From: Antedon mediterranea
Lineage: Eukaryota; Echinodermata; Crinoidea; Comatulida; Antedonidae
Assembly (NCBI RefSeq): GCF_964355755.1
Contig: NC_092678.1
Coordinates: 17,394,922-17,458,921, forward strand
DNA: 64,000 nt
Reading direction: 5' to 3'
Positions 1 through 64,000 of this stretch are shown piece after piece (position 1 is the first letter of the stretch; each line of letters starts with the position of its first letter). Position numbers and translations under genes: made by a program. Below the pieces are notes generated by a model. It ran no database searches and was not told where the DNA came from. It saw only the letters and a program-made list of their open reading frames with translations.

Positions 1-1190
1 TAGCAAGGGAAAATTCCCACCCGACTAAACATAGCTGAAATAATAGTTGATGTAGACCTAATCTGACCTACATGAATTTTAGAATTGAGAATAACCAAAC
101 GAATTAAGGAAAATTTTTACAGAAAATCGATGGTATAATGATGATTTATTTGCAGTCTAACAAGTGACAGTATTATCCCTTCTCTTATCTTATCTTATCT
201 AGGTCTACTGCAGAATGTGAACGGAAACATCCGTATACGTTTGACAAAAAGTATAAAAAATTATCTATAAAAAGATTTACCAGTTTATAATAATCTCATA
301 GCGCCGTTACACACTCACATAATTATTATTTGTTTGTACAATAATGTAAGCAAATAGACTGGAAGATACTAAAGCATTTTTTAAAAACTATAACACAATA
401 CTACTGTTGTAAGGTCTATGACCCACAAGGGCGTTGATGTTACTGTAATGATCAACAACTGTAACATTAACATTGGTCAAATCAAGTAAACATGTTCCTA
501 CCAAGAATAACCTGTAATACAAAAAAGTAAACATAATAATACAATTTTAATATACATTTTATTGACAAAAAGAGAGATAGACGTTTCGGTAGCATCATAG
601 AAACATTTTCAAGATCAAGTGAATCCAAATCAATAATAATTATGTGCACTAAGCACCAAAGTTGGTGACATGAAATGCTACTGAGGGATTGAAATTATAT
701 ATTAAACGTCTTTTAATTCATAATAATACAACTTAAAACTATCATTTTAATTATTTTGCAAAAAAACACCAACATATTTTATGTTTTATCCGCTTTGATT
801 AAGAATAAATGGAATAATTTGTTATTGTTCAGAGTCATACCACAAGGCTTCAATTAAAAAAACATACTTTAACGTACTAATGTTATAGGATCTAGTATGC
901 CAACAAATTACACCAGGTATGTATGCAACATTTTACTCCAGAAGATGTTAAAATACTCAAGAATAAACTAGCTAAGTAACTGATGGGGGTGACAGTGTCG
1001 TATCAAAACGTCGTCAAAAAGTCGAGAATAATATGACCGATATCTTATCATTTCTTATTTACAATGATGTTGAATTAAAGAATTCCGACATTTGCTGCTG
1101 TGAACTTATCTAAAATTGCAACTGTTCATATTGGGGCTGTAGATACTGCCTCGTTATATCGTGAGATAAAGAAGATACCATTTGATTTGC
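1..1190. repeat. LRR-gene intron module copy (non-coding)
   Basis: No coding region is visible here. Positions 190-900 align by eye with 24740-25150, sharing for example 'aatctcatagcgccg' against 'aatctcatatagcgccg' and 'tatccgcttt' followed by 'aataatttgttattgttc'. A third partial copy lies at 24030-24250. Positions 1-150 resemble 25710-25880. In the better-preserved copy this block sits beside a 72-nt LRR exon, so the segment is read as intron of a duplicated LRR module whose exon is absent here. The alignment is by eye; identity was not computed. Confidence 0.55.
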
Positions 1191-1194
1191 ACTA

Positions 1195-2560
1195 AGGCGC
1201 AGGATTGGTCATAGCAATAAATAGCAAACAAATAGCTGTGTAAATGCTATACCTGATACAGCAATACTAGCAATTAATAGCAAACAAATAGCTGTGTAAT
1301 TGCTATACCTTTTACAGCAATAATAGCAAATAATAGCAAAGAAATAGCTGTGTAATTGCTATACCTGATACAGCAATAATAGCAAATAATAGCAACCAAA
1401 TAGCTGTGTAATTGCTATACCTGATACAGCAATAATAGCAAATAATAGTAAACAAATAGCTGTGTAATTGCTATACCTGATACAGCAATATTAATAGCAA
1501 ATAATAGCAAACAAATAGCTGTGTAATTGCTATACCTTTTACAGCAATAATAGCAAATAATAGCAAACAAATAGCTGTGTAATTGCTATACCTGATACAG
1601 CAATAATAGCAAGTAATAGCAAACAAATAGCTGTGTAATTGCTATACCTGATACAGCAATAATAGCAAATAATTAGCAAACAAATAGCTGTATAATTGCT
1701 ATACCTGATACAGCAATAATAGCAAATAATTAGCAAACAAATAGCTGTGTAATTGCTATACCTAATACAGCAATAATAGCAAAAAATTAGCAAACAAATA
1801 GCTGTGTAATTGCTATACCTGATACAGCAATAATAGCAAAAAATTAGCAAACAAATAGCTGTGTAATTGCTATACCTGATACAGCAATAATAGCAAATAA
1901 TAGCAAACAAATAGCTGTGTAATTGCTATACCTGATACAGCAATAATAGCAAATAATTAGCAAACAAATAGCTGTGTAATTGCTATACCTGATACAGAAA
2001 TAATAGCAAATAATTAGCAAACAAATAGCTGTGTAATTGCTATACCTGATACAGAAATAATAGCAAATAATAGCAAACAAATAGCTGTGTAATTGCTATA
2101 CCTGATACAGCAATATTAATAGCAAATAATAGCAAACAAATAGCTGTGTAATTGCTATACCTGATACAGCAATATTAATAGCAAATAATAGCAAACAAAT
2201 AGCTGTGTAATTGCTATACCTGATACAGCAATAATAGCAAATAATAGCAAACAAATAGCTGTGTAATTGCTATTGCTGTTCTATCACTATCCTACTGTGA
2301 CACATTGGTCACTTGCCTGAAACCTCAGCTATAGCTGCTATAGTTGCTATACCTGATACAGCAATAATACCAATTAATAGCAAACAAATAGCTGTGTAAT
2401 TGCTATACCGATCCAGCAATAATATAGCAAATAATAGCAAACAAATAGCTGTATAATTGCTATAATATGATACAGCAATAATAGCAAGTAATAGCAATTA
2501 AATAGCTGTGTAAGTGCTATATTTTATACAGCATAAATAGCATGGAAATAACTTGCAGTT
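1195..2560. repeat. Minisatellite A, about 56-60 bp unit
   Basis: Roughly 22 head-to-tail copies of a unit containing 'aatagcaaataatagcaa' followed by 'caaatagctgtgtaattg' and 'ctatacctgatacagc'. Successive 'gctgtgt' positions differ by 56-60 bp. The unit is rich in short GCTAT/ATAGC inverted words. Frames stay open on the minus strand only because the unit length is often a multiple of three. These ORFs are not genes. Confidence 0.95.
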
Positions 2561-2770
2561 GCTATAATTGATATAGCCAGGCTGAAAATAGCCTTGGGAT
2601 AGCTTTGGTATTATAAACAGCAAACAAATACCTGTGCAATTGCTTCACATCATCTATACAAAACAGGCTGCAAATAGCCTTGGGATAGCTGTTATATCAC
2701 TATCCTACTGTGACACATTGGTCACTTGCCTGAAACCTCAGCTATAGCTGCTATAGTTGCTATATTTCAA
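2276..2770. repeat. Array A edge block, duplicated about 82 bp
   Basis: A non-satellite block with 'ctatcctactgtgacaca' and 'ttggtcacttgcctgaaa', ending in 'cagctatagctgctatag', occurs at about 2280-2350 and again at about 2695-2765. Degenerate array-A units lie between the copies. It looks like the boundary sequence of the array, itself duplicated during array growth. Confidence 0.75.
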
Positions 2771-3061
2771 CTACACCATACCATAGTTAAAGCCAAATAA
2801 TATAACAATTACACAATGCTACACTTAAACTGTGTATACTTAAAGGCCAGGTGCGGGCAAGACATTTCTATTGATCATACATTCCAATAATCATCGATCT
2901 ATAGTTTCCCCTATGTTTCATAATTTTTGGGATTTTCTTAGTGTTACACAAGCTTGTTGAAAATAACCACTTTCTTATCAGTGGGGGATAGTTCAAATTA
3001 CACAGTAAAATCTCTAAATTCTTTTGTACACAAATTTTTTTAATAAAGGGGCATTTTAGTG
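2771..3061. other. Spacer between minisatellites A and B
   Basis: About 290 bp of AT-rich sequence with no recognisable gene, repeat family or RNA. Confidence 0.5.
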
Positions 3062-5599
3062 ATGTTTTTTTTAGGGTATACACGTCAGGCGTTTTACATG
3101 AGGGTGGTCAGATCTTGGCGGTTTACATCTGGAGTGATGTTTTTTTTTATTGGTATACACGTCAGGCGTTTCACATGATGGTGGTTAGATCTTGGCGGTT
3201 TACATCTGGAGTGATTTTTTTTTAAGGTTATACTGTACACGTCAGGCATTTTACCTTGGTGGTTTACATCTGGAGTGATGTTTTTTTTAGGTTATACACG
3301 TCAGGCGTTTTACATGAGGGTGTTCAGATCTTGGCGGTTTACATCTGGAGTGATGTTTTTTTTAGGTTGTACACGTCAGGCGTTTTACATGAGGGTGTTC
3401 AGATCTTGGCGGTTTACATCTGGAGTGATGTTTTTTTTAGGTTGTACACGTCAGGCGTTTTACATGAGGGTGGTCAGATCTTGGCTTTTTACATCTGGAG
3501 TGATGTTTTTTTTAGGTTGTACACGTCAGGCGTTTTACATGAGGGTGGTCAGATCTTGGTGGTTTTCATCTGGAGTGATGTTTTTTTTTAGGTTATACAC
3601 GTCATGCGTTTTACATGAGGGTGGTCAGATCTTGGTGGTTTTCATCTGGAGTGATGTTTTTTTTTAGGTTGTACACGTCAGGCGTTTTACATGAGGGTGG
3701 TCAGATCTTGGTGGTTTTCATCTGGAGTGATGTTTTTTTTTAGGTTGTACACGTCAGGCGTTTTACATGAGGGTGGTCAGATCTTGGTGATTTTCATCTG
3801 GAGTGATGTTTTTTTTTAGGTTATACACGTCAGGCGTTTTACATGAGGGTGGTCAGATCTTGGTGGTTTACATCTGGAGTGATGTTTTTTTTAGGGTATA
3901 CACGTCAGCCGTTTTACATCTTGGCGAATTACATCTGGAGTGATGGTTTTTTTTAGGTTGTACACGTCAGGCGTTTTACATGAGGGTGGTCAGATCTTGG
4001 TGATTTTCATCTGGAGTGATGTTTTTTTTTAGGTTATACACGTCAGGCGTTTTACATGAGGGTGGTCAGATCTTGGTGGTTTACATCTGGAGTGATGTTT
4101 TTTTTAGGGTATACACGTCAGCCGTTTTACATCTTGGCGAATTACATCTGGAGTGATGTTTTTTTTTAGGTTGTACACGTCAGGCGTTTTACATGAGGGT
4201 GGTCAGATCTTGGTGATTTTCATCTGGAGTGATGTTTTTTTTTAGGTTATACACGTCAGGCGTTTTACATGAGGGTGGTCAGATCTTGGTGGTTTACATC
4301 TGGAGTGATGTTTTTTTTAGGGTATACACGTCAGCCGTTTTACATCTTGGCGAATTACATCTGGAGTGATGGTTTTTTTTTTAGGTTATTCACGTCAGGC
4401 TTTTTACATGAGGGTGTTCAGATCTTGCCGGTTTACATCTGGAGTGATGTTTTTTTTTAAGGTTATACACGTCAGGCGTTTCACATCTTTGCGGTTTTCA
4501 TCTGGAGTGATGTTTTTTTTGTTAGGTTATACACGTCAGGCGTTTCACATGAAGGGGGGTCAGATCTTGGCGGTTTACATCTGGAGTGATGTTTTTTTTA
4601 GGTTATACACGTCAGGCGTTTTACATGAGGGTGGTTAGATCTTGGCAGTTTATATCTGGAGTGATGTTTTTTTTAGGTTATACACGTCAGGCGTTTTACA
4701 TGAGGGTGGTTAGATCTTGGCGGTTTACATCTGGAGTGATGTTTTTTTTTAGGTTATACACGTCAGGCGTTTTACATGAGGGTCGTTAGATCTTGGCGGT
4801 TTACATCTGGAGTGATGTTTTTTTTTAGGTTATACACGTCAGGCGATTTACATGAGGGTGTTCAGATCTTGGCGGTTTACATCAGGAGTGATGTTTTTTT
4901 TATGGGTATACACGTCAGGCGTTTCACATGAGGGTGGTTAGATCTTGGCGGTTTATGTCAGGATTAATGGTTTTTTTTTAAAGGTATACACGTCAGACGT
5001 TTTACATGAGGGTGGTTAAATCTTTGCGGTTTACATCTGGAGTGATGTTTTTTTTTTAGGTTATACACGTCAGGCGTTTTACATGAGAGTGCGTGGTCAG
5101 ATCTTGGCGGTTTACATATGGAATGATGTTTTTTTTAAGGTTATACGCATCAGGCGTTTTACATGAGAGTGGTCAGATCTTGAGTGCGTGGTCAGATCTT
5201 GGCGGTTTACATATGGAATGATGTTTTTTTTAAGGTTATACGCATCAGGCGTTTTACATGAGAGTGGTCAGATCTTGGCGGTTTACATCTGGAGTGATGT
5301 TTTTTTTAAGGGTATAAACGTCAGGCGTTTTACATGAGGGTGGTTAGATCTTGGCGGTTTACATCTGGAGTGATGTTTTTTTTTTAGGTTATACACGTCA
5401 GGCGTTTTACATGAGGGTGGTTAGATCTTGGCGGTTTACATCTGGAGTGATGTTTTTTTTTAGGTTATACACGTCAGGCGTTTCACATGAGGGTGGTTGG
5501 ATCTTGGCGGTTTACATCTGGAGTGATGTTTTTTTTACGTTATACACGTCAGGCGTTTTACATGAGGGTGGTCAGATCTTGGCGGTTTACATCTGGAGT

Positions 5600-6899
5600 G
5601 ATGTTTTTTTTAGGTTATACACGTCAGGCGTTTTACATGAGGGTGGTTAGATCTTGCCGGTTTAGGTCAGGAGTAATGTTTTTTTTAAGGGTATGCACGT
5701 GAGGCGTTTTACATGAGGGTGGATCCATTTCGGCAGTTTACATCAGGAGTGATGTTTTTTTTTAAAGGTATACATGTCAGGCATTTTATACGAGTGTGGT
5801 TAGATCTTGGCGGTTTACATCTGAAGTGATGTTTTTTTTAATGGGTATAAACGTCAGGCATTTCACATGAGGGTGGTTAGATCTTAGCGGTTTATGTCAG
5901 GAGCGTTTTACATCTTGGAGGTTTACACTGGAGTGATTTTTTTTTATAGGTTATACACGTCAGGCGTTTTACATGAGGCTGTTCAGATCTTGGCGGTTTA
6001 CAACATCATAGTTGAGATTATTAAGGAACAAACCAGAAAACTATATAGAGCCATTTTTGACATTCCAGTTCCCAAATATTTTTAAACATCTTTAATACTA
6101 CAATATAATCCATATTGACAACAACTATTATTTACCAACAACAACAATCAGGCTTTTACAATGGATTCCGAACACTACAAATACTTTCATCTTAAACAGC
6201 ACAATCCTAAAATATTTAAATGTCATAACTAAATATTTACATCTGGGGTGATGTTTTTTTTTAAAGGTATACATGTCAGGCATTTTATATGAGTGTGGTT
6301 AGATCTTGGCGGTTTACATCTGAAGTGATGTTTTTTTTTATAGGTACACATCAGGCATTTCAAATGAGGGTGGTTAGATCTTGGCGGTTTACACTGGAGT
6401 GACTTTTTTTTTTAGGTTATACACGTCAGGCGTTTTACATGAGGGTGTTCTTGGCGGTTTACATCTGGCTTGTTTTTTTTTTAGGTTATACACATTAGGC
6501 GTTTCACATGTGGGTGGTCATATCTTGGCGGTTTACATCTGGAGTGATGTTTTTTAGGGTATACATGTCAGGGGTTTTACATGAGGGTGGTCAGACCTTG
6601 GAGGTTTGCATCTGGAGTGATGTTTTTTTTATGGGTATACACGTCAGGCGTTTCACATGACGGTGGTTAGATCTTGGCGGTTTACATCTGGAGTGATGGT
6701 TTTTTTTAAGGTTCTACACATCAGGCGTTTTACATCTTGGCGGTTTACATCTGGAGTGATGTTTTTTTTTTTTTGGTTATACACGTCAGGCGTTTTACAT
6801 GACCAGTTAGGGTGGTCAGATCTTGGTGGTTTGCATCTGAAGTGTTTTTTTTTTAGGTTATACGCATCAGGCGTTTCACATGAGGGTGGTCAGATCTTG
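5600..6899 (+). repeat. Large internal duplication, copy 1
   Basis: This block of variant array-B units plus a non-array insert (about 6001-6236) recurs almost unchanged about 1475 bp downstream. Anchors are 'gccggtttaggtcaggag' at 5656 and 7131, and 'caacatcatagttgagat' at 6001 and 7477. The copies diverge at about 6900 and 8375. Confidence 0.9.
6007..6236 (+). repeat. Dispersed repeat R1, copy 1 (inside array B)
   Basis: Non-satellite sequence with 'ttaaggaacaaaccagaa', 'gacattccagttcccaaa' and 'caacaacaatcaggcttt'. Related copies lie at 7483-7712, about 9337-9530 and about 9769-9966. There is no coding potential. Confidence 0.85.
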
Positions 6900-7074
6900 G
6901 CGGTTTATGTCAGGATTAATGGTTTTTTTTAAAGGTATACACGTCAGGCGTTTTACATGAGGGTGGTTAAATCTTGGCGGTTTACATCTGGAGTGATGTT
7001 TTTTTTTAGGTTATACACGTCAGGCGTTTTACATGAGAGTGCGTGGTCAGATCTTGGCGGTTTACATCTGGAGT

Positions 7075-8374
7075 GATGTTTTTTTTAGGTTATACACGTC
7101 AGGCGTTTCACATGAGGGTGGTTAGATCTTGCCGGTTTAGGTCAGGAGTAATGTTTTTTTTAAGGGTATGCACGTGAGGCGTTTTACATGAGGGTGGATC
7201 CATTTCGGCAGTTTACATCAGGAGTGATGTTTTTTTTTAAAGGTATACATGTCAGGCATTTTATACGTTTGTGGTTAGATCTTGGCGGTTTACATCTGAA
7301 GTGATGTTTTTTTTAATGGGTATAAACGTCAGGCATTTCACATGAGGGTGGTTAGATCTTAGCGGTTTATGTCAGGAGCGTTTTACATCTTGGCGGTTCA
7401 CACTGGAGTGATTTTTTTTTTATAGGTTATACACGTCAGGCGTTTTACATGAGGCTGTTCAGATCTTGGCGGTTTACAACATCATAGTTGAGATTATTAA
7501 GGAACAAACCAGAAAACTATATAGAGCCATTTTTGACATTCCAGTTCCCAAATATTTTTAAACATCTTTAATACTACAATATAATCCATATTGACAACAA
7601 CTATTATTTACCAACAACAACAATCAGGCTTTTACAATGGATTCCGAACACTACAAATACTTTCATCTTAAACAGCACAATCCTAAAATATTTAAATGTC
7701 ATAACTAAATATTTACATCTGGGGTGATGTTTTTTTTTAAAGGTATACATGTCAGGCATTTTATATGAGTGTGGTTAGATCTTGGCGGTTTACATCTGAA
7801 GTGATGTTTTTTTTTATAGGTACACATCAGGCATTTCAAATGAGGGTGGTTAGATCTTGGCGGTTTACACTGGAGTGACTTTTTTTTTTAGGTTATACAC
7901 GTCAGGCGTTTTACATGAGGGTGTTCTTGGCGGTTTACATCTGGATTGTTTTTTTTTTAGGTTATACACATTAGGCGTTTCACATGTGGGTGGTCATATC
8001 TTGGCGGTTTACATCTGGAGTGATGTTTTTTAGGGTATACATGTCAGGGGTTTTACATGAGGGTGGTCAGACCTTGGAGGTTTGCATCTGGAGTGATGTT
8101 TTTTTTATGGGTATACACGTCAGGCGTTTCACATGACGGTGGTTAGATCTTGGCGGTTTACATCTGGAGTGATGGTTTTTTTTAAGGTTCTACACATCAG
8201 GCGTTTTACATCTTGGCGGTTTACATCTGGAGTGATGTTTTTTTTTTTTTTTGGTTATACACGTCAGGCGTTTTACATGACCAGTTAGGGTGGTCAGATC
8301 TTGGTGGTTTGCATCTGAAGTGTTTTTTTTTTAGGTTATACGCATCAGGCGTTTCACATGAGGGTGGTCAGATC
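7075..8374 (+). repeat. Large internal duplication, copy 2
   Basis: Second copy of the block at 5600-6899, with the same internal insert (about 7477-7712) and near-identical variants. This implies a recent duplication, probably by unequal exchange between array units. Confidence 0.9.
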
Positions 8375-8825
8375 TTGGCGGTTTACATCTGGAGTGATGT
8401 TTTTTTTTTTTTGGTTATACACGTCAGGCGTTTCACATGACCAGTTAGGGTGGTCAGATCTTGGTGGTTTGCATCTGAAGTGTTTTTTTTTTAGGTTATA
8501 CACGTCAGGCGTTTCACCTGAGGGTGGTTAGATCTTGGCGGTTTACATCTGGAGTGATGGTTTTTTTTAGGTTATACGCATCAGTCGTTTCACATGAGGG
8601 TGGTCAGATCTTGGCGGTTAACATCTGGAGTGATGTTTTGTTTTAGGTTATACACGTCAGGCATTTTTTATGAGGTGGTCACATCTTGGCGGTTTACATC
8701 TGGAGTGATGTTTTTTTTATGGGTATACATGTCAGGCGGTTCACATGAGGGTGGTTAGATCTTGGCGGTTTATGTCAGGATTAATGTTTTTTTTAAAGGG
8801 TATACACGTCAGGCGTTTTACATGA

Positions 8826-9335
8826 TTATTTAAAGGGTCAGTTCTAAGTTCAGATTATTTAGAAGGTTAGGATACTTAAAGAAGGTTTAGTTGACACAGT
8901 GGAGGTTTATTAAATGGTTAGGTTCATTTCATAGTTGAGATTATTTAGAGGGTTAGGTTCAGTTCATAGTTGAGATTATTTAGAGGGTGAGGTTCAGTTG
9001 ATGTTTCAGATTATTTAGAGGGTGAGGTTCAGTTCATAGTTGCTATTATTTACAGTGTTAGGTTCAGTTGATAGTTGAGATTATATAGAGGGTTCAGTTC
9101 ATAGTTTAGATCATTAAGACGGTTAGGTTCACTTCATAGCTGAGATTATTTAAACGGTACGTTCAGTTCATAGTTGAGATTATTAAGGAACAAACCAGAA
9201 AACTATTACAGTGTTAGGTTCAGTTGATAGTTGAGATTATATAGAGGGTTCAGTTCATAGTTCAGATCATTAAGACGGTTAGGTTCACTTTATAGCTGAG
9301 ATTATTTAAAAGGTACGTTCAGTTCATAGTTGAGC
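8826..9335. repeat. Minisatellite C, about 34-36 bp unit
   Basis: About a dozen imperfect copies of a unit built from 'ggttaggttcagttcata' and 'gttgagattatttaga'. It directly abuts the end of array B. The right end carries the phrase 'aaggaacaaaccagaaaa', which also begins repeat R1. R1 inside array B therefore appears to derive from this junction. Confidence 0.85.
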
Positions 9336-9336
9336 C

Positions 9337-9966
9337 AATTTTGACATTCCAGTTCCCAAATATTTTTAAACATCTTTAATACTACAAGAATAATCTATAT
9401 TGACAACAACAACTATTATTTACCAACAACAACAATCAGGCTTTTACAAGGGATTCCGAACACTACAAATACTTTCATCCTAAACAGCACAATCCTAAAA
9501 TATTTAAATGTCATAACTAAATATAATGCCTCAATTTAATTGTTCATTTCCTTATAAACTTAAGTTGCAACTATTAATGATTCAGAATAATATTATATAA
9601 AGGTCGCAAACTTAATTCTTTGGCTCTTGAAGTACAATATTATGCAACACACGTAGAAATTTGAATAAAATGTACAGCAAGAAAAATGAGCATAACATCG
9701 TGTATGATGACAAAATTAACCTATTCCAAATAAAACATGCCTTCCAAATTCCAATTAAAGGGTGATAGCAACAAACCCAAAAACTATAGAGACATTTCTG
9801 ACATTCGACTTTCCAAACATTTTTAAACATCTTTAATACTACAACAATAAGCAATTACTGATAAACAACAACATTATTTACCAACAACAATCAGGCTGTC
9901 ACAAGGGATTCAGAACACTACATATACTTTCATGCTAAACAGCACAATCCAAAAATATTTAAGTAA
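9337..9966 (+). repeat. Dispersed repeat R1, two diverged copies
   Basis: Copies at about 9337-9530 and 9769-9966 share 'catctttaatactacaa' and 'caacaacaatcaggct' with the two copies inside array B. The block between them (9511-9680) belongs to a second repeat, R2. No gene is supported. Confidence 0.8.
9511..9680 (+). repeat. Dispersed repeat R2, copy 1
   Basis: It matches 10618-10790 nearly throughout, sharing 'ccttataaacttaagttg' and 'ctttggctcttgaagtac'. The copies are separated by about 1.1 kb in direct orientation. There is no coding potential. Confidence 0.85.
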
Positions 9967-10617
9967 GAGAAGGGATCAATTATTTTGTTGCTTCGTTTAT
10001 CTCAAACTTGCTTTTCACTACATAAACAATAATGTGTATTAATAAAATTAAGAGAAATAGGTGTAATCAATAATACATTTCACGTCAAATATTCCATGTA
10101 CAGTAAAATATCAGCACATGTAAAAATATGCCACTAGTTAATGCTCCCATTTCAACGTTTGAATGGGATACAGCAAGAAGGTTCACCTCTGTATTCTGTT
10201 TAAAATATATTTATAAACGATCTATTATTAATACAAATACCAAAGAAATACAATTCGGAGACTGCTTTATAAACCATCTATTATATTATGCAATGTTAGT
10301 GTAAATGTAATCCTATCCAAAATAATTGTATTTCAAAAAGGTGGGAAATTATTAGGACATTTGGAAAGTCGTACTGTAATATAACAACCTTTACATGTAA
10401 GTTGTTTAATCGTATACATACGTTCGAGTATGGATACATCTGGTACAATCAGAAAGTTGAAAATAAATACAAGTTTGTGATTTAGAAAAATGAAAATATG
10501 TTAAGCAGTTTACAATCCATTCTAAATGAGAGTATTTTAATTTATTTAAATGAAAGATTATAATTTCAGTTTTATCAAAGATAAAATTCATTTTATGTTA
10601 CTTTTCCCTTTTTTATA
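9967..10617. other. AT-rich spacer, nothing recognised
   Basis: No gene, RNA or repeat family is recognised. Only short chance ORFs occur. Confidence 0.4.
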
Positions 10618-10790
10618 AATGTCATAACTAAATGTATGCCTAGATTTAATTGTACATTTCCTTATAAACTTAAGTTGCAACTATTAATGATTAACAATAA
10701 TATTATATACAGGTCCCAAACTTAATTCTTTGGCTCTTGAAGTACAATATTATGCAAAACACGTAGAAATTTGATTAAAATGTACAGCAA
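10618..10790 (+). repeat. Dispersed repeat R2, copy 2
   Basis: Direct copy of 9511-9680 with scattered substitutions. It ends 120 bp before the transposase-like ORF. Confidence 0.85.
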
Positions 10791-10912
10791 TTAGGACAAT
10801 GAGTGATCTGAGTAAGTAGAATAGCCTGATTTATAACATACGATTGAACAATGTCATTCACTAACTTATTGCGTGTCCAAAAGTTTACCCTCATGCTGCA
10901 GTTTCTTGTGTA

Positions 10913-11362
10913 TCATTTCATTGTGTCTTTGGATAACAGTATACAAAAAAAATTTGACATTCGTTTCGTGATGTACTTATACTTGTTAAGTGATTTGAAT
11001 GTCTGTTCAGCACATTGAGTGTTAACTCCAGCTATAACTGCGTGTTGTGGCAGTTGTGGATGGTATATACACTCTGGGTTACTCAATGGCATACATTCTT
11101 TTCGTTTGTGAGTCCTAATGTGAAATAGGTCTACCACGAATTTCAGATTGTTCAATAAGTCAGTTGCTCCTTCATTTCCCTTTTTTGCTAAGTTTTTTAA
11201 GAATGGATGAAGCTCACAGGCCCTGTCATATCCGATATAGCTGAATCTGTCCCATTGCCTTGAACATGTTCGTAAAAAAAAATACAAAAGCTTGGGAAGG
11301 TGATTCACAAGTGTATAACTCAGCGAAATCCACAATAATACCACAAGGTCTAACCATAGCAA
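10913..11362 (-). pseudogene. KDZ-type transposase-like C-terminal fragment
   Basis: A 149-residue open frame on the minus strand. The part from about residue 45 resembles the C-terminal half of the RNase-H-like domain of Kyakuja-Dileera-Zisupton (KDZ) transposases. Visible features are a 'YDRACELHPFLKNLAKK' helix, the block 'FVVDLFHIRTHK' with its Asp and His, a Cys, then 'NTQCAEQTFKSLNKYK', where the Glu is the likely third acidic residue. The first 40 residues are hydrophobic and are probably not part of the domain. The reading frame begins within the edge of minisatellite D, so the 5' part is missing or was cut by the array. KDZ transposases are normally far longer. The family is assigned from memory of motifs, so a related transposase family remains possible. 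Confidence 0.5.
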
Positions 11363-14360
11363 TAGCTGCTATAGCACTGAAACACTTAACCCTTAGACTT
11401 CAATAGCACAATAGCATATCAGTAGCAACCACAACTGCTTTCTAAGCTATAGCAGAAATAGCAGCTGTAGCAGTAACACCTAACCCTTAGATTTCAATAG
11501 CATAATAGCATATCAGTAACCACAACTGCTTTTCCAGCTATAGCAGAAATAGCTGCTATAGCAGTAACACTTAACCCTTATATTTCAATAGCATAATAGC
11601 ATATCAGTAACCACAACTGCTTTTCCAGCTATAGCAGAAATAGCTGCTATAGCGGTCAAACACTTAACCCTTGGACTTCAATAGCATAATAGCAAATCAG
11701 TAGCAACCATAACTGCTTTTCCAGCTATAGCAAAAATAGCTGCTATAGCAGTAACACTTAACCCTTAGACTTCAATAGCACAATAGGATATCATTAGCAA
11801 TCACATCTACTTTTCCAGCTATAGCAGAAATAGCTGCTATAGCGGTCAAACACTTAACCCTTGGACTTCAATAGCATAATAGCAAATCAGTAGCAACCAT
11901 AACTGCTTTTCCAGCTATAGCAAAAATAGCTGCTATAGCAGTAACACTTAACCCTTGGACTTCAATAGCATAATAGCAAATCAGTAGCAACCATAACTGC
12001 TTTTCCAGCTATAGCAAAAATAGCTGCTATAGCAGTAACACTTAACCCTTAGACTTCAATAGCACAATAGGATATCATTAGCAATCACATCTACTTTTCC
12101 AGCTATAGCAGAAATAGCTGCTATAGCGGTCAAACACTTAACCCTTGGACTTCAATAGCATAATAGCAAATCAGTAGCAACCATAACTGCTTTTCCAGCT
12201 ATAGCAAAAATAGCTGCTATAGCAGTAACACTTAACCCTTAGACTTCAATAGCATAATAGCATATCATTAGCAATCACATCTGCTTTTCGAGCTATAGCA
12301 GAAATAGCTGCTATAGCAGTGAAACACTTAACCCTTCAAATTCAATAGCAAACTAGCTTATCAGTAGCAACCAAAACTGCTTTTCCAGCTATAGCAAAAA
12401 TAGCTGCTATAGCAGTAACACTTAACCCTCGGACTTCAATAGCATAAAGGTTACAGTGGAACCGTAATCACGTAGCCATAACATCGGCAGGGGTTCGAGG
12501 CTCACTCACTCCATGGTTCTGGTGGTAGAACGAGTCTTCTCGGATAAGGACTATAAACCGTAGGTCCAGTGTACACAACTTGCTCGTGTGCACTTTAAAG
12601 AACCTAGTACATCTTTCGAGACGAGTAGGGGGTTACCCCGGTGTATTAGTACATCACAGCCACTGATCACCAACTGGGCCCTCTGGGAGATCAGTCTTTG
12701 ACTGAAGAGGTCAACCAGTATAAAGATAAAACAAACAAATAAAAGCAAATCAATAGCAACCATAACTGCCTTTCCAGCTATAGCAAAAATAGCTGCTATA
12801 GCAGTGAAACACTTAACCCTTCAAATTCAATAGCATAATAGCAAATCAATAGCAACCACAACTGCTTTTCCAGCTATAGCAAAAATAGCTGCTATAGCAG
12901 TAACACTTAACCCTCAGACTTCAATAGCATAATAGCAAATCAATAGCAACCCTAACTACTTTTCCAGCTATAGCAAAAATAGCTGCTATAGCAGTAACAC
13001 TTAACCCTTGGACTTCAATAGCATAATAGCAAATCAATAGCAACCATAACTGCTTTTCCAGCTATAGCAAAAATAGCTGCTATAGCAGTAACACTTAACC
13101 CTCGTACTTCAATAGCAAAATAGCAAATCAATAGCAACCATAACTGCTTTTCCAGCTATAGCAAAAATAGCTGCTATAGCAGTAACACTTAACCCTCGGA
13201 CTTCAATAGCATAAAAGCAAATCAATAGCAACCATAACTGCCTTTCCAGCTATAGCAAAAATAGCTGCTATAGCAGTCAGACTTAACCCTTAGACTTCAA
13301 TAGCACAATAGCATATCATTAGCAATCACATCTGCTTTTCCAGCTATAGCAAAAATAGCTGCTACAGCAGTGAAACACTTAGCCCTTAGACTTCAATAGC
13401 ATAATAGCATATCAGTAGCAACCACAACTGCTTTTCGAGCTATAGCAAAAATAGCTGCTACAGCAGTAACACTTAACCCTCGGACTTCAATAGCATAATA
13501 GCAAATCAATAGCAACCATAACTGCTTTTCCAGCTATAGCAAAAATAGCTGCTATAGCAGTCAGACTTAACCCTTAGACTTCAATAGCAAAAATAGCATA
13601 TCATTAGCAATCACATCTGCTTTTCGAGCTATAGCAGAAATAGCTGCTATAGCGGTGAAACACTTAACCCTTCAAATTCAATAGCAAACTAGCTTATCAG
13701 TAGCAACCAAAACTGCTTTTCCAGCTATAGCAAAAATAGCTGCTATAGCAGTAACACTTAACCCTCGGACTTCAATAGCATAATAGCAAATCAATAGCAA
13801 CCATAACTGCTTTTCCAGCAATAGCAAAAATAGCTGCTATAGCAGTAACACTTAACCCTCGGACTTCAATAGCATAACAGCAAATCAATAGCAACCATAA
13901 CTGCTTTTCCAGCTATAGCAAAAATAGCTGCTATAGCAGTCAGACTTAACCCTTAGACTTCAATAGCACAATAGCATATCAATAGCAATCACATCTGCTT
14001 TTCCAGCTATAGCAAAAATAGCTGCTATAGCAGTGAAACACTTAACCCTTCAAATTCAATAGCATAATAGCAAATCAATAGCAACCATAACTGCTTTTCC
14101 AGCTATAGCAAAAATAGCTGCTATAGCAGTAACACTTAACCCTCAGACTTCAATAGCATAATAGCAAATCAATAGCAACCCTAACTACTTTTCCAGCTAT
14201 AGCAAAAATAGCTGCTATAGCAGTAACACTTAACCCTTGGACTTCAATAGCATAATAGCAAATCAATAGCAACCATAACTGCTTTTCCAGCTATAGCAAA
14301 AATAGCTGCTATAGCAGTGAAACACTTAGCCCTTAGACTTCAATAGCACAATAACATATC
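11363..14360. repeat. Minisatellite D, 94 bp unit, 3 kb array
   Basis: About 29 copies of a unit built from 'cttcaatagcataatagc', 'aaatcaatagcaaccata', 'actgcttttccagctata', 'gcaaaaatagctgctata' and 'gcagtaacacttaaccct'. Successive 'acacttaacc' positions (13091, 13185) differ by 94 bp. Each unit contains the self-complementary word GCTATAGC twice, so single strands could fold. The array is interrupted once by a SINE at 12448-12745. Its word use (AATAGCA, GCTATAG) is shared with array A, suggesting common ancestry. Confidence 0.95.
12448..12745 (+). mobile_element. tRNA-derived SINE, MetaSINE-like, inside array D
   Basis: A non-satellite insert within minisatellite D. It starts with an A-box-like 'ggttacagtgg' (about 12451) and a B box 'ggttcgaggctc' (12492-12503), which form a pol III promoter at tRNA-like spacing. 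The body contains 'tcttctcggataaggact', 'gcactttaaagaacctag' and 'cgagacgagtagggggtt'. I recognise this as the conserved central domain of widespread marine-invertebrate SINEs (MetaSINE type; from memory, unverified). The 3' end is the A-rich 'aaaacaaacaaataaa'. The flanking array reads 'agcataa' to the left and 'aaaagcaaatc' to the right, as in an uninterrupted unit at about 13205. The insertion therefore postdates array formation. Confidence 0.8.
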
Positions 14361-14750
14361 ACTAGCAACCACAACTGCTTTTCCAGCTATAAGCAGAAAT
14401 AGCAATATTAGCATAAATAGCATGGTTAAAGCAACAAATAGCAAAAAAAACCTGTATGCTACAACACAAGTATAAGCTCTGAAAACTCCAAAATGACCAA
14501 TCCTGCGCTTTACTCTTGATTTGCAGCTTGTAAAAGGAGATGTTGAGCATGGTTTTACTGAAGGACAACACATCAAGAATAAGCTGAATGAGTGTTATTG
14601 AACAGTCAAAACTTAATTGAACTGCAATAATGCTAGCAACGCCAAGTATTTTCCTAATGCTGTTTAAGTGATGCTTCTCGTCAAGGTACGTGTAAGCAAA
14701 GGCCACAAAAAAGCCGACACATGCCTTCTTTGTGTCTATACCTTGGAAAT
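14361..14750. other. Spacer between array D and LINE-A
   Basis: No confident gene. A minus-strand frame is open across about 14362-14750 and is hydrophobic, but it shows no recognisable domain or splice context. Confidence 0.3.
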
Positions 14751-14754
14751 ATGT

Positions 14755-14976
14755 CCGTTGATACCACCGTGGATGGAAATCACTGCCAAAGTGAGTGCTT
14801 TGACTGTTAAAAGTGATGAATATGTTTCTTTATTGTTGAGCTGTGATGCTAAATATAAAGATAATATACTTGGTCCGTCACTCTGGCCTGCTAATGTCAT
14901 CATTCGTAAATATGATGAGCCTATAATTGGTTTGAAAGATAATCAATATGACTCCAGGTTTAACCATACTGGTTAG
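14755..14976 (+). pseudogene. LINE-A ORF1 C-terminal end
   Basis: An open frame ending in TAG eight bases before the ATG of the endonuclease frame. Its position and its tail, around 'SLWPANVIIRKYDEPI', fit the C-terminus of the first ORF of a non-LTR retrotransposon, which would be an RNA-binding protein. The 5' part is absent: upstream sequence is unrelated and runs into minisatellite D. No zinc knuckle is visible in the remaining part. The assignment rests mainly on position in front of the endonuclease. Confidence 0.45.
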
Positions 14977-14978
14977 TC

Positions 14979-16010
14979 ATGGCTGTACATCAAACTTGTG
15001 ATGTCCGAGTAGTTTCATATAACTGTAAGAAATTAAAGTCTAGACAGACGAAGATTATTGACTTATGCGAGACGTATGATGTTATTTGTTTCCAAGAAAC
15101 ATGGCTATGTTATGATGAGCTTCACCCTTTGAAAACGCTGTATATTGATTTTGACTGTTATGGCACGTCGTCTATTGATACCTCCGCATCTCTGGAGGTG
15201 TAGCTATATTGCTTAGAAAGAGTTTATATAGTTCTGTTAGGAACATTCATCTAGCTGACAATAGCTTGTTGCCATTGAGTTAGGTGTAGATAACAATAAA
15301 ACATTGCTTGTCAATATATACTTAACGTATGACTGCAACGAAAATTGTGTAAATTTGAAGATATGATTGAGAAGTATGATAACTGTAAAATAGTGCTTTT
15401 AGGAGATTTAATTAATTTCTGTACAGAATGAAATCTGCATTTGTCTGACTGTGAGAATCGGGGTTCACGTCTGACACGTTTACCTTCTATAGCACATAAC
15501 ACAACCAGTCGGTGGGACCATTTAGTTTCCACTCAGAGTTCACATTCTTGTTTAAGTAATTTTAATTGTAGTTTTGCGTCAGGGAGTTGAGTGATTAGAT
15601 GTTTTGCCCTACTCTGACGTAATTTTTACTTTATACTAAGTACAATTGAGAATACTTGCGAAAACATTCGCAAGAAGTTCTCGGGTGGGACTCGAACCCA
15701 CGACCTCCAGATCACTAGCCTGGCGTTCATACTTCTAGACCACTCAGCTTCCGCTGATGGCTAGTGGTTAGATTCGAGCTCAAGTAAGCAGCGGGTACTG
15801 CACCAACAGGATTGTAATTGTAGTTTTAGCTATATGATTTCATAGGGTCTGATCATTTCCCTATTGCATTTAGTATTAATGATGTTTTATGGGATAAGCC
15901 TATAACCCATGATTCAAGATAACGACAGACATAACATTGCAACTATTGTTAACTGGAAGTCTGTTAGTAAACAGGATATTGATAAGTACACTTATACCAC
16001 ATGTATTACT
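14979..16010 (+). pseudogene. LINE-A APE-type endonuclease domain, broken
   Basis: This starts with a true ATG after the ORF1 stop. The first frame (74 codons) carries endonuclease/exonuclease/phosphatase motifs: 'VVSYNCKKLK' near residue 12, and 'DVICFQETWL' near residue 34 with the metal-binding Glu. A frameshift near 15190 continues in another frame ('GVAILLRKSLYSSVRN'). Further stops and shifts follow, then 'SRWDHLVSTQSS'. The terminal 'SDHFPIAFSIND' signature at about 15850 holds the catalytic Asp-His pair. A 239-bp SINE splits the domain at 15576-15814. In an intact element the domain would nick target DNA for target-primed reverse transcription. This copy is dead. Confidence 0.8.
15576..15814 (-). 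mobile_element. tRNA-derived SINE inserted in LINE-A
   Basis: The insert is bounded by a perfect 13-bp direct repeat, 'taattgtagtttt', at 15563-15575 and 15815-15827. On the minus strand it has an A-box-like 'aagctgagtgg' (15740-15750) and a B box 'ggttcgagtcc' (15688-15698). Between and around them are tRNA-like words such as 'ggctagtgatctggaggt'. The A-to-B spacing is about 40 bp and the anticodon-arm region reads like a class II tRNA. The remaining 110 bp towards its 3' end is tRNA-unrelated. Sequence and structure do not match the SINE in array D. Confidence 0.85.
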
Positions 16011-16030
16011 TAATAGTCTTTTAATTAAGT

Positions 16031-17500
16031 CCTACTAGATGGTACGCTCGCTTCGTTCGCGTACCATCTAGGTCGTGCCCACAGACGGTTCTCGAATACA
16101 TAGTAATTTCAGCGTTTAAAAAACTGGCGACTTCAAATGCACATGCAGGACAATAATACATGTTGTTTACAGGAACGAACAAATAGACACGGTGATTTAT
16201 GTACTCAACTAAAATTAGCACCCCGCGAATTACTTCCGAAAAAGAAGTTTGTCACAAAATAAGAAACAAACTGAATTTGTGTTTTGTATGTAACATTTGG
16301 GTTGAGGGATAGGGAAGAGGATGGATGCAAAGACGAACAATTTTTAAATATATTCTTTATCGATTTAGTAACGAAATATGAATTATTTTCATGTTTTACA
16401 AATAATATACCAGTAAACACAGTAAAACATTGCGATTTAATACTTTGTTGAAACTGTCACCGTCATAGTCGATTGAAATAGTACAGTTCATGTAACGATA
16501 CATCACTAATACGACGTTTATATTTTTGTTGAAGTTACATGATAACAAACGTTCAGAAGGAACTGTCAGTAATATATTAAACACCTCTATTCGGGGCAAA
16601 TCGTAAATTCGCTTTAATCGTCAATAAATAATTATCTAACTCAACTTAATTAGTAGGCCTAATGGTCAAGTGTCTCATAGAGCCAATTATGCTACCCACT
16701 ACCCAACTTGTATTGAAAATTAAGTTGTTTCCTAACCACCAAACTTGTTCTGCGTTTAGGGCATGTACTGATTATTCGTACTGTAGGCCTGTCCTCTACT
16801 GGCTTTACAACGCTATTCATGCAGTGAGGGGAGGGTGGTGGTGTTGGTGGTGGTTTAGCTGCAATAATAAAGTTGATTGTACATAATAGACGGCGACTGG
16901 AAAGGCTAGCTCATTATGCGTTAAAAAAAAAGATTCCACAGATTGGAAAAAAATGTATCGAATTTCTGTTATGAGTATACAGTACTTGTATTTACGACGC
17001 CTGAGGGAATAGACACTTGTGGAACAGAGATTGGAATGTTCCATTTATCGCAGATCAAAACATTTGTATAAACGTTTATTAAATCTATCAAAATAGTATT
17101 TTTTAAAGAAAATCGGCCTGTCTTCAACATTATGATGCTGTACTCGAGCTGTTCAACCGGTTTCCAGCTATTAAAAACAATTATCGTAGGAGGAGATAGG
17201 AAAATGCGAAGCATCCTCGCATTATTGTCTGCGGGTATTTTTCAAGTTGGACATCCACTAGACAGTGTATACCACGACCACGAATCACCCCTATTTGTGG
17301 CAAATCGTTGAACCTAAATTCGTTTTAATTGTCAATAACTAATTATCTAACTCAATTTAATTAGTAAACATGGTTACATCAGATGGTTAAAATCAGTACC
17401 GAAAGTACGAACCAACTTTATATTATACCATCGAGTAAAAATTCTAGAAATAAACTGCGATTTATCGAATTTTGCCCTTACGTAAATTTATATTTAGAAG
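16031..17500 (+). mobile_element. Hairpin-headed non-coding element H, copy 1
   Basis: It begins with a strong hairpin at 16035-16071: 'ctagatggtacgc' pairs with 'gcgtaccatctag', with a loop of about 11 nt. It ends near 'cttacgtaaatttata'. A second copy lies at 40430-42010. Shared segments include 'ggtcgtgcccacaga', 'gaaaatcggcctgtcttc' and 'tcgtaggaggagatagga'. No ORF is conserved between the copies, so it is a non-autonomous element. An internal second copy of the 'ggggcaaatcg ... aattatctaactcaa' block occurs at 16590 and 17300. It sits between the endonuclease and reverse transcriptase parts of LINE-A and replaces the linker. No clear target-site duplication was found. Confidence 0.75.
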
Positions 17501-18241
17501 CTTTCAATTGCCATAGTTGCTTTCTGGACGCACCAAAAGCGTTCGATCGAGTCAAATCTTATTTAAAGTTTTAGTTGAAAGAGGTGTGCCTATCTTTGTA
17601 GTTAGGATCTTACGACTGGTATGATAATCAAGAATTTGTTGTTAGATGGAGATATTGTGTCCCTTCACCTTTTTTCTGTTATTAACGGTGTGCGCCAAGG
17701 GGGTGTAATGTCTCCACTGCTTTACAATGTAGCCTATTATATTGAAGATCTTTATGTACAACTTAGAGAGTCCAATCATGGGTGTACTATTGGTGATAAC
17801 AAATTTAATTGTCTCAGTTACGCTGATGACATGCTTCTCATGGCTCCTTTTTCTATTGGAGTACTGAATCTCATTAATGTTTTTGGACTTTATGCTACGA
17901 ATCGAGATATTGTGTACGGTACTATACAATCCAAGTGTATGTTTTTATGTGCTCGTGTACGTAAGTTACAAGGTTGACCTAGTGTTAAGCTAAACCACAC
18001 TGACCTTGAATTTGTTGACTGTATAACATACTTGGGTCATGTGATTTGTAACTCTCTGAATGATGATAATGATATTAAGAAACAGTATCGAGCTATGTGT
18101 ATCAAAGCTAATGCATTATGCAGGACATTCTCCAAATGTTCCGTTGAAGTTAAATGTCAGTTATTTAAAATGTTTTGCGTTAATGTAGGCCAATACTGTA
18201 TGACTCTATGGAGTAAATTCCGTGAAGGTACTGTAAACTAA
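17501..18241 (+). pseudogene. LINE-A reverse transcriptase, frameshifted
   Basis: Reverse transcriptase motifs in order are 'FLDAPKAFDRV' (motif A with its catalytic Asp, about 17521), 'NGVRQGGVMSPLLYNV' (motif B region, about 17685) and 'CLSYADDMLLMAP' (catalytic YADD, about 17811). A C-terminal segment, 'LGHVICNSLNDDNDIKKQ', starts about 18030 and ends at 18241. Stops near 17572 and 17977 and changes of frame separate these parts. The N-terminal fingers are missing where element H lies. The order of domains and the APE endonuclease upstream make it a CR1/Jockey-like LINE; I do not assign a clade. Confidence 0.85.
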
Positions 18242-18602
18242 TTTAGAGTTTTCTTTAATAACGGGTTGCGTAAGCTACTGAAAATTCTTAGTTATAGCAT
18301 GATTTTTTTTAACGAATAACGTTCCCTCATTCTATAATTTGATGGAACGCTATACATTATAGTTTTAAGAGCATAATTCATGACAGTTGCAATAGCCTGA
18401 TTGAACCATAGTTAACGTCATTCCACAATCCAACCTACATCAGCGTTTGGTACAAATTGGTATTTTTTAGGATATTGTAAGTTGATTTGTGGAAGTTGCT
18501 TATTTAATTTCCTGGTTAAATTGTTTCTATTTTTTGTTTTTTTTTATGATTTGTATATGGATGTACTATCCGAAATAAAGAAAATGAATGAATGAATGAA
18601 TA
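18242..18602 (+). mobile_element. LINE-A 3' end with GAAT tail
   Basis: This continues LINE-A past the last stop through 'tggatgtactatccg' to a short tandem tail, 'gaatgaatgaatgaatag'. Positions 57541-58100 repeat the segment from 18060 onwards nearly base for base. The sequence immediately 3' ('tgtaccgtcatttt') matches the uninterrupted 'gaatgtaccgtaatttt' at 25149, which serves as the empty site. Confidence 0.8.
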
Positions 18603-18772
18603 GTGTACCGTCATTTTAAAAGTGATATTATTGGCCTAATACAACGTCATGGTATTTAGAAACAGTCAAACCAACCCTTAAATGCATAATTTCACAATTA
18701 ACCAGATATACTTACAATTGTAAAGCTTTTAAATGTTTACAAGTAAGGACAAAAATGAGAATAAACACTTAC

Positions 18773-18844
18773 AGTGTAACCAATGACGTCAAACCAACAA
18801 ATGCATTTTCATGCAATGTAGTAATGTTGTTACTTCTTAAATCC
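18773..18844 (-). CDS. 72-nt exon encoding one leucine-rich repeat (LRR exon 4)
   Basis: Exactly 72 nt between an acceptor ('tttttatttttaag', minus strand) and the consensus donor 'gtaagtg'. With one base completing the previous codon, it encodes a 24-residue LRR: an 'LRSNNITTL' core, then 'HENAF', then 'GLTSLVTL'. That is the LxxNxIxxLxxxxFxxLxxL pattern of extracellular LRRs. Like the other three exons in this window it is phase 2 at both ends, so any of them can be spliced in tandem without changing frame. One-repeat 72-nt exons are known in SLIT genes and in leucine-rich-repeat GPCR (LGR/RXFP) genes. Which type this is cannot be told here. There are no stops. It lies between LINE-A's 3' end and LINE-B's endonuclease. 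Confidence 0.8.
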
Positions 18845-18849
18845 CTTAA

Positions 18850-19080
18850 AAATAAAAACATGAATACTTGGTAAAATAACAGTTCACGAGTTGAGGTTTT
18901 CTTTTTTGGGAAAAAATAGGTACAGTTTGGTGTGTATGTCAGCGGACAAAATAGTGACCGTAAAATAATGTATCTGTATTGTAACTGTTAGTGTGTATTA
19001 CGTGTCAGTGAAAATTAAAGAGGGTCGATAACGGTACAAACGTTAAAAATAAATATTATTAAAATTAATATACAAAGTTT
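18850..19080. repeat. Intron block shared by LRR modules
   Basis: It aligns with 58340-58560 and with 25357-25590, sharing 'aacagttcacgagttgag'. The block is non-coding and flanks the LRR exon on its 5' side (minus orientation). Confidence 0.8.
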
Positions 19081-19084
19081 TTCG

Positions 19085-19730
19085 ATCAAGTACGTATCAA
19101 GTTCAAACTATCAAACACGTCACAGGAAGCGTGGACAAATGTCGAAGACGTGTGAAACTTCGAAGGAAAAAAAATTAAACCTTCCTATGTCATCTGTTAT
19201 TTTTGGTAATGCTCACTCACTCAAAAACAAGTTTAGTGAATTGGCTGCAAATGCCAGTATTCGAATACAGAGACAGTTGCCTTATGGCGCTCATTGAAAT
19301 TTGGCTATATGAATCTGTTTCATATCATGGATCAAAAAATTGTTCTTGTAATCTGGAATTATTATCAGTTGCTCGTCGTCCCTTTTACTTGAAAAGGGAA
19401 TTCTAGCAGGTTCTAGTCATCATTATCTATATACACCCGAAAGCAGACTTCAAAGTAGCTTGCGCTAAAGTCGTTGAGATAGATAGACAACTAAGCTGCA
19501 AATCACCAGATTCAATAAAGCAGTTACTTTGTGACTTTAACAAAGGATCCTATAAAGAGCTTGCAAACGTAATTCCACACCTTCATCATGTAAACGTCGC
19601 TACGAGAGAAGGAACTATACTTGGTATGCACTATGGAAATGTTAAAAATGCTTATACAGCAAAGATATGTCTAAGCACTGGGCGGTCAGATCACAACATG
19701 ATCCCAAGCTATAATTTACGAACATAGGAA
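19085..19730 (+). pseudogene. LINE-B endonuclease remnant
   Basis: Conceptual translation over several frames gives an APE-type endonuclease typical of CR1/L2-like LINEs. The pieces are 'IFGNAHSLKNKFSELAAN', 'FEYRDSCLMALIEIWL' (metal-site Glu region), 'ARRPFYLKREF', 'VIIIYIHPKADFKVA', 'LLCDFNKGSYKELANVIP', 'VATREGTILGMHYGNVKN' and finally 'STGRSDHNMIPSY', which holds the catalytic SDH. It stops abruptly after this motif; no reverse transcriptase follows. A shorter paralogous copy lies at 58600-58890. The module at 25.6 kb lacks it. The initiator region is frameshifted and the element is inactive. Confidence 0.75.
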
Positions 19731-20600
19731 GCCTCAAAATTAATATGATACGCACATATCTTAGTGCCGTTAATTGTGATATTCATTAGGCCTACATTAG
19801 GCCTGGGTTAACCCACTGTGCAACTGTAGTGCTGTTTTTTTTGTTTATTCTTTAGTTCGATTCTTCCAGCATAGTATTGTTTTATTTATTTAATCTATAG
19901 AAGGTTCATAACAATACGAACGTTAGATTATTGTAAAAAAAAATGTTCGATAAACTAAGTCATTGGATTTTTGTCTAGATTTGGTAGTTTTTTTATGTTT
20001 ACGAATTAATTTTTCCATTGGTTAAGGGGGATTGGTCGGCTGAATTTTAATAATGTGTATGATTTAGCTCACAGCTGTTCCAGAAATATGAATTAAGTGC
20101 AGCGCCCCCAACGTTTCATAGCGTTTTATGGAGTAGCGATTCCGAAAACATATTGTATACAAACCACATGAGGAACCCGGAAGCAATCAAGCATAAAACG
20201 ACTGTTTTTTAATAGCCAATAAAAACAAATAAAGACCGCGAAAGTCAGAAATATAATGAATATTCATTAGAACAACCCTGGATGAAGGTGAAAAACATGT
20301 TGTCGTCGTTTTATCACGTGGATTTTAAGAGGTAATGTAATTGAAAATTGTACACCCAACGCCAGTTTTTTTTCTCAAGTGATACATTTAAAAAGTAGGT
20401 ATAAATGTTGTTTTCCATATCAGTTTAAAAATAATTTTTTCTGTTGAATTCTTTGATTTAGTTGGATACTTTAGTTATCCTTGAATGTTTTAACAAGGAT
20501 CGTATTCATATTGCCTGGCTGGATTTTTTCCTATGCTAGCTTATAATAGGCTATGCCCAGGCCCCTTGCGTGGTTAAAACCAGCTGTGTAAGACTAATGG
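19731..20600. other. Spacer, nothing recognised
   Basis: About 870 bp of AT-rich sequence without an ORF, splice-bounded exon or repeat copy that I could find elsewhere in the window. Confidence 0.4.
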
Positions 20601-21067
20601 CTGTTTATTTTTAACACGTAAACATGTATATTCGGGGGGCCTGAGTGACAGTTGACCTGTTATAAAGCTGATTAATTACTTGTTCCTGGTCCTAATTAAA
20701 AATTAGGCCTAGTCTAGGCCTAAGCTTTTTTAATAATCATTCATATTGGGAAAGGAGTACAGAGTAGGCCAGGCTACAGGCCTAGCTAGGCCTATATTAT
20801 ATATAGGCTAGGCTACCTCATCAGCAGGTTAAAGGCTAGCAGCCTACCTAGCATGTCTTAGTCAAAGATCTGTAATATATTAATAGAAAGAAGTTATAGA
20901 GTACTGTGACATTAGATATTTAATCATAAATGCATATTTCTTTCATATTTGTATTGTATATTTATTATTTTGATATGCAATGAATCACAATCTAAATCAG
21001 TAAATAACATAAATTTCCGTTATCAATAAATAATTATTAATATATAAACCAAATTAAAATAAAATAA
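20601..21067 (+). repeat. 467-bp tandem duplication, unit 1
   Basis: It starts at 'ctgtttatttttaacacg' and repeats immediately at 21068. Unit 1 keeps a 'ttattattttgatatg' stretch that is missing from unit 2. It includes many 'taggcctag' words and 'cctagcatgtcttagtca'. Few substitutions separate the copies, so the duplication is recent. It is non-coding. Confidence 0.95.
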
Positions 21068-21511
21068 CTGTTTATTTTTAACACGTAAACATGTCTATTC
21101 GGGGGCCTAAATGACAGTTGACCTGTTATAAAGCTGATTAATTACTTGTTCCTGGTCCTAATTAAAAATTAGGCCTAGCCTAGGCCTAAGCTTTTTTAAT
21201 AATCATTCATATTGGGAGAGAGGAGTACAGAGTAGGCCAGGTTACATCCCTAGCTAGGCCTATACTATATATAGGCTAGGCTACAACATCAGCAGGTTAA
21301 AGGCTAGCAGCCTACCTAGCATGTCTTAGTCAAAGATCTGTAATATATTAATAGAAAGAAGCTATAGAGTACTGTGACATTAGATATTTAATTATAAATG
21401 CATATTTCTTTCATATTTGTATTGTATATGCAATCACAATCTAAATCAGTAAATAACATCAATTTCCGTTATCAATCAATAATATATATAAACCAAATTA
21501 AAATAAAATAA
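21068..21511 (+). repeat. 467-bp tandem duplication, unit 2
   Basis: Second copy of 20601-21067, shortened by small deletions near its 3' end. Confidence 0.95.
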
Positions 21512-21667
21512 CTTCCAAAAAATTAAATTCAATTACAATTCATATACCATTTGTTAAATATTCACAAAATCATTGTTCTAGCAATAACACAAAAAATACT
21601 ACCATTCATACAGTATACTGTACATAATAATATGCAATACTGTAACAATTAACTGAGAAATAGCAAA

Positions 21668-21844
21668 CTATTCCTCAACTTTTCTGCACTTAGTTACCGG
21701 CCTAGTTACTTCATGCTGGATCTCAGGTGAAATAAACGTCAGATGTGACTTCATGATTTCCCACAAAACTCTTTCCATGGTACTGCTGTCGAGGAATTTA
21801 AATACCTCGTCCATTTTTGTACATAGAGGTCCAGTTTCAAATCT
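21668..21844 (-). CDS. Terminal exon of unrecognised minus-strand gene G1
   Basis: A 59-codon open segment from an AG acceptor ('gaaccaag') to a TAG stop. It is preceded in phase 0 by the coiled-coil exon at 21956-22158. The peptide starts 'RFETGPLCTKMDEVFKFL' and continues 'STMERVLWEIMKSHLTF', ending in a charged 'CRKVEE'. I recognise no domain with certainty. The GP-plus-acidic-helix context resembles the part after the coiled coil in some uncharacterised transposon-associated proteins, from memory only. Codon use is less AT-rich than the flanks, supporting real coding sequence. Confidence 0.55.
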   Translation of the reverse strand, partial: RFETGPLCTKMDEVFKFLDSSTMERVLWEIMKSHLTFISPEIQHEVTRPVTKCRKVEE

Positions 21845-21955
21845 CTTGGTTCATAGTAGTTCGCTATATAAAATATATAAAAGAAATATGGCATTCATTT
21901 TTATAGTATTGCATGTTTTAGACATAATTTTAAAGGTATATAATGTAGGACTGAC

Positions 21956-22158
21956 CAAGTCTTTGACCTCTTGTTCTTTTAGATTTATTCTGTGGCCAGT
22001 CTCTGCAATCTTACTATGCTGTTTTGTCACAAGTGACACTGAGAGTTCATTTCTTAAATGCTCAAGATTCTTTTCTAAAGACTGGATTTTAATCATTGTA
22101 CTTTGTAGCATGTCGATGTGCTGCAGCTTCTGATTTTCTCTTTCTGCTAGATGATCAC
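21956..22158 (-). CDS. Coiled-coil exon of gene G1
   Basis: A 203-nt exon with acceptor 'gtttaatctcag' and donor 'gtcagt'. It begins with two bases that complete a Gly codon and ends in phase 0. The 67 residues are highly charged and helical: 'DHLAERENQKLQHIDMLQ', then 'IKIQSLEKNLEHLRNELS', then 'HRINLKEQEVKDL'. Leu/Ile/Val heptad spacing fits a coiled coil. There are no stops. It joins exon 22455-22507 upstream and the terminal exon downstream without breaking frame. Confidence 0.6.
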
Positions 22159-22454
22159 CTGAGATTAAACAATATTGGTCAACCAAATAAATGTCAATCT
22201 GCATGAAAAATGAGCATCAAAATTATTATATTTTCAAAATGTTAACAACTATTTCTTGTAGCAGATGATAATAATATATGGATAATTCATAGGAAAATAA
22301 GTTCCAGCCAAAGGTTTGCTTTATTATGCATAAAAATAGGATAAACAATTTTGAAATTCTAGGCTCAAAGGGACAATGTATATTTAAAGAGCAACTTGAC
22401 CAATTGAGTTATTATGTAATGTCAATGTAAAGTTGAAACAACATTTGAATTTAC

Positions 22455-22507
22455 CAGTCAAGATGTCAGCATCCTGTCGCATGTTGAATATTATAACATA
22501 TTGACAC
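22455..22507 (-). CDS. 53-nt exon of gene G1
   Basis: Bounded by 'tttttccag' (acceptor) and 'gtaaattc' (donor). In the frame required by the next exon it reads 'CQYVIIFNMRQDADILT', ending one base into a Gly codon completed by the coiled-coil exon. The phase match on both sides is the main evidence. Confidence 0.55.
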
Positions 22508-22719
22508 CTGGAAAAATAGTTGATTGAGGAAATATTTAATAAAGAAAAGAGGTATATTTATAAATTACTGTAACAATTGTTTGTTTCGACAGTTATTTTA
22601 TACTAACATTGTTCTTTAATATGAAGTACAAACACACTTTTCATTGTTTGGAGTGTGTATTAAACTTTCTAAAGAGGTGGTTATGATTATTTACCTACCC
22701 TGTTTAATTCAATGTCTAC

Positions 22720-22894
22720 CAGGTATGGCCTAACAACACTGTGCGATATTGTTTTGCTTTTTTTTTTTCACTGCCATGGTCTACAAAAAACTTGTAGTCA
22801 TGATTGTAGGCCTTGAGATATCTACAGGCTTGAGGAACATTGTTGGTTCTGATGTCATCTTGATTACAAAAACAATAGATGCAACTGTACTTTC
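22720..22894 (-). CDS. Cys-rich exon of gene G1 (5' limit uncertain)
   Basis: Acceptor 'tttttaaag', candidate donor 'ctg|gtagac'. The 175-nt segment reads 'KYSCIYCFCNQDDIRTNN', then 'QACRYLKAYNHDYKFF', and ends 'KQYRTVLLGHTW'. The CxxCxC group and spaced His residues look like a zinc site. Its two leftover bases fit the first base of exon 22455-22507. Without that splice the frame meets TAG at 22718-22716. The run of 11 A in the coding strand is a weak point. No exon further upstream was found. Confidence 0.45.
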
Positions 22895-24020
22895 CTTTAA
22901 AAATAAATCAATTTTTAAATCTACAGTACTTCAGTTTTGTGTCCAAACAAATCCAAACAAGAGAGCTAATAGTCAAAATATTAAAACATTATTATACAAA
23001 TGTATTACTATTAAGGCCTAGCCTAGGCTGTGACTGTCACTCAGTCACACCAGCTAGCCTAAAAATGCACCAGGAAAGCAATAATTATTATTATAAACAC
23101 ATGCCATTAATTATTTGGTAACAGTTATAATGATTAACTTTATGATTAGGGTAATTAAAGGTTTAACTATTACGAATTTTCTATGTTTCGGTCTAGCTTT
23201 ATTCTAGGCCCACATTACCGTCACGGTCATCGTGGGCGTCAACGCACTTTCTAAGCCTATTGCCAAACCGTTTTCTCGCCGACAACAATAACAATGTATA
23301 AAGGGGTTGCAAAATATGCGAGTTTTACTAAAAACTGAACCAGGCTATATTTACAAAACTAGTATTATTTTGTTTATATAATAATGATGGACTATATTCT
23401 AGTTCGTTCTTTTTCTAAAAAAATTTATTATATCCAAAAAAAAGTAAAGAATACAATGATATTTTCTACTTACGATTGTTTACCATTTCTTTACACAGTT
23501 TATCTTGACTTCCTGGTTTATGTGCTGGAGAGTATTTCAGTAAAATGGACAATATCGTGGTTTATTTATTAATTTATAGTAAAGAAACAATAAAATATTT
23601 ATTTTTTAATTGAACATACACTTTTTTTAATCATTTAGTTTTGTATAAAATGTTTTACTACATAAAAACTCACGATAGCGAAATTTAATTTGGCGTTCGC
23701 GAAATAATGGTTTGTAAACAAAAATTATATGTCCGCGCGACTCGGGAGAGCCTCGTCTGCTAACACTGAGGGCGCTTGACTTTTTCTGATATCTTAACAC
23801 TAGTTGAAACAGCTGTGAGCTTTGTAATTTATTTGTCATAGGTATAATCTCTGGTCTATGAGCAAGTGCAAATATTCTACAATTCAGACTCGATTCAATG
23901 AAATTAAGCAAATTTTGTTTAGGAATTAATGTTAGATGGTGTGAGATAAAACGAGAAAATGTCAAGTTTATAACATGAAATGAAATTGAAGATGAGTACC
24001 ACTTTTTGTTAATAATTATG
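22895..24020. other. Spacer, nothing confident
   Basis: About 1.1 kb without a recognisable gene. A minus-strand frame (23627-23965) is open but has no domain, splice context or start context, and is taken as chance. Confidence 0.35.
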
Positions 24021-24029
24021 TTAATACAA

Positions 24030-24330
24030 CTTAAATTTATCGTTTGATTTCTTTTGCAAAATACACTAAATTAGGAAAAACATATTTTATGTTGTATCCG
24101 CTTTAATAATAAAGAATAAATCAAAGAATTTGTTATTGTTCGCAGTCATACCACCATTATAACGCTTTAACAAACATTTTAACCTTTCCACGTATTAATG
24201 CCTTAGTGTACTAATATTACAATATATTGTAAGACTTTAGCACGTTACCCTGAACGTCATGGTATTTGGAAACAGTTAAACCTACCCTAAATGTATAATC
24301 ACAATTAACATGATTTACTGACAATTGTAA
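24030..24330. repeat. LRR intron module, partial copy
   Basis: It repeats blocks seen at 728-890, 25070-25150 and 18640-18720 ('tatccgcttt', 'ggtatttggaaacagtta', 'actgacaattgtaaa'). It ends where the CAAAT-tailed element begins, just before an LRR exon would be expected. No LRR exon remains here. Confidence 0.65.
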
Positions 24331-24334
24331 ACAG

Positions 24335-24720
24335 CAACCTCAAATCAAATCAAATCAAATCAAATCTATATTCGTTTCATATATAAAAACGTAGCAAGTA
24401 AGTACTTGTCACCTGGTTTAACCAAAAAGTTAACATTTATTTATTAAATAAAAAATGTACATTGTTTTCCTCGACAGAAAAATATGGTAAAACATTCACA
24501 ATTACATCATAAAATAAAACACATTTACACTTTAAAAACATTAATTAAAACATCCATCAACTGTAAAACTTTGAAATATATATATATTGCATGTGCGTTA
24601 TTATGATCTAACAATCTTTGAGTTAAAATATGCGTTGAATTTGGTACAAAAGATATTCGGTTTCTTGGCGTATCAGCTCTGAGAGCCTTTACATTTTTAT
24701 AAGATGCATTTGCCGTCTAG
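24335..24720 (-). mobile_element. Probable LINE 3' end with TTTGA-repeat tail
   Basis: On the minus strand it ends in tandem TTTGA (plus 'caaatcaaatcaaatc', 24343-24367). Upstream is AT-rich 3'-UTR-like sequence. A short degenerate coding hint ('RNRISFVPNS') lies at about 24640-24700. The assignment is by structure only. Confidence 0.4.
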
Positions 24721-24739
24721 CACGTGAAAGTATTCTTCC

Positions 24740-24904
24740 TTCTCTGTGCCTAAGGCAGAATTGGAAGGAAAACATCAGTATACATTTGCCAAAAAGTGAC
24801 ATAAAAGTATAAAGAATACTCGATAAAAATACTTTATAATAATCTCATATAGCGCCGCTACATACTCGCACATTATTTGTTTAATAATTTAAGCAGATTC
24901 TGAA

Positions 24905-24946
<42 letters not shown>

Positions 24947-25150
24947 AAATACTACGTATGTAAAGATCAACGACTGTAACAATAACATCGGTGGATTTGA
25001 GGACAACCCTGAATACCTGTAATTACAAAACAGTAATATAACTTAAAACTTAAAATCATCAGCTAACATACCCTTTTATCCGCTTTGACAATACAGAATA
25101 AATCAAAGAAGTTGTTATTGTTCACAGTCATACCACCATAATGCTTCACT
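24740..25150. repeat. LRR intron module, fullest copy
   Basis: It aligns with 190-900 and lies directly left of LRR exon 25280-25351. It contains an (AT)n microsatellite at 24907-24944. No transposon lies between it and the exon, so this is the reference (empty) arrangement. Confidence 0.7.
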
Positions 25151-25279
25151 TTGAATGTACCGTAATTTTACAAGTAATATTTAACAGTTAAACCTACCGT
25201 TAAATGTATAATTTCAGAAATAACATGATTTAGTTGAATTTTTATAAGTAAGAAAACAAAATGAGAAAAAAACACTTAC

Positions 25280-25351
25280 AGTGTAACCAATGATGTCAAA
25301 CCACCAAATGCATTTTCATGCAATTTAGTAATGCCGGTACTGCTTAAATCC
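25280..25351 (-). CDS. 72-nt exon encoding one leucine-rich repeat (LRR exon 3)
   Basis: Exactly 72 nt, with donor 'gtaagtg' on the minus strand and an AG acceptor after 'ttttattttgaag'. Same phase 2 as the other LRR exons. It encodes 24 residues with 'LSSTGITKL', then 'HENAFGGLTSLVTL'. The usual Asn of the LxxN position is Gly (TG in place of NN), a change tolerated in some LRRs but worth noting. The flanking introns align with those of the other copies but contain no LINE. This exon therefore represents the ancestral intron state. Confidence 0.8.
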
Positions 25352-25920
25352 CTTCAAAATAAAAACAGTTGGTAAATAACAGTTCACGAGTTGAGGTTTT
25401 CTTCTTTGGGAAAAATATTTACAGTTTATGTCAGTAGATGAAATAGTGACCCTAAAATAATGTATCTGAAATGTACTATCATTGTGTATTACTGTACGTG
25501 TTAGTGAAAGAGTAAAAGGTTTGATAACGGTACAATAAACGTTAAAATATTATTCAAATTATAAATACAAAATATATCGATTTAGTACGTATTGTAGTAC
25601 GTCAGGAATAGGTTGTTCGTTTACATAATTACTAATCTAAGACGGAGAGATAACATTTTAATACATCTTAAAGGCAATTGATAAATAATCAATCACTTAC
25701 TATAAGCAGACACGTAGCAAGAGTGTGTAACTTATTTGTTATTATAGAATAGAGATGTAATCTGAGGGTAGCCCACAAAAATTAAAGTATAACTAAACGA
25801 TAAAGAAAGACATTTATACAGAAGATCGATGTTATCTGATAACGATAATAATTAAAGTATAACTAAACGATGAAGAATATATACAGAAGATCGATGTTAT
25901 CTGATAACTCGCCCAATGAT
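25352..25920. repeat. LRR intron module, right half, with local tandem duplication
   Basis: Positions 25357-25600 match the introns beside LRR exons 2 and 4. Positions 25784-25850 and 25852-25910 are a direct duplication of about 68 bp sharing 'aaagtataactaaacgat' and 'agaagatcgatgttatct'. Positions 1-150 resemble this block too. Confidence 0.7.
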
Positions 25921-26888
25921 ATCAAACGGCGCCTCTACAGATTTACACATTGATTCAATTCAAAGAGTTTACACTGACGAGAAAAGTCAGCATTTTTTTA
26001 AAGTTATGAATAATCAAGTACCAAAATAATAATAAAATTGTTTAAAATACCGTTCGTTATCTAATTTATGGACGTAGGAAGTCAAACAATTAATATATGT
26101 ACATATTTGTTATTTAGTGCCTTTGATTCTAACATCCGTTACTTTATGTGTTAACCCACCGTATACTAACATAATAGTGTCTGTTTCTGTGGTTAATTGC
26201 GCGATGCAATGCTGGTTTTTCAATTGAGGATTTGTCAGTTCTGTTCTCGCACGATTGTCCTGTATTTTTCCAATTAACTAATTTTAATTTTCCGTTGTAT
26301 CATTTTCATTTCTATCATTTGTAATAAAAATATTATAAATTTATAGTAAAATTATTATTTTTTTAATATAAGCTTTAGAAATAACGTAACTGCGATCAAC
26401 GTTTCAATGTTACATTAACTAATTGAAATTGTCTGTAATAAAAATTGTATAAATTATAATTATTTTTTTAATAACATAGACGTTGGGAATAACGTAACTG
26501 CGATTAACGTTTCAATATGTAACTACACTTGTCTTATGTAGGTTAACAGTTTGCACAAAACAGGTCACTGGATGATACTTACAAGAATGTTATTGGTTGA
26601 TGATTATTGTAGTTCTTGACGGATTCTGCTGTTGTATTAATATAATTCCGACAGTTTAAGTAGTTAAATGAACACGTGCATTTGATTGGACATATCTGTG
26701 TTAGGAATATTAATTTTTCTGAAAAAAAAAAACATGTTTTCGAATTTAATTATATGGACAATAAAACCCTTATTTAAAAAATAGCAATACAAATGTATTA
26801 ACTACGTTTGTCATTTAACTATTTTATTTTGGCTCTTGAGTAGGACTGGACGTTGTTTAAAAGATAGATGTATCTTAATTTTGGTAGA
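25921..26888. other. AT-rich spacer
   Basis: No gene seen. Two related stretches at about 26320-26420 and 26430-26520 ('taacgtaactgcgatcaa' against 'taacgtaactgcgattaa') form a local duplication of about 115 bp. Confidence 0.5.
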
Positions 26889-27182
26889 TCATTCTTCAAA
26901 GGTATCATAAACTAATATCATTTTGATACACTGCTGTACATCTGTAATTTTAGATTTGTGGATTTTCCGCACACTGGATAAATATAATTCATACAAAAGA
27001 AATCTCTTATTGCTCCAAAGGTCTCTCAATTCCGTGTCAAATTTCGTCTGCCGGTGGAATTTGTATAGTCTATAACAATGCACCATCATAGCGTTGGCTC
27101 GATCCTTGTCTGCCTTCTCCGGAGTAGTGGTTATAGAGCCGGTGTTTTGGTGGAATAATGTTTTATAATGCAGGTGATTCAT
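26889..27182 (-). CDS. Hypothetical 97-residue ORF
   Basis: A true ATG at 27182-27180 and a stop at 26889. The composition is noticeably less AT-rich than the flanks. The peptide is basic and helical ('TELRDLWSNKRFLLYELY', 'ITDVQQCIKMILVYDTF') with no recognised domain, signal peptide or membrane segment. It could be a single-exon fragment of a transposon gene or a genuine exon. No splice partner was identified. Confidence 0.35.
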   Translation of the reverse strand: MNHLHYKTLFHQNTGSITTTPEKADKDRANAMMVHCYRLYKFHRQTKFDTELRDLWSNKRFLLYELYLSSVRKIHKSKITDVQQCIKMILVYDTFEE

Positions 27183-27454
27183 TATTTTCTCGTTTCTAAC
27201 AATATCGGAATTTTTACCGCGATGAAGTCTTTTTGCAAAAAGAAGCTTTGTGTTATGTTTGGAAACCTCTTACCATAGCGTTTGTGAATTTCTTACAATT
27301 GATAAATTGATATTTCGACGTCAAGTTTTCTGAGATTTTAGAGTGACAAGGGAGTAATCTAAATGTTGTGGTTGAATCAAGTAAAAGAGCATAGACTAGG
27401 TTATAATTAAATATTTAATTTATGGCAGGAACATTCTAAAGTATAGACGGCGGT

Positions 27455-27792
27455 TCGGCTTAATTTTTAGTCGCGTGGAAGCGACTCTATAGTTCACTAT
27501 GTCGGTCGGTCGGTCTGTCTGTCTGTCTGTCGGTCCGGTATCACTATGCGTTTTATCGCTTTCTGACCTTATCTTGATATCAGTTTAATCTAGCTAGGTC
27601 AATTTTTCACAGTATATTCCTTATGGCCAGGAATCAATGTGGTTACGTTTTCACGGTGCGCAATAAAAAATTACGCGGTCTACGCACGATTTAACGAAAT
27701 CAAAGTTTGTAATCATAATTATCTTCACAACCATGAATCACAATTAAATAAAATTTGGTACTCATAAATTTCAGGGCATAAATCATCATATG
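27455..27792 (+). mobile_element. Repeat S, forward copy, cut by assembly gap
   Basis: It starts near 'tagtcgcgtggaagcgact', which can fold (AGTCGC/GCGACT). A GTCGGTCTGTCTG-type microsatellite at 27500-27535 follows, then about 250 bp including 'ttgatatcagtttaatct' and 'ttatggccaggaatcaat'. A near-identical inverted copy is at 53480-53830. The run of N begins inside the element. Confidence 0.8.
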
Positions 27793-27992
27793 NNNNNNNN
27801 NNNNNNNNNNNNNNNNNNNNNNNNNNNNNNNNNNNNNNNNNNNNNNNNNNNNNNNNNNNNNNNNNNNNNNNNNNNNNNNNNNNNNNNNNNNNNNNNNNNN
27901 NNNNNNNNNNNNNNNNNNNNNNNNNNNNNNNNNNNNNNNNNNNNNNNNNNNNNNNNNNNNNNNNNNNNNNNNNNNNNNNNNNNNNNNNNNNN
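27793..27992. other. Assembly gap (200 N)
   Basis: Exactly 200 N, so probably a placeholder of fixed size. The left edge lies in repeat S, where the other copy (53340-53480) continues into alternating CG/CA sequence. Confidence 0.95.
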
Positions 27993-28198
27993 TACTTTCA
28001 AATCTTCACTTTGGGAAAAATATATCAAGTCAAGTCAAGTATCATTTATATTACATATATTATATATAAATCCAAAGGCAAATTACTGAAAAAAATGACA
28101 ATGCTGTGGGTATCAGTGGCTGGATCTCAATGGAGATACAAAAATAAAAAGCGAAAAGCTAAATCAAAACGATAAAGTAAACAATACAGCCTTGTATT

Positions 28199-28292
28199 GC
28201 GAGCGCACAAGTTAAAGTACCTAGGCCAGCAATAAATATCATGACGAATTTATAAATTGAATTATTGTTGTAGTACTTTAATAAAACATTTT
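28199..28292 (+). repeat. DED-locus upstream block, copy 1
   Basis: It contains 'gttaaagtacctaggcca' and 'gcaataaatatcatgacg'. Positions 30570-30665 are a near-identical direct copy. Each copy precedes a DED-like coding segment, so the block marks the 5' side of a duplicated unit of about 2.4 kb. Confidence 0.85.
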
Positions 28293-28319
28293 TTATATTT
28301 CTTATATTTTTACATATAT

Positions 28320-28384
28320 TATATATATATATATATATATATAATATTTTATATTATTATTTATATTATATATACCTAACTTGT

Positions 28385-28454
<70 letters not shown>

Positions 28455-28460
28455 TTATAT
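28320..28460. repeat. (AT)n microsatellites
   Basis: Alternating AT at 28320-28342 and 28388-28449, with the palindromic 'ataatattttatattatt' repeated beside each. Confidence 0.95.
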
Positions 28461-28780
28461 TATTATTTATATAATATATACCTAACTTTTTCTTACCTTC
28501 ATCCGCCTTTTTCTTTTTAATTTTCATATGTGTTACTATGTTGTATTCACTGAACCACCACTTTGTAAATCAGTAAATTTGAATTGAAAGTATATTTCAG
28601 TTTAAAGAAAGAACAAATAAATAAATGTCAAATATCAATCATCAGGACATAAGGACATAATATATACAAAAAAAAATATTAGAATATAAAATAAATAAAT
28701 CCAAATAATAATGGTACAGTTTCGACTCTTTAACACATAATGATATTATTATTAATAAAGCGTATTATTACTATTATTAG

Positions 28781-29439
28781 AATTGAATGATGACGATTAC
28801 ATTGAACTGCTCACCGATGTGTCTACTTGGTGGAAGAAACGTGGAAACATTCACATGCTGAGAGTGTTACTTAGCGAGTTCACGAATCGTGATACAACCA
28901 TTACTTTGAAAAAAATAGAGAGTGAAAGTACACCATATCATCTGCTTGGTCTACTTGAGGGTCCTGGACTTCTCAAACCGGCAGACATTGGTATCCTCAT
29001 TGAAGCTACTAATATATGCGGACTTCAGGGAGTTCAAGACGTGATTGCAAAAATTGTAAAATTACCGAACTTCAAATGCATTCCATTCAAACATTTTTCT
29101 GAGCATCGAAGAAAATTGATAGCGTTTGGTCAGCAATTGAATACAGAGAACATGGTAACTATTGGCCGCCTTAAAGGCATTAAGCAGGTCAACAAAGACA
29201 CAGATCCGTTTTGGTTAATCTTGAAACTGGAAATGAAAGGCACACTTGCAGAAGGAGAAAAGATGGAGAAATTCATTACACTGCTTACAGATAGAAAGAT
29301 GACGAAAGAAGTGGATGCATTGACAACACTAAAAGGTGAAACAAAGCAGTATAAGCCCATTCATAAATTCAGCAGAAATGTGTTTGTAGTAGAATGGTTT
29401 GAGGGAATTGAAAACAATTATGATAAAAGGTTATTATGA
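28781..29439 (+). CDS. Exon with two tandem death-effector-domain-like units
   Basis: An open frame of 218 codons with no internal ATG at its start. It begins directly after a pyrimidine/A-rich 'ctattattag', so I read it as an internal exon with acceptor at 28779-28780. Residues about 6-92 look like a DED/death-fold unit: 'YIELLTDVSTWWKKRG', 'HMLRVLLSEFT', 'HLLGLLEGPGLLKPADIG', then 'ILIEATNICGLQGVQDVI'. Residues about 105-192 repeat the pattern ('HRRKLIAFGQQL', 'FWLILKLEMKGTLAEGEK', 'MEKFITLLTDRKMTKEVD'). Tandem DEDs occur in caspase-8/10, c-FLIP and invertebrate relatives, where they build death-receptor or immune complexes. The RxDL signature of classical DEDs is not visible, so another death-fold class is possible. 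The donor is unclear; the frame ends at TGA 29437-29439. Confidence 0.6.
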
Positions 29440-29496
29440 TGTTATATTTATCAGCATGGATATTGTAACTACTGTACTAAAATACTTTCTTTATAG

Positions 29497-29541
29497 GTGA
29501 ACAATCAAGAAGTGAAGCTGGACCATCAAGTAATACAGAAA
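29497..29541 (+). CDS. 45-nt micro-exon of DED locus, copy 1
   Basis: Between 'ttctttatag' and 'gtatgt'. In the phase-0 frame it reads 'VNNQEVKLDHQVIQK'. An alternative frame gives 'EQSRSEAGPSSNTE'. The duplicate exon at 30143-30187 keeps only the first frame open, which favours it. The splice connection to the DED exon cannot be fixed from the sequence because no good donor with matching phase is seen at its end. Confidence 0.5.
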
Positions 29542-29559
29542 GTATGTTTTTTATTTTTT

Positions 29560-30090
29560 TTTTCACTTTAACAAAAGGTGAAAATTGTGTTACAAATTCA
29601 CTTTGAGTATTGTACTTATTTAATAGCATTTGTATACGTTTTATCGATCTAATAGGGTCACAAACTGAATTTTATGTAAAAATAAATACTATATTGGCCT
29701 ATAATGTTTTTGTCTTTAAACGGTATAGATGAGAAAAATAAGTTGTTTCTAATAATTTAAGTGGCCTGCCATGCATACCAGCATGTATCGCATGCAAATT
29801 TATATTTTTGAACCTAATCTATAATTGTAAAGCATTTTACTGTATAGCAGTCAAATAATTATGTTTGGAACTGAAGTTTAATGAGGTGCAGTTAAGATAT
29901 ATGTTCTGATGTGGTATTTTAGTGAATGATTTCAATGCCATTTTGCAAATTGTATTACAGTTTGGTTCTATAAAGTTACCAAAAAGTAACAAAAAAATTG
30001 AAAAATATATAAAATAACAAGTTAAATCTTAATATTTTATGTTGTTGATTAGTTCTCTTTAGAAGTTTAAATAAAATGTTATAGTAATAG
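29560..30090. other. Intron or spacer of DED locus
   Basis: AT-rich with no coding signal. It lies between the two copies of the 45-nt exon. Confidence 0.5.
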
Positions 30091-30142
30091 TATTCATCAT
30101 CATGGATATTTTAATTACTTTTCTAAAATACTTTTTTTATAG

Positions 30143-30187
30143 GTAAATGATCAAGAAGTGAAGCTGGACCATCAAGCAATGCAGAAA
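30143..30187 (+). CDS. 45-nt micro-exon of DED locus, copy 2
   Basis: Duplicate of 29497-29541, including flanks ('catggatatt' and 'ctaaaatactttctttatag'-like sequence). It has the same AG acceptor and 'gtatgt' donor. Phase-0 translation is 'VNDQEVKLDHQAMQK', with five nucleotide differences from copy 1, two of them silent. The other plausible frame is closed by TGA. Confidence 0.5.
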
Positions 30188-30354
30188 GTATGTTTTATTT
30201 CAATAGAGTTAGAGTCCTAATATTCTACTTATTTAGACTTTTATTGCAGAATTGTGTAATTTCTTGTTTACATTAATATTTTTTAATTGTGAGTTGCAGT
30301 TCTTATTTGATAGTATTGAGGCATTTTCTAGACTATTTACAGTATGGTATATAT

Positions 30355-30570
30355 GTAATTCATGGGCGAAAATACCAGGAGTGGATTGCAGTAAGGTCTT
30401 AAGCCTGGTCTTAGACTTAAGCCCAAGATGAAACCCTTAGCAACGATGGTCTTAGATTAAAAATAATTGCAATATGAAGTCTAAGCCTAAGACTATCAAC
30501 GATATGATCTTAGATTCTGTGCCTCCATGCGTGCCTAGCGGCGCGATGCGAGCATGCAGCCGCACGATGC
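30355..30570. other. Imperfect inverted 'cttaagcctggtcttagac' block
   Basis: Words such as 'gtcttaagcctggtctta', 'gacttaagccc' and 'agtctaagcctaagacta' recur in both orientations. They are followed by a GC-rich 'gcgcgatgcgagcatgc' stretch. It is possibly a small inverted-repeat element; no termini were defined. Confidence 0.4.
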
Positions 30571-30665
30571 GAGCGCACAGGTTAAAGTACCTAGGCCAGC
30601 AATAAATATCATGGCGAATTTATAAATTGAATTATTGTTATAGTAATTTAATAAAAAACAATTTT
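30570..30665 (+). repeat. DED-locus upstream block, copy 2
   Basis: Direct copy of 28199-28292 with a few substitutions ('cacaggttaaag' for 'cacaagttaaag'). Confidence 0.85.
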
Positions 30666-30826
30666 TCTATTTCTTTTATTTTTCAAATTTATCATAGATT
30701 TATATATATATATAACCAAAAACATAGAAATTTGTATTTACTTTGTTGTAGAATTATCAGCCAGCAACAACAACAGTATCTGAATGGTGTGATGAACATT
30801 CCCAAAGAAATCTAAACAAAATGTAA

Positions 30827-30931
30827 ATGGCAATCGGCGAGCAGGAAGACAAGATGAAAGAATTCATTAAGAAACTTGATGAAAAGAAAATAATTAATGA
30901 AGTTAATGAATTGACGAGTTTAGATAATTGA
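30827..30931 (+). pseudogene. Truncated paralogue of second DED-like unit
   Basis: A 34-codon frame from ATG to TGA, 'MAIGEQEDKMKEFIKKLD' then 'EKKIINEVNELTSLDN'. It aligns residue for residue with 'TLAEGEKMEKFITLLTDR' and 'KMTKEVDALTTL' of the exon at 28781-29439. The first unit and most of the second are missing, and upstream frames are closed. It is therefore a remnant of a second copy of the locus or the start of a third partial unit. The ATG may be fortuitous. Confidence 0.65.
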
Positions 30932-30934
30932 TAT

Positions 30935-31090
30935 TTCCATTCCAATTTTTTACTACTCCACTCCCAAAGACTTTTAATAAGACTTTGTGTATGTAAAGCA
31001 TCATGTGTACATGATTGTCTTATGAAACTTTGAGGGTCCCTAATGATCAGCAATTGCTAGACGGATCATCATCATTAAATATGGTTAAAA
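30935..31090 (+). mobile_element. LINE 3'-end fragment (L2/CR1-like)
   Basis: It ends in 'gagggtccctaatgatca' followed by 'gcaattgctagacgg' and 'atcatcat'. This matches the 3' end of the plus-strand LINE fragment at 62300-62350. Only the 3' UTR is present. Confidence 0.6.
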
Positions 31091-31500
31091 AGTGGCATAA
31101 CGGCTATGAGCGCTCACTGGCTAAACCCAGGGGCCCCAGAGCTTATGGGGCTCCTTAACAGTGCCTTGGGGGAAAACGGGCATTCAAATATGTCGAAAAA
31201 GGCTAAAAATGTCTAAGGCCTACAGCGTTGGAGGGCCACTTATGTTTCCTAAACCAGGGACCTTCTGCGTTATGCTTTGCTACTGCTTGCCAGGCTTTGC
31301 TATTGCTTACATGGAGAGCCTCTCTCTCTGAACAGAAGTTTAACATACATAACCATATCAATGCCCCCACCCCCACCCGATAATGGTATAGTCCATCCAA
31401 CATCGCACACTAATGAGACATACCTACATCAGATTGTCTTCATTTGTTTTAACACTGTTTTGTGTGTACGTCAACAAGAAACGAACTGAAAAAGTGGAAA
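31091..31500. other. Spacer, nothing recognised
   Basis: No gene. A short direct repeat, 'tgctttgctactgcttgc' against 'ggctttgctattgcttac', occurs at about 31274-31310. Confidence 0.4.
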
Positions 31501-31504
31501 ACAC

Positions 31505-32262
31505 AAAGATAACGAAGCGAAGTGTCATACTCTTTTATCACACTAGTGAAATATGTGAATTTGTACAGGCTTTGCTATCAGTGATTCGTTGAAAATCGAT
31601 ATTTTAGGGTGTTCCCTAAAATAGAAAATAAGAGATACGTTTTAAACCGCTATTCTAGGTTAGGAGAAGACTAACTAGAATAGAAACCGATACATTCTAA
31701 GAATTCCTAAGTTAAACTACTAAGAAAACAAAGATAATAAAGCTAAGTGTCGTACTCTGTTATCACGCTAGTGAAATACGTGAATTAGTACAGACTTTGC
31801 TATCAGTGATTCATTGAAAATCGATATTTTAGGTTGTTCCCTAAATAGAAAGAAAGAGATACGTCTCAATCCGTTATTCTAGGCTAGAAAAAGATTAGAA
31901 TAGAAACCGATACGTTTCTAAAACTCCTGAGTGGAACTACTAAGAAAACAAATACAACAAAGCGTCAAACTCTGTTATCACGCTAGTGAAACACGGGAAT
32001 TAGTATAGGCTTTGCTATCAGTGATTCGTTGAAAATCGATATTCTAGGATGTTCCCTGAAATATAAAATAAAATATACGTTTCAAGCCGTTATTCTAGGC
32101 TAGAAGACGACTAACTAGAATAGAAACCGATACGTTCTTAGAATTTCTAAGTGGAAATACTAAGAAAACAAAGATAACAAAGCTAAGTTTCGTACTCTGT
32201 TATCACGCTAGTGAAATACGTGAATTAGTACAGGCTTTGCGATCAAGGATTTGTGGTTTCGT
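31505..32262. repeat. Tandem repeat, about 220 bp unit, 3.4 copies
   Basis: Unit landmarks are 'gctaagtgtcgtactctg', 'ttatcacgctagtgaaat', 'gattcgttgaaaatcgat' and 'gaatagaaaccgatacg'. Starts at about 31511, 31738, 31958 and 32178 give spacings of 220-227 bp. It is non-coding and moderately diverged. Confidence 0.9.
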
Positions 32263-32759
32263 GAATATGCTGGATCAACTTCAGTATTGAATTATCTTAT
32301 GGCGGGATCTGTCCACTTATTTGTATAAAGTTATTTATAAGGAAAGTTGGCTCTGTTTTTTTTATAAAGAGAGCCAGTTGAAATATAATGCCCTATCATT
32401 GGGGGGAGGGGTGGTGGTGTGGTATTTTTTAGAATTGGTTCAACCATTGGTATGTGATTATTTTGTGAGAAAACATCGCTGAATCATTTATATTTAGTTA
32501 TAATAAGGCAAATTGCGTATTATAGATTACATTATGAATCAAACATTTACACTCTACTGATTGGTTGAAAGTTTCACATGATTAAATATATTTGAGATTA
32601 TTGTTTAACAAATAGTAAATACTATTATATAAATGAAGTCATATGACTACTAATGCACATTCAGCTTTTTTTTGTAATTGAAAACCAACCAGTAGAGTGC
32701 GCCATTTGTTTTGCTTAGCTGCAAAAATCCGAGCACCACATTCTTTACACAGCAAAATT

Positions 32760-34200
32760 CTGATTCTTGTTTTAAGAAAAAAAAAACTTGTTTCAAGCAA
32801 AATATTTCTTGAAACAAGTAAATTTTGACTTGTCCGTATTTCAATACTTTTTGGCTTACCAAGAATCGTAAAATTCTTAACAAGAATCACACAAATTCTT
32901 ATCAAGAAAATTATTCTTACCAAGAAATAATACTTTAAGAACAATATTCTTACCAAGAATTTAATTGCTTTTTTCATTCTTGTTTTAAGCAGTATCTGCC
33001 TTAAAATAAGTAACAATTTATCGATTTTTTAAAATAGAATTCTTGTTTCAAGCAATATTTTTCTTAAAATAAGTAAGAATATTCCGATTTATATTTTTAG
33101 TTTTCTTGTTTCAAGCAATATATTTCTTAAAATAAGTAAGAATATTCCGATTTGTATTTTATAGAATTCTTGTTTCAAGCAATATATTTCTTAAAATAAG
33201 TAAGAATATTCCGATTTGTATTTTTTTGAATTCTTGTTTCAAGCAAGATATTTCTTAAAATAAGTAAGAATATTCCGATTTGTATTTTATAGAATTCTTG
33301 TTTCAAGCAATATATTTCTTAAAATAAGTAAGAATATTCCGATTTGTATTTTTTTTAATTCTTGTTTCAAGCAAGATATTTCTTAAAATAAGTAAGAATA
33401 TTCCGATTTGTATTTTTTGAATTCTTGTTTCAAGCAATATTTTTCTTAAAATAAGTAAGAATATTCCGATTTGTATTTTTTGAATTCTTGTTTCAAGCAA
33501 TTTTTTTCTTAAAATAAGTAAGAATATTCCGATTTGTATTTTTTGAATTCTTGTTTCAAGCAAAATATTTCTTAAAATAAGTAAGAATATTCCGATTTTT
33601 ATTTGTAGAATTCTTGTTTCAAGCAATATTTTTCTTAAAATAAGTAAGAATATTCCGATTTGTATTTTTTAGAATTCTTGTTTTAAGCAATATTTTTCTT
33701 AAAATAAGTAAGAATATTCCGATTTTTAATTTTAATATTCTTGTTTCAAGCAATATATTTCTTAAAATAAGTAAGAATATTCCGATTTGTATTTTTTGAA
33801 TTCTTGTTTCAAGCAATATTTTTCTTAAAATAAGTAAGAATATTCCGATTTGTATTTTTTGAATTCTTGTTTCAAGCAATATTTTTCTTAAAATAAGTAA
33901 GAATATTCCGATTTGTATTTTTTGAATTCTTGTTTCAAGCAATATATTTCTTAAAATAAGTAAGAATATTCCGATTTTTATTTGTAGAATTCTTGTTTCA
34001 AGCAATATTTTTCTTAAAATAAGTAAGAATATTCCGGTTTGTATTTTTTAGAATTCTTGTTTTAAGCAATATTTTTCTTAAAATAAGTAAGAATATTCCG
34101 ATTTATATTTTTAGTTTTCTTGTTTCAAGCAATATATTTCTTAAAATAAGTAAGAATATTCCGATTTTTATTTGTAGAATTCTTGTTTCAAGCAAAACTT
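32760..34200. repeat. Minisatellite E, left arm, about 60 bp unit
   Basis: About 20 copies of 'gaattcttgtttcaagca' + 'atatttcttaaaataagt' + 'aagaatattccgatttgt'. Frames open on the minus strand (33303-34005) are repeat translation only. Confidence 0.95.
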
Positions 34201-34430
34201 TTTTTAAAATAAGTAAACAAGAAGTCTATCAAATAAAAACCAGTAAATGTTTACTTATTTTAAGAAAAGTATTGCTTGAAACAAGAATTCTATCAAATTA
34301 AAATTCGTAAATTCTTACTTATATTGGGAAAAAAATTGCTTGAAACAAGAATTCTAAATCACTAAAAATTTATTTTAAGAACGATAAATGAATACTCATT
34401 TTAAGTAATATTTTACTTAAACAAATAAAT
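34200..34430. repeat. Inverted copies of minisatellite E
   Basis: The unit appears in the opposite orientation ('ttgcttgaaacaagaatt') right after the direct array. The left arm can therefore fold back on itself. Confidence 0.85.
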
Positions 34431-35955
34431 TCAAGAATGTTATAAAACATAATATTAACAATACTGCTATTTTCATTAAGAACTACAATTTACATGACAT
34501 TAGGTACAATAATATATACAACTTCTTTAAAACAAACTTGTTTTTATTAATAATAAAATGCCATCAAAAGAAAACTTAAAAACATTAAAATGGTAAAATA
34601 CAAATTTCGTAAAATTCTTCTCCCGCACCTGGGCTTTAAACTATTAGGTGTCTTTAAATTTATTAATGTATACTAATGATGATTCAACAGCCTTTGTCAA
34701 GTGTACAGGTGTGTTTTCATCACAAATCACTAACTGTTAAAGGATAGTGAGGCCTACTTCTTTTCATTTTGGATAATCGAAATCCAGAAGGTAAAAAGTG
34801 GAGAGGAGAGTAACTAGAGCCTCATCTAATTTTGCTTTCTTTGTAGTTAGAATTGTTTGCTAAACTTTAATGTAGGCCATTTCTGTGTCCAAAAGCAATA
34901 CCGGCATATTACCTGATCGGCGTGAAGACCAGGATTCTGGATCTTTATTCATGTTCCTAAAAATGAAAAGAGATTAATATAGTTTTAGTTATTACTGTAT
35001 TTAAAATATGTGTAACATCATCAACTAATTGGGTACGGTGTGGTTTTAGAGTCCTATATCTGGGGCGGTAAACACAAAAACATGACGCAATATTAGAACG
35101 GTGGTAAGAATAATTTTACATTATAAGACATAAGGGTGGGTGGAATATGCATTTGAACTTTTTAATCACAAACTTTGCCCTGTTTATACCGATCCCAAAG
35201 ACAGGCCTGGCTGTATCTATTATTTTTAGTTAAATTATTAGGGTCTAAATTTATTTTTAATATTACTATTTAGGCAAAACGGTGCTCAATCCTGATTGAT
35301 GTTTTTATTCTGTATCAATGTTTATAATAACAATCATACAATTAAATGTAAATTTTGTTTAATTGTTTGATTTTAATAAATTATTGTAAACATAGTATAT
35401 ACCTCGAATTTTAAGCTAAGATAAATTTGATTTTAAAAAAACACTTTAAGATAATAATGTTACTTGTATTTTAAATTTTAAAAAACACTAAATACCTTCA
35501 AGGTCGGCAGACTTTTTTTGATGAGTTTTTCCCAACAAATATGTTTGACAGATTTGACAACATATGGGTTATCTTTGAACCTAACCAAAAATAACAAATT
35601 GAAAACATTATATTATATAAATTTATTTAAATGAGTGGAATAATGTATGGACATAAACTTGATATACTGTAGCTCAAATTTTTAATAATGTAGCCTACAG
35701 TTTTGTAGGTGGTCAATGTAAAAGGAAGGGGAAAGGGTGGGCTGGCCAGGAGATCATTAATATGTCAAAAATTAATATTCATAAGTCATTTATTTAATTT
35801 TAGTTGTCAAAGGGAGGAGTGCATGACACTAGCTTGAGTCGAACCAAGCTGTTAAAAATACGTACACAATATGTACACGTATTTTCCTCACTACCATTGG
35901 TCCATTATAAAAATATTTATGAATAGATAAAAGTACAAAAACATACACTGTACTT
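34431..35955. other. Interior of 32.7-39.6 kb element, no gene seen
   Basis: AT-rich with no ORF above background. Isolated 'gtaggcctac' words occur. Confidence 0.4.
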
Positions 35956-35957
35956 AC

Positions 35958-36115
35958 CAGATGGAGGACTGGTGTTTCTCTTTAAAATACCAAAATAAAC
36001 TATATTATTCTCTTCTTTGGAAAAATTTGCTAAGCACTTTTTTAAAAAGCTTTCTTTTGTATTTCATTCCTCTTTGCCTAGTAATAATTAGTATCCTTCG
36101 AACTTCTTCAATTAC
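35958..36115 (-). other. Candidate exon with good splice sites, one stop
   Basis: Minus strand 158 nt between '...ttgttag' and 'ggtaagta'. It reads 'VIEEVRRILIITRQRGMK' then 'YKRKLFKKVLSKFFQRRE' before a TAA. This could be a terminal exon of a basic protein or a chance structure. Confidence 0.25.
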
Positions 36116-36649
36116 CTAACAAATAATTTAAGATAAAAAAAGAAATTTAATATAACAATTTTAGTTATGCAGTACGTATGTTTTTTGTTTGTTTTTTTAG
36201 TATGTTTTTTTTAAAAATTTAGAGTTAAAAACATTAAGTTTCAATATCGATGTGATCACTTCGGGGATTACTTAGTGTGTACAATTAATTAAATATAAAG
36301 AAGTGTTTTTAAATGTCATTATATTTCTCATTGGAATATGTGTATATAATATAATCCTTCGTAGATATTTCATGGCTACATTGCAAAATATTACTGTTAC
36401 ATTATAATTGTATTATCTATTATTAGGCCTTCCTTATACCTAGCTGAAATAGGTCCGACAATATTTGTCCCCTCTGTCAATGTCTGAACTAAAATGCTAA
36501 GCTAAACCTATACACCTGTCCGTCAGTACAGGCATAGTAGGCTAGCCTAGACCTACTAGTTCCAGGCCTACAGTATTACTAAATAGGAAGGAGCCTAGGC
36601 TAGGCCTAGACTGCTGGTAGATTAAAATATAATTATTAGGCCTACGAAC

Positions 36650-36715
36650 CTGTTAAAATGTTGGCCACTTCTTCATCTATTTCTCGGATCTTCAACAAAG
36701 CGTCTTCCTTCGACA
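36650..36715 (-). other. Candidate first exon
   Basis: ATG at 36715 (minus), reading 'MSKEDALLKIREIDEEV' and 'ANILT' up to a possible donor 'cag|gttcgt'. The peptide is acidic and helical. Its phase does not join the candidate exon at 35958-36115, so a real gene is doubtful. Confidence 0.25.
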
Positions 36716-36975
36716 TTATATTAGACTAATCTTACTAGGCCTATTGAAGCATTTAATATATAAATTGCGATGAAAGGTGTCTTTTACAGTACTTACAAAC
36801 TCTAGATTTTGAATGATTACTTTAAAAAACCGTTGGCCATGATCCCGCCGGGAGCTAGGTCATCGACCACACACAGTGTTGTTTTTCAACTATTATCGCT
36901 GGCCTTTTACCCAGAATGTATAAGGTCATTATACTGCTTAACGTTAAAGCATGGAGGTATAAACCTCCATGGTGG

Positions 36976-37242
36976 TTAAAGCAAATCTATAAAACGTCTG
37001 GACCAACAGTAATACGACAGACAATAATAATGACACATGTTTGTTGCAGTCCGAAAAAAAGCGATAAGTTGGTGCCAGTAAACTGAAGTAGGTACAGTAT
37101 TTGCTACCCTATTTGCTAAGGCATTATAATTCAATTCATGGAAATACTCCGAATTTTCGAGTAACATGTGGAATTGGTGGTTCGCTGCCCGGCAAGCTTT
37201 GGAATTTACAATTCGTTTTACAAGAATGTCATAAGACGCCAT
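36976..37242 (-). CDS. Hypothetical ORF in divergent arrangement
   Basis: ATG with a purine context ('taaaatggcg') at 37242; 88 codons to the stop. The sequence begins 'MASYDILVKRIVNSKACR' and has several aromatic and Cys residues near the C-terminus. No domain is recognised. It faces away from the plus-strand remnant beginning about 37325, so 37243-37324 could hold a divergent promoter of the same mobile element. Confidence 0.3.
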   Translation of the reverse strand: MASYDILVKRIVNSKACRAANHQFHMLLENSEYFHELNYNALANRVANTVPTSVYWHQLIAFFRTATNMCHYYCLSYYCWSRRFIDLL

Positions 37243-37324
37243 TTTAAGGACGAGTATAACAATCGGCAACCTCCTGCAGTTGACGATGGAAACATCAGTA
37301 TATAAGTATGCCTGGAGAAAACGA

Positions 37325-38047
37325 GGATGCCAATTGAGGATGAAGTAGAACTAGGCCTAGACTAGGCGACTGACGAAGTTAATGAAGAAAAAAACTATTA
37401 TAACGGGGATGATTTATCAACTGACGATAGTAGTAGTGATAATTCTAGTATTGTTATACTGTTAATGATTGTTTAATATTAATTATCTTGTTGATGCTCA
37501 GCAAGAAGGCCTACTAACTAGAGGATGAACAAGCAGATAATAGTATAAAAAATGCTGATTTCTTTCTACTAAAATTAAAGGAGAGAAACAAGATTCCACA
37601 GGTAAGCCATTTTGCTTTAAAATTACAACAATTATGCATTTTAAACTATTTTTTATTAGAGAAATACGTCTATTTCCTAGGCCTTGCTGGTACTGTTATT
37701 ATACAGGACTATTAGCTATAGTAACTATAGGACTTGGGTACTAGGCCTAGGCCTAGGCATTATACACTCTAAGTTTATGTTGCATTTTTTTGTGACCAAT
37801 TTCATTGTTACAAATAACATTTTTTTTGTTAGGCTGCATAGCTCCCCAACTAAAGCACAACTTAGTTTTTAAACATATTAAAACTTGAATATAAAAAATA
37901 TTAAATCAATATTATTTTCTTTAGGTTGCAGTGCAATCGATTATTCAAAGCACAAACAGTTTGATTACCCAGATTCTTTCATCAGTTGAAACTGAAGTGC
38001 TAACTGCTCTACCGTTGTGTGAATATAAGGATGACAATCTATTTTAA
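37325..38047 (+). pseudogene. Two-exon gene remnant inside 32.7-39.6 kb element
   Basis: The first part, in mixed frames, is acidic ('EEKNYYNGDDLSTDDSSS'). A phase-0 exon then ends at a consensus donor at 37601 ('cag|gtaagc') and reads 'DNSIKNADFFLLKLKERN', 'KIPQ'. After an intron with acceptor 'attttctttag' at 37924, exon 37925-38047 continues in phase 0 with 'VAVQSIIQSTNSLITQIL', 'SSVETEVLTALPLC' to TAA. The FLLKLKE..KIPQ..V..I pattern resembles a segment of uncharacterised transposon-associated proteins of marine invertebrates (from memory, unverified). Stops in the upstream part make it a pseudogene. Confidence 0.45.
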
Positions 38048-39583
38048 GTAAAACATTTCTCAAAATAAGTATTTTTCAGAATATTAAAATAGAATTGACT
38101 TCAATTCAAGCAAAAATAGTCTTGATAGGATATAGTATGATATTGACTTCTTATCTTAAGTAAAACATTTCTCAAAATAAGTATTTTTTAAAATATTGCG
38201 AATCTCAATTTAAGCAAAAATAGTCTTGATAAGATAGTATGATATTGACTTCTTATTTTAAGTAAAACATTTCTCAAAATAAGTATTTTAAAGAATATTG
38301 CGAATCTTGATTCAAGTAAAAATAGTCTTGATAAGATAGTACAGTATGATATTGACTTCTTATTTTAAGTAAAACATTTCTCAAAATCAGAATATTGCGA
38401 ATCTGAATTCAAGCAAAAATAGTCTTGATAGGATAGTATGATATTGACTTCTTATTTTAAGTAAAACATTTTTCAAAATAAGTATTTTTTAAAATATTGC
38501 GAATCTCAATTTAAGCAAAAATAGTCTTGATAAGATAGTATGATATTGACTTCTTATTTTAAGTAAAACATTTCTCGAAATAAGTATTTTTAAGAATATT
38601 GCGAATCTTGATTCAAGTAAAAATAGTCTTGATAAGATAGTATGATATTGACTTCTTATTTTAAGTAAAACATTTCTCAAAATAAGTATTTTTAAAAATA
38701 TTGCGAATCTCAATTTAAGCAAAAATAGTCTTGATAAGATAGTATGATATTGACTTCTTATTTTAAGTAAAACATTTCTCAAAATAAGTATTTTTAAGAA
38801 TATTGCGAAACCTAATTTAAGAAACTTTGTCTTACCTAGAAAAATATTTATTGTTTTAAGTAATTTTTAGAATTCATCAATCTTGATTTAAGAAAAATTA
38901 TTCTTGATAGGGATAAATATAATATTGATTTCTTATTTTAAGTAAAATACTTTTCAAATTAAGTATTTTCAAATCTTGTTTTAAGCAAAACTATTCTTAA
39001 TAAGAAGAGAATGATATTGACTTCTTATTTTAAGTAAAATATTTCTTGTAATAAGCATTTTCAAGAATATTGCGAATCTTGATTCAAGTAAAAATAATCT
39101 TGATAAGGGTAGTGTGAAATTGACTTCTTATTTTAAGTAAAATATTTCTCAAAACAAGTATTTTCAAGACTATTGCGAAACCTAATTTAAGAAACTTTGT
39201 CTTACCTAGAAAAATATTGATTGTTTTAAGTAATTTTTATAATTCATCAATCTTGATTTAAGAAAAATTATTCTTGATAGGGATAAATATAATATAGATT
39301 TCTTATTTTAAGTAAAATACTTTTCAAATTAAGTATTTTCAAATCTTGTTTTAAGCAAAACTATTCTTAATAAGAAGAGAATGATATTGACTTCTTATTT
39401 TAAGTAAAATATTTCTTGTAATAAGCATTTTCAAGAATATTGCAAAACTTAATTTAAGAAAATGTGTCTTTTCTAGAAAATTATTTCTTGTTTTAAGTAA
39501 TTTTAAATCTTGACAAGAAAAAAAATACTTATTTTAAGAATTTTTTCTTAAAACAAGATTTTTTTTTCTTGCTTAGAATTTCA
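38040..39583. repeat. Minisatellite F, right arm, about 108 bp unit
   Basis: About 13 units with 'tatgatattgacttctta', 'ttttaagtaaaacatttc', 'tcaaaataagtattttt' and 'aagcaaaaatagtcttga'. A nested duplication of about 240 bp occurs ('aacctaatttaagaaact' at 38808 and 39178). The unit's complement shares words with minisatellite E. Confidence 0.9.
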
Positions 39584-39598
39584 AATTTTGCTGTGTAA

Positions 39599-40193
39599 CT
39601 AGAGCCTTATTTTGACATTCGATTCAAGGTTGAAGTGACGAATAAATTGAATACAAATTTACTTTAGAACAGTAGGTGTGTTTAAATGTGTGATTCATAA
39701 TATAAAAACAAATATACATTGGTTGCCTACTTATTTATATTGTAGATGTATGTATCAAGATTTACTTGTCAGTATGTTTATCTTGGGTCATAGTTTGTGG
39801 AACCAAAGTACACTCAACTGCTCTACATGTTACAATAGATATATATATATATATTTGTATTTTACATATTTGATTTTGTTTATTATGTAACACAGGTTAC
39901 TTTCCTTCTATTATCTCAAGTCTTATTTTTGTATTTACCTTTATGTTAATTTAATGTTTTTTTTTTGTATATTTGTAAATTTGATTGGCTATAAATAAAT
40001 AAGAATAACAAAGTTATATTTTTGTAAATAAAAGTGAAAAAATGAATACATTTTGATTATGTTTTATCACGGTTTTGTATGAAATATCATTATATAACTA
40101 AAACACAATAAATTGTATGCAATAATGGAAGCTAAGAAATTAATTGATAGTTTTACAGTTATAAAAAATTAATTATTAAATATTAATAAAATA
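39599..40193. other. AT-rich spacer
   Basis: No gene seen. A chance ORF (39678-39890) runs through low-complexity sequence. Confidence 0.4.
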
Positions 40194-40330
40194 CAGTTGA
40201 ACCTCTTGTAAACGGCCACGGCCACTTATTTTTACTACAAATTAGATTTTTTGTATGGTAAATTACCTCCACTAAGCGGACACCCAAAACATTTGTATTG
40301 AATTTTGACAACCAAAATACACTTTTGATA
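40194..40330 (+). mobile_element. pogo/Tigger-like terminal repeat remnant
   Basis: 'cagttgaacctcttgtaa' after TA, then 'cctccactaagcggacac'. The pattern of 'CAGT.GAACCTC' with '..AAGCGGACA' is familiar from pogo/Tigger-type termini (from memory). Only one end is seen. Confidence 0.35.
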
Positions 40331-40429
40331 CTTATTGTGCTTTATTTAGAAGCGGTTTTAAAAACATTTCCGTGAAGAACATTCCTGTGGTTTTTAGAGG
40401 AGATGAGAAAACTACACTGATTATATATA

Positions 40430-42010
40430 CTAGATGGCACGCTCGCTTCGCTCGCGTACCATCTAGGTCGTGCCCACAGATGGTTCTCGAATACACAGTA
40501 TTTCCAGCGAGAAAAAAATGGAGATTTCAAATGTACGTACCGCAGGACTATAATACATTGTCGTTTACAGAAACGAATAAATATACACAATGATTTATGT
40601 AGTCAACCAAAATTAGCACCCTGGGAATTACTTCCGAGAGAGAAACAAAATGAGTCAAATTTTTTTATTTGGACTCATTTAAACAAACCCAATTTGTGTT
40701 TTGTATGTAACATTAAGGGTTGAGGGATGGGGGAAGAAGATAGGTACAAAGAGGAAACATTTTAAAATATATTCTTATCCACTCAGTAACGAAATATTGT
40801 TTTTAATGTTTTATAGGCCTATAAATAATATACCACTAAATACAGTAAAACATTTACGATTTAATACGGTACTTTGTTAAAACTCTCACTGTCATAGTCG
40901 ATTGAAATAGTAAAGTACATGTAACGATACACCACTACGACGTTTATATATTTTTAAATTATTAATTAATACAAACGTTGAGAAGCAACTGTCAGTAATA
41001 ACGTTTATTTATTTGTATATTATATGTTTATAATCTAACAGTAGGGCCTACCCACACTCACAGTAATAAAGTTTATTTGTATATATTTTTATATTACATC
41101 TAACAGTACCAACACTCACAGTAAGAAATTTGCGATTCAAATTGCTATCAAAAGTGGTTAATACCTTAACAGTATTGTACAGCATTGCAATACTATTTAT
41201 GTTTATTCTCCAAGGGGGCCCATAAATCTAAATCTATACCTTTATGGTTAAACCAAATAATTTGGAATGTTTATTTGTATATTATATGTTTATAATCTAA
41301 CAGTAGGGCCTACCCACACTCACAGTAATAAAGTTTATTTGTATATATTTTTATATTACATCTAACAGTACCAACACTCACAGTAAGAAATTTGCGATTC
41401 AAATTGCGATCAAAAGTGGTTTTAACCATTAAAATACCTTAACAGTATTGTACAGCCAGGGAACTCCCTGGTACAGCATTGCAATACTATTTATGTTTAT
41501 TCTCCAAGGGGGCCCATAAATCTAAATCTATACCTGTATGGTTAAACCAAATAATTTGGAATGTTCCATTCATCACAAATCAATACATTTGTAAAAACGT
41601 ATATTAAATGTATCAAAATAGTATTTTTTAAAGAAAATCGGCCTGTCTTCAACATTATGATGCTGTACTCGAACTGTTCAACCGGTTTTCAGCTATTAAA
41701 AACAATTATCGTAGGAGGAGATAGGAAAATGCGAAGCCTCCTCGCATTTTTGTGGCGGGTATTTTTCAAGATGGACATCCATTAGACAGTGTATACCACG
41801 ATCGGAAAACACCCCTATTTGGGGCAAATCGTTGAACCTAAATTCGTTTTAATCGTCAATAACTAATTATCTAACTTAATTTAATTAGTAAACAGGGTTA
41901 CATCAGGTGGTTAAAATCAGTACCGAAAGTACGAACCAACTTTATATACCATCGAGTAAAAATTCTAGAAGTAAGGCGCGATTTACCGAATTTTGCCCTT
42001 ACGTAAATTT
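40430..42010 (+). mobile_element. Hairpin-headed non-coding element H, copy 2
   Basis: It begins with 'ctagatggcacgc' pairing to 'gcgtaccatctag' (one mismatch) at 40430-40466. It then follows the same order of blocks as 16031-17500 to 'cttacgtaaatttatata'. It carries an internal direct duplication of about 260 bp: 41002-41262 against 41264-41545, sharing 'cctacccacactcacagt' and 'ccaagggggcccataaat'. No ORF is conserved with copy 1. Confidence 0.8.
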
Positions 42011-42019
42011 ATATATAGA

Positions 42020-42590
42020 TTACATCGATTGTATAAACTCATTTACAAGATATATTATGGAAATATTGAGGCCACTTGTTATCATTATGAAAACTCACAA
42101 ATAATCACATCTGATAACGTATGACAATATTGACAATGATTGGTTGAGATAATGTATATTTACAGTGTTTTTTTTTTAATTGTCATTAATTCTTCTTTTA
42201 TATCTAATATATTTCATAATTTAATAGATATGCTTGAATTCTCTGCTTATCAACTTTTACATCTATTTATGCGAGTTGACATTTATTTATCAAGCATAGA
42301 AGGATGCAAAATACAAAACAGATAAACAAACATTGGAATTGGGCACAACTAGAAGATACATCATCTTATTGAAGCTACTATTAATATATTTCAAATCATT
42401 GGTGGAGCTGTTGAAAATAACTTTATAAAGTTATAATTATTTGCAATTACTTTGCAATTAATCTAATAATCATTGATGCATTCACTCTCCTGACACTAAG
42501 ACAAACTCTTACATGTACACTCTTAAACCTACGAAAGCCTATTAGGGCCAACAATAAAAATAATATTGCTTTCACAAATTCGAAATAACG
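42020..42590. other. Spacer
   Basis: No gene recognised. An ORF of 61 codons at 42140-42325 is AT-rich and domain-free. Confidence 0.4.
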
Positions 42591-42722
42591 AATTATTAAT
42601 TCGTTTTCTTGAATTATTAATTCGTTATTTCGAATTTATTTAAGTAATTTGAAATTTCGAATTATTAATTTGAATTTTCAAATTAGTAATTCGTTATTTC
42701 GAATTAAATAATTCGACCTCTG
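42575..42722. repeat. AT-rich imperfect palindromic repeat
   Basis: Alternation of 'cgaattattaattcg'-type words ('gaattattaattcgttt', 'ttcgttatttcgaatt') in both orientations. It could extrude as a cruciform. Confidence 0.8.
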
Positions 42723-42792
42723 CCCTTTCTAATGACATCCAAACCATCCCGGATTACATTAGCTCATAGGGTGCTAATGCAATCTGGTCATC

Positions 42793-43136
42793 ATGCGTCC
42801 TGAAAACATTTGGATTAGATTATATTTCAATCGTAGCTTAAATTATCAAGATATTATTGAAATGTTAGCAGAAGATCATGATATTTTGATAAGTAAACGG
42901 ACATTAAAGCGAAGGCTGAAAAAATGTGCCTTAGTCGAAGAAAACGGCATTCTGACGAACTGGAAGCCAATTACAGACGTCAGGGATGCTACATGGGTAC
43001 AGGTGGATGCACATTCGTTGCACACAAAATGGGTTAAACATAGATAAAGAGACGGTCAAATAATTTAAACCTTCTTGACCCAGAGGGTGTCGAAGCAAGG
43101 AGACGACGACTACACGTCACAGAAGAAAAAAATTAG
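42793..43136 (+). pseudogene. Integrase-core transposon ORF, N-terminal part, frameshifted
   Basis: A real ATG opens 84 codons: 'MRPENIWIRLYFNRSLNY', 'QDIIEMLAEDHDILISKR', 'TLKRRLKKCALVEENG'. This is a helix-turn-helix-like segment common to metazoan integrase-core transposon proteins. The frame then breaks. From about 43076 another frame reads 'DPEGVEARRRRRLHVTEE', the linker that in this family directly precedes the 'GPN..WH.DG' start of the catalytic core. That core is absent here; a TAG lies at 43134. The family is recognised from memory. The product would have been a DNA-cutting integrase/transposase, and this copy is inactive. Confidence 0.6.
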
Positions 43137-43402
43137 GTACCCCCAAACAGGGCTCGAAACGAAACGATACAATACCGTATTTCCTTACAGTTATATAATA
43201 TAGCCCTTCGAGAGAGAAACAAGGTTGTGTGTATTCACGAACAAACTTTACCTTGAAGAACTATACCGCTATACCCTATTTGTAATTCCTTGTACCAAAA
43301 CGAAAGTATGCTAATAAGAGCGATGAAAGGGTAAATGGTAGACGAAAAAAGTATACATTTTTTATTTCATAATGTTTAACATTTTTATTTGTATGCATTT
43401 TA

Positions 43403-43714
43403 GATAAAAAGACCAAGACATCCCTTGGAGACTTCCTAACATTTGTTACTGGTGCTGACTCAATTCCCCCTCTTTGTTTTAGCAACCAGATACATATACA
43501 TGTTTTTAGTAAGGAGCGAAAGATGAGAGGTTACCCGACAGCCAGTACATGTGGGTTGGATTTACACCTCCACCGTGGATATGACGATCCATTGGAATTC
43601 ACAACTCTAATGGAAGAAGCCATCATAAATGGCAAGGGTTTAGAAAACTTTAAAGATGTATTGTCCCACAAAATCATGAAGAATAAAAGATTTTTTAAAT
43701 CGGACTTTGAATAG
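43403..43714 (+). CDS. HECT E3 ligase C-lobe, terminal exon
   Basis: After an acceptor 'tgcattttag', a frame of 103 codons is open to TAG. It matches the last part of a HECT domain: 'SLGDFLTFVTGADSIPPL' (LxxFvTGs..lPp.gf), then 'GYPTASTCGLDLHLH', with the catalytic Cys in the P-T-A-x-T-C context, then 'LEFTTLMEEAIINGKGLE'. HECT C-lobes carry ubiquitin on this Cys as a thioester. The N-lobe and earlier exons are missing from this side. It follows the integrase-like pseudogene in the same orientation by 270 bp. HECT fragments of this type recur beside transposon ORFs in animal genomes, so it may be part of the same unit. A basic tail follows the domain. Confidence 0.7.
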   Translation, partial: DKKTKTSLGDFLTFVTGADSIPPLCFSNQIHIHVFSKERKMRGYPTASTCGLDLHLHRGYDDPLEFTTLMEEAIINGKGLENFKDVLSHKIMKNKRFFKSDFE

Positions 43715-44243
43715 GCAATTTTGCAGTTTTAATGAAGTTGTTTTCATAAGTCAAAAAACGAGAAAAAATATTATTTCACCTTTAGAAAGACAAAACAGTT
43801 AAACAGTTAAATTACCCCAAATTAGGTTAATATTTTTTTTTCAGACCCATTTTTTTGTGAAAGTGAATAACTATTATGTGACATTAAAATAACATATTCA
43901 ACAAAACAATTAAAAAAATATTGTTTTCAGGGGGACAATATATCTCTAAATTCTTATCAAGTTTTAGTAGCCAACAGTTTTGTAATTGTTTCAGAAATAA
44001 AATACTGTTATTAAAGTTTCAATAAACAAAATGTTGTTGTTAAATTACATCTGTTTTACTGTATTGTACAGCTACATAACACAGTTCTGTCTGATCATCA
44101 CCAACTGAACATAATACTATAAATATAATTGTTTATATTGTATTCAGTACATGTGTTCGTTGCAATTGTTCTAACTTTGTATTGAAAATAATATCACAGC
44201 GACAATTAATTAATAACAAAACCGATTTATAAAATGATAATGT
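43715..44243. other. Spacer before second gap
   Basis: AT-rich with no gene seen. 'aataaa' words at about 43998 and 44022 could serve as poly(A) signals for the HECT exon. Confidence 0.4.
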
Positions 44244-44443
44244 NNNNNNNNNNNNNNNNNNNNNNNNNNNNNNNNNNNNNNNNNNNNNNNNNNNNNNNNN
44301 NNNNNNNNNNNNNNNNNNNNNNNNNNNNNNNNNNNNNNNNNNNNNNNNNNNNNNNNNNNNNNNNNNNNNNNNNNNNNNNNNNNNNNNNNNNNNNNNNNNN
44401 NNNNNNNNNNNNNNNNNNNNNNNNNNNNNNNNNNNNNNNNNNN
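44244..44443. other. Assembly gap (200 N)
   Basis: Exactly 200 N, as in the first gap. Frames drawn across it are meaningless. Confidence 0.95.
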
Positions 44444-44533
44444 TATTAAATGTGATGAGCTATGACAAAAGAGACAACAATCTTATATTTTATATTCGAG
44501 TAGCCATACGATGACGTCACAATGTTTAGTTAA

Positions 44534-44765
44534 GCCTGGTTTCCTGTCGACGTAAGATTTGGAAATGCTAACGTTTGTTACGATTGTTGCGTTTGTTACG
44601 TCTCTTCTGTTAAGTTGAACAAAAGGGAACGTCGTTTTGATCGTTCTGAACCGCAGGCTCACGAGCCGATAACGACCCTTACGTAAAGTTGACTTTTTTA
44701 ACTTCAAGCGCTTACGGTCGTCTTATGATCGTTACGTAAAGTTGACATTTTTTCTTACGCTTCTG
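44534..44765. mobile_element. TTAA-flanked terminal repeat, left copy
   Basis: TTAA at 44530-44533, then 'gcctggtttcctgtcgac' and 'gtaag'. Subterminal words 'acgtaaagttgac' and 'aacgtttgttacgattgt' follow. The complement of the first 23 bp recurs at 51488-51510 with one mismatch, followed by TTAA. TTAA target sites are used by piggyBac and Kolobok-type transposons. Confidence 0.6.
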
Positions 44766-44859
44766 TGTTTGCTCGATCGATGGTTGCCCATGTCAGGCAA
44801 TTGTTTTTCAGGTAGGCAGCCTAGGCTTAGAAAGGCATCATGCTGTGTGGCATATACTG

Positions 44860-45160
44860 TACATAGGCCTAGCTACATAAAACGGAACATGCCTAGGCCC
44901 AGGCCCAGTCGTACATCATAACCACTACCATTTTACTGTAATATAGGCAAGAGGCCTGTACTAAAAATGTCCTAGACCGTAGCCTTCTTGTAGGCCTAGC
45001 CTAGGCCTACTTAGTAATACTAGGCCTAGGCTAGCCTACTACTAAACGCCTTTTTTAGGCCTACCTACTATATAGCCTAGGCCCCTAGTACTTAGTAGTA
45101 GTAGGCCTCCTATACTAGCCTACTAGGCTAGGCCCTACAAACAAGTACTAGGCCTATCCC
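44860..45160. repeat. 'TAGGCCTA' word cluster
   Basis: Dense, irregular repetition of the palindromes 'taggccta' and 'ctaggcctag'. The same words are scattered over the whole window, so this is a genome-wide simple motif rather than a gene. Confidence 0.85.
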
Positions 45161-45161
45161 A

Positions 45162-45790
45162 ATTCAATCAATCAATCAATCAATAATTTTTATTTCTCAA
45201 ATAAAAACACAAAAAAACAGTTAACATTTTCTAAAAATAATAGATAATAAATGAGAAAAAGGGGTACCCCACAGGAAGCTTAAGCTTTAAAATGTGGGGT
45301 CCTGGCAACATAATTAAAAGTAAGGTAAGGTAAGAAATATATATAATATATGATAATGAACATAAAAAGACATTTAACTTAACAAATGCAGTTATTATTT
45401 GACTTAAGACAGATATATGATCAACTTAAATAATAATAGTAGAAACAAGGTATTCATGTAGTTTGAACTTAAATGAAGATATAAAATTAATAATTTTAAT
45501 TTCATCTGGTAAAGAATTCCAAATTTTTGGTCCTTGAAAAGTTATATCATGCTTGCCAACCTCCGTATTAAAACAATCATAAGCATAATCAAATTTATTT
45601 CTGGTATTATAATTATGAACTGAACTAAAAGTTTGAAAATAAGTATCAAAAATTCTGGGCAGTTGATTATGTTTGAATTTAAACATAAATAAAGCAACAT
45701 TTTTTGTAAGTAAGTCGTAAATATTAAGTGTATTAGATAAGACAATTAAGTGGACCACCATCTGTAGGCCTAGGCTAGCTTTGGAATTAG
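45162..45790 (-). pseudogene. LINE-C 3' end: C-terminal coding part and (ATTG)n tail
   Basis: Minus strand. 'LTKNVALFMFKFKHNQLP', then 'YNTRNKFDYAYDCFNTEV', then 'ITFQGPKIWNSLPDEIK' and 'FKFKLHEYLV'. This is the conserved end of the CR1/L2/Jockey-type polyprotein (the NTR...GPxxWNSLPxxI motif). It is followed by about 220 bp of 3' UTR and ends in tandem ATTG (plus 'caatcaatcaatcaatcaat', 45162-45184). It is strongly 5'-truncated at about 45790 and the remaining frame is intact. Confidence 0.8.
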
Positions 45791-45799
45791 GCATAAATC

Positions 45800-46485
45800 T
45801 CTCTTTTTTTTAGTGTGACTTTATTTTATATGATAGGCCAAATAAAAAAAAAAAACATTTTAACATTTTAATGTATTGGATCTACACACTCTACACAATA
45901 ATTCCAACTTCTAAACTGCAACAAAAATGATCTACAGTGAAACTCTTCTTTTACATGCCCTTTGGTTGGAATGTGTTTAAAAACTAAATGTTTGTAACTA
46001 AAAATGTTATCATACTGTACACATAATTATAACTAATAGTAGTTCAGCAAGTGAAACCCACTTTAAATATGTTTAATTGTTTTTCTTTGATTTAAATTAA
46101 TTATTGAAAAGCTTCAACACACTAGTTTTAAAATGTTAAATATTTTTACAGAGCAAATTTTAAACACAAAATGAGGCCTATAATGATTCCAAAGTAAATA
46201 CTGCCCAGTACATAGAAAATATCACACTTATTTATTATTAACATTTTTACATGTGAACAGAAAGTCTGCTTCTAGTACCACTGAAAATTAAACAAAACAT
46301 TGATATTAACATTGATAATGTAACAACATTGAAAGTGTATGTGTTGCATTTACAAATCGTTTTGCTTTATTAAATAGATATACAAGAATGACACCAGAAA
46401 GATTGAATCAACTTGTGTCCTTAATTCAGCCCCATCTAAAAGAGAGAAATTACAGTACAGTGTACCACAGTTTCAGAGTTTAAAA
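45800..46485. other. Spacer left of transposon T
   Basis: AT-rich with no gene recognised. Confidence 0.4.
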
Positions 46486-47135
46486 TAGTCAGGTGGCTTA
46501 GCAACAATTTTCAGGATTAACGTTACCGGCCGGACAAAAGTACCAAAATTGGCATGGAGTTTCCTTTCGACCTATCTATTGATTTTATCCGTGGAACCCA
46601 CTTGATCGGGTCTGATTTTCCAAGATGGCGGCCAAAATCCAAGATGGCCACCAGAAAAAAAGGAAATGCCATATATCTGGCTGTAAGACTCATAAATCAA
46701 CAAATGGGGTGTAAATGTCAGAGTTTCTGGGGGTCACTGAAACAGAAGCTGGTCATTTCATGTTGCTCAGACCACCAATTTCCAAGATGGCGGCCAAATT
46801 TCAAAATGGCCACCAAAAAAATCAAATGTCATATATCAGACTGTAAAAATCAGAAATGAACAAATGAGGTGTCAATTCAGGGGTTTCTGAGGTCACTGTA
46901 ATAGATGCTGGTTAAGCCATTTTGCTCAGGTCACCCAATTCCAAGATGGCGGCCAAATTTCAAAATGGCTGCCAAAAAAAGGAAATATTGTATATAAGGT
47001 TGTAAAAATCATAAATGAACAAATAAGGTGTCAATTCAGAGGTATCTGAGGTTACTGAAACAGATACTGGTCAAGCCATTTTGCTCAGGTCACTCATTTC
47101 CAAGATGGCGGTCAAATTTAAAAATGGCCGCCAAT
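46486..47135 (+). repeat. Transposon T left terminal inverted repeat
   Basis: Subrepeats start near 46615, 46780, 46940 and 47098, each with 'caagatggcggcc' followed by 'aaatttcaaaatggc' and then 'catttgttcattt'-related spacers in complement. Confidence 0.85.
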
Positions 47136-47207
47136 TCTACAATGAAGGAAGGATCACAGGTGAAATGGTAAGGAATATTTAATTGTATTGATTTTGTACA
47201 TCGGCAG

Positions 47208-49761
47208 GCAATAGAGTACCTCAACCCAGGACAAATCCTAGTGATTACGTTTGACCAGCCTCTGTTCACGCTCGCCAAGTATGTACAATGAAAATGGCCA
47301 GATCTCTATGGTGAGAAAGTCTACGTAGTTATGATGGGCGGACTGCACATTGAGAAGGCGCTAGTGAACAGTGTTGGCGATTTATTAGATGGGTCAGGTT
47401 GGACAACGGCTCTCACTGAATCTGACGTTGTTTCATCTGGAACAGCCGATTCATTCCTGAAAGTATCAAACATTACCAGAACTCGACATGCCCATCAAGT
47501 CACTGTTCTTGTTCTTCAGCGGCTACTGAATGAAGCATTCAACTAGAGATCTAATATTGATGAGAGTTTGAACAACTGGCTGGAACAAATGTGTAAGAAA
47601 TCTCCCACGTTCAAGTTCTGGAACATGATCGCACACTATGAGATTCTGATTCTCATATTTGTTAGAGCCCATCGGGAAAGAGACTTCCTATTGTATGTTT
47701 CTGTATTAGAGGCACTCGTGCCATTGTTCTTTGCGTTAGATCATGTGAACTATTCTCGGTGGCTGCCTGTACACATTAGAGACATGAAGGCATGCCACAA
47801 GAGATCAAAATAATATTAGTTTGAAACTCGGAATCACTGTACAATCGCAAAGTCGTTACACAGATACTCTGCGATTCCAATAGACCAAGCGCATGAGCAA
47901 TAGAATAAAGTGGTGAAAGCATCCGGTGGTGTAGTAGGACTTACAGAGAATCCAGTTGCCTTCAGACGCTGGATGACTGCTGGACCCGAGCTTGCCAGAC
48001 TTCTGAGACAGTATGAGAATGAATATATTATTCATGACGATGATCCGGAAAACCCAGCTAACTTTGAACACCATTAACAGGGACTTGCAGCACAGAAAAC
48101 CTTCCAGCGACAGGTTGATAGTCTATCTAACACAATACGCAAGATGGGAAATCCCTTCCTGTATGACATCCCTGAGTTGGTAACTCTTGATAGTCGTAAC
48201 TGCGCGAATGAGGCAGTAGTGGATACAATCCGTACACTAGAAGATACAGGCACAAAGAAGTGTCAAGAGTATGTGAAGACCGTGCCCGTGGATCGTAGTC
48301 GTTCCATACATGATACAATCTCAAAGAATTCACTACCCTTTCTCTCAACAAAGCTCAAAGTCAAATCAAAGGATTGCAAGAAAGTAAAGGTGCTTGAGAA
48401 CAATGTGGCACTCTTCAGCCAGTTATACATTTCCTTACAAAATAGAGATGGTGACATCAGTGAATTCTTTGCACACGAAGTACAGTCGTATCCTCCATCC
48501 CTGTCTGAGTTTGGAAAGCTTAATCTGTCTGGTACCAAATGTCATCTGTTAAAATGTATCGAATCAAACCACACAGAGAGACCTGTATTTTATGACTGCA
48601 AAGTTCTGAATGGTGCGGTGACAGTACATGCATTACCTGTAATAAATGTCTCAACATTCCAAGAATATGATGACAATGTGTTTATACCCCATCTGAAACG
48701 TCAGCTACGTGACACAAAGCAAGTGGATGTTGTGAAGGACGAATACCGACCAGATAGCCTTAAGGAGGGAACCAGGGAGAAACGAGGCAAAGGTGTGCGT
48801 AGAAAAGTATCAGGTGATACCAAGCTGCCGGGCAACTGGAATGACTTCTTCCGTGATTCAATCAACAAGAAAGAACTTTTTGAATTCCTTTCATCAAAAG
48901 TTGCGGATTGCAGCATCCCTCTTGAGTGTTCGGTATATATCACAGCTGGAGAGCATGTTACATATGTTGAAATGCAGTTCAAAAATGTCCAGCTGTAATC
49001 AAGAGGAAGCAGACACCAGGATTGTGTTTCACGTGAAGCACGCGTTGGAAAATGGAGCAAAATCCATCCAGTTGCGAACTGTGGATACAGATGTTGTTGT
49101 TGTTGTTCTTAGTGTGTTTCATGACCTCTCTCATATAAATGCTGATCTTGATCTCTGGATAGCATTTGGAACTGGAAAGAACTACACTCATTATCAACGC
49201 CATTTGTGCACATCTCGGTGAACGCAAATCACGTTCCCTGCCAATTTTCCACTCCCTGTCAGGATGTGATACTACCTCAGCGTTTAGAGTTACGGATGCC
49301 TTTCTTCATCTTGCCGCACATCCGTTTGAGCATCTTCACTTACATTCTGAATCATTTCAAAGAATCGAGAGACTAGTTGTCGTAGTTTATGACAAAACAA
49401 GTAACGCCATGAATGTTAACAGTGCTCGGATGGAACTGTTCAGCCAGAAACAGCAAGCTGTTGACAAGATACCACCTACTCAAATGCACTACTCCAGCAC
49501 ACTAGGAGGGCCGTATACCAAGCTGGCATCTGGACAACATGCATGTTATCTCAACAAACAAATCCGTGTCCAGTCGACTATGCATGGGTGAAAGTTGGGA
49601 ACTCATGGGAACCTGTCTGGTCTACCATTCCAGAGGCATCTAAAGCTTGCAGAGAATTTGTGAAATGTGGCTGCAAAAGGACCTGTACAGTCTGCAAAAG
49701 GACCTGTACAGTCTGCAAATGCAGCAAGGCAAATCTGCCTTGCACATGTCCATCCAAATAG
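47208..49761 (+). pseudogene. Transposon T protein: PIN/XPG-like nuclease-type ORF, broken
   Basis: Reading across several frames from an acceptor-like 'catcggcag' gives one long protein of about 850 residues. It begins 'AIEYLNPGQILVITFDQP', then 'GGLHIEKALVNSVGD', 'SGWTTALTESDVVSSGTA' and 'VPLFFALDHVNYSRWLPV', then 'GGVVGLTENPVAFRRWM'. An intact 284-codon frame follows (48144-48998, with 'GTREKRGKGVRRKVSG'). Next come 'CNQEEADTRIVFHV', 'LRTVDTDVVVVV' and 'FHSLSGCDTTSAF'. The acidic trio EAD...D.D...GCD resembles XPG/FEN1-type PIN nucleases. The C-terminus is Cys-rich ('CGCKRTCTVCKRTCTVCK'). In-frame stops occur at 47291, 47544, about 47898 and about 48076, and frameshifts near 47813, 48995, 49190 and 49545. 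The residues expected after 'TTSAF' seem deleted. The family is familiar from corals and other invertebrates as an uncharacterised transposon protein. Confidence 0.75.
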
Positions 49762-49889
49762 GGTAAATCAACTGTACTATAACTGTAAACTGTTATGTAG
49801 CAATTATAGAAGTCCAATAACCATTAACAAGTCGAGCCAAGTAAACCTTTTTCATATATTATTTTTGTTAATTTCTGATTTTTAACCCA

Positions 49890-50368
49890 CATATGCCTAC
49901 ACAAAATTTTGGATTTTTTTTGGCAGCCATTTTGGAAATGGGTGACCTTAGCAAAATGGCTTGACCAGCATCTGTTTCGGTGACCCCAGAAACCCTGAAT
50001 TAATACCTCATTTGTTCATTTCCGATTTTTACAGTGACACACACAACATTTCCCTTTTTAGCGGCCATTTTGAAATTTGACCGCCATCTTGGAAATAGGT
50101 GGTCTGAGCAATATCAGCATCTGTTTCATTGACCCCAGAAACCCTTAAATTGACACCCCATTTGTTGATTTACGAGTTTTACAGCCAGATATATGGCATT
50201 TCCTTTTTTCTGGGGGCCATTTTTGATTTTGGCAGCCATCTTGGAAAATCGGACCAGATCAAGTGGGTTCCACGGATAAAATCAATAGATAGGTCGAAAG
50301 GAAACTCCATGCCAATTTTGGTACTTTTGTCCGGCCGGTAACGTTAAAATTGCTAAGCCACCTGACTA
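49890..50368 (-). repeat. Transposon T right terminal inverted repeat
   Basis: It mirrors 46486-47130, with three subrepeats ('ggccattttg' ... 'ccatcttgg' words at about 49925, 50065-50093 and 50215-50240). It ends with the complement of the left terminus. Confidence 0.85.
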
Positions 50369-51180
50369 AAAATATGTTTATAGTTTTAGTACTCAACTTT
50401 TTAGATTTATTTAAAGGTTTAATTTCCTGTATCATATATATTGTGTGACACAGTGTATGCAAAGAAAGTTACTGTATATCACTTAAGGTAATCAGTAAAA
50501 GTGTTTGTGTTTGCTTTTTTAAAATGTATTTAGTTAATAAGTAAGTAATTATAGTATTTAGTTAAAGGTTTGATTGTCGGTATTGTATATTCTGTATGCC
50601 ATGGTGTATGCATCTATTGTTTTTGAGAATTTATATAAATGGCCTAATCCATAAAATAGTATTGTGCAGAATGTATTTGTAAATAAATTTATTTAACAAG
50701 TATTTACTGTATGCTTCTTATTATTAAGTGTGGAGGGATATTGAATGGCAATATTATTTGATAACTTTATTATTATTACTATTATTATCATTATTATTAA
50801 TTGTTATTAAATATCTTACCTTCTGTATTTAATATTACATCTACTGCATCAGAGTCTAATAGCATGCTTCTTATAACAACACAAACAACAAAAACATTGA
50901 TTAGAAAAACTCAGATGGAGCAAATAGTGCCGGTTTAAATTGTTTAAAAACATCGAATCATTTCTCCTAATAAAAGAATAGTTAATGAACTTAATTACCG
51001 GAAGGAGAATATGTCAATAAAATAAAGAAAAGTGTGAATAGAAAGAACTTGAATATAATTGTACGTTTTTAATATAGGGCTAATTTTTATCCTTTTTTGG
51101 TAAAGAGGTGTTGTGTAAAAAAGCTGCTTTTATTAATGAAATTCGTATTTTCGTATCTATTAAAAATAGGCCTATCCTTT
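50369..51180. other. Spacer right of transposon T
   Basis: AT-rich with no gene seen. (ATT)n-like run at 50765-50810. Confidence 0.4.
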
Positions 51181-51187
51181 TCCATTG

Positions 51188-51510
51188 TATATCTTGCGCT
51201 TACGACTCTTACGCTTACGTAAAGTTGACTCCAAGTCAACTTTACGTAAGAATCGTTAATAACGCAACGCAAGTGATCGCAAGCAATAAAATCCCGGTTT
51301 CCTGTAAATTCGCGATAAATCGACGTATCAGACGGAGATTCGATACCCCGGTTTCCTGTCGATCGTCTATTTTTCTTGCGTTTACGTCGATTTCACCAAA
51401 ATATTGTCGTAAGCGGTTTCCTGTCAAATGTTGGTTTCTTACGTAAAATCGACGTAACAATCGTAACTGACGTTAGAAAAACTGACTCTTACGTCGACAG
51501 GAAACCAGCC
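51188..51510. mobile_element. TTAA-flanked terminal repeat, right copy
   Basis: It ends 'gtcgacaggaaaccagcc' then TTAA (51511-51514), the complement of the left copy at 44534. Interior words 'ggtttcctgt' recur four times (about 51296, 51350, 51415 and in complement at the end). 'ttacgtaaagttgactcc' / 'aagtcaactttacgtaag' at 51217-51251 is a perfect palindromic block. Confidence 0.65.
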
Positions 51511-51843
51511 TTAAGTAATTTTTCGTTGTTTGTTGATCTCACCGGGCAATATTTTCATATTGTGATGGCTTGCACAAAATCGCGTATCTCGACTTTCTTG
51601 CGCAAAACTACGAAAAACTCAAAAAGTGGGTTACTTTCATTTTACTATTACGATTTACATATTGCGATTTGAAAATCGTTCTTGGTACCATTGTAAAGCT
51701 AAAATCTTTTTGATTGTTTTAGTCTAAATTATATGTAAATCAGATCACATACATAGTTTCAATCAACTTTAATAAAAACATATAATTGGGCTATAAATGC
51801 TGGCGGTGGCAGTTTCTAACTGGAAAAACCTCTGGCAGTCAAA

Positions 51844-52830
51844 GTGTTAAAACGTATGAATCTAAAATTCCATCGTCCGAAGAAAGACAAGTGTGGGCTC
51901 TGTGAAACATTTCACAGTGGATCATCTACAAAACGGCAAGAAATTCAAGAAGCTTTCAATAAACACAATGCCGAAAAAGAAAGAGTTCGTCAAATTAAGG
52001 CCGAGATAAAGAAGAAGGCGATATCAGAGCCCAAGTTTGAAGCTGCCGTATTTGACTTGCAGCAGGTCATACTTGCCTCGCTCAAATAGATGCAAAATCT
52101 TCTATTAGACGACGACTGGCGTGTTACAACTTCACAATGTACCAGTTGTCAGACAGAGAAGGCCATTGCTTTTTATCTCATGAGGGGATAACAAAAAGAG
52201 AATCAAATGAAATTTCGACATACGTCAGTCAGTATTTACAAATGCTGGATTCTCAATATAAAGAATCGGTTGCTCTTTTTTGTGACGGCTGTCCTGGCCA
52301 AAACAAGAACACGATAATGGCGGCAATGCTTCTCGCATTTGTTCGAAAATAAAAAAATATTAAATCAATAACAATAATATATTTTGAAACAAATCATGGC
52401 CATAGTGAAGGGGATGCTATGCACAGCTCAATTGAACGTGCACTGTCAAGAGTAGGGGAATTGCTTACACCGACACAACTATCCTTAGTTCTAGAGATGG
52501 CCCGAACAAACCCACGCCCATACAAGGTTAGAAATGACAGAGGATGGCCATCCGGTTGACTGGACAAAAGTCATGCAGTTACGGGTCACAAAGGAAAGGC
52601 CAGAGTTTATTGATGTGAAATTTTCTCATCTCGAGGCCACTTTTCATTCGTTAAAACTGGTCAGTAGCAGAACCCCACAAATAGATGTCACACATCGAGC
52701 ATACACAACGAAGGAACCAAAGCTGTCAGCCAAAAAATACAACGACTTGCTGAGCCTATGTTCAGGTACCACCCCCGTCATAAGAAATATTGAGGATCAA
52801 TTTGTTTACAAAAATTTAAAGCACCGTTAA
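51844..52830 (+). pseudogene. DDE-type transposase-like relic
   Basis: Three consecutive frames make one degraded protein. Part 1 (51844-52089) is 'LKFHRPKKDKCGLCETFH', a Cys-pair segment followed by a charged helix ending 'AVFDLQQVI'. Part 2 (52137-52352) has 'GITKRESNEISTYVSQYL' and 'VALFCDGCPGQNKNTIMA', where the Asp in the C-D-x-C-x-G-Q-N context looks catalytic. After a TAA the same frame continues with 'YFETNHGHSEGDAMHSSI' then 'ERAL', holding further Asp/His/Glu. Part 3 (52534-52830) is 'HPVDWTKVMQLRVTKERP' to a normal-looking terminus. The motif order (D...GQN, then GHS..D..H..IE) is that of an RNase-H-fold transposase family of invertebrates that I cannot name with certainty. It lies just right of the TTAA repeat. 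Confidence 0.6.
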
Positions 52831-53029
52831 CTAAGCTGTCTGTGGAATAACGTGCTTACGTTCCAAAACCCTTAAAAAGGGTTATATAAAATATTGCCTT
52901 TATAAATAATAAAAGTTTAAATTTTAAAAAAAAAAGTATTGTAACCCACGATTAACGCTAGAGAATATAAGCAACAAATAACCATGAGAAATAAAACAAC
53001 TACAACACAGGAGTAAGTAAAGAATTAAC
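52831..53029. other. Spacer
   Basis: Contains a 3'-UTR-like AT-rich stretch and a short A run. No gene. Confidence 0.4.
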
Positions 53030-53830
53030 AAGGCCAACAGCCATTAAGTCGCGTGCTACAATACATAGTGATACCGGACCGACAGACAGACCGACAGACA
53101 GACCGACAGACAGACAGACAGACAGACCGACCGACCGACATAGTGAACTATACTGACCGAAATTACTGAACATGTTTAAAAATGTTGAAATGTTTAAAAA
53201 CATTTATATTTTTTTAATTTACACGTGCGTAGCCTGTCACTTTCGACGTGCTCGTATAACGTAATTTCGAGTTGAAAATTAAGTCAAGAAAACAGAAATC
53301 GGGCAAAAAGAGTGCGCAATAACATTTAACGCGCAGTGCGCGCGCAAAAATATGCGCACTCATGGCAATTTTGTAAACGCTTAAAATTGCCTGAAATGTA
53401 CTCTTATTTCATCGAAAATAAATTTTGAAAATTTTAAGCGCGCGTACGCATGCGTTACATGCGCTACGCACGTAATTGTATTGCAATATGATGATTTATG
53501 CCCTGAAATTTTATTTAATTGTGATTCATGGTTGTGAAGATATGATTACAAACGTGATTTCGTTAAATCGTGCGTAGACCGCGTAATTTTTTATTGCGCA
53601 CCGTGAAAACATAACCACATTGATTCCTGGCCATAAGGAATATACTGTGAAAAATTGACCTAGCTAGATTAAACTGATATCAAGATAAGGTCAGAAAGCG
53701 ATAAAACGCATAGTGATACCGGACCGACAGACAGACAGACCGACAGACAGACAGACAGACAGACCGACAGACAGACAGACCGACCAACCGACCGACCAAG
53801 TGAACTATAGAGTCGCTTCCACGCGACTAA
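53030..53830 (-). mobile_element. Repeat S, inverted copy with extra unit
   Basis: It carries the complement of 27455-27792, from 'gatgatttatgccctgaa' (about 53490) to 'gagtcgcttccacgcgact' (about 53811-53829). It contains two GACA/GACC microsatellites (53080-53140 and 53720-53795). The part at 53240-53480, unseen in the gap-cut forward copy, is rich in 'gcgcgcgtacgcatgcg' alternating purine-pyrimidine sequence. Confidence 0.8.
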
Positions 53831-54244
53831 AAAATAAATAAATAAATAAAATTTAAAAAAATAAATTTAGAATAAATGGTATGTATTTATTAAAATTAAT
53901 TCAATTAAAATTTTAGAATAACTGTTATGTATTTATAAATAATTAAGTGTCATAGGCATAAATAATAATCCTCATGAAATAGAGAAAAATGTGTTTCCGT
54001 TTAATTAATTACTGACCACTACGAGAGACAGATTACATTAATGTATATTTTCTTTGTAAGTTTTTAATAATATTGTTAAGTGTTTAATGTATGCCCTTAG
54101 AGCTACATTAGTAAACACACTATAAAATGATTTCTATTTATTGTTCTAGGTTAAGGTTGAATTGTTCAATTTGGTTAATACGTTTATAAAGTTAAAATGT
54201 TCACTAATATCCTATAATTTAGCATCACAATATAAATTTATATA
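53831..54244. other. AT-rich spacer
   Basis: No gene. A duplicated stretch, 'tatgtatttattaaa' / 'tatgtatttataaat', at about 53880 and 53925. Confidence 0.4.
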
Positions 54245-55098
54245 TAGTAGACCTAATTTTTTATTTTTTTTTTTCATTTTTTTTTTATTCATTTCAAAAA
54301 AATACAACCATATCACAAATCACTTAAATATAAAGTAATAGGTATCAAAATGATATGAACGTTTAAATAAAGTAACTTACAGTGATCAAACAATATTAAA
54401 AACTATCAATTATTAATTCCATTTTTTTTAAAGTAAATAATTAATTTGGTAAATGCTGTGTTTTCCACAATTATGTAACTAATCTAACTAAATATAATTG
54501 TATTAATCAAATTAGCCAGAGATATACATTTACTAACATATTCATTTTTTTTTGTCTTTACATAGCAATAATAAATAATACTCATATTTATACATACACA
54601 TACATACACACAAATATATCTTAATCTGTACTATTACCAAGGAACTATAATATAATTGTGTTAATTAAAATCAGATACATACATTTAACAACATAACCAT
54701 TTTTGTTTCTTTAAAATAATACATATATATTAATAAAATACATATTTTTAATTATCTGTATTGTAACCAAGGAACTAATAGTATGCCTATAATAAATACT
54801 TAAATATATCTAACAAGTGCAAATAATAATTTCTGGTTTACATTTTAATTTAATACAATAATAAAGAGCAAGCGTAATAATAATAATAATACACAAAAGT
54901 AAGTCATTTCCTCGAGAAACAGTATCGTTAAGTTATCAAATATAATCTTCTATTAATCTCCACTTTTGTCTGAAATTATACAATGTACTTCTTTTAGAAG
55001 CAATGTTTTTCTCTACGTTATAATTAAATTTTAATCGATTAAAGAAAACCTGGAAGACTGGCTTTTTGTGAGTTAATTTGTAACTAAATATAATTTTC

Positions 55099-55905
55099 TT
55101 AATCAACAAAATACATAGATTTAATAATATCAGGATTTTCTGTATTGTAACCAAATAATATGGAGGTTTTATCAAGGTAAATCTTTGTTTTTGAAATGTT
55201 TTCCCACCAAGTTGTGAATTCATCCCATAGTTTGGTTGCAATGTTACATTCAACCAAAAGATGGGTCATAGTTTCAATATTTGATTCACAATAGGAACAC
55301 ATATTACTCGGTACAATATTCATTTTATGTAGTCTACTATTAGTTGACAAGCAATTCACATTAATTGTATACTGAAATATTCTGGTTCTTACCTCCTGAG
55401 AACATTTAAATGGTAATACATAGATATTTTCCCATTTATCGCTATCTACACCTAATTCATCCTGCAATTTACTTTGAGATGTTGGTATTTTAAAGATTTT
55501 TTTAATTAAGGCTCTGTATATATTTTTTGTACTCATACTTTCTAATTCTTTCTCTTCATTCTTTACTTCCACTATAAACCCTCTCTTTTTATAATTTGTT
55601 CGTAAAAACCCTAGCTTCATGTTTGCTTTCCACTGTGGGGGTATTGCAGATATCGTCATTCTCCAGTGCATGAAATTACTTGTCGATAAGCCTCTCTTTA
55701 TCCACGTATTAAAGGGAATGATATTACCGTTTTCATAAAAAAGGTCGCTTACTAAACATATCCCAACATCTCTGAGGCTCTTGTAATAAAATGGCTTGCC
55801 ATGTATATGCATGTGCCTATTAAACCATATATATTGGGACCCTTCGTTTACTGTATCAGGATGTATTAATTCGAAATAAGCGTTTAACATATCCTTATAA
55901 AACAA
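55099..55905 (-). pseudogene. LINE-D C-terminal domain with zinc knuckle
   Basis: 268 codons downstream of the reverse transcriptase. It has 'RTRIFQYTINVNCLSTN', 'RLHKMNIVPSNM' and the CCHC-like 'CSYCESNIETMTHLLVEC' followed by 'LWDEFTTWWE'. This is the conserved C-terminal part of L1/Tx1-like ORF2. The gap between this and the RT frame (55906-56315) is coding in broken frames. Confidence 0.85.
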
Positions 55906-56315
55906 TGGAATATTTTTCCAACTACGGACACAGTCCGCGCTTACATTACAATAAAAAATAGTGTCGCCTCCTTGCTTATTTAGGAACCTATGTAGTAGAG
56001 ATCTCCATGCTGCATTGCCATTTATGTTATATCATTGTATCCATTTTATCTTTAATGCCTTAAACATACTTTTGATATCTACCATTTTTAAGCCGCCTTC
56101 TTCAATATTCCCAATTAATGTTGTTCTTTTTATCATACCTTTACCACCGTTCCATAAGAAATTAAATAGAATTGTTTCAATTGATTTAACTACATGGGGC
56201 GGTATATGTATGACAGATGCTAAATATATAAATTGGGATATTGCGAATGTTTTAATTAAAATTATTTTTCCTGCTAAGGTTAGTTGTCTGGTTCTCCATA
56301 TGTTTAATATTGTTT

Positions 56316-57003
56316 TTAGTTGTTTAATTTTCGTTTCGAAATTACATTACATTTTTCCCGTTGTCTTTCATTATAAGAAAAGTAAACTCCTAATGCTTTT
56401 ACTGGTTGTTGTGGCCATTGCATATGTATTGGTTTGTTTTTACATCGCCTATTTGAACCAAGCCATATAGTCTGCGATTTGCTTATATTCAATTTCAAGC
56501 CCGATATTTTTGAAAATTTCTCTATTAAGTTAATTATATTTTTTGCTGACACTTCATCTTTCAAAAAGCATGTGGAGTCGTCTGCATATTGAGTTATTTT
56601 AATTTCTCTATTATTTACTGCAATCCTCTTAATAGTTTTATCGTCTCGTATGGCACATGCTAGTAATTCTATTGATAGGATAAATAAGTAAGGGCTGAGG
56701 GGGTCACCCTGTCGTACACCCCTTCCAACTGGAAAATAACTTGATGACTGCCCATTATTTATCACGCAACTACTTATATCAGTATATAATGCTTTTATGA
56801 ATTGAATACATTTTTCTCCGAGGTTTACTTTTTTTAAAACCTGAAACAAAAAACCCCATTCAAGCGAATCGAATGCTTTTTCATAGTCCAAAAAAAGCAT
56901 ATTTCCTGGAATATTTTTTATTTTGGTAAACTCCATAATATCTTCAATTGTTCGTACTGACTCGCCAATGTATCGGCCCTTTACAAAACCGGTTTGATCA
57001 ATG
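56316..57003 (-). pseudogene. LINE-D reverse transcriptase domain
   Basis: Open from the truncation point. 'QTGFVKGRYIGESVRTIE' comes first, then motif A 'MLFLDYEKAFDSLEWGFL', motif B 'GRGVRQGDPLSPYLFIL', motif C 'ITQYADDSTCFL' and 'ISGLKLNISKSQTIWLG'. All catalytic aspartates are present. The wording is that of L1/Tx1-clade elements. There is no endonuclease because of 5' truncation. The frame breaks at about 56316. The ORF visible on the plus strand here is a shadow. Confidence 0.88.
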
Positions 57004-57017
57004 TAGTAGACCTAATT

Positions 57018-57540
57018 GATGATTAAAATTCTGTACTTATAAAAATTAATAATGTGATTATAGGCTTGTAATGTGTAAACAAACGAACTGGCGAATATAC
57101 AATATCGCACTTTCGAGAAAAACGCGATTGAAAAAATAGCAATTTTTAAACATTAGTATAGCAAAAACAAAAGACTTAATATCGGATTTTTTTTGCTCAT
57201 CATTCGAAGAATAAGTGTATGTTTGCAAAAAATGTTTATTGATAATAATTACTAATTAGCGAGTAATTGAATAATTAACTTATTGGTCAGTTCGTGTGAA
57301 GATTTTTGTCATCAACGTATGGTTTCGCCAGTTCGTGTGAACATAATTACGCGCGCTTTCCTCTAATTGCGCATATTTGCCGCGGTGAATATAGCGATTT
57401 ATATACTGTGATTTGAAGTTTTACTATTGATATATTTAATAGTATGATGTGTACATACTGCAATAAATACAAAATTGTGAGGAATAAGTTATTTATTTCC
57501 TTAAAGTTCAAAAGTAATTAAAACACAGTTTAACTCTACT
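57018..57540. other. Spacer
   Basis: No gene recognised. Contains a short duplicated phrase, 'cgaactggcgaata' / 'ccagttcgtgtgaa'. Confidence 0.4.
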
Positions 57541-58100
57541 GTATGAATGATGATAATAATATTAAGAAACAGTATCGAGCTATGTGTATCAAAGCTAATG
57601 CATTATGCAGGACATTCTCCAAATGTTCCGTTGAAGTGAAATGTCAGTTATTTAAAACGTTTTGCGTTAATGTAGACCAACACAGTATGACTCTATGATG
57701 GAGTAAATTCAGTGAAGGTAGGCCTACTGTGAACTCATTCAGAGTTTGCTTTAATAACGGGTTGCGTAAGCTACTGAAATTTCCTAGTTATGATAGCGCA
57801 AGCATGATATTTGTAACGAATAACGTTCCCTCATTCTATGAATATTGGAGGAACTCTATACATAGTTTTAAGAACATAATTCATGACAGTTGCAATAGCC
57901 TGATTCAAACCATAGTTAACGTCCTAACACAATCCAACCTACTGTACAGTACATCAGCGTTGGTACAAATTGGTATTTTTTAGGATATTGTAAGTTGATT
58001 TGTGGAAGTTGCTTATTTAATTTCCTAGTTAAATTGTTTCTATTTTTGTATGAATTGTATATGGATGTACTATCCGAAAATAAATGGGTGAATAGTGTAC
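57541..58100 (+). mobile_element. LINE-A 3' end, second copy
   Basis: It matches 18060-18600 closely: 'aagaaacagtatcgagct', then 'ggacattctccaaatgtt', then 'tggatgtactatccgaaa'. A 84-codon frame (57729-57983) preserves more of the C-terminus than copy 1 ('FRVCFNNGLRKLLKFPSY'). It joins the same 3' flank ('gaatagtgtaccgtcatt') as copy 1, so the pair reflects duplication of the locus, not two insertions. Confidence 0.85.
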
Positions 58101-58262
58101 CGTCATTTTACAAGTTATATTATTGGCTAATGCAACGTAATGGTATTTAGAAACAGTTAAACCTACCCTTAAATGCATAATTTCACAATTAACCAGATTT
58201 ACTTACAATTGTAAAGCTTTTAAATTGTTACAAGTAAGGAAAAAATGAGAATAAACAGTTAC

Positions 58263-58334
58263 AGTGTAACCAATGACGTCAAACCACCAAATGTATTTTC
58301 ATACAATGTAGTAATGTCGTTACTTCTTAAATCT
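58263..58334 (-). CDS. 72-nt exon encoding one leucine-rich repeat (LRR exon 2)
   Basis: Exactly 72 nt with an AG acceptor after 'ttttattttcaag' and a GT donor that reads 'gtaactg' rather than 'gtaagtg', a weaker site. Same phase 2. It encodes 24 residues with 'LRSNDITTL', then 'YENTFGGLTSLVTL'. It is closest to exon 4 (18773-18844), including both introns. LINE-A's 3' end lies on one side and LINE-B's endonuclease on the other, as in exon 4's module. Confidence 0.78.
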
Positions 58335-58599
58335 CTTGAAAATAAAAACATGAATACTTGGTAAAATAACAGTTCACGAGTTGAGATTTTCTTCTTCGAG
58401 GAAAATTGTTACAGTTTGGTATGTATGTCAGCGGACAAAATTGTGACCGTAAAATAATTTATCTGCATTGTACTGTTAGTGTGTATTACGTGTCAGTGAA
58501 AATTAAAGAGGGTCGATAATGGTGCAAACATTAAAATATTAAAATTAAAATACAAAGTTTATCAATTGAGTACGTAGAACTAAAGATCCGAAGCCTAGT

Positions 58600-58890
58600 T
58601 GGTTGGAACTTGTTCAGCCAGAGATGGTTCCTGATCAAGTTAAAACTATCAAACACGTCACAGGAAGCGTGGACAAATGTAGAAAACGCGTCAAACGTCG
58701 AAGGAAAAAATTCAAACCTCCATCCATCTGTTATTTTTGGTAATGCGCACTCACTCAAAACAAGTGAAATGGCTGCAAATGTATTCGAATACAGGGACAG
58801 TTGCCTTATGGCGATCACTGAAACTTGGCTAATTGAATCTTTTCGGATCATGGATCAAAAAATTGTTCTTGTTATCTGGAAATATTAACA
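58600..58890 (+). pseudogene. LINE-B endonuclease remnant, second copy
   Basis: It parallels 19085-19370: 'VIFGNAHSLKTSEMAAN', 'VFEYRDSCLMAITETWL', with the Glu-Thr-Trp-Leu motif better kept than in copy 1. It ends at about 58890, where sequence becomes the LRR-intron block shared with 60750. Confidence 0.75.
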
Positions 58891-58896
58891 TTAAAC

Positions 58897-59180
58897 AGTA
58901 CCAACGGAAATTACGATAATAAAGTATCTATTTTATTAATTTCGAAATACAAAGAAAAAATATGAACAAAATATCTATATTGTGCCAACAGAGGCCAACA
59001 AGACTTATGTCCAATTAGGCGTGTCACTCAAACAGTGAAACAATTACAAGGTATAATTGATATAATACTAATTTAATGTTACTTTATCTCATATTATCAT
59101 TATTTGCATGTTTTAGCTGTTTTTCATTAACTGTCTTTGCATGATTATAACAATGTTTTATCTAGATTGACTGTAATCAT
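58897..59180. repeat. LRR intron block P, copy 1
   Basis: It contains 'gtgccaacagaggccaac' and 'aattaggcgtgtcactc', matching 60750-61030. It flanks the LRR module on its 5' side (minus). Confidence 0.85.
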
Positions 59181-60600
59181 GTTGTACTTTCCATATCATA
59201 TGATTTCTGGATGTAGATCAATATCTACAATATAATACAAACGTTAAATGACGATGATCCATGTATTCTGCTATATTTTTACTTTTCATTATGGCAGCCG
59301 ACGGTGCTACAGTAACTGAATTAAATAGTCTTGTTCGTAAACAATGCCAAAATAGAAAAACTCGAAGAGAGCAAAAAGAAAGATATTACGCTTGAACGTA
59401 TCACACATTAAACATACATATTCCGTAGAAGTATTAATTCCTAAAATAAAATAATTGTTTTTTGAGGCATAGAGTTAAACTTACGTTTTCATGAGAGGAG
59501 GATAAGATAATATTTGTTCCTCGTGCAAAATAAGCTTATTACAACACTATTGCAGATTATAACGTGAATCGGCGGCGATTGTACGGAGGCATGTCTATTT
59601 TTGTTTTCGTATCTAATTTTGGCTTTCAAAAATGGCAGCCCAAAGCAATCGCGACCCCTGGATCCGACCCGTCGGACTATTTTGATATACAATGATGGAG
59701 GTTCAGACGTTCTGTGGTACATTTAAATTGTATTATTTGTATTTCCTCTTAACTTAATCTTAATTTCAAATAGAATAACATCAATAAAGTAATATTGTTT
59801 ACTTAGAAGTGTGCCAGTTATTCAGCACTGAAGAAAACAAAATCAGAAAACATTTAAACACATGCGACCACGTTTTTTTAAACAGTATTAAGGCTAAGTG
59901 TGTTAATTATTGAGATGTAAAGCACATAGGCTGATTTTAGCATGAGTAAGTGCAGATATGGAGGGAGGAGAAATATAAAGTGTAGACACAGATATCACCT
60001 CACACGCAAGCTATTACTGACCCAGTGTGAAGGCCGAAATCAAGAGATTAGTTGTTTGACGGGATGGGATGTTCCTGCTCCCCAATTATTGTGATCCCTT
60101 TATTTATAGAACTTGAAAAGCAGAAAAAAGAGGAGAATGTGTATGTTTGTTTGTTGCAAGATGCCTATAACGCTGGTTCAAATTTTAACTTAAGTTTATC
60201 TTACGAACGGATAACGCTAATATTGTACGTACCACCACATTAGGTAACCGATGCGCCCCCATTATGACACGTGCGAATAAAGAACAAGTGCTATTCCACT
60301 GTACGGAGGGATAGCTACCCGATGCCTCTCATAATAATATTATTTTTCATTCAAAAACATTTACTAATAATGATAATAATAAATTACTATAAAACAAACG
60401 AATACAAGTAGGCATATCACTACACACAATACAACTACATACAGGAGCTTGTGTTAAAAGAAAGGTTTAGGGATCAATCATAATCAAACAAAAACGGGCA
60501 TATTATATTATTTTTGTTTTGGATGAATATTCTGTCTTTGCAAAGAGTAAAAAATGAAATGATGTGACATAAAGTGTGGTAATCTTACAACGAAAATATA
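59181..60600. other. Spacer between LRR exons 1 and 2
   Basis: No confident gene. A 50-codon ATG frame at 59943 ('MSKCRYGGRRNIKCRHR') is less AT-rich than its surroundings but shows no domain. Confidence 0.35.
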
Positions 60601-60639
60601 CTATATTCAAAAGTATGATAAACAAGGGAAAGCACTCAC

Positions 60640-60711
60640 AGTTGTGTCAATGATGTCAAACCATCAAAGACGTTTTCTGGTAATGTAGTTATTTGGTTAG
60701 TGAACAAGTAC
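60640..60711 (-). CDS. 72-nt exon encoding one leucine-rich repeat (LRR exon 1)
   Basis: Exactly 72 nt, donor 'gtgagtgc' and an AG acceptor after 'cgattttcag', both consensus. Same phase 2. It encodes 24 residues with 'LFTNQITTL', then 'PENVFDGLTSLTQL', the most canonical LRR of the four (Pro and Phe at the usual places). It is the most 5' on the minus strand and the most diverged from the other three, which resemble each other. No signal peptide, LRR cap or membrane segment is visible in the window, so start and end of the gene lie elsewhere. Confidence 0.82.
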
Positions 60712-60749
60712 CTGAAAATCGTGAAAAAATGCATTAAATAGGTATATAT

Positions 60750-61030
60750 ACAGTACCAAAGGATAGTACGATAACAAAAATTATTTTTAAAATTTCGAAA
60801 AACAAACAAAATATAACAACACATCTATATTGTGCCAACAGAGGCCATAAACGGCTTATGTCTAATTAGGCGTGTCACTCCAGCAGTGAAACCATTACAG
60901 GGTATATACAAGGACATAATAATAGTTGTTTAATGTTACTTTAGCTCGTATTATCATTAGTTGCATGTTTTAGCTGTTTTTCTTTAACTGCTTTTACATG
61001 ATTTAACTATGTTTTATCTGGATTTACAAC
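60750..61030. repeat. LRR intron block P, copy 2
   Basis: Direct counterpart of 58897-59180. Here it lies only about 40 bp from the LRR exon because no LINE-B remnant intervenes. Confidence 0.85.
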
Positions 61031-61183
61031 AACCAAGACAGAGGCACCCCAAAGATAATGCTGGCCAGGAAAAGGTATACAAAACAATTCTAAGTCTAAA
61101 CAACTTTAAGAAACCTCATTATTTCCATATGCCTTAATGAATAAATGGGTTTTTAATAATTTTTAAAAAGTATCAATAGTTTT

Positions 61184-61909
61184 TCAAAATCTTATAGAGC
61201 TCGGTAGAGCATTCCACAGACGAGGAGCAGTAACGGAGAATGCTCTGTCACCCCATGAGTGGTGAGACTTAGGCTGATGTAGAAGCAGCGAGTCACTAGA
61301 ACGCAGATTACGTCCGGGAACATACAACCTAAGCATGTCAGAAATATATTCAGGAGCCATGCCATTTATAGACTTAAAAACAAAGAGTAATATTTTAAAA
61401 ACAATGCGGTACCTAACAGGGAGCCAATGCAAAATTTCCAAAGTATTTGATATGTGTCCATATCTTGGTAATTTTTTAACAACTCGTGCCGCTGTATTTT
61501 GAATCAGTTGGAGCCTGTGGAGTTGTTTTTGTGGTAGCCCGTATAGCAAAGAGTTTCCCATATCCAGTCGTGAAGTGACAAAAGCATGAACAAGTTGTTT
61601 AGCTGCTGTCTCATTTATAAACTTGCGAATCCTTCGAATGTTTCGCAAGTGAAAAGACGACGCAGAAATAGTTTTTGAGATATGAGAAATCATAGTCATA
61701 CCCACATCCATTTCAACCCCAAGATTTCTAACCTGCCTAGCCGGGTCAATTTGGGTTTCACCAATGTGAATAAAGCTTGGTGGCAGTTTTTCCAACTGCT
61801 GTTTTGATCCAAAGAGAACAAATTCTGTTTTTTCATCATTTAATTTAAGAAAGTTGTTTTTCATCCAGAAAGATAGATACAATGTTGGAGCAATTCTTTC
61901 AGCTTGCAT
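61184..61909 (-). pseudogene. LINE-E C-terminal domain
   Basis: From 'WMKNNFLKLNDEKTEFVL', through 'LGVEMDVGMTMISHISK', 'HAFVTSRLDMGNSLLYGL' and 'LQLIQNTAARVVKKLPR', 'ILHWLPVRYRIVFKILL', to 'FSVTAPRLWNALPSSIR'. This is the standard thumb and C-terminal region of L2/CR1-like LINEs. About the first 13 residues of the open frame derive from the inserted fragment. A TGA after the terminal motif is followed by a short in-register tail. Confidence 0.88.
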
Positions 61910-62390
61910 GTCTATCTTTCAAAGCTCTACATCACTCTGCTCCTCTTACTATCTGTCAGCTTTTAACTAAAGTAACTTCCAACGGCCGTATGAACACTAG
62001 GCAAATTACTAAAGGAGATCTCCTTATCCCTCGTCCTTACCTTGAAATCTTTAAACTTTCTTTTAGTTTCAATGCTCCTTCTTTCTTTAATTCTTTATCT
62101 TTAAGCATTCGTAACACTTACAATTTCTCCTCCTTTAAATCTCTTTTGAAAAAACACCTGTTTCTCTCTCTCTGATTTTATTTCTTTTTTTCCTTCTTTC
62201 ATTGTTGGCTTTCTGTATATTTTTTTATATATATATATATTTATTTTTTATATCTTTGTTAATTTTGTGTTTTTATAGTTCATTTTGTATTTACTGTTTG
62301 TTTGAGGGTCCCTAATGATCAGCTGATGCTGGATGGACCACCCTCATAAAATATTGTTGAAATAAATAAATAAAATAAATTCCAAAGAAA
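61876..62390 (+). mobile_element. LINE-F 3' fragment inserted into LINE-E
   Basis: A plus-strand C-terminal fragment: 'LACLSFKALHHSAPLTIC', 'MNTRQITKGDLLIPRP', 'APSFFNSLSLSIRN', ending at TGA about 62175. The 3' UTR contains (TA)n and 'gagggtccctaatgatca', and the A-rich tail is 'aaataaataaataaaata'. It interrupts LINE-E between 'KPTMKHSDISLE' and 'WMKNN'. A target duplication was not identified with confidence. Confidence 0.75.
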
Positions 62391-62394
62391 TGTC

Positions 62395-62866
62395 ACTGTG
62401 TTTCATAGTAGGTTTAAAAGAAATATAAATCTTGAGTATCATCAGCATAAACATGATAGCACAGATCATATTTACTTATGATATCCCGTATCGGGTGTAA
62501 ATAAATAGTAAACCATTGCGGCCCATGAACAGATCCTTGTGGTACCGAAAAGTTTAGAAAAGAAGCTTTTGAAATAGCATCACCAATACATACGTGTTGT
62601 GGTCGTTTTTCCGAATATGACCGACACCAATCAAGTGCATTTCCTTCAATACCAATATAAGTACTGAGTCTATTTAGCAACACAGAATGATCAACCGTAT
62701 CAAATGCTGCACTTAAATATAATAATACTAGATCAGTTAGCTTTCCATCATCCATCCCACGTAGGATGTCATTATTTACACGAAGTAATGCCGTTTCAGT
62801 ACTGTGATGCGCTTTGTAGGCAGATTGATACGGATCAAGTAGCCCATGTTTTTGTACATGCGACAA
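62395..62866 (-). pseudogene. LINE-E reverse transcriptase domain, active site altered
   Basis: 'GLLDPYQSAYKAHHSTET' is followed by motif A read as 'LVLLYLSAAFDTVDHSVL', where the catalytic Asp normally before LSAAFD is Tyr. Then 'FSVPQGSVHGPQWFTIYL' and 'HVYADDTQDLYFF', where an extra residue disrupts the usual YADDTQLYF. This copy could not polymerise. A frameshift then leads into 'KPTMKHSDISLE'. Confidence 0.88.
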
Positions 62867-62901
62867 AATTCGTTTAGAAACAACCTTCTCAATAATTTTT
62901 C

Positions 62902-63114
62902 CTAAAAACTAAGATTCGAGATAGGTCTGTAGTTTTTCAGAATCTCGGGATCTAGACCTGTTTTTTTCAATGTGGGTCGAACATGGGTGACTTTTAGAGA
63001 CTCTGGGAAAGAACCACTTTCAAGAGACTTATTAACAATATGTGTGATTAATGGAATAAATGCAGAAGTACATTTCTTAATCAGTAAAGTTGGTACCGGG
63101 TCAAGTGCACACAA
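62902..63114 (-). pseudogene. LINE-E linker and start of RT
   Basis: 'LDPVPTLLIKKCTSAFIP' to 'SFPESLKVTHVRPTLKK' and 'LKNYRPISNLSF', the conserved entry into the RT domain (VxPxxKK...NYRPISNLxF). It continues directly from the upstream frame: a TAA at 63115-63117 separates the two where DPVPT is usually preceded by C-[AG]-L. Confidence 0.85.
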
Positions 63115-63990
63115 TTAAAAGGGAGAGTTTTTGACTATTTTTATAATTTCCTCATCACTTGCAGGTTCGAACTGAGAAAACCGTATAGACCTAGTTAAAC
63201 CATAAGATATATTACATTTATCAGAAGAAGTTATAACTTCGGCAGTATTTTCATTTTCTAGTGAATCACGAATTGATTTAATTTTATTTACAAAAAACAC
63301 AGAAAATCTTTCAGCAAGAGCTTCATCGGAGACAGACGAAGGAAGGACCGATGACTTGGAGTGATGTAAAAGTTTATTTACTATATTGAAAAGTTTCTTT
63401 TGATCACCTGTGCAGTCACTAACCAGACTAGAGTAATACCGCATCTTGGCCTTTTCAATCAGTCCATTTACAACGCATCTTTGAACACAGTATTCCTGTC
63501 TATCCTTAAGAAGCTTTGATTTCATCCATTTACGTTCAAGTTGACGACGTACTTTCCTTTCAGATCGAATTTCATCGGTATACCACGGTTTAGCTTCCTT
63601 TTGCTTAATTGTTTTGTTCTGAACTGGCGCATGTAAATCAAGTACAGCTCTGATATCAGAATAGCTTTCTACACTGTCTTCAAGAATTACACTTACATCG
63701 GTTATATTAGACACACAGGCTTTAATGTCATTTGTGAATTTCTCAATATCAATTTGTTTTAGGTTGCGACTTTTTCTTACAGTTTTGTGTGTTGTGGGCC
63801 GTTTAAGATCAAACTTGCAAAACATGGCAAAATGATCTGACAGGCCAGGGTGTATCTTTACATCCGAGAGCAGTAGATCATCTCTAGTGATGATAAGGTC
63901 GAGGCAGTGCCCACTACAGTGTGTGGGTTCACTTATATGCTGCTGGAGACCAAACGATCTAAGCAGTGTTTTAAATCTATCCGCTGCCAC
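63115..63990 (-). pseudogene. LINE-E endonuclease C-terminus and linker (runs off window)
   Basis: 291 codons. 'FGLQQHISEPTHCSGH' and 'LDLIITRDDLLLSDVKIH', then the catalytic 'PGLSDHFAMFCKFDL' of an APE-type endonuclease. The basic linker includes 'AKPWYTDEIRSERKVRRQ'. The frame is intact and probably continues beyond the right edge. Confidence 0.88.
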
Positions 63991-64000
63991 ATTTTTTTTT

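Follow-up and report, generated by a model that had tools for sequence, protein, structure and literature searches.

Leucine-rich repeat exons in Antedon mediterranea and an array of probably secreted relatives of relaxin-type receptors

Four leucine-rich repeat (LRR) exons lie on the minus strand of the stretch of DNA analysed here (64,000 nucleotides, hereafter the window). In our preferred reading they belong to two adjacent genes, G5 (exons beginning at 60711 and 58334) and G6 (25351 and 18844), within a tandem array of roughly ten genes resembling hormone-type receptors from which the membrane part has been lost. Our confidence in this reading is fairly good and attaches to it as a whole: the two genes and their array; a gene plan of signal peptide, CUB, N-cap, approximately 6-11 LRRs mostly on symmetric 72-nt phase-2 exons, and a short hinge that contains cysteine; disappearance of the 7TM exon; shuffling of LRR modules; and selection on the concave face of the repeats.

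Table 1. Positions of exons, gaps and a near-identical block within the window.
Feature	Position	Strand	Gene or remark
LRR exon 1, type A, 72 nt (YLFTNQITTLPENVFDGLTSLTQL)	60640..60711	-	G5
LRR exon 2, type B, 72 nt (DLRSNDITTLYENTFGGLTSLVTL)	58263..58334	-	G5
Block 99.97% identical to C9:17858413 onward, in gene G1	44444..55630		at least 11,188 bp
200-N gap	44244..44443		
200-N gap, just upstream of the G6 N-cap exon	27793..27992		
LRR N-cap exon (..ICPIKCTCSFNYLNCRNY..QPITFL)	26583..26718	-	G6; phase 1 start, phase 2 end
LRR exon 3, type B, 72 nt (DLSSTGITKLHENAFGGLTSLVTL)	25280..25351	-	G6
LRR exon 4, type B, 72 nt (DLRSNNITTLHENAFVGLTSLVTL)	18773..18844	-	G6

The LRR exons were correctly placed by the first-pass annotation: each comprises 72 nt preceded by AG and followed by GT, is free of stops in a single frame of the three, in which it encodes an LRR, and ends with two leftover bases of a codon (phase 2). 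On the two strands of the window together, 145 stop-free 72-nt segments have AG before them and GT or GC after them; ranked by an LRR score, the four come first (8.0, 8.0, 8.0 and 6.5; next best 5.0). A sequence profile, whose training set held two of the four together with copies identical to the other two, found them at E values of 5e-28 to 3e-24 and matched nothing else in the window at better than 0.53; their joined translation matched LRR_8 in Pfam at 1.1e-26. The four-exon pattern is not chance, and the proposed symmetric phase-2 modularity holds in these exons and in the family. The further suggestion that three of the four are recent copies survives in part: 64-67 of 72 bases agree among exons 2-4, whose introns are homologous, but the distance of exon 1 (46-49 of 72 shared) reflects its being of subtype A where the others are B, and the three copies are spread over two genes. 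Exons 2 and 4 diverge by 6.9%, so close to their flanking intron (5.4-11.7%) that this pair alone gives no clear sign of special preservation. Elsewhere in the window, no credible relative was found for the open frame at 28759-29439, and a tRNA search found none.

The same exon set, with the same phases, repeats across a minus-strand array at C9:16.97-17.90 Mb, which contains ten N-cap exons (from 17 N-cap matches), nine CUB exons and nine C-terminal exons. Both a signal peptide and an LRR cap, which the first-pass annotation proposed seeking in the flanks, are present in array genes; the signal peptide is encoded by an exon (MFIFSVIMLLVVVPFSSCSS) with a phase-1 end, located by a crude hydrophobicity scan and identical in all three loci examined. 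The CUB exon of a paralogue matches Pfam at 1.3e-18. SRCR was rejected as the domain at the N terminus of array genes, which have CUB; the only place where an SRCR tail was seen is beside the C5 paralogue. LRR exons of the family measure 72 and 75 nt, and within a unit the B exons come first and the A exons last, the two types being interleaved in G1 and G5. Growth by duplication of intron-exon-intron blocks, as had been envisaged, is visible in G2, where one pair of A exons occurs twice at a distance of 15,521 bp and each exon matches its copy at all of the 123 bases compared; the 3,488-bp spacing within this pair recurs in G7.

Near-identical blocks mean that the copy number may be inflated by retained haplotypes. 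Alternative haplotypes scaffolded in tandem could make some of the array an artefact of assembly, a reading that we consider unlikely. The window matches G1 at 99.97% over 11,188 bp ending at a gap, and gene-ordered identical 72-mers are common to G1 and G5, to G2 and G7 (B exons) and to G3 and G10. These pairs are nevertheless mosaics: N-cap and CUB differ between G1 and G5, G7 matches G2 in its B exons but has a C-terminal exon resembling that of G1, and G10 contains an extra damaged exon absent from the exons listed for G3. Counting each pair once leaves seven units, and neither the architecture nor the selection signal depends on copy count, because both draw on distinct sequences.

The assignment to LGR/RXFP-type genes is borne out by the 7TM exon of paralogues, whose best match among solved structures is RXFP1 (4e-48), the lutropin receptor coming next (1.4e-31); the hinge exon of the array aligns with the hinge exon of these 7TM paralogues. 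The 7TM exon that the first-pass annotation suggested looking for in the flanks is intact in paralogues, including those at C9:15722166, 15965679, 16724030, 16729158 and 16734287, and absent from the array. Among the 130 of 275 candidates that were scored, 54 of 122 matches are stop-free, with at least 55% identity and a length of no fewer than 287 of 302 residues; a 7TM exon within the array was rejected, the same 130 of 275 containing only six plus-strand fragments there. Remains of the 7TM sequence, bearing stops or frameshifts, lie inverted downstream at eight of the nine array loci and in one C8 relative; at G4, one of the nine C-terminal loci of the array, inverted remains were not found. 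All nine array copies of the hinge exon end in the same short tail with the C-terminal frame open, and C8 and C9 copies of the C-terminal exon indicate only mild constraint (nonsynonymous 0.10-0.14, synonymous 0.18-0.23). Since the 7TM portion is gone and its decayed, inverted remains lie downstream, the product of the array is probably secreted.

A donor-like site, ACG|GTA[AT]T, is kept on the C-terminal exon in ten of ten copies and makes a downstream anchor exon possible. Through an unrecognised exon after this site, or through pairing with 7TM paralogues, the proteins could be membrane-anchored or tethered, and a 5-nt deletion just past the site in the C8 copy, which alters the tail, is in keeping with such an arrangement. 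We think it rather improbable, given that the nine C9 array copies have an in-frame stop at the same place soon after the site and, as a weaker argument, that the search for 7TM relatives downstream saw no transmembrane exon. Secretion remains our preferred reading.

The integrity of the LRR exons was assessed on 108 of 177 pattern hits, these being all that lie on C8 or at C9:13.3-17.9 Mb; the other 69, on C5, C7 and at C9:7.9-8.0 Mb, stand outside the counts. An AG acceptor is at the expected place in 104 of the 108, and a GT donor is present in 99 (nine are without), a count favoured by the short search patterns, which constrain the 3' end of the exon and the donor. For this reason codons 1-16, which the patterns leave free, were tested separately, and a stop was present there in two exons of the 108, both damaged copies. 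One exon (L100) was scored as lacking the acceptor at its expected place because of a 3-nt in-frame insertion, the AG being 3 bases further up.

Codon comparisons were made with identical exons collapsed and without four exons of differing frame or length (L091, L098, L100 and L121). Across A exons overall, the exposed beta-strand positions have a pN of 0.56-0.58, compared with 0.21-0.29 at silent sites, 0.16 in introns and 0.07-0.09 in the framework. Within codons 1-16 of 42 distinct A exons, pN is 0.564 for concave and 0.088 for framework codons with a pS of 0.292, and Jukes-Cantor dN/dS is 2.83 and 0.25, respectively. The three concave codons in that range are the top set of 560; all four rank first among 8855 sets, a rank that is partly post hoc because they had been spotted by eye beforehand. 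The five x positions of the literature motif LxxLxLxxN give the same picture (0.479 versus 0.077 in the framework, silent 0.210). For 13 A exons with flanks, the introns diverge by 0.159, and in 75 of 78 pairs concave pN is the larger of the two. Judged from the sequences, change is unusually rapid on the concave face of the A repeats, the probable ligand-facing surface, much as it is in immune receptors.

Concave acceleration is weaker and less specific in B-type exons, which make up three of the four in the window: concave pN is 0.259 with a pS of 0.087, 368 of 8855 sets do as well as the concave set or better, and the intron value is exceeded in only 49 of 78 pairs. Selection, as first proposed for the exons of the window, is upheld in the wider family and mainly for A-type exons, of which the window has one. 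Exons outside the array show the same codon pattern; the exon variation is partly older than the loss of the 7TM.

Were the array a graveyard, in which pseudogene copies went on duplicating and decaying after the 7TM was lost, one could account for the decayed 7TM remains, for the GT donor missing from seven of 77 array exons and for a B-type framework pN close to silent divergence among close pairs (0.040 and 0.038). We find this distinctly doubtful, as the AG acceptor is at the expected place in 75 of the same 77 exons, the C-terminal frame is open throughout, and close pairs of A exons within the array combine a constrained framework (0.019, silent 0.049) with accelerated concave codons (0.253).

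The first-pass annotation had taken the four exons for one large gene. This does not hold, because an N-cap exon lies between the exon pairs and G5 has CUB and N-cap exons of its own beyond the window (C9:17488685 and C9:17479964, respectively); the junction it predicted between 58263 and 25351 would span the boundary of G5 and G6. By position, G6 continues beyond the window with A exons whose 5' ends are at C9:17378831, 17372939, 17366730 and 17338018 and with a C-terminal exon at C9:17334016; no G6 CUB exon was found in the assembly. The 99.97% block runs right up to the gap at 44244..44443, which leaves the 3' end of G5 out of view; the 200 Ns there stand for a break in the assembly or for a withheld stretch. 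One large gene, or a fusion of G5 and G6 that skips the G6 N-cap, is highly improbable: phases of 2-2 would permit the junction and the array's C-terminal exon matches include none for G5, but the intervening N-cap exon is asymmetric (phase 1-2), G5 has its separate 5' exons, and with two gaps between the pairs its absent 3' end can simply be unassembled.

Taking G5 and G6 as two array genes, we propose that the ancestral 7TM exon was broken by an internal inversion that severed the membrane part, which would have made the protein a secreted one, and that the array then expanded through duplication. Recombination within the long introns could add, drop and swap LRR modules with the frame kept, and selection for new binding specificity may drive change in the concave, ligand-facing residues. 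As far as sequence can indicate, the most likely role would be to recognise a ligand that changes quickly, whether non-self, microbial or allogeneic; the protein would act by itself or would serve the 7TM paralogues as a soluble partner or decoy.

More tentatively, and with somewhat less than even confidence, the family may constitute an invertebrate germline recognition repertoire on an LGR/RXFP-like scaffold, in which LRR exons are shuffled and four exposed residues diversified both in 7TM receptors and in the secreted array that followed the inversion; such a family would converge on the scheme of the brown-algal LRR-ROCO genes and would work in the manner of an antibody-style or allorecognition system of animals. 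If this is right, an animal GPCR family and brown-algal GTPases arrived separately at one 72-nt phase-2 exon per LRR with fast residues at matching spacing, an inversion turned a signalling receptor into secreted binders, and the recruitment of relaxin-type receptors to invertebrate immunity or self/non-self recognition becomes testable. Titles and abstract openings among the matches listed from the open-licence literature yielded neither a CUB-LRR-7TM family nor an animal GPCR whose LRR exons are shuffled under diversifying selection.

Several known systems bear comparison. In SLIT proteins, EGF and laminin-G modules come after four LRR domains; the company of CUB, hinge and 7TM here points elsewhere. 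The VLRs of lamprey and hagfish bind with LRRs that lie between caps and vary at concave-face residues, and arise by somatic assembly of spliceless LRR cassettes into an incomplete germline gene. The present family shares with them a variable concave face on LRR proteins that are putative binders; unlike in VLRs, every repeat is a complete exon in a germline gene, and nearly all modules keep their splice sites. A secreted LGR4 ectodomain without the 7TM is reported as a splice variant (PMC4154783), made soluble by splicing of one receptor gene, whereas here the 7TM exon is structurally lost from a whole array. Sponge adhesion GPCRs are reported to carry SRCR domains, in a paper that uses neither LRR nor leucine-rich as a term (PMC4302439).

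Closest in architecture are the type C LGRs (RXFP1/RXFP2, LGR7/8). RXFP1 has ten LRRs in an ectodomain of 24-25-residue repeats with a short hinge (PMC4561518), and both the repeat length and the short hinge are found here. The 7TM of type C receptors is intact in the paralogues at C9:15.72, 15.97 and 16.72 Mb and absent in the array. The family departs from type C in its CUB exon, which precedes the N-cap, in its many gene copies, in an array lacking the 7TM and in diversifying selection on the A-type concave face. No credible LDLa module was found in the compact 7TM gene region by consensus tblastn and a crude pattern (best E 3.3), or in the upstream pieces of G1 and G4 by consensus and pattern scans.

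The brown-algal LRR-ROCO genes are reported to have one LRR per 72-bp phase-2 exon, exon shuffling, demonstrated alternative splicing and four positively selected sites (14, 16, 18 and 19; PMC11378527). The family described here shares the 72-bp phase-2 one-LRR exons and, in A-type exons, diversifying selection at exposed beta-strand sites. ROC-COR GTPases are the proteins concerned in the algae, whereas here a signal-peptide, CUB and LRR ectodomain is of GPCR origin and the downstream exons found are hinge or 7TM. The reported algal sites have the spacing of the four exposed, fast-changing positions found here (23, 1, 3 and 4), which suggests that the four may be the same sites of the repeat in both systems.

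Four 72-nt minus-strand segments, bounded by AG and GT and leaving two codon bases over at the 3' end, are indeed present in the window at 60640-60711, 58263-58334, 25280-25351 and 18773-18844 (exons 1-4), and in each the only stop-free frame is the LRR frame. They top the LRR scores of 145 stop-free 72-nt AG-to-GT/GC segments of the window, and a profile search separates them clearly from its remainder. Exons 2-4 share 64-67/72 bases with each other and have homologous introns, with exon 1 matching the others at 46-49/72. The proposal of the first-pass annotation that all four belong to one large gene must, however, be abandoned: an LRR N-cap exon sits between the pairs, so that by position 60711 and 58334 fall in one gene, G5, and 25351 and 18844 in the next, G6. 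The window maps to C9 (contig NC_092678.1):17394922-17458921 of an 18-contig, 354-Mb assembly, and 10 of the 17 relatives of the N-cap exon in the match list lie at 17.02-17.90 Mb, all on the minus strand, within an array of about ten tandem LRR genes (G1-G10, C9:16.97-17.90 Mb). Neither the 3' end of G5 nor the 5' end of G6 was found in the assembly. Abutting a 200-N gap exactly, window 44444-55630 aligns with G1 (C9:17858413 onward) over 11,188 bp at 99.97% identity, which points to a duplication of very recent date, to gene conversion or to a retained haplotype; retained haplotypes may inflate the gene number, although the units are mosaics.

Coordinates of N-cap exons, duplicated B exons, gaps and tandem arrays
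Feature	Location	Strand	Remark
N-cap exon G1	C9:17900182	minus	relative of window N-cap
N-cap exon G2	C9:17815709	minus	relative of window N-cap
N-cap exon G3	C9:17698689	minus	relative of window N-cap
N-cap exon G4	C9:17577638	minus	relative of window N-cap
N-cap exon G5	C9:17479964	minus	relative of window N-cap
N-cap exon G6	window 26583-26718; C9:17421503	minus	search with cap sequences; directly upstream of exon 25351
N-cap exon G7	C9:17299592	minus	relative of window N-cap
N-cap exon G8	C9:17177121	minus	relative of window N-cap
N-cap exon G9	C9:17107342	minus	relative of window N-cap
N-cap exon G10	C9:17023913	minus	relative of window N-cap
B exons of G2	C9:17808692, 17796861, 17785030		each 11,831 bp apart exactly
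B exons of G7	C9:17292575, 17280744, 17268913		each 11,831 bp apart exactly
200-N gap	window 27793-27992
200-N gap	window 44244-44443
Tandem array	window 1211-2542		unit ~56 bp
Tandem array	window 3058-8825		unit ~76 bp
Tandem array	window 11361-14403		unit ~94 bp
Tandem array	window 32976-34216		unit ~63 bp
Tandem array	window 38101-39462		unit ~102 bp

The window also carries minus-strand fragments of a KDZ transposase (10913-11368; Pfam 4e-6, just above the cut-off) and a reverse transcriptase (56316-57011; Pfam 1e-25, for a query with a few wrong leading letters), and open frames that look LINE-like by eye (61184-61918, 62414-62908, 55099-56031). A 226-residue open frame at 28759-29439 (plus) gave no convincing match in Pfam or solved structures.

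Two LRR exon subtypes recur, type A (e.g. YLYSNQITTLPANVFHGLTSLTEL; donor gtgagtgc) and type B (e.g. DLSSNGITTLYENAFGGLTSLVTL; donor gtaagtgt). Their 3'-end patterns occur at 80 and 97 places genome-wide, respectively, and reversed controls at 0; further clusters lie on C5, C7, C8 and other parts of C9. Pattern-counted exons number about 6 to 11 per gene. Read 5' to 3', G4 (C9:17.50-17.596 Mb) begins with signal peptide, CUB, N-cap, three B and three A exons. A 75-nt repeat type then occurs three times, separated first by two A exons and next by one, before a last LRR and the hinge exon; two damaged A copies are interspersed. A CUB exon is present in nine of the ten array genes, the exception being G6, which adjoins a gap; that of a paralogue at 16.71 Mb matches Pfam CUB at 1.3e-18. 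The signal-peptide exon (MFIFSVIMLLVVVPFSSCSS), called by a crude hydrophobicity scan of three loci, ends in phase 1 and has an identical translation in all three (G1, G4, 16.71-Mb gene). As the CUB exon of the 16.71-Mb gene starts and ends in phase 1 and its N-cap starts in phase 1, the exon chain is consistent.

Modules turn over within genes. One A-exon pair is present twice in G2, 15,521 bp apart and identical over the 123 bases fetched per exon, its internal spacing of 3,488 bp recurring in both copies and in G7. G4 contains two 75-nt exons that, flanks included, agree at all of the 151 bases displayed and lie 14,858 bp from each other. The evenly spaced B triplets of G2 and G7 mark a long tandem unit within introns; their second exon equals the third and the first differs.

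Exon integrity was assessed on every pattern hit on C8 and C9:13.3-17.9 Mb (108 of 177; 77 distinct sequences), many of which are recent duplicates and hence not independent. The AG acceptor is at the expected place in 104/108 (one of the other four, L100, has AG three bases upstream) and the GT donor in 99/108. As the patterns fixed nothing beyond the donor and the final 23 bases of the exon, the upstream 49 bases are unbiased; stops in codons 1-16 occur in 2/108, both damaged copies, where random 16 codons at 33% GC stay open with a chance of about 0.29.

Among 42 distinct A exons, nonsynonymous difference (pN) is 0.563 at codons 1, 3, 4 and 23, the exposed beta-strand (concave) positions under our own placement of the LxxLxLxxN motif, and 0.077 at the other 19 (framework) codons, silent difference (pS) being 0.210; the fifth x (codon 22) is little variable, and counting it in gives 0.479. 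Within codons 1-16 the concave, framework and silent values are 0.564, 0.088 and 0.292, the concave pN/pS has a bootstrap 95% range of 1.78-2.13, and the three concave codons rank first among 560 sets. The same codons gave 0.555, 0.086 and 0.229 in the array alone (25 exons), 0.549, 0.082 and 0.267 outside it (17 exons), and 0.575, 0.095 and 0.341 after thinning to exons at least nine bases apart (19 remaining). Against a mean divergence of 0.159 in the introns flanking 13 A exons, concave pN is higher in 75/78 pairs and framework pN lower in 76/78. Close A relatives in the array (19 links, at most eight differences), in which changes are mostly recent, gave 0.253, 0.019 and 0.049. For 31 distinct B exons, concave pN is 0.259 against a pS of 0.087, but positions 6 and 11 are equally variable, 368 of 8855 sets match or beat the concave set, and no more than 49/78 pairs have a concave pN above that of the introns; in close B relatives framework (0.040) about equals silent (0.038). 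With a single A exon among the window's four, the other three being B, the strongest selection signal comes from outside the window.

On C5, a 350-residue open frame lies downstream of an LRR array of the same type; it matches Pfam 7tm_1 (4.5e-32), and its closest solved structure is relaxin receptor 1 (4e-48; lutropin receptor, 1.4e-31). Of 122 genome-wide 7TM matches, from the 130 of 275 candidates scored, 54 are stop-free with at least 55% identity over at least 287/302 residues, including C9:15722166, 15965679, 16724030, 16729158 and 16734287. None of these 54 lies in the array (16.97-17.90 Mb), where the matches listed comprise only six plus-strand fragments. In 9/9 array copies the last exon keeps the hinge (e.g. 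RICCLVYKIEVCEPRVTLAACKEILK) and runs on through a tail (e.g. GKFRELMCPMDSTRSTEDFTVMYSSI) to a stop; the C8 copy has the same tail with a 5-nt deletion inside it, and constraint on this exon between C8 and C9 copies is mild. Inverted 7TM remains (residues ~201-353, with stops or frameshifts) begin about 0.2 kb past the hinge in the C8 copy and about 0.7 kb past it at eight of the nine array loci checked, none being found at G4. An inversion inside the 7TM exon that predates the C8/C9 split, with amplification thereafter, would be the simplest account. Elsewhere, C9:16724030, 16729158, 16734287 and 16739415 (plus) are four 7TM copies with a period of ~5,128 bp, the last broken. At C7:4.05-4.48 Mb, SRCR exons (4054028, 4055490, 4056645, 4430086 and others) directly precede 7TM exons and LRR exons of the family described here, and at C3:6.97-7.17 Mb SRCR and 7TM matches are intermixed; this adjacency would suggest SRCR-LRR-7TM receptors if the exons belong to the same genes.

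The array products are best read as secreted CUB-LRR binders whose diversified concave face would recognize a changing ligand. In the 7TM, the repeat length and the short hinge, their paralogues are similar to LGR type C receptors; unlike in those receptors, a CUB exon precedes the N-cap. LDLa, described in PMC4561518 as a defining feature of LGR type C (RXFP) receptors, was not found by consensus and pattern scans of the compact 7TM gene region and the upstream pieces of G1 and G4; as the array also lacks the 7TM, we do not class the window genes as RXFP members and regard them only as descendants of such receptors. In mechanism the brown-algal LRR-ROCO family comes nearest, for which PMC11378527 describes one LRR per 72-bp phase-2 exon, exon shuffling and four positively selected sites. 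The spacing of those sites equals that of the four sites here, and they may well be the same sites.
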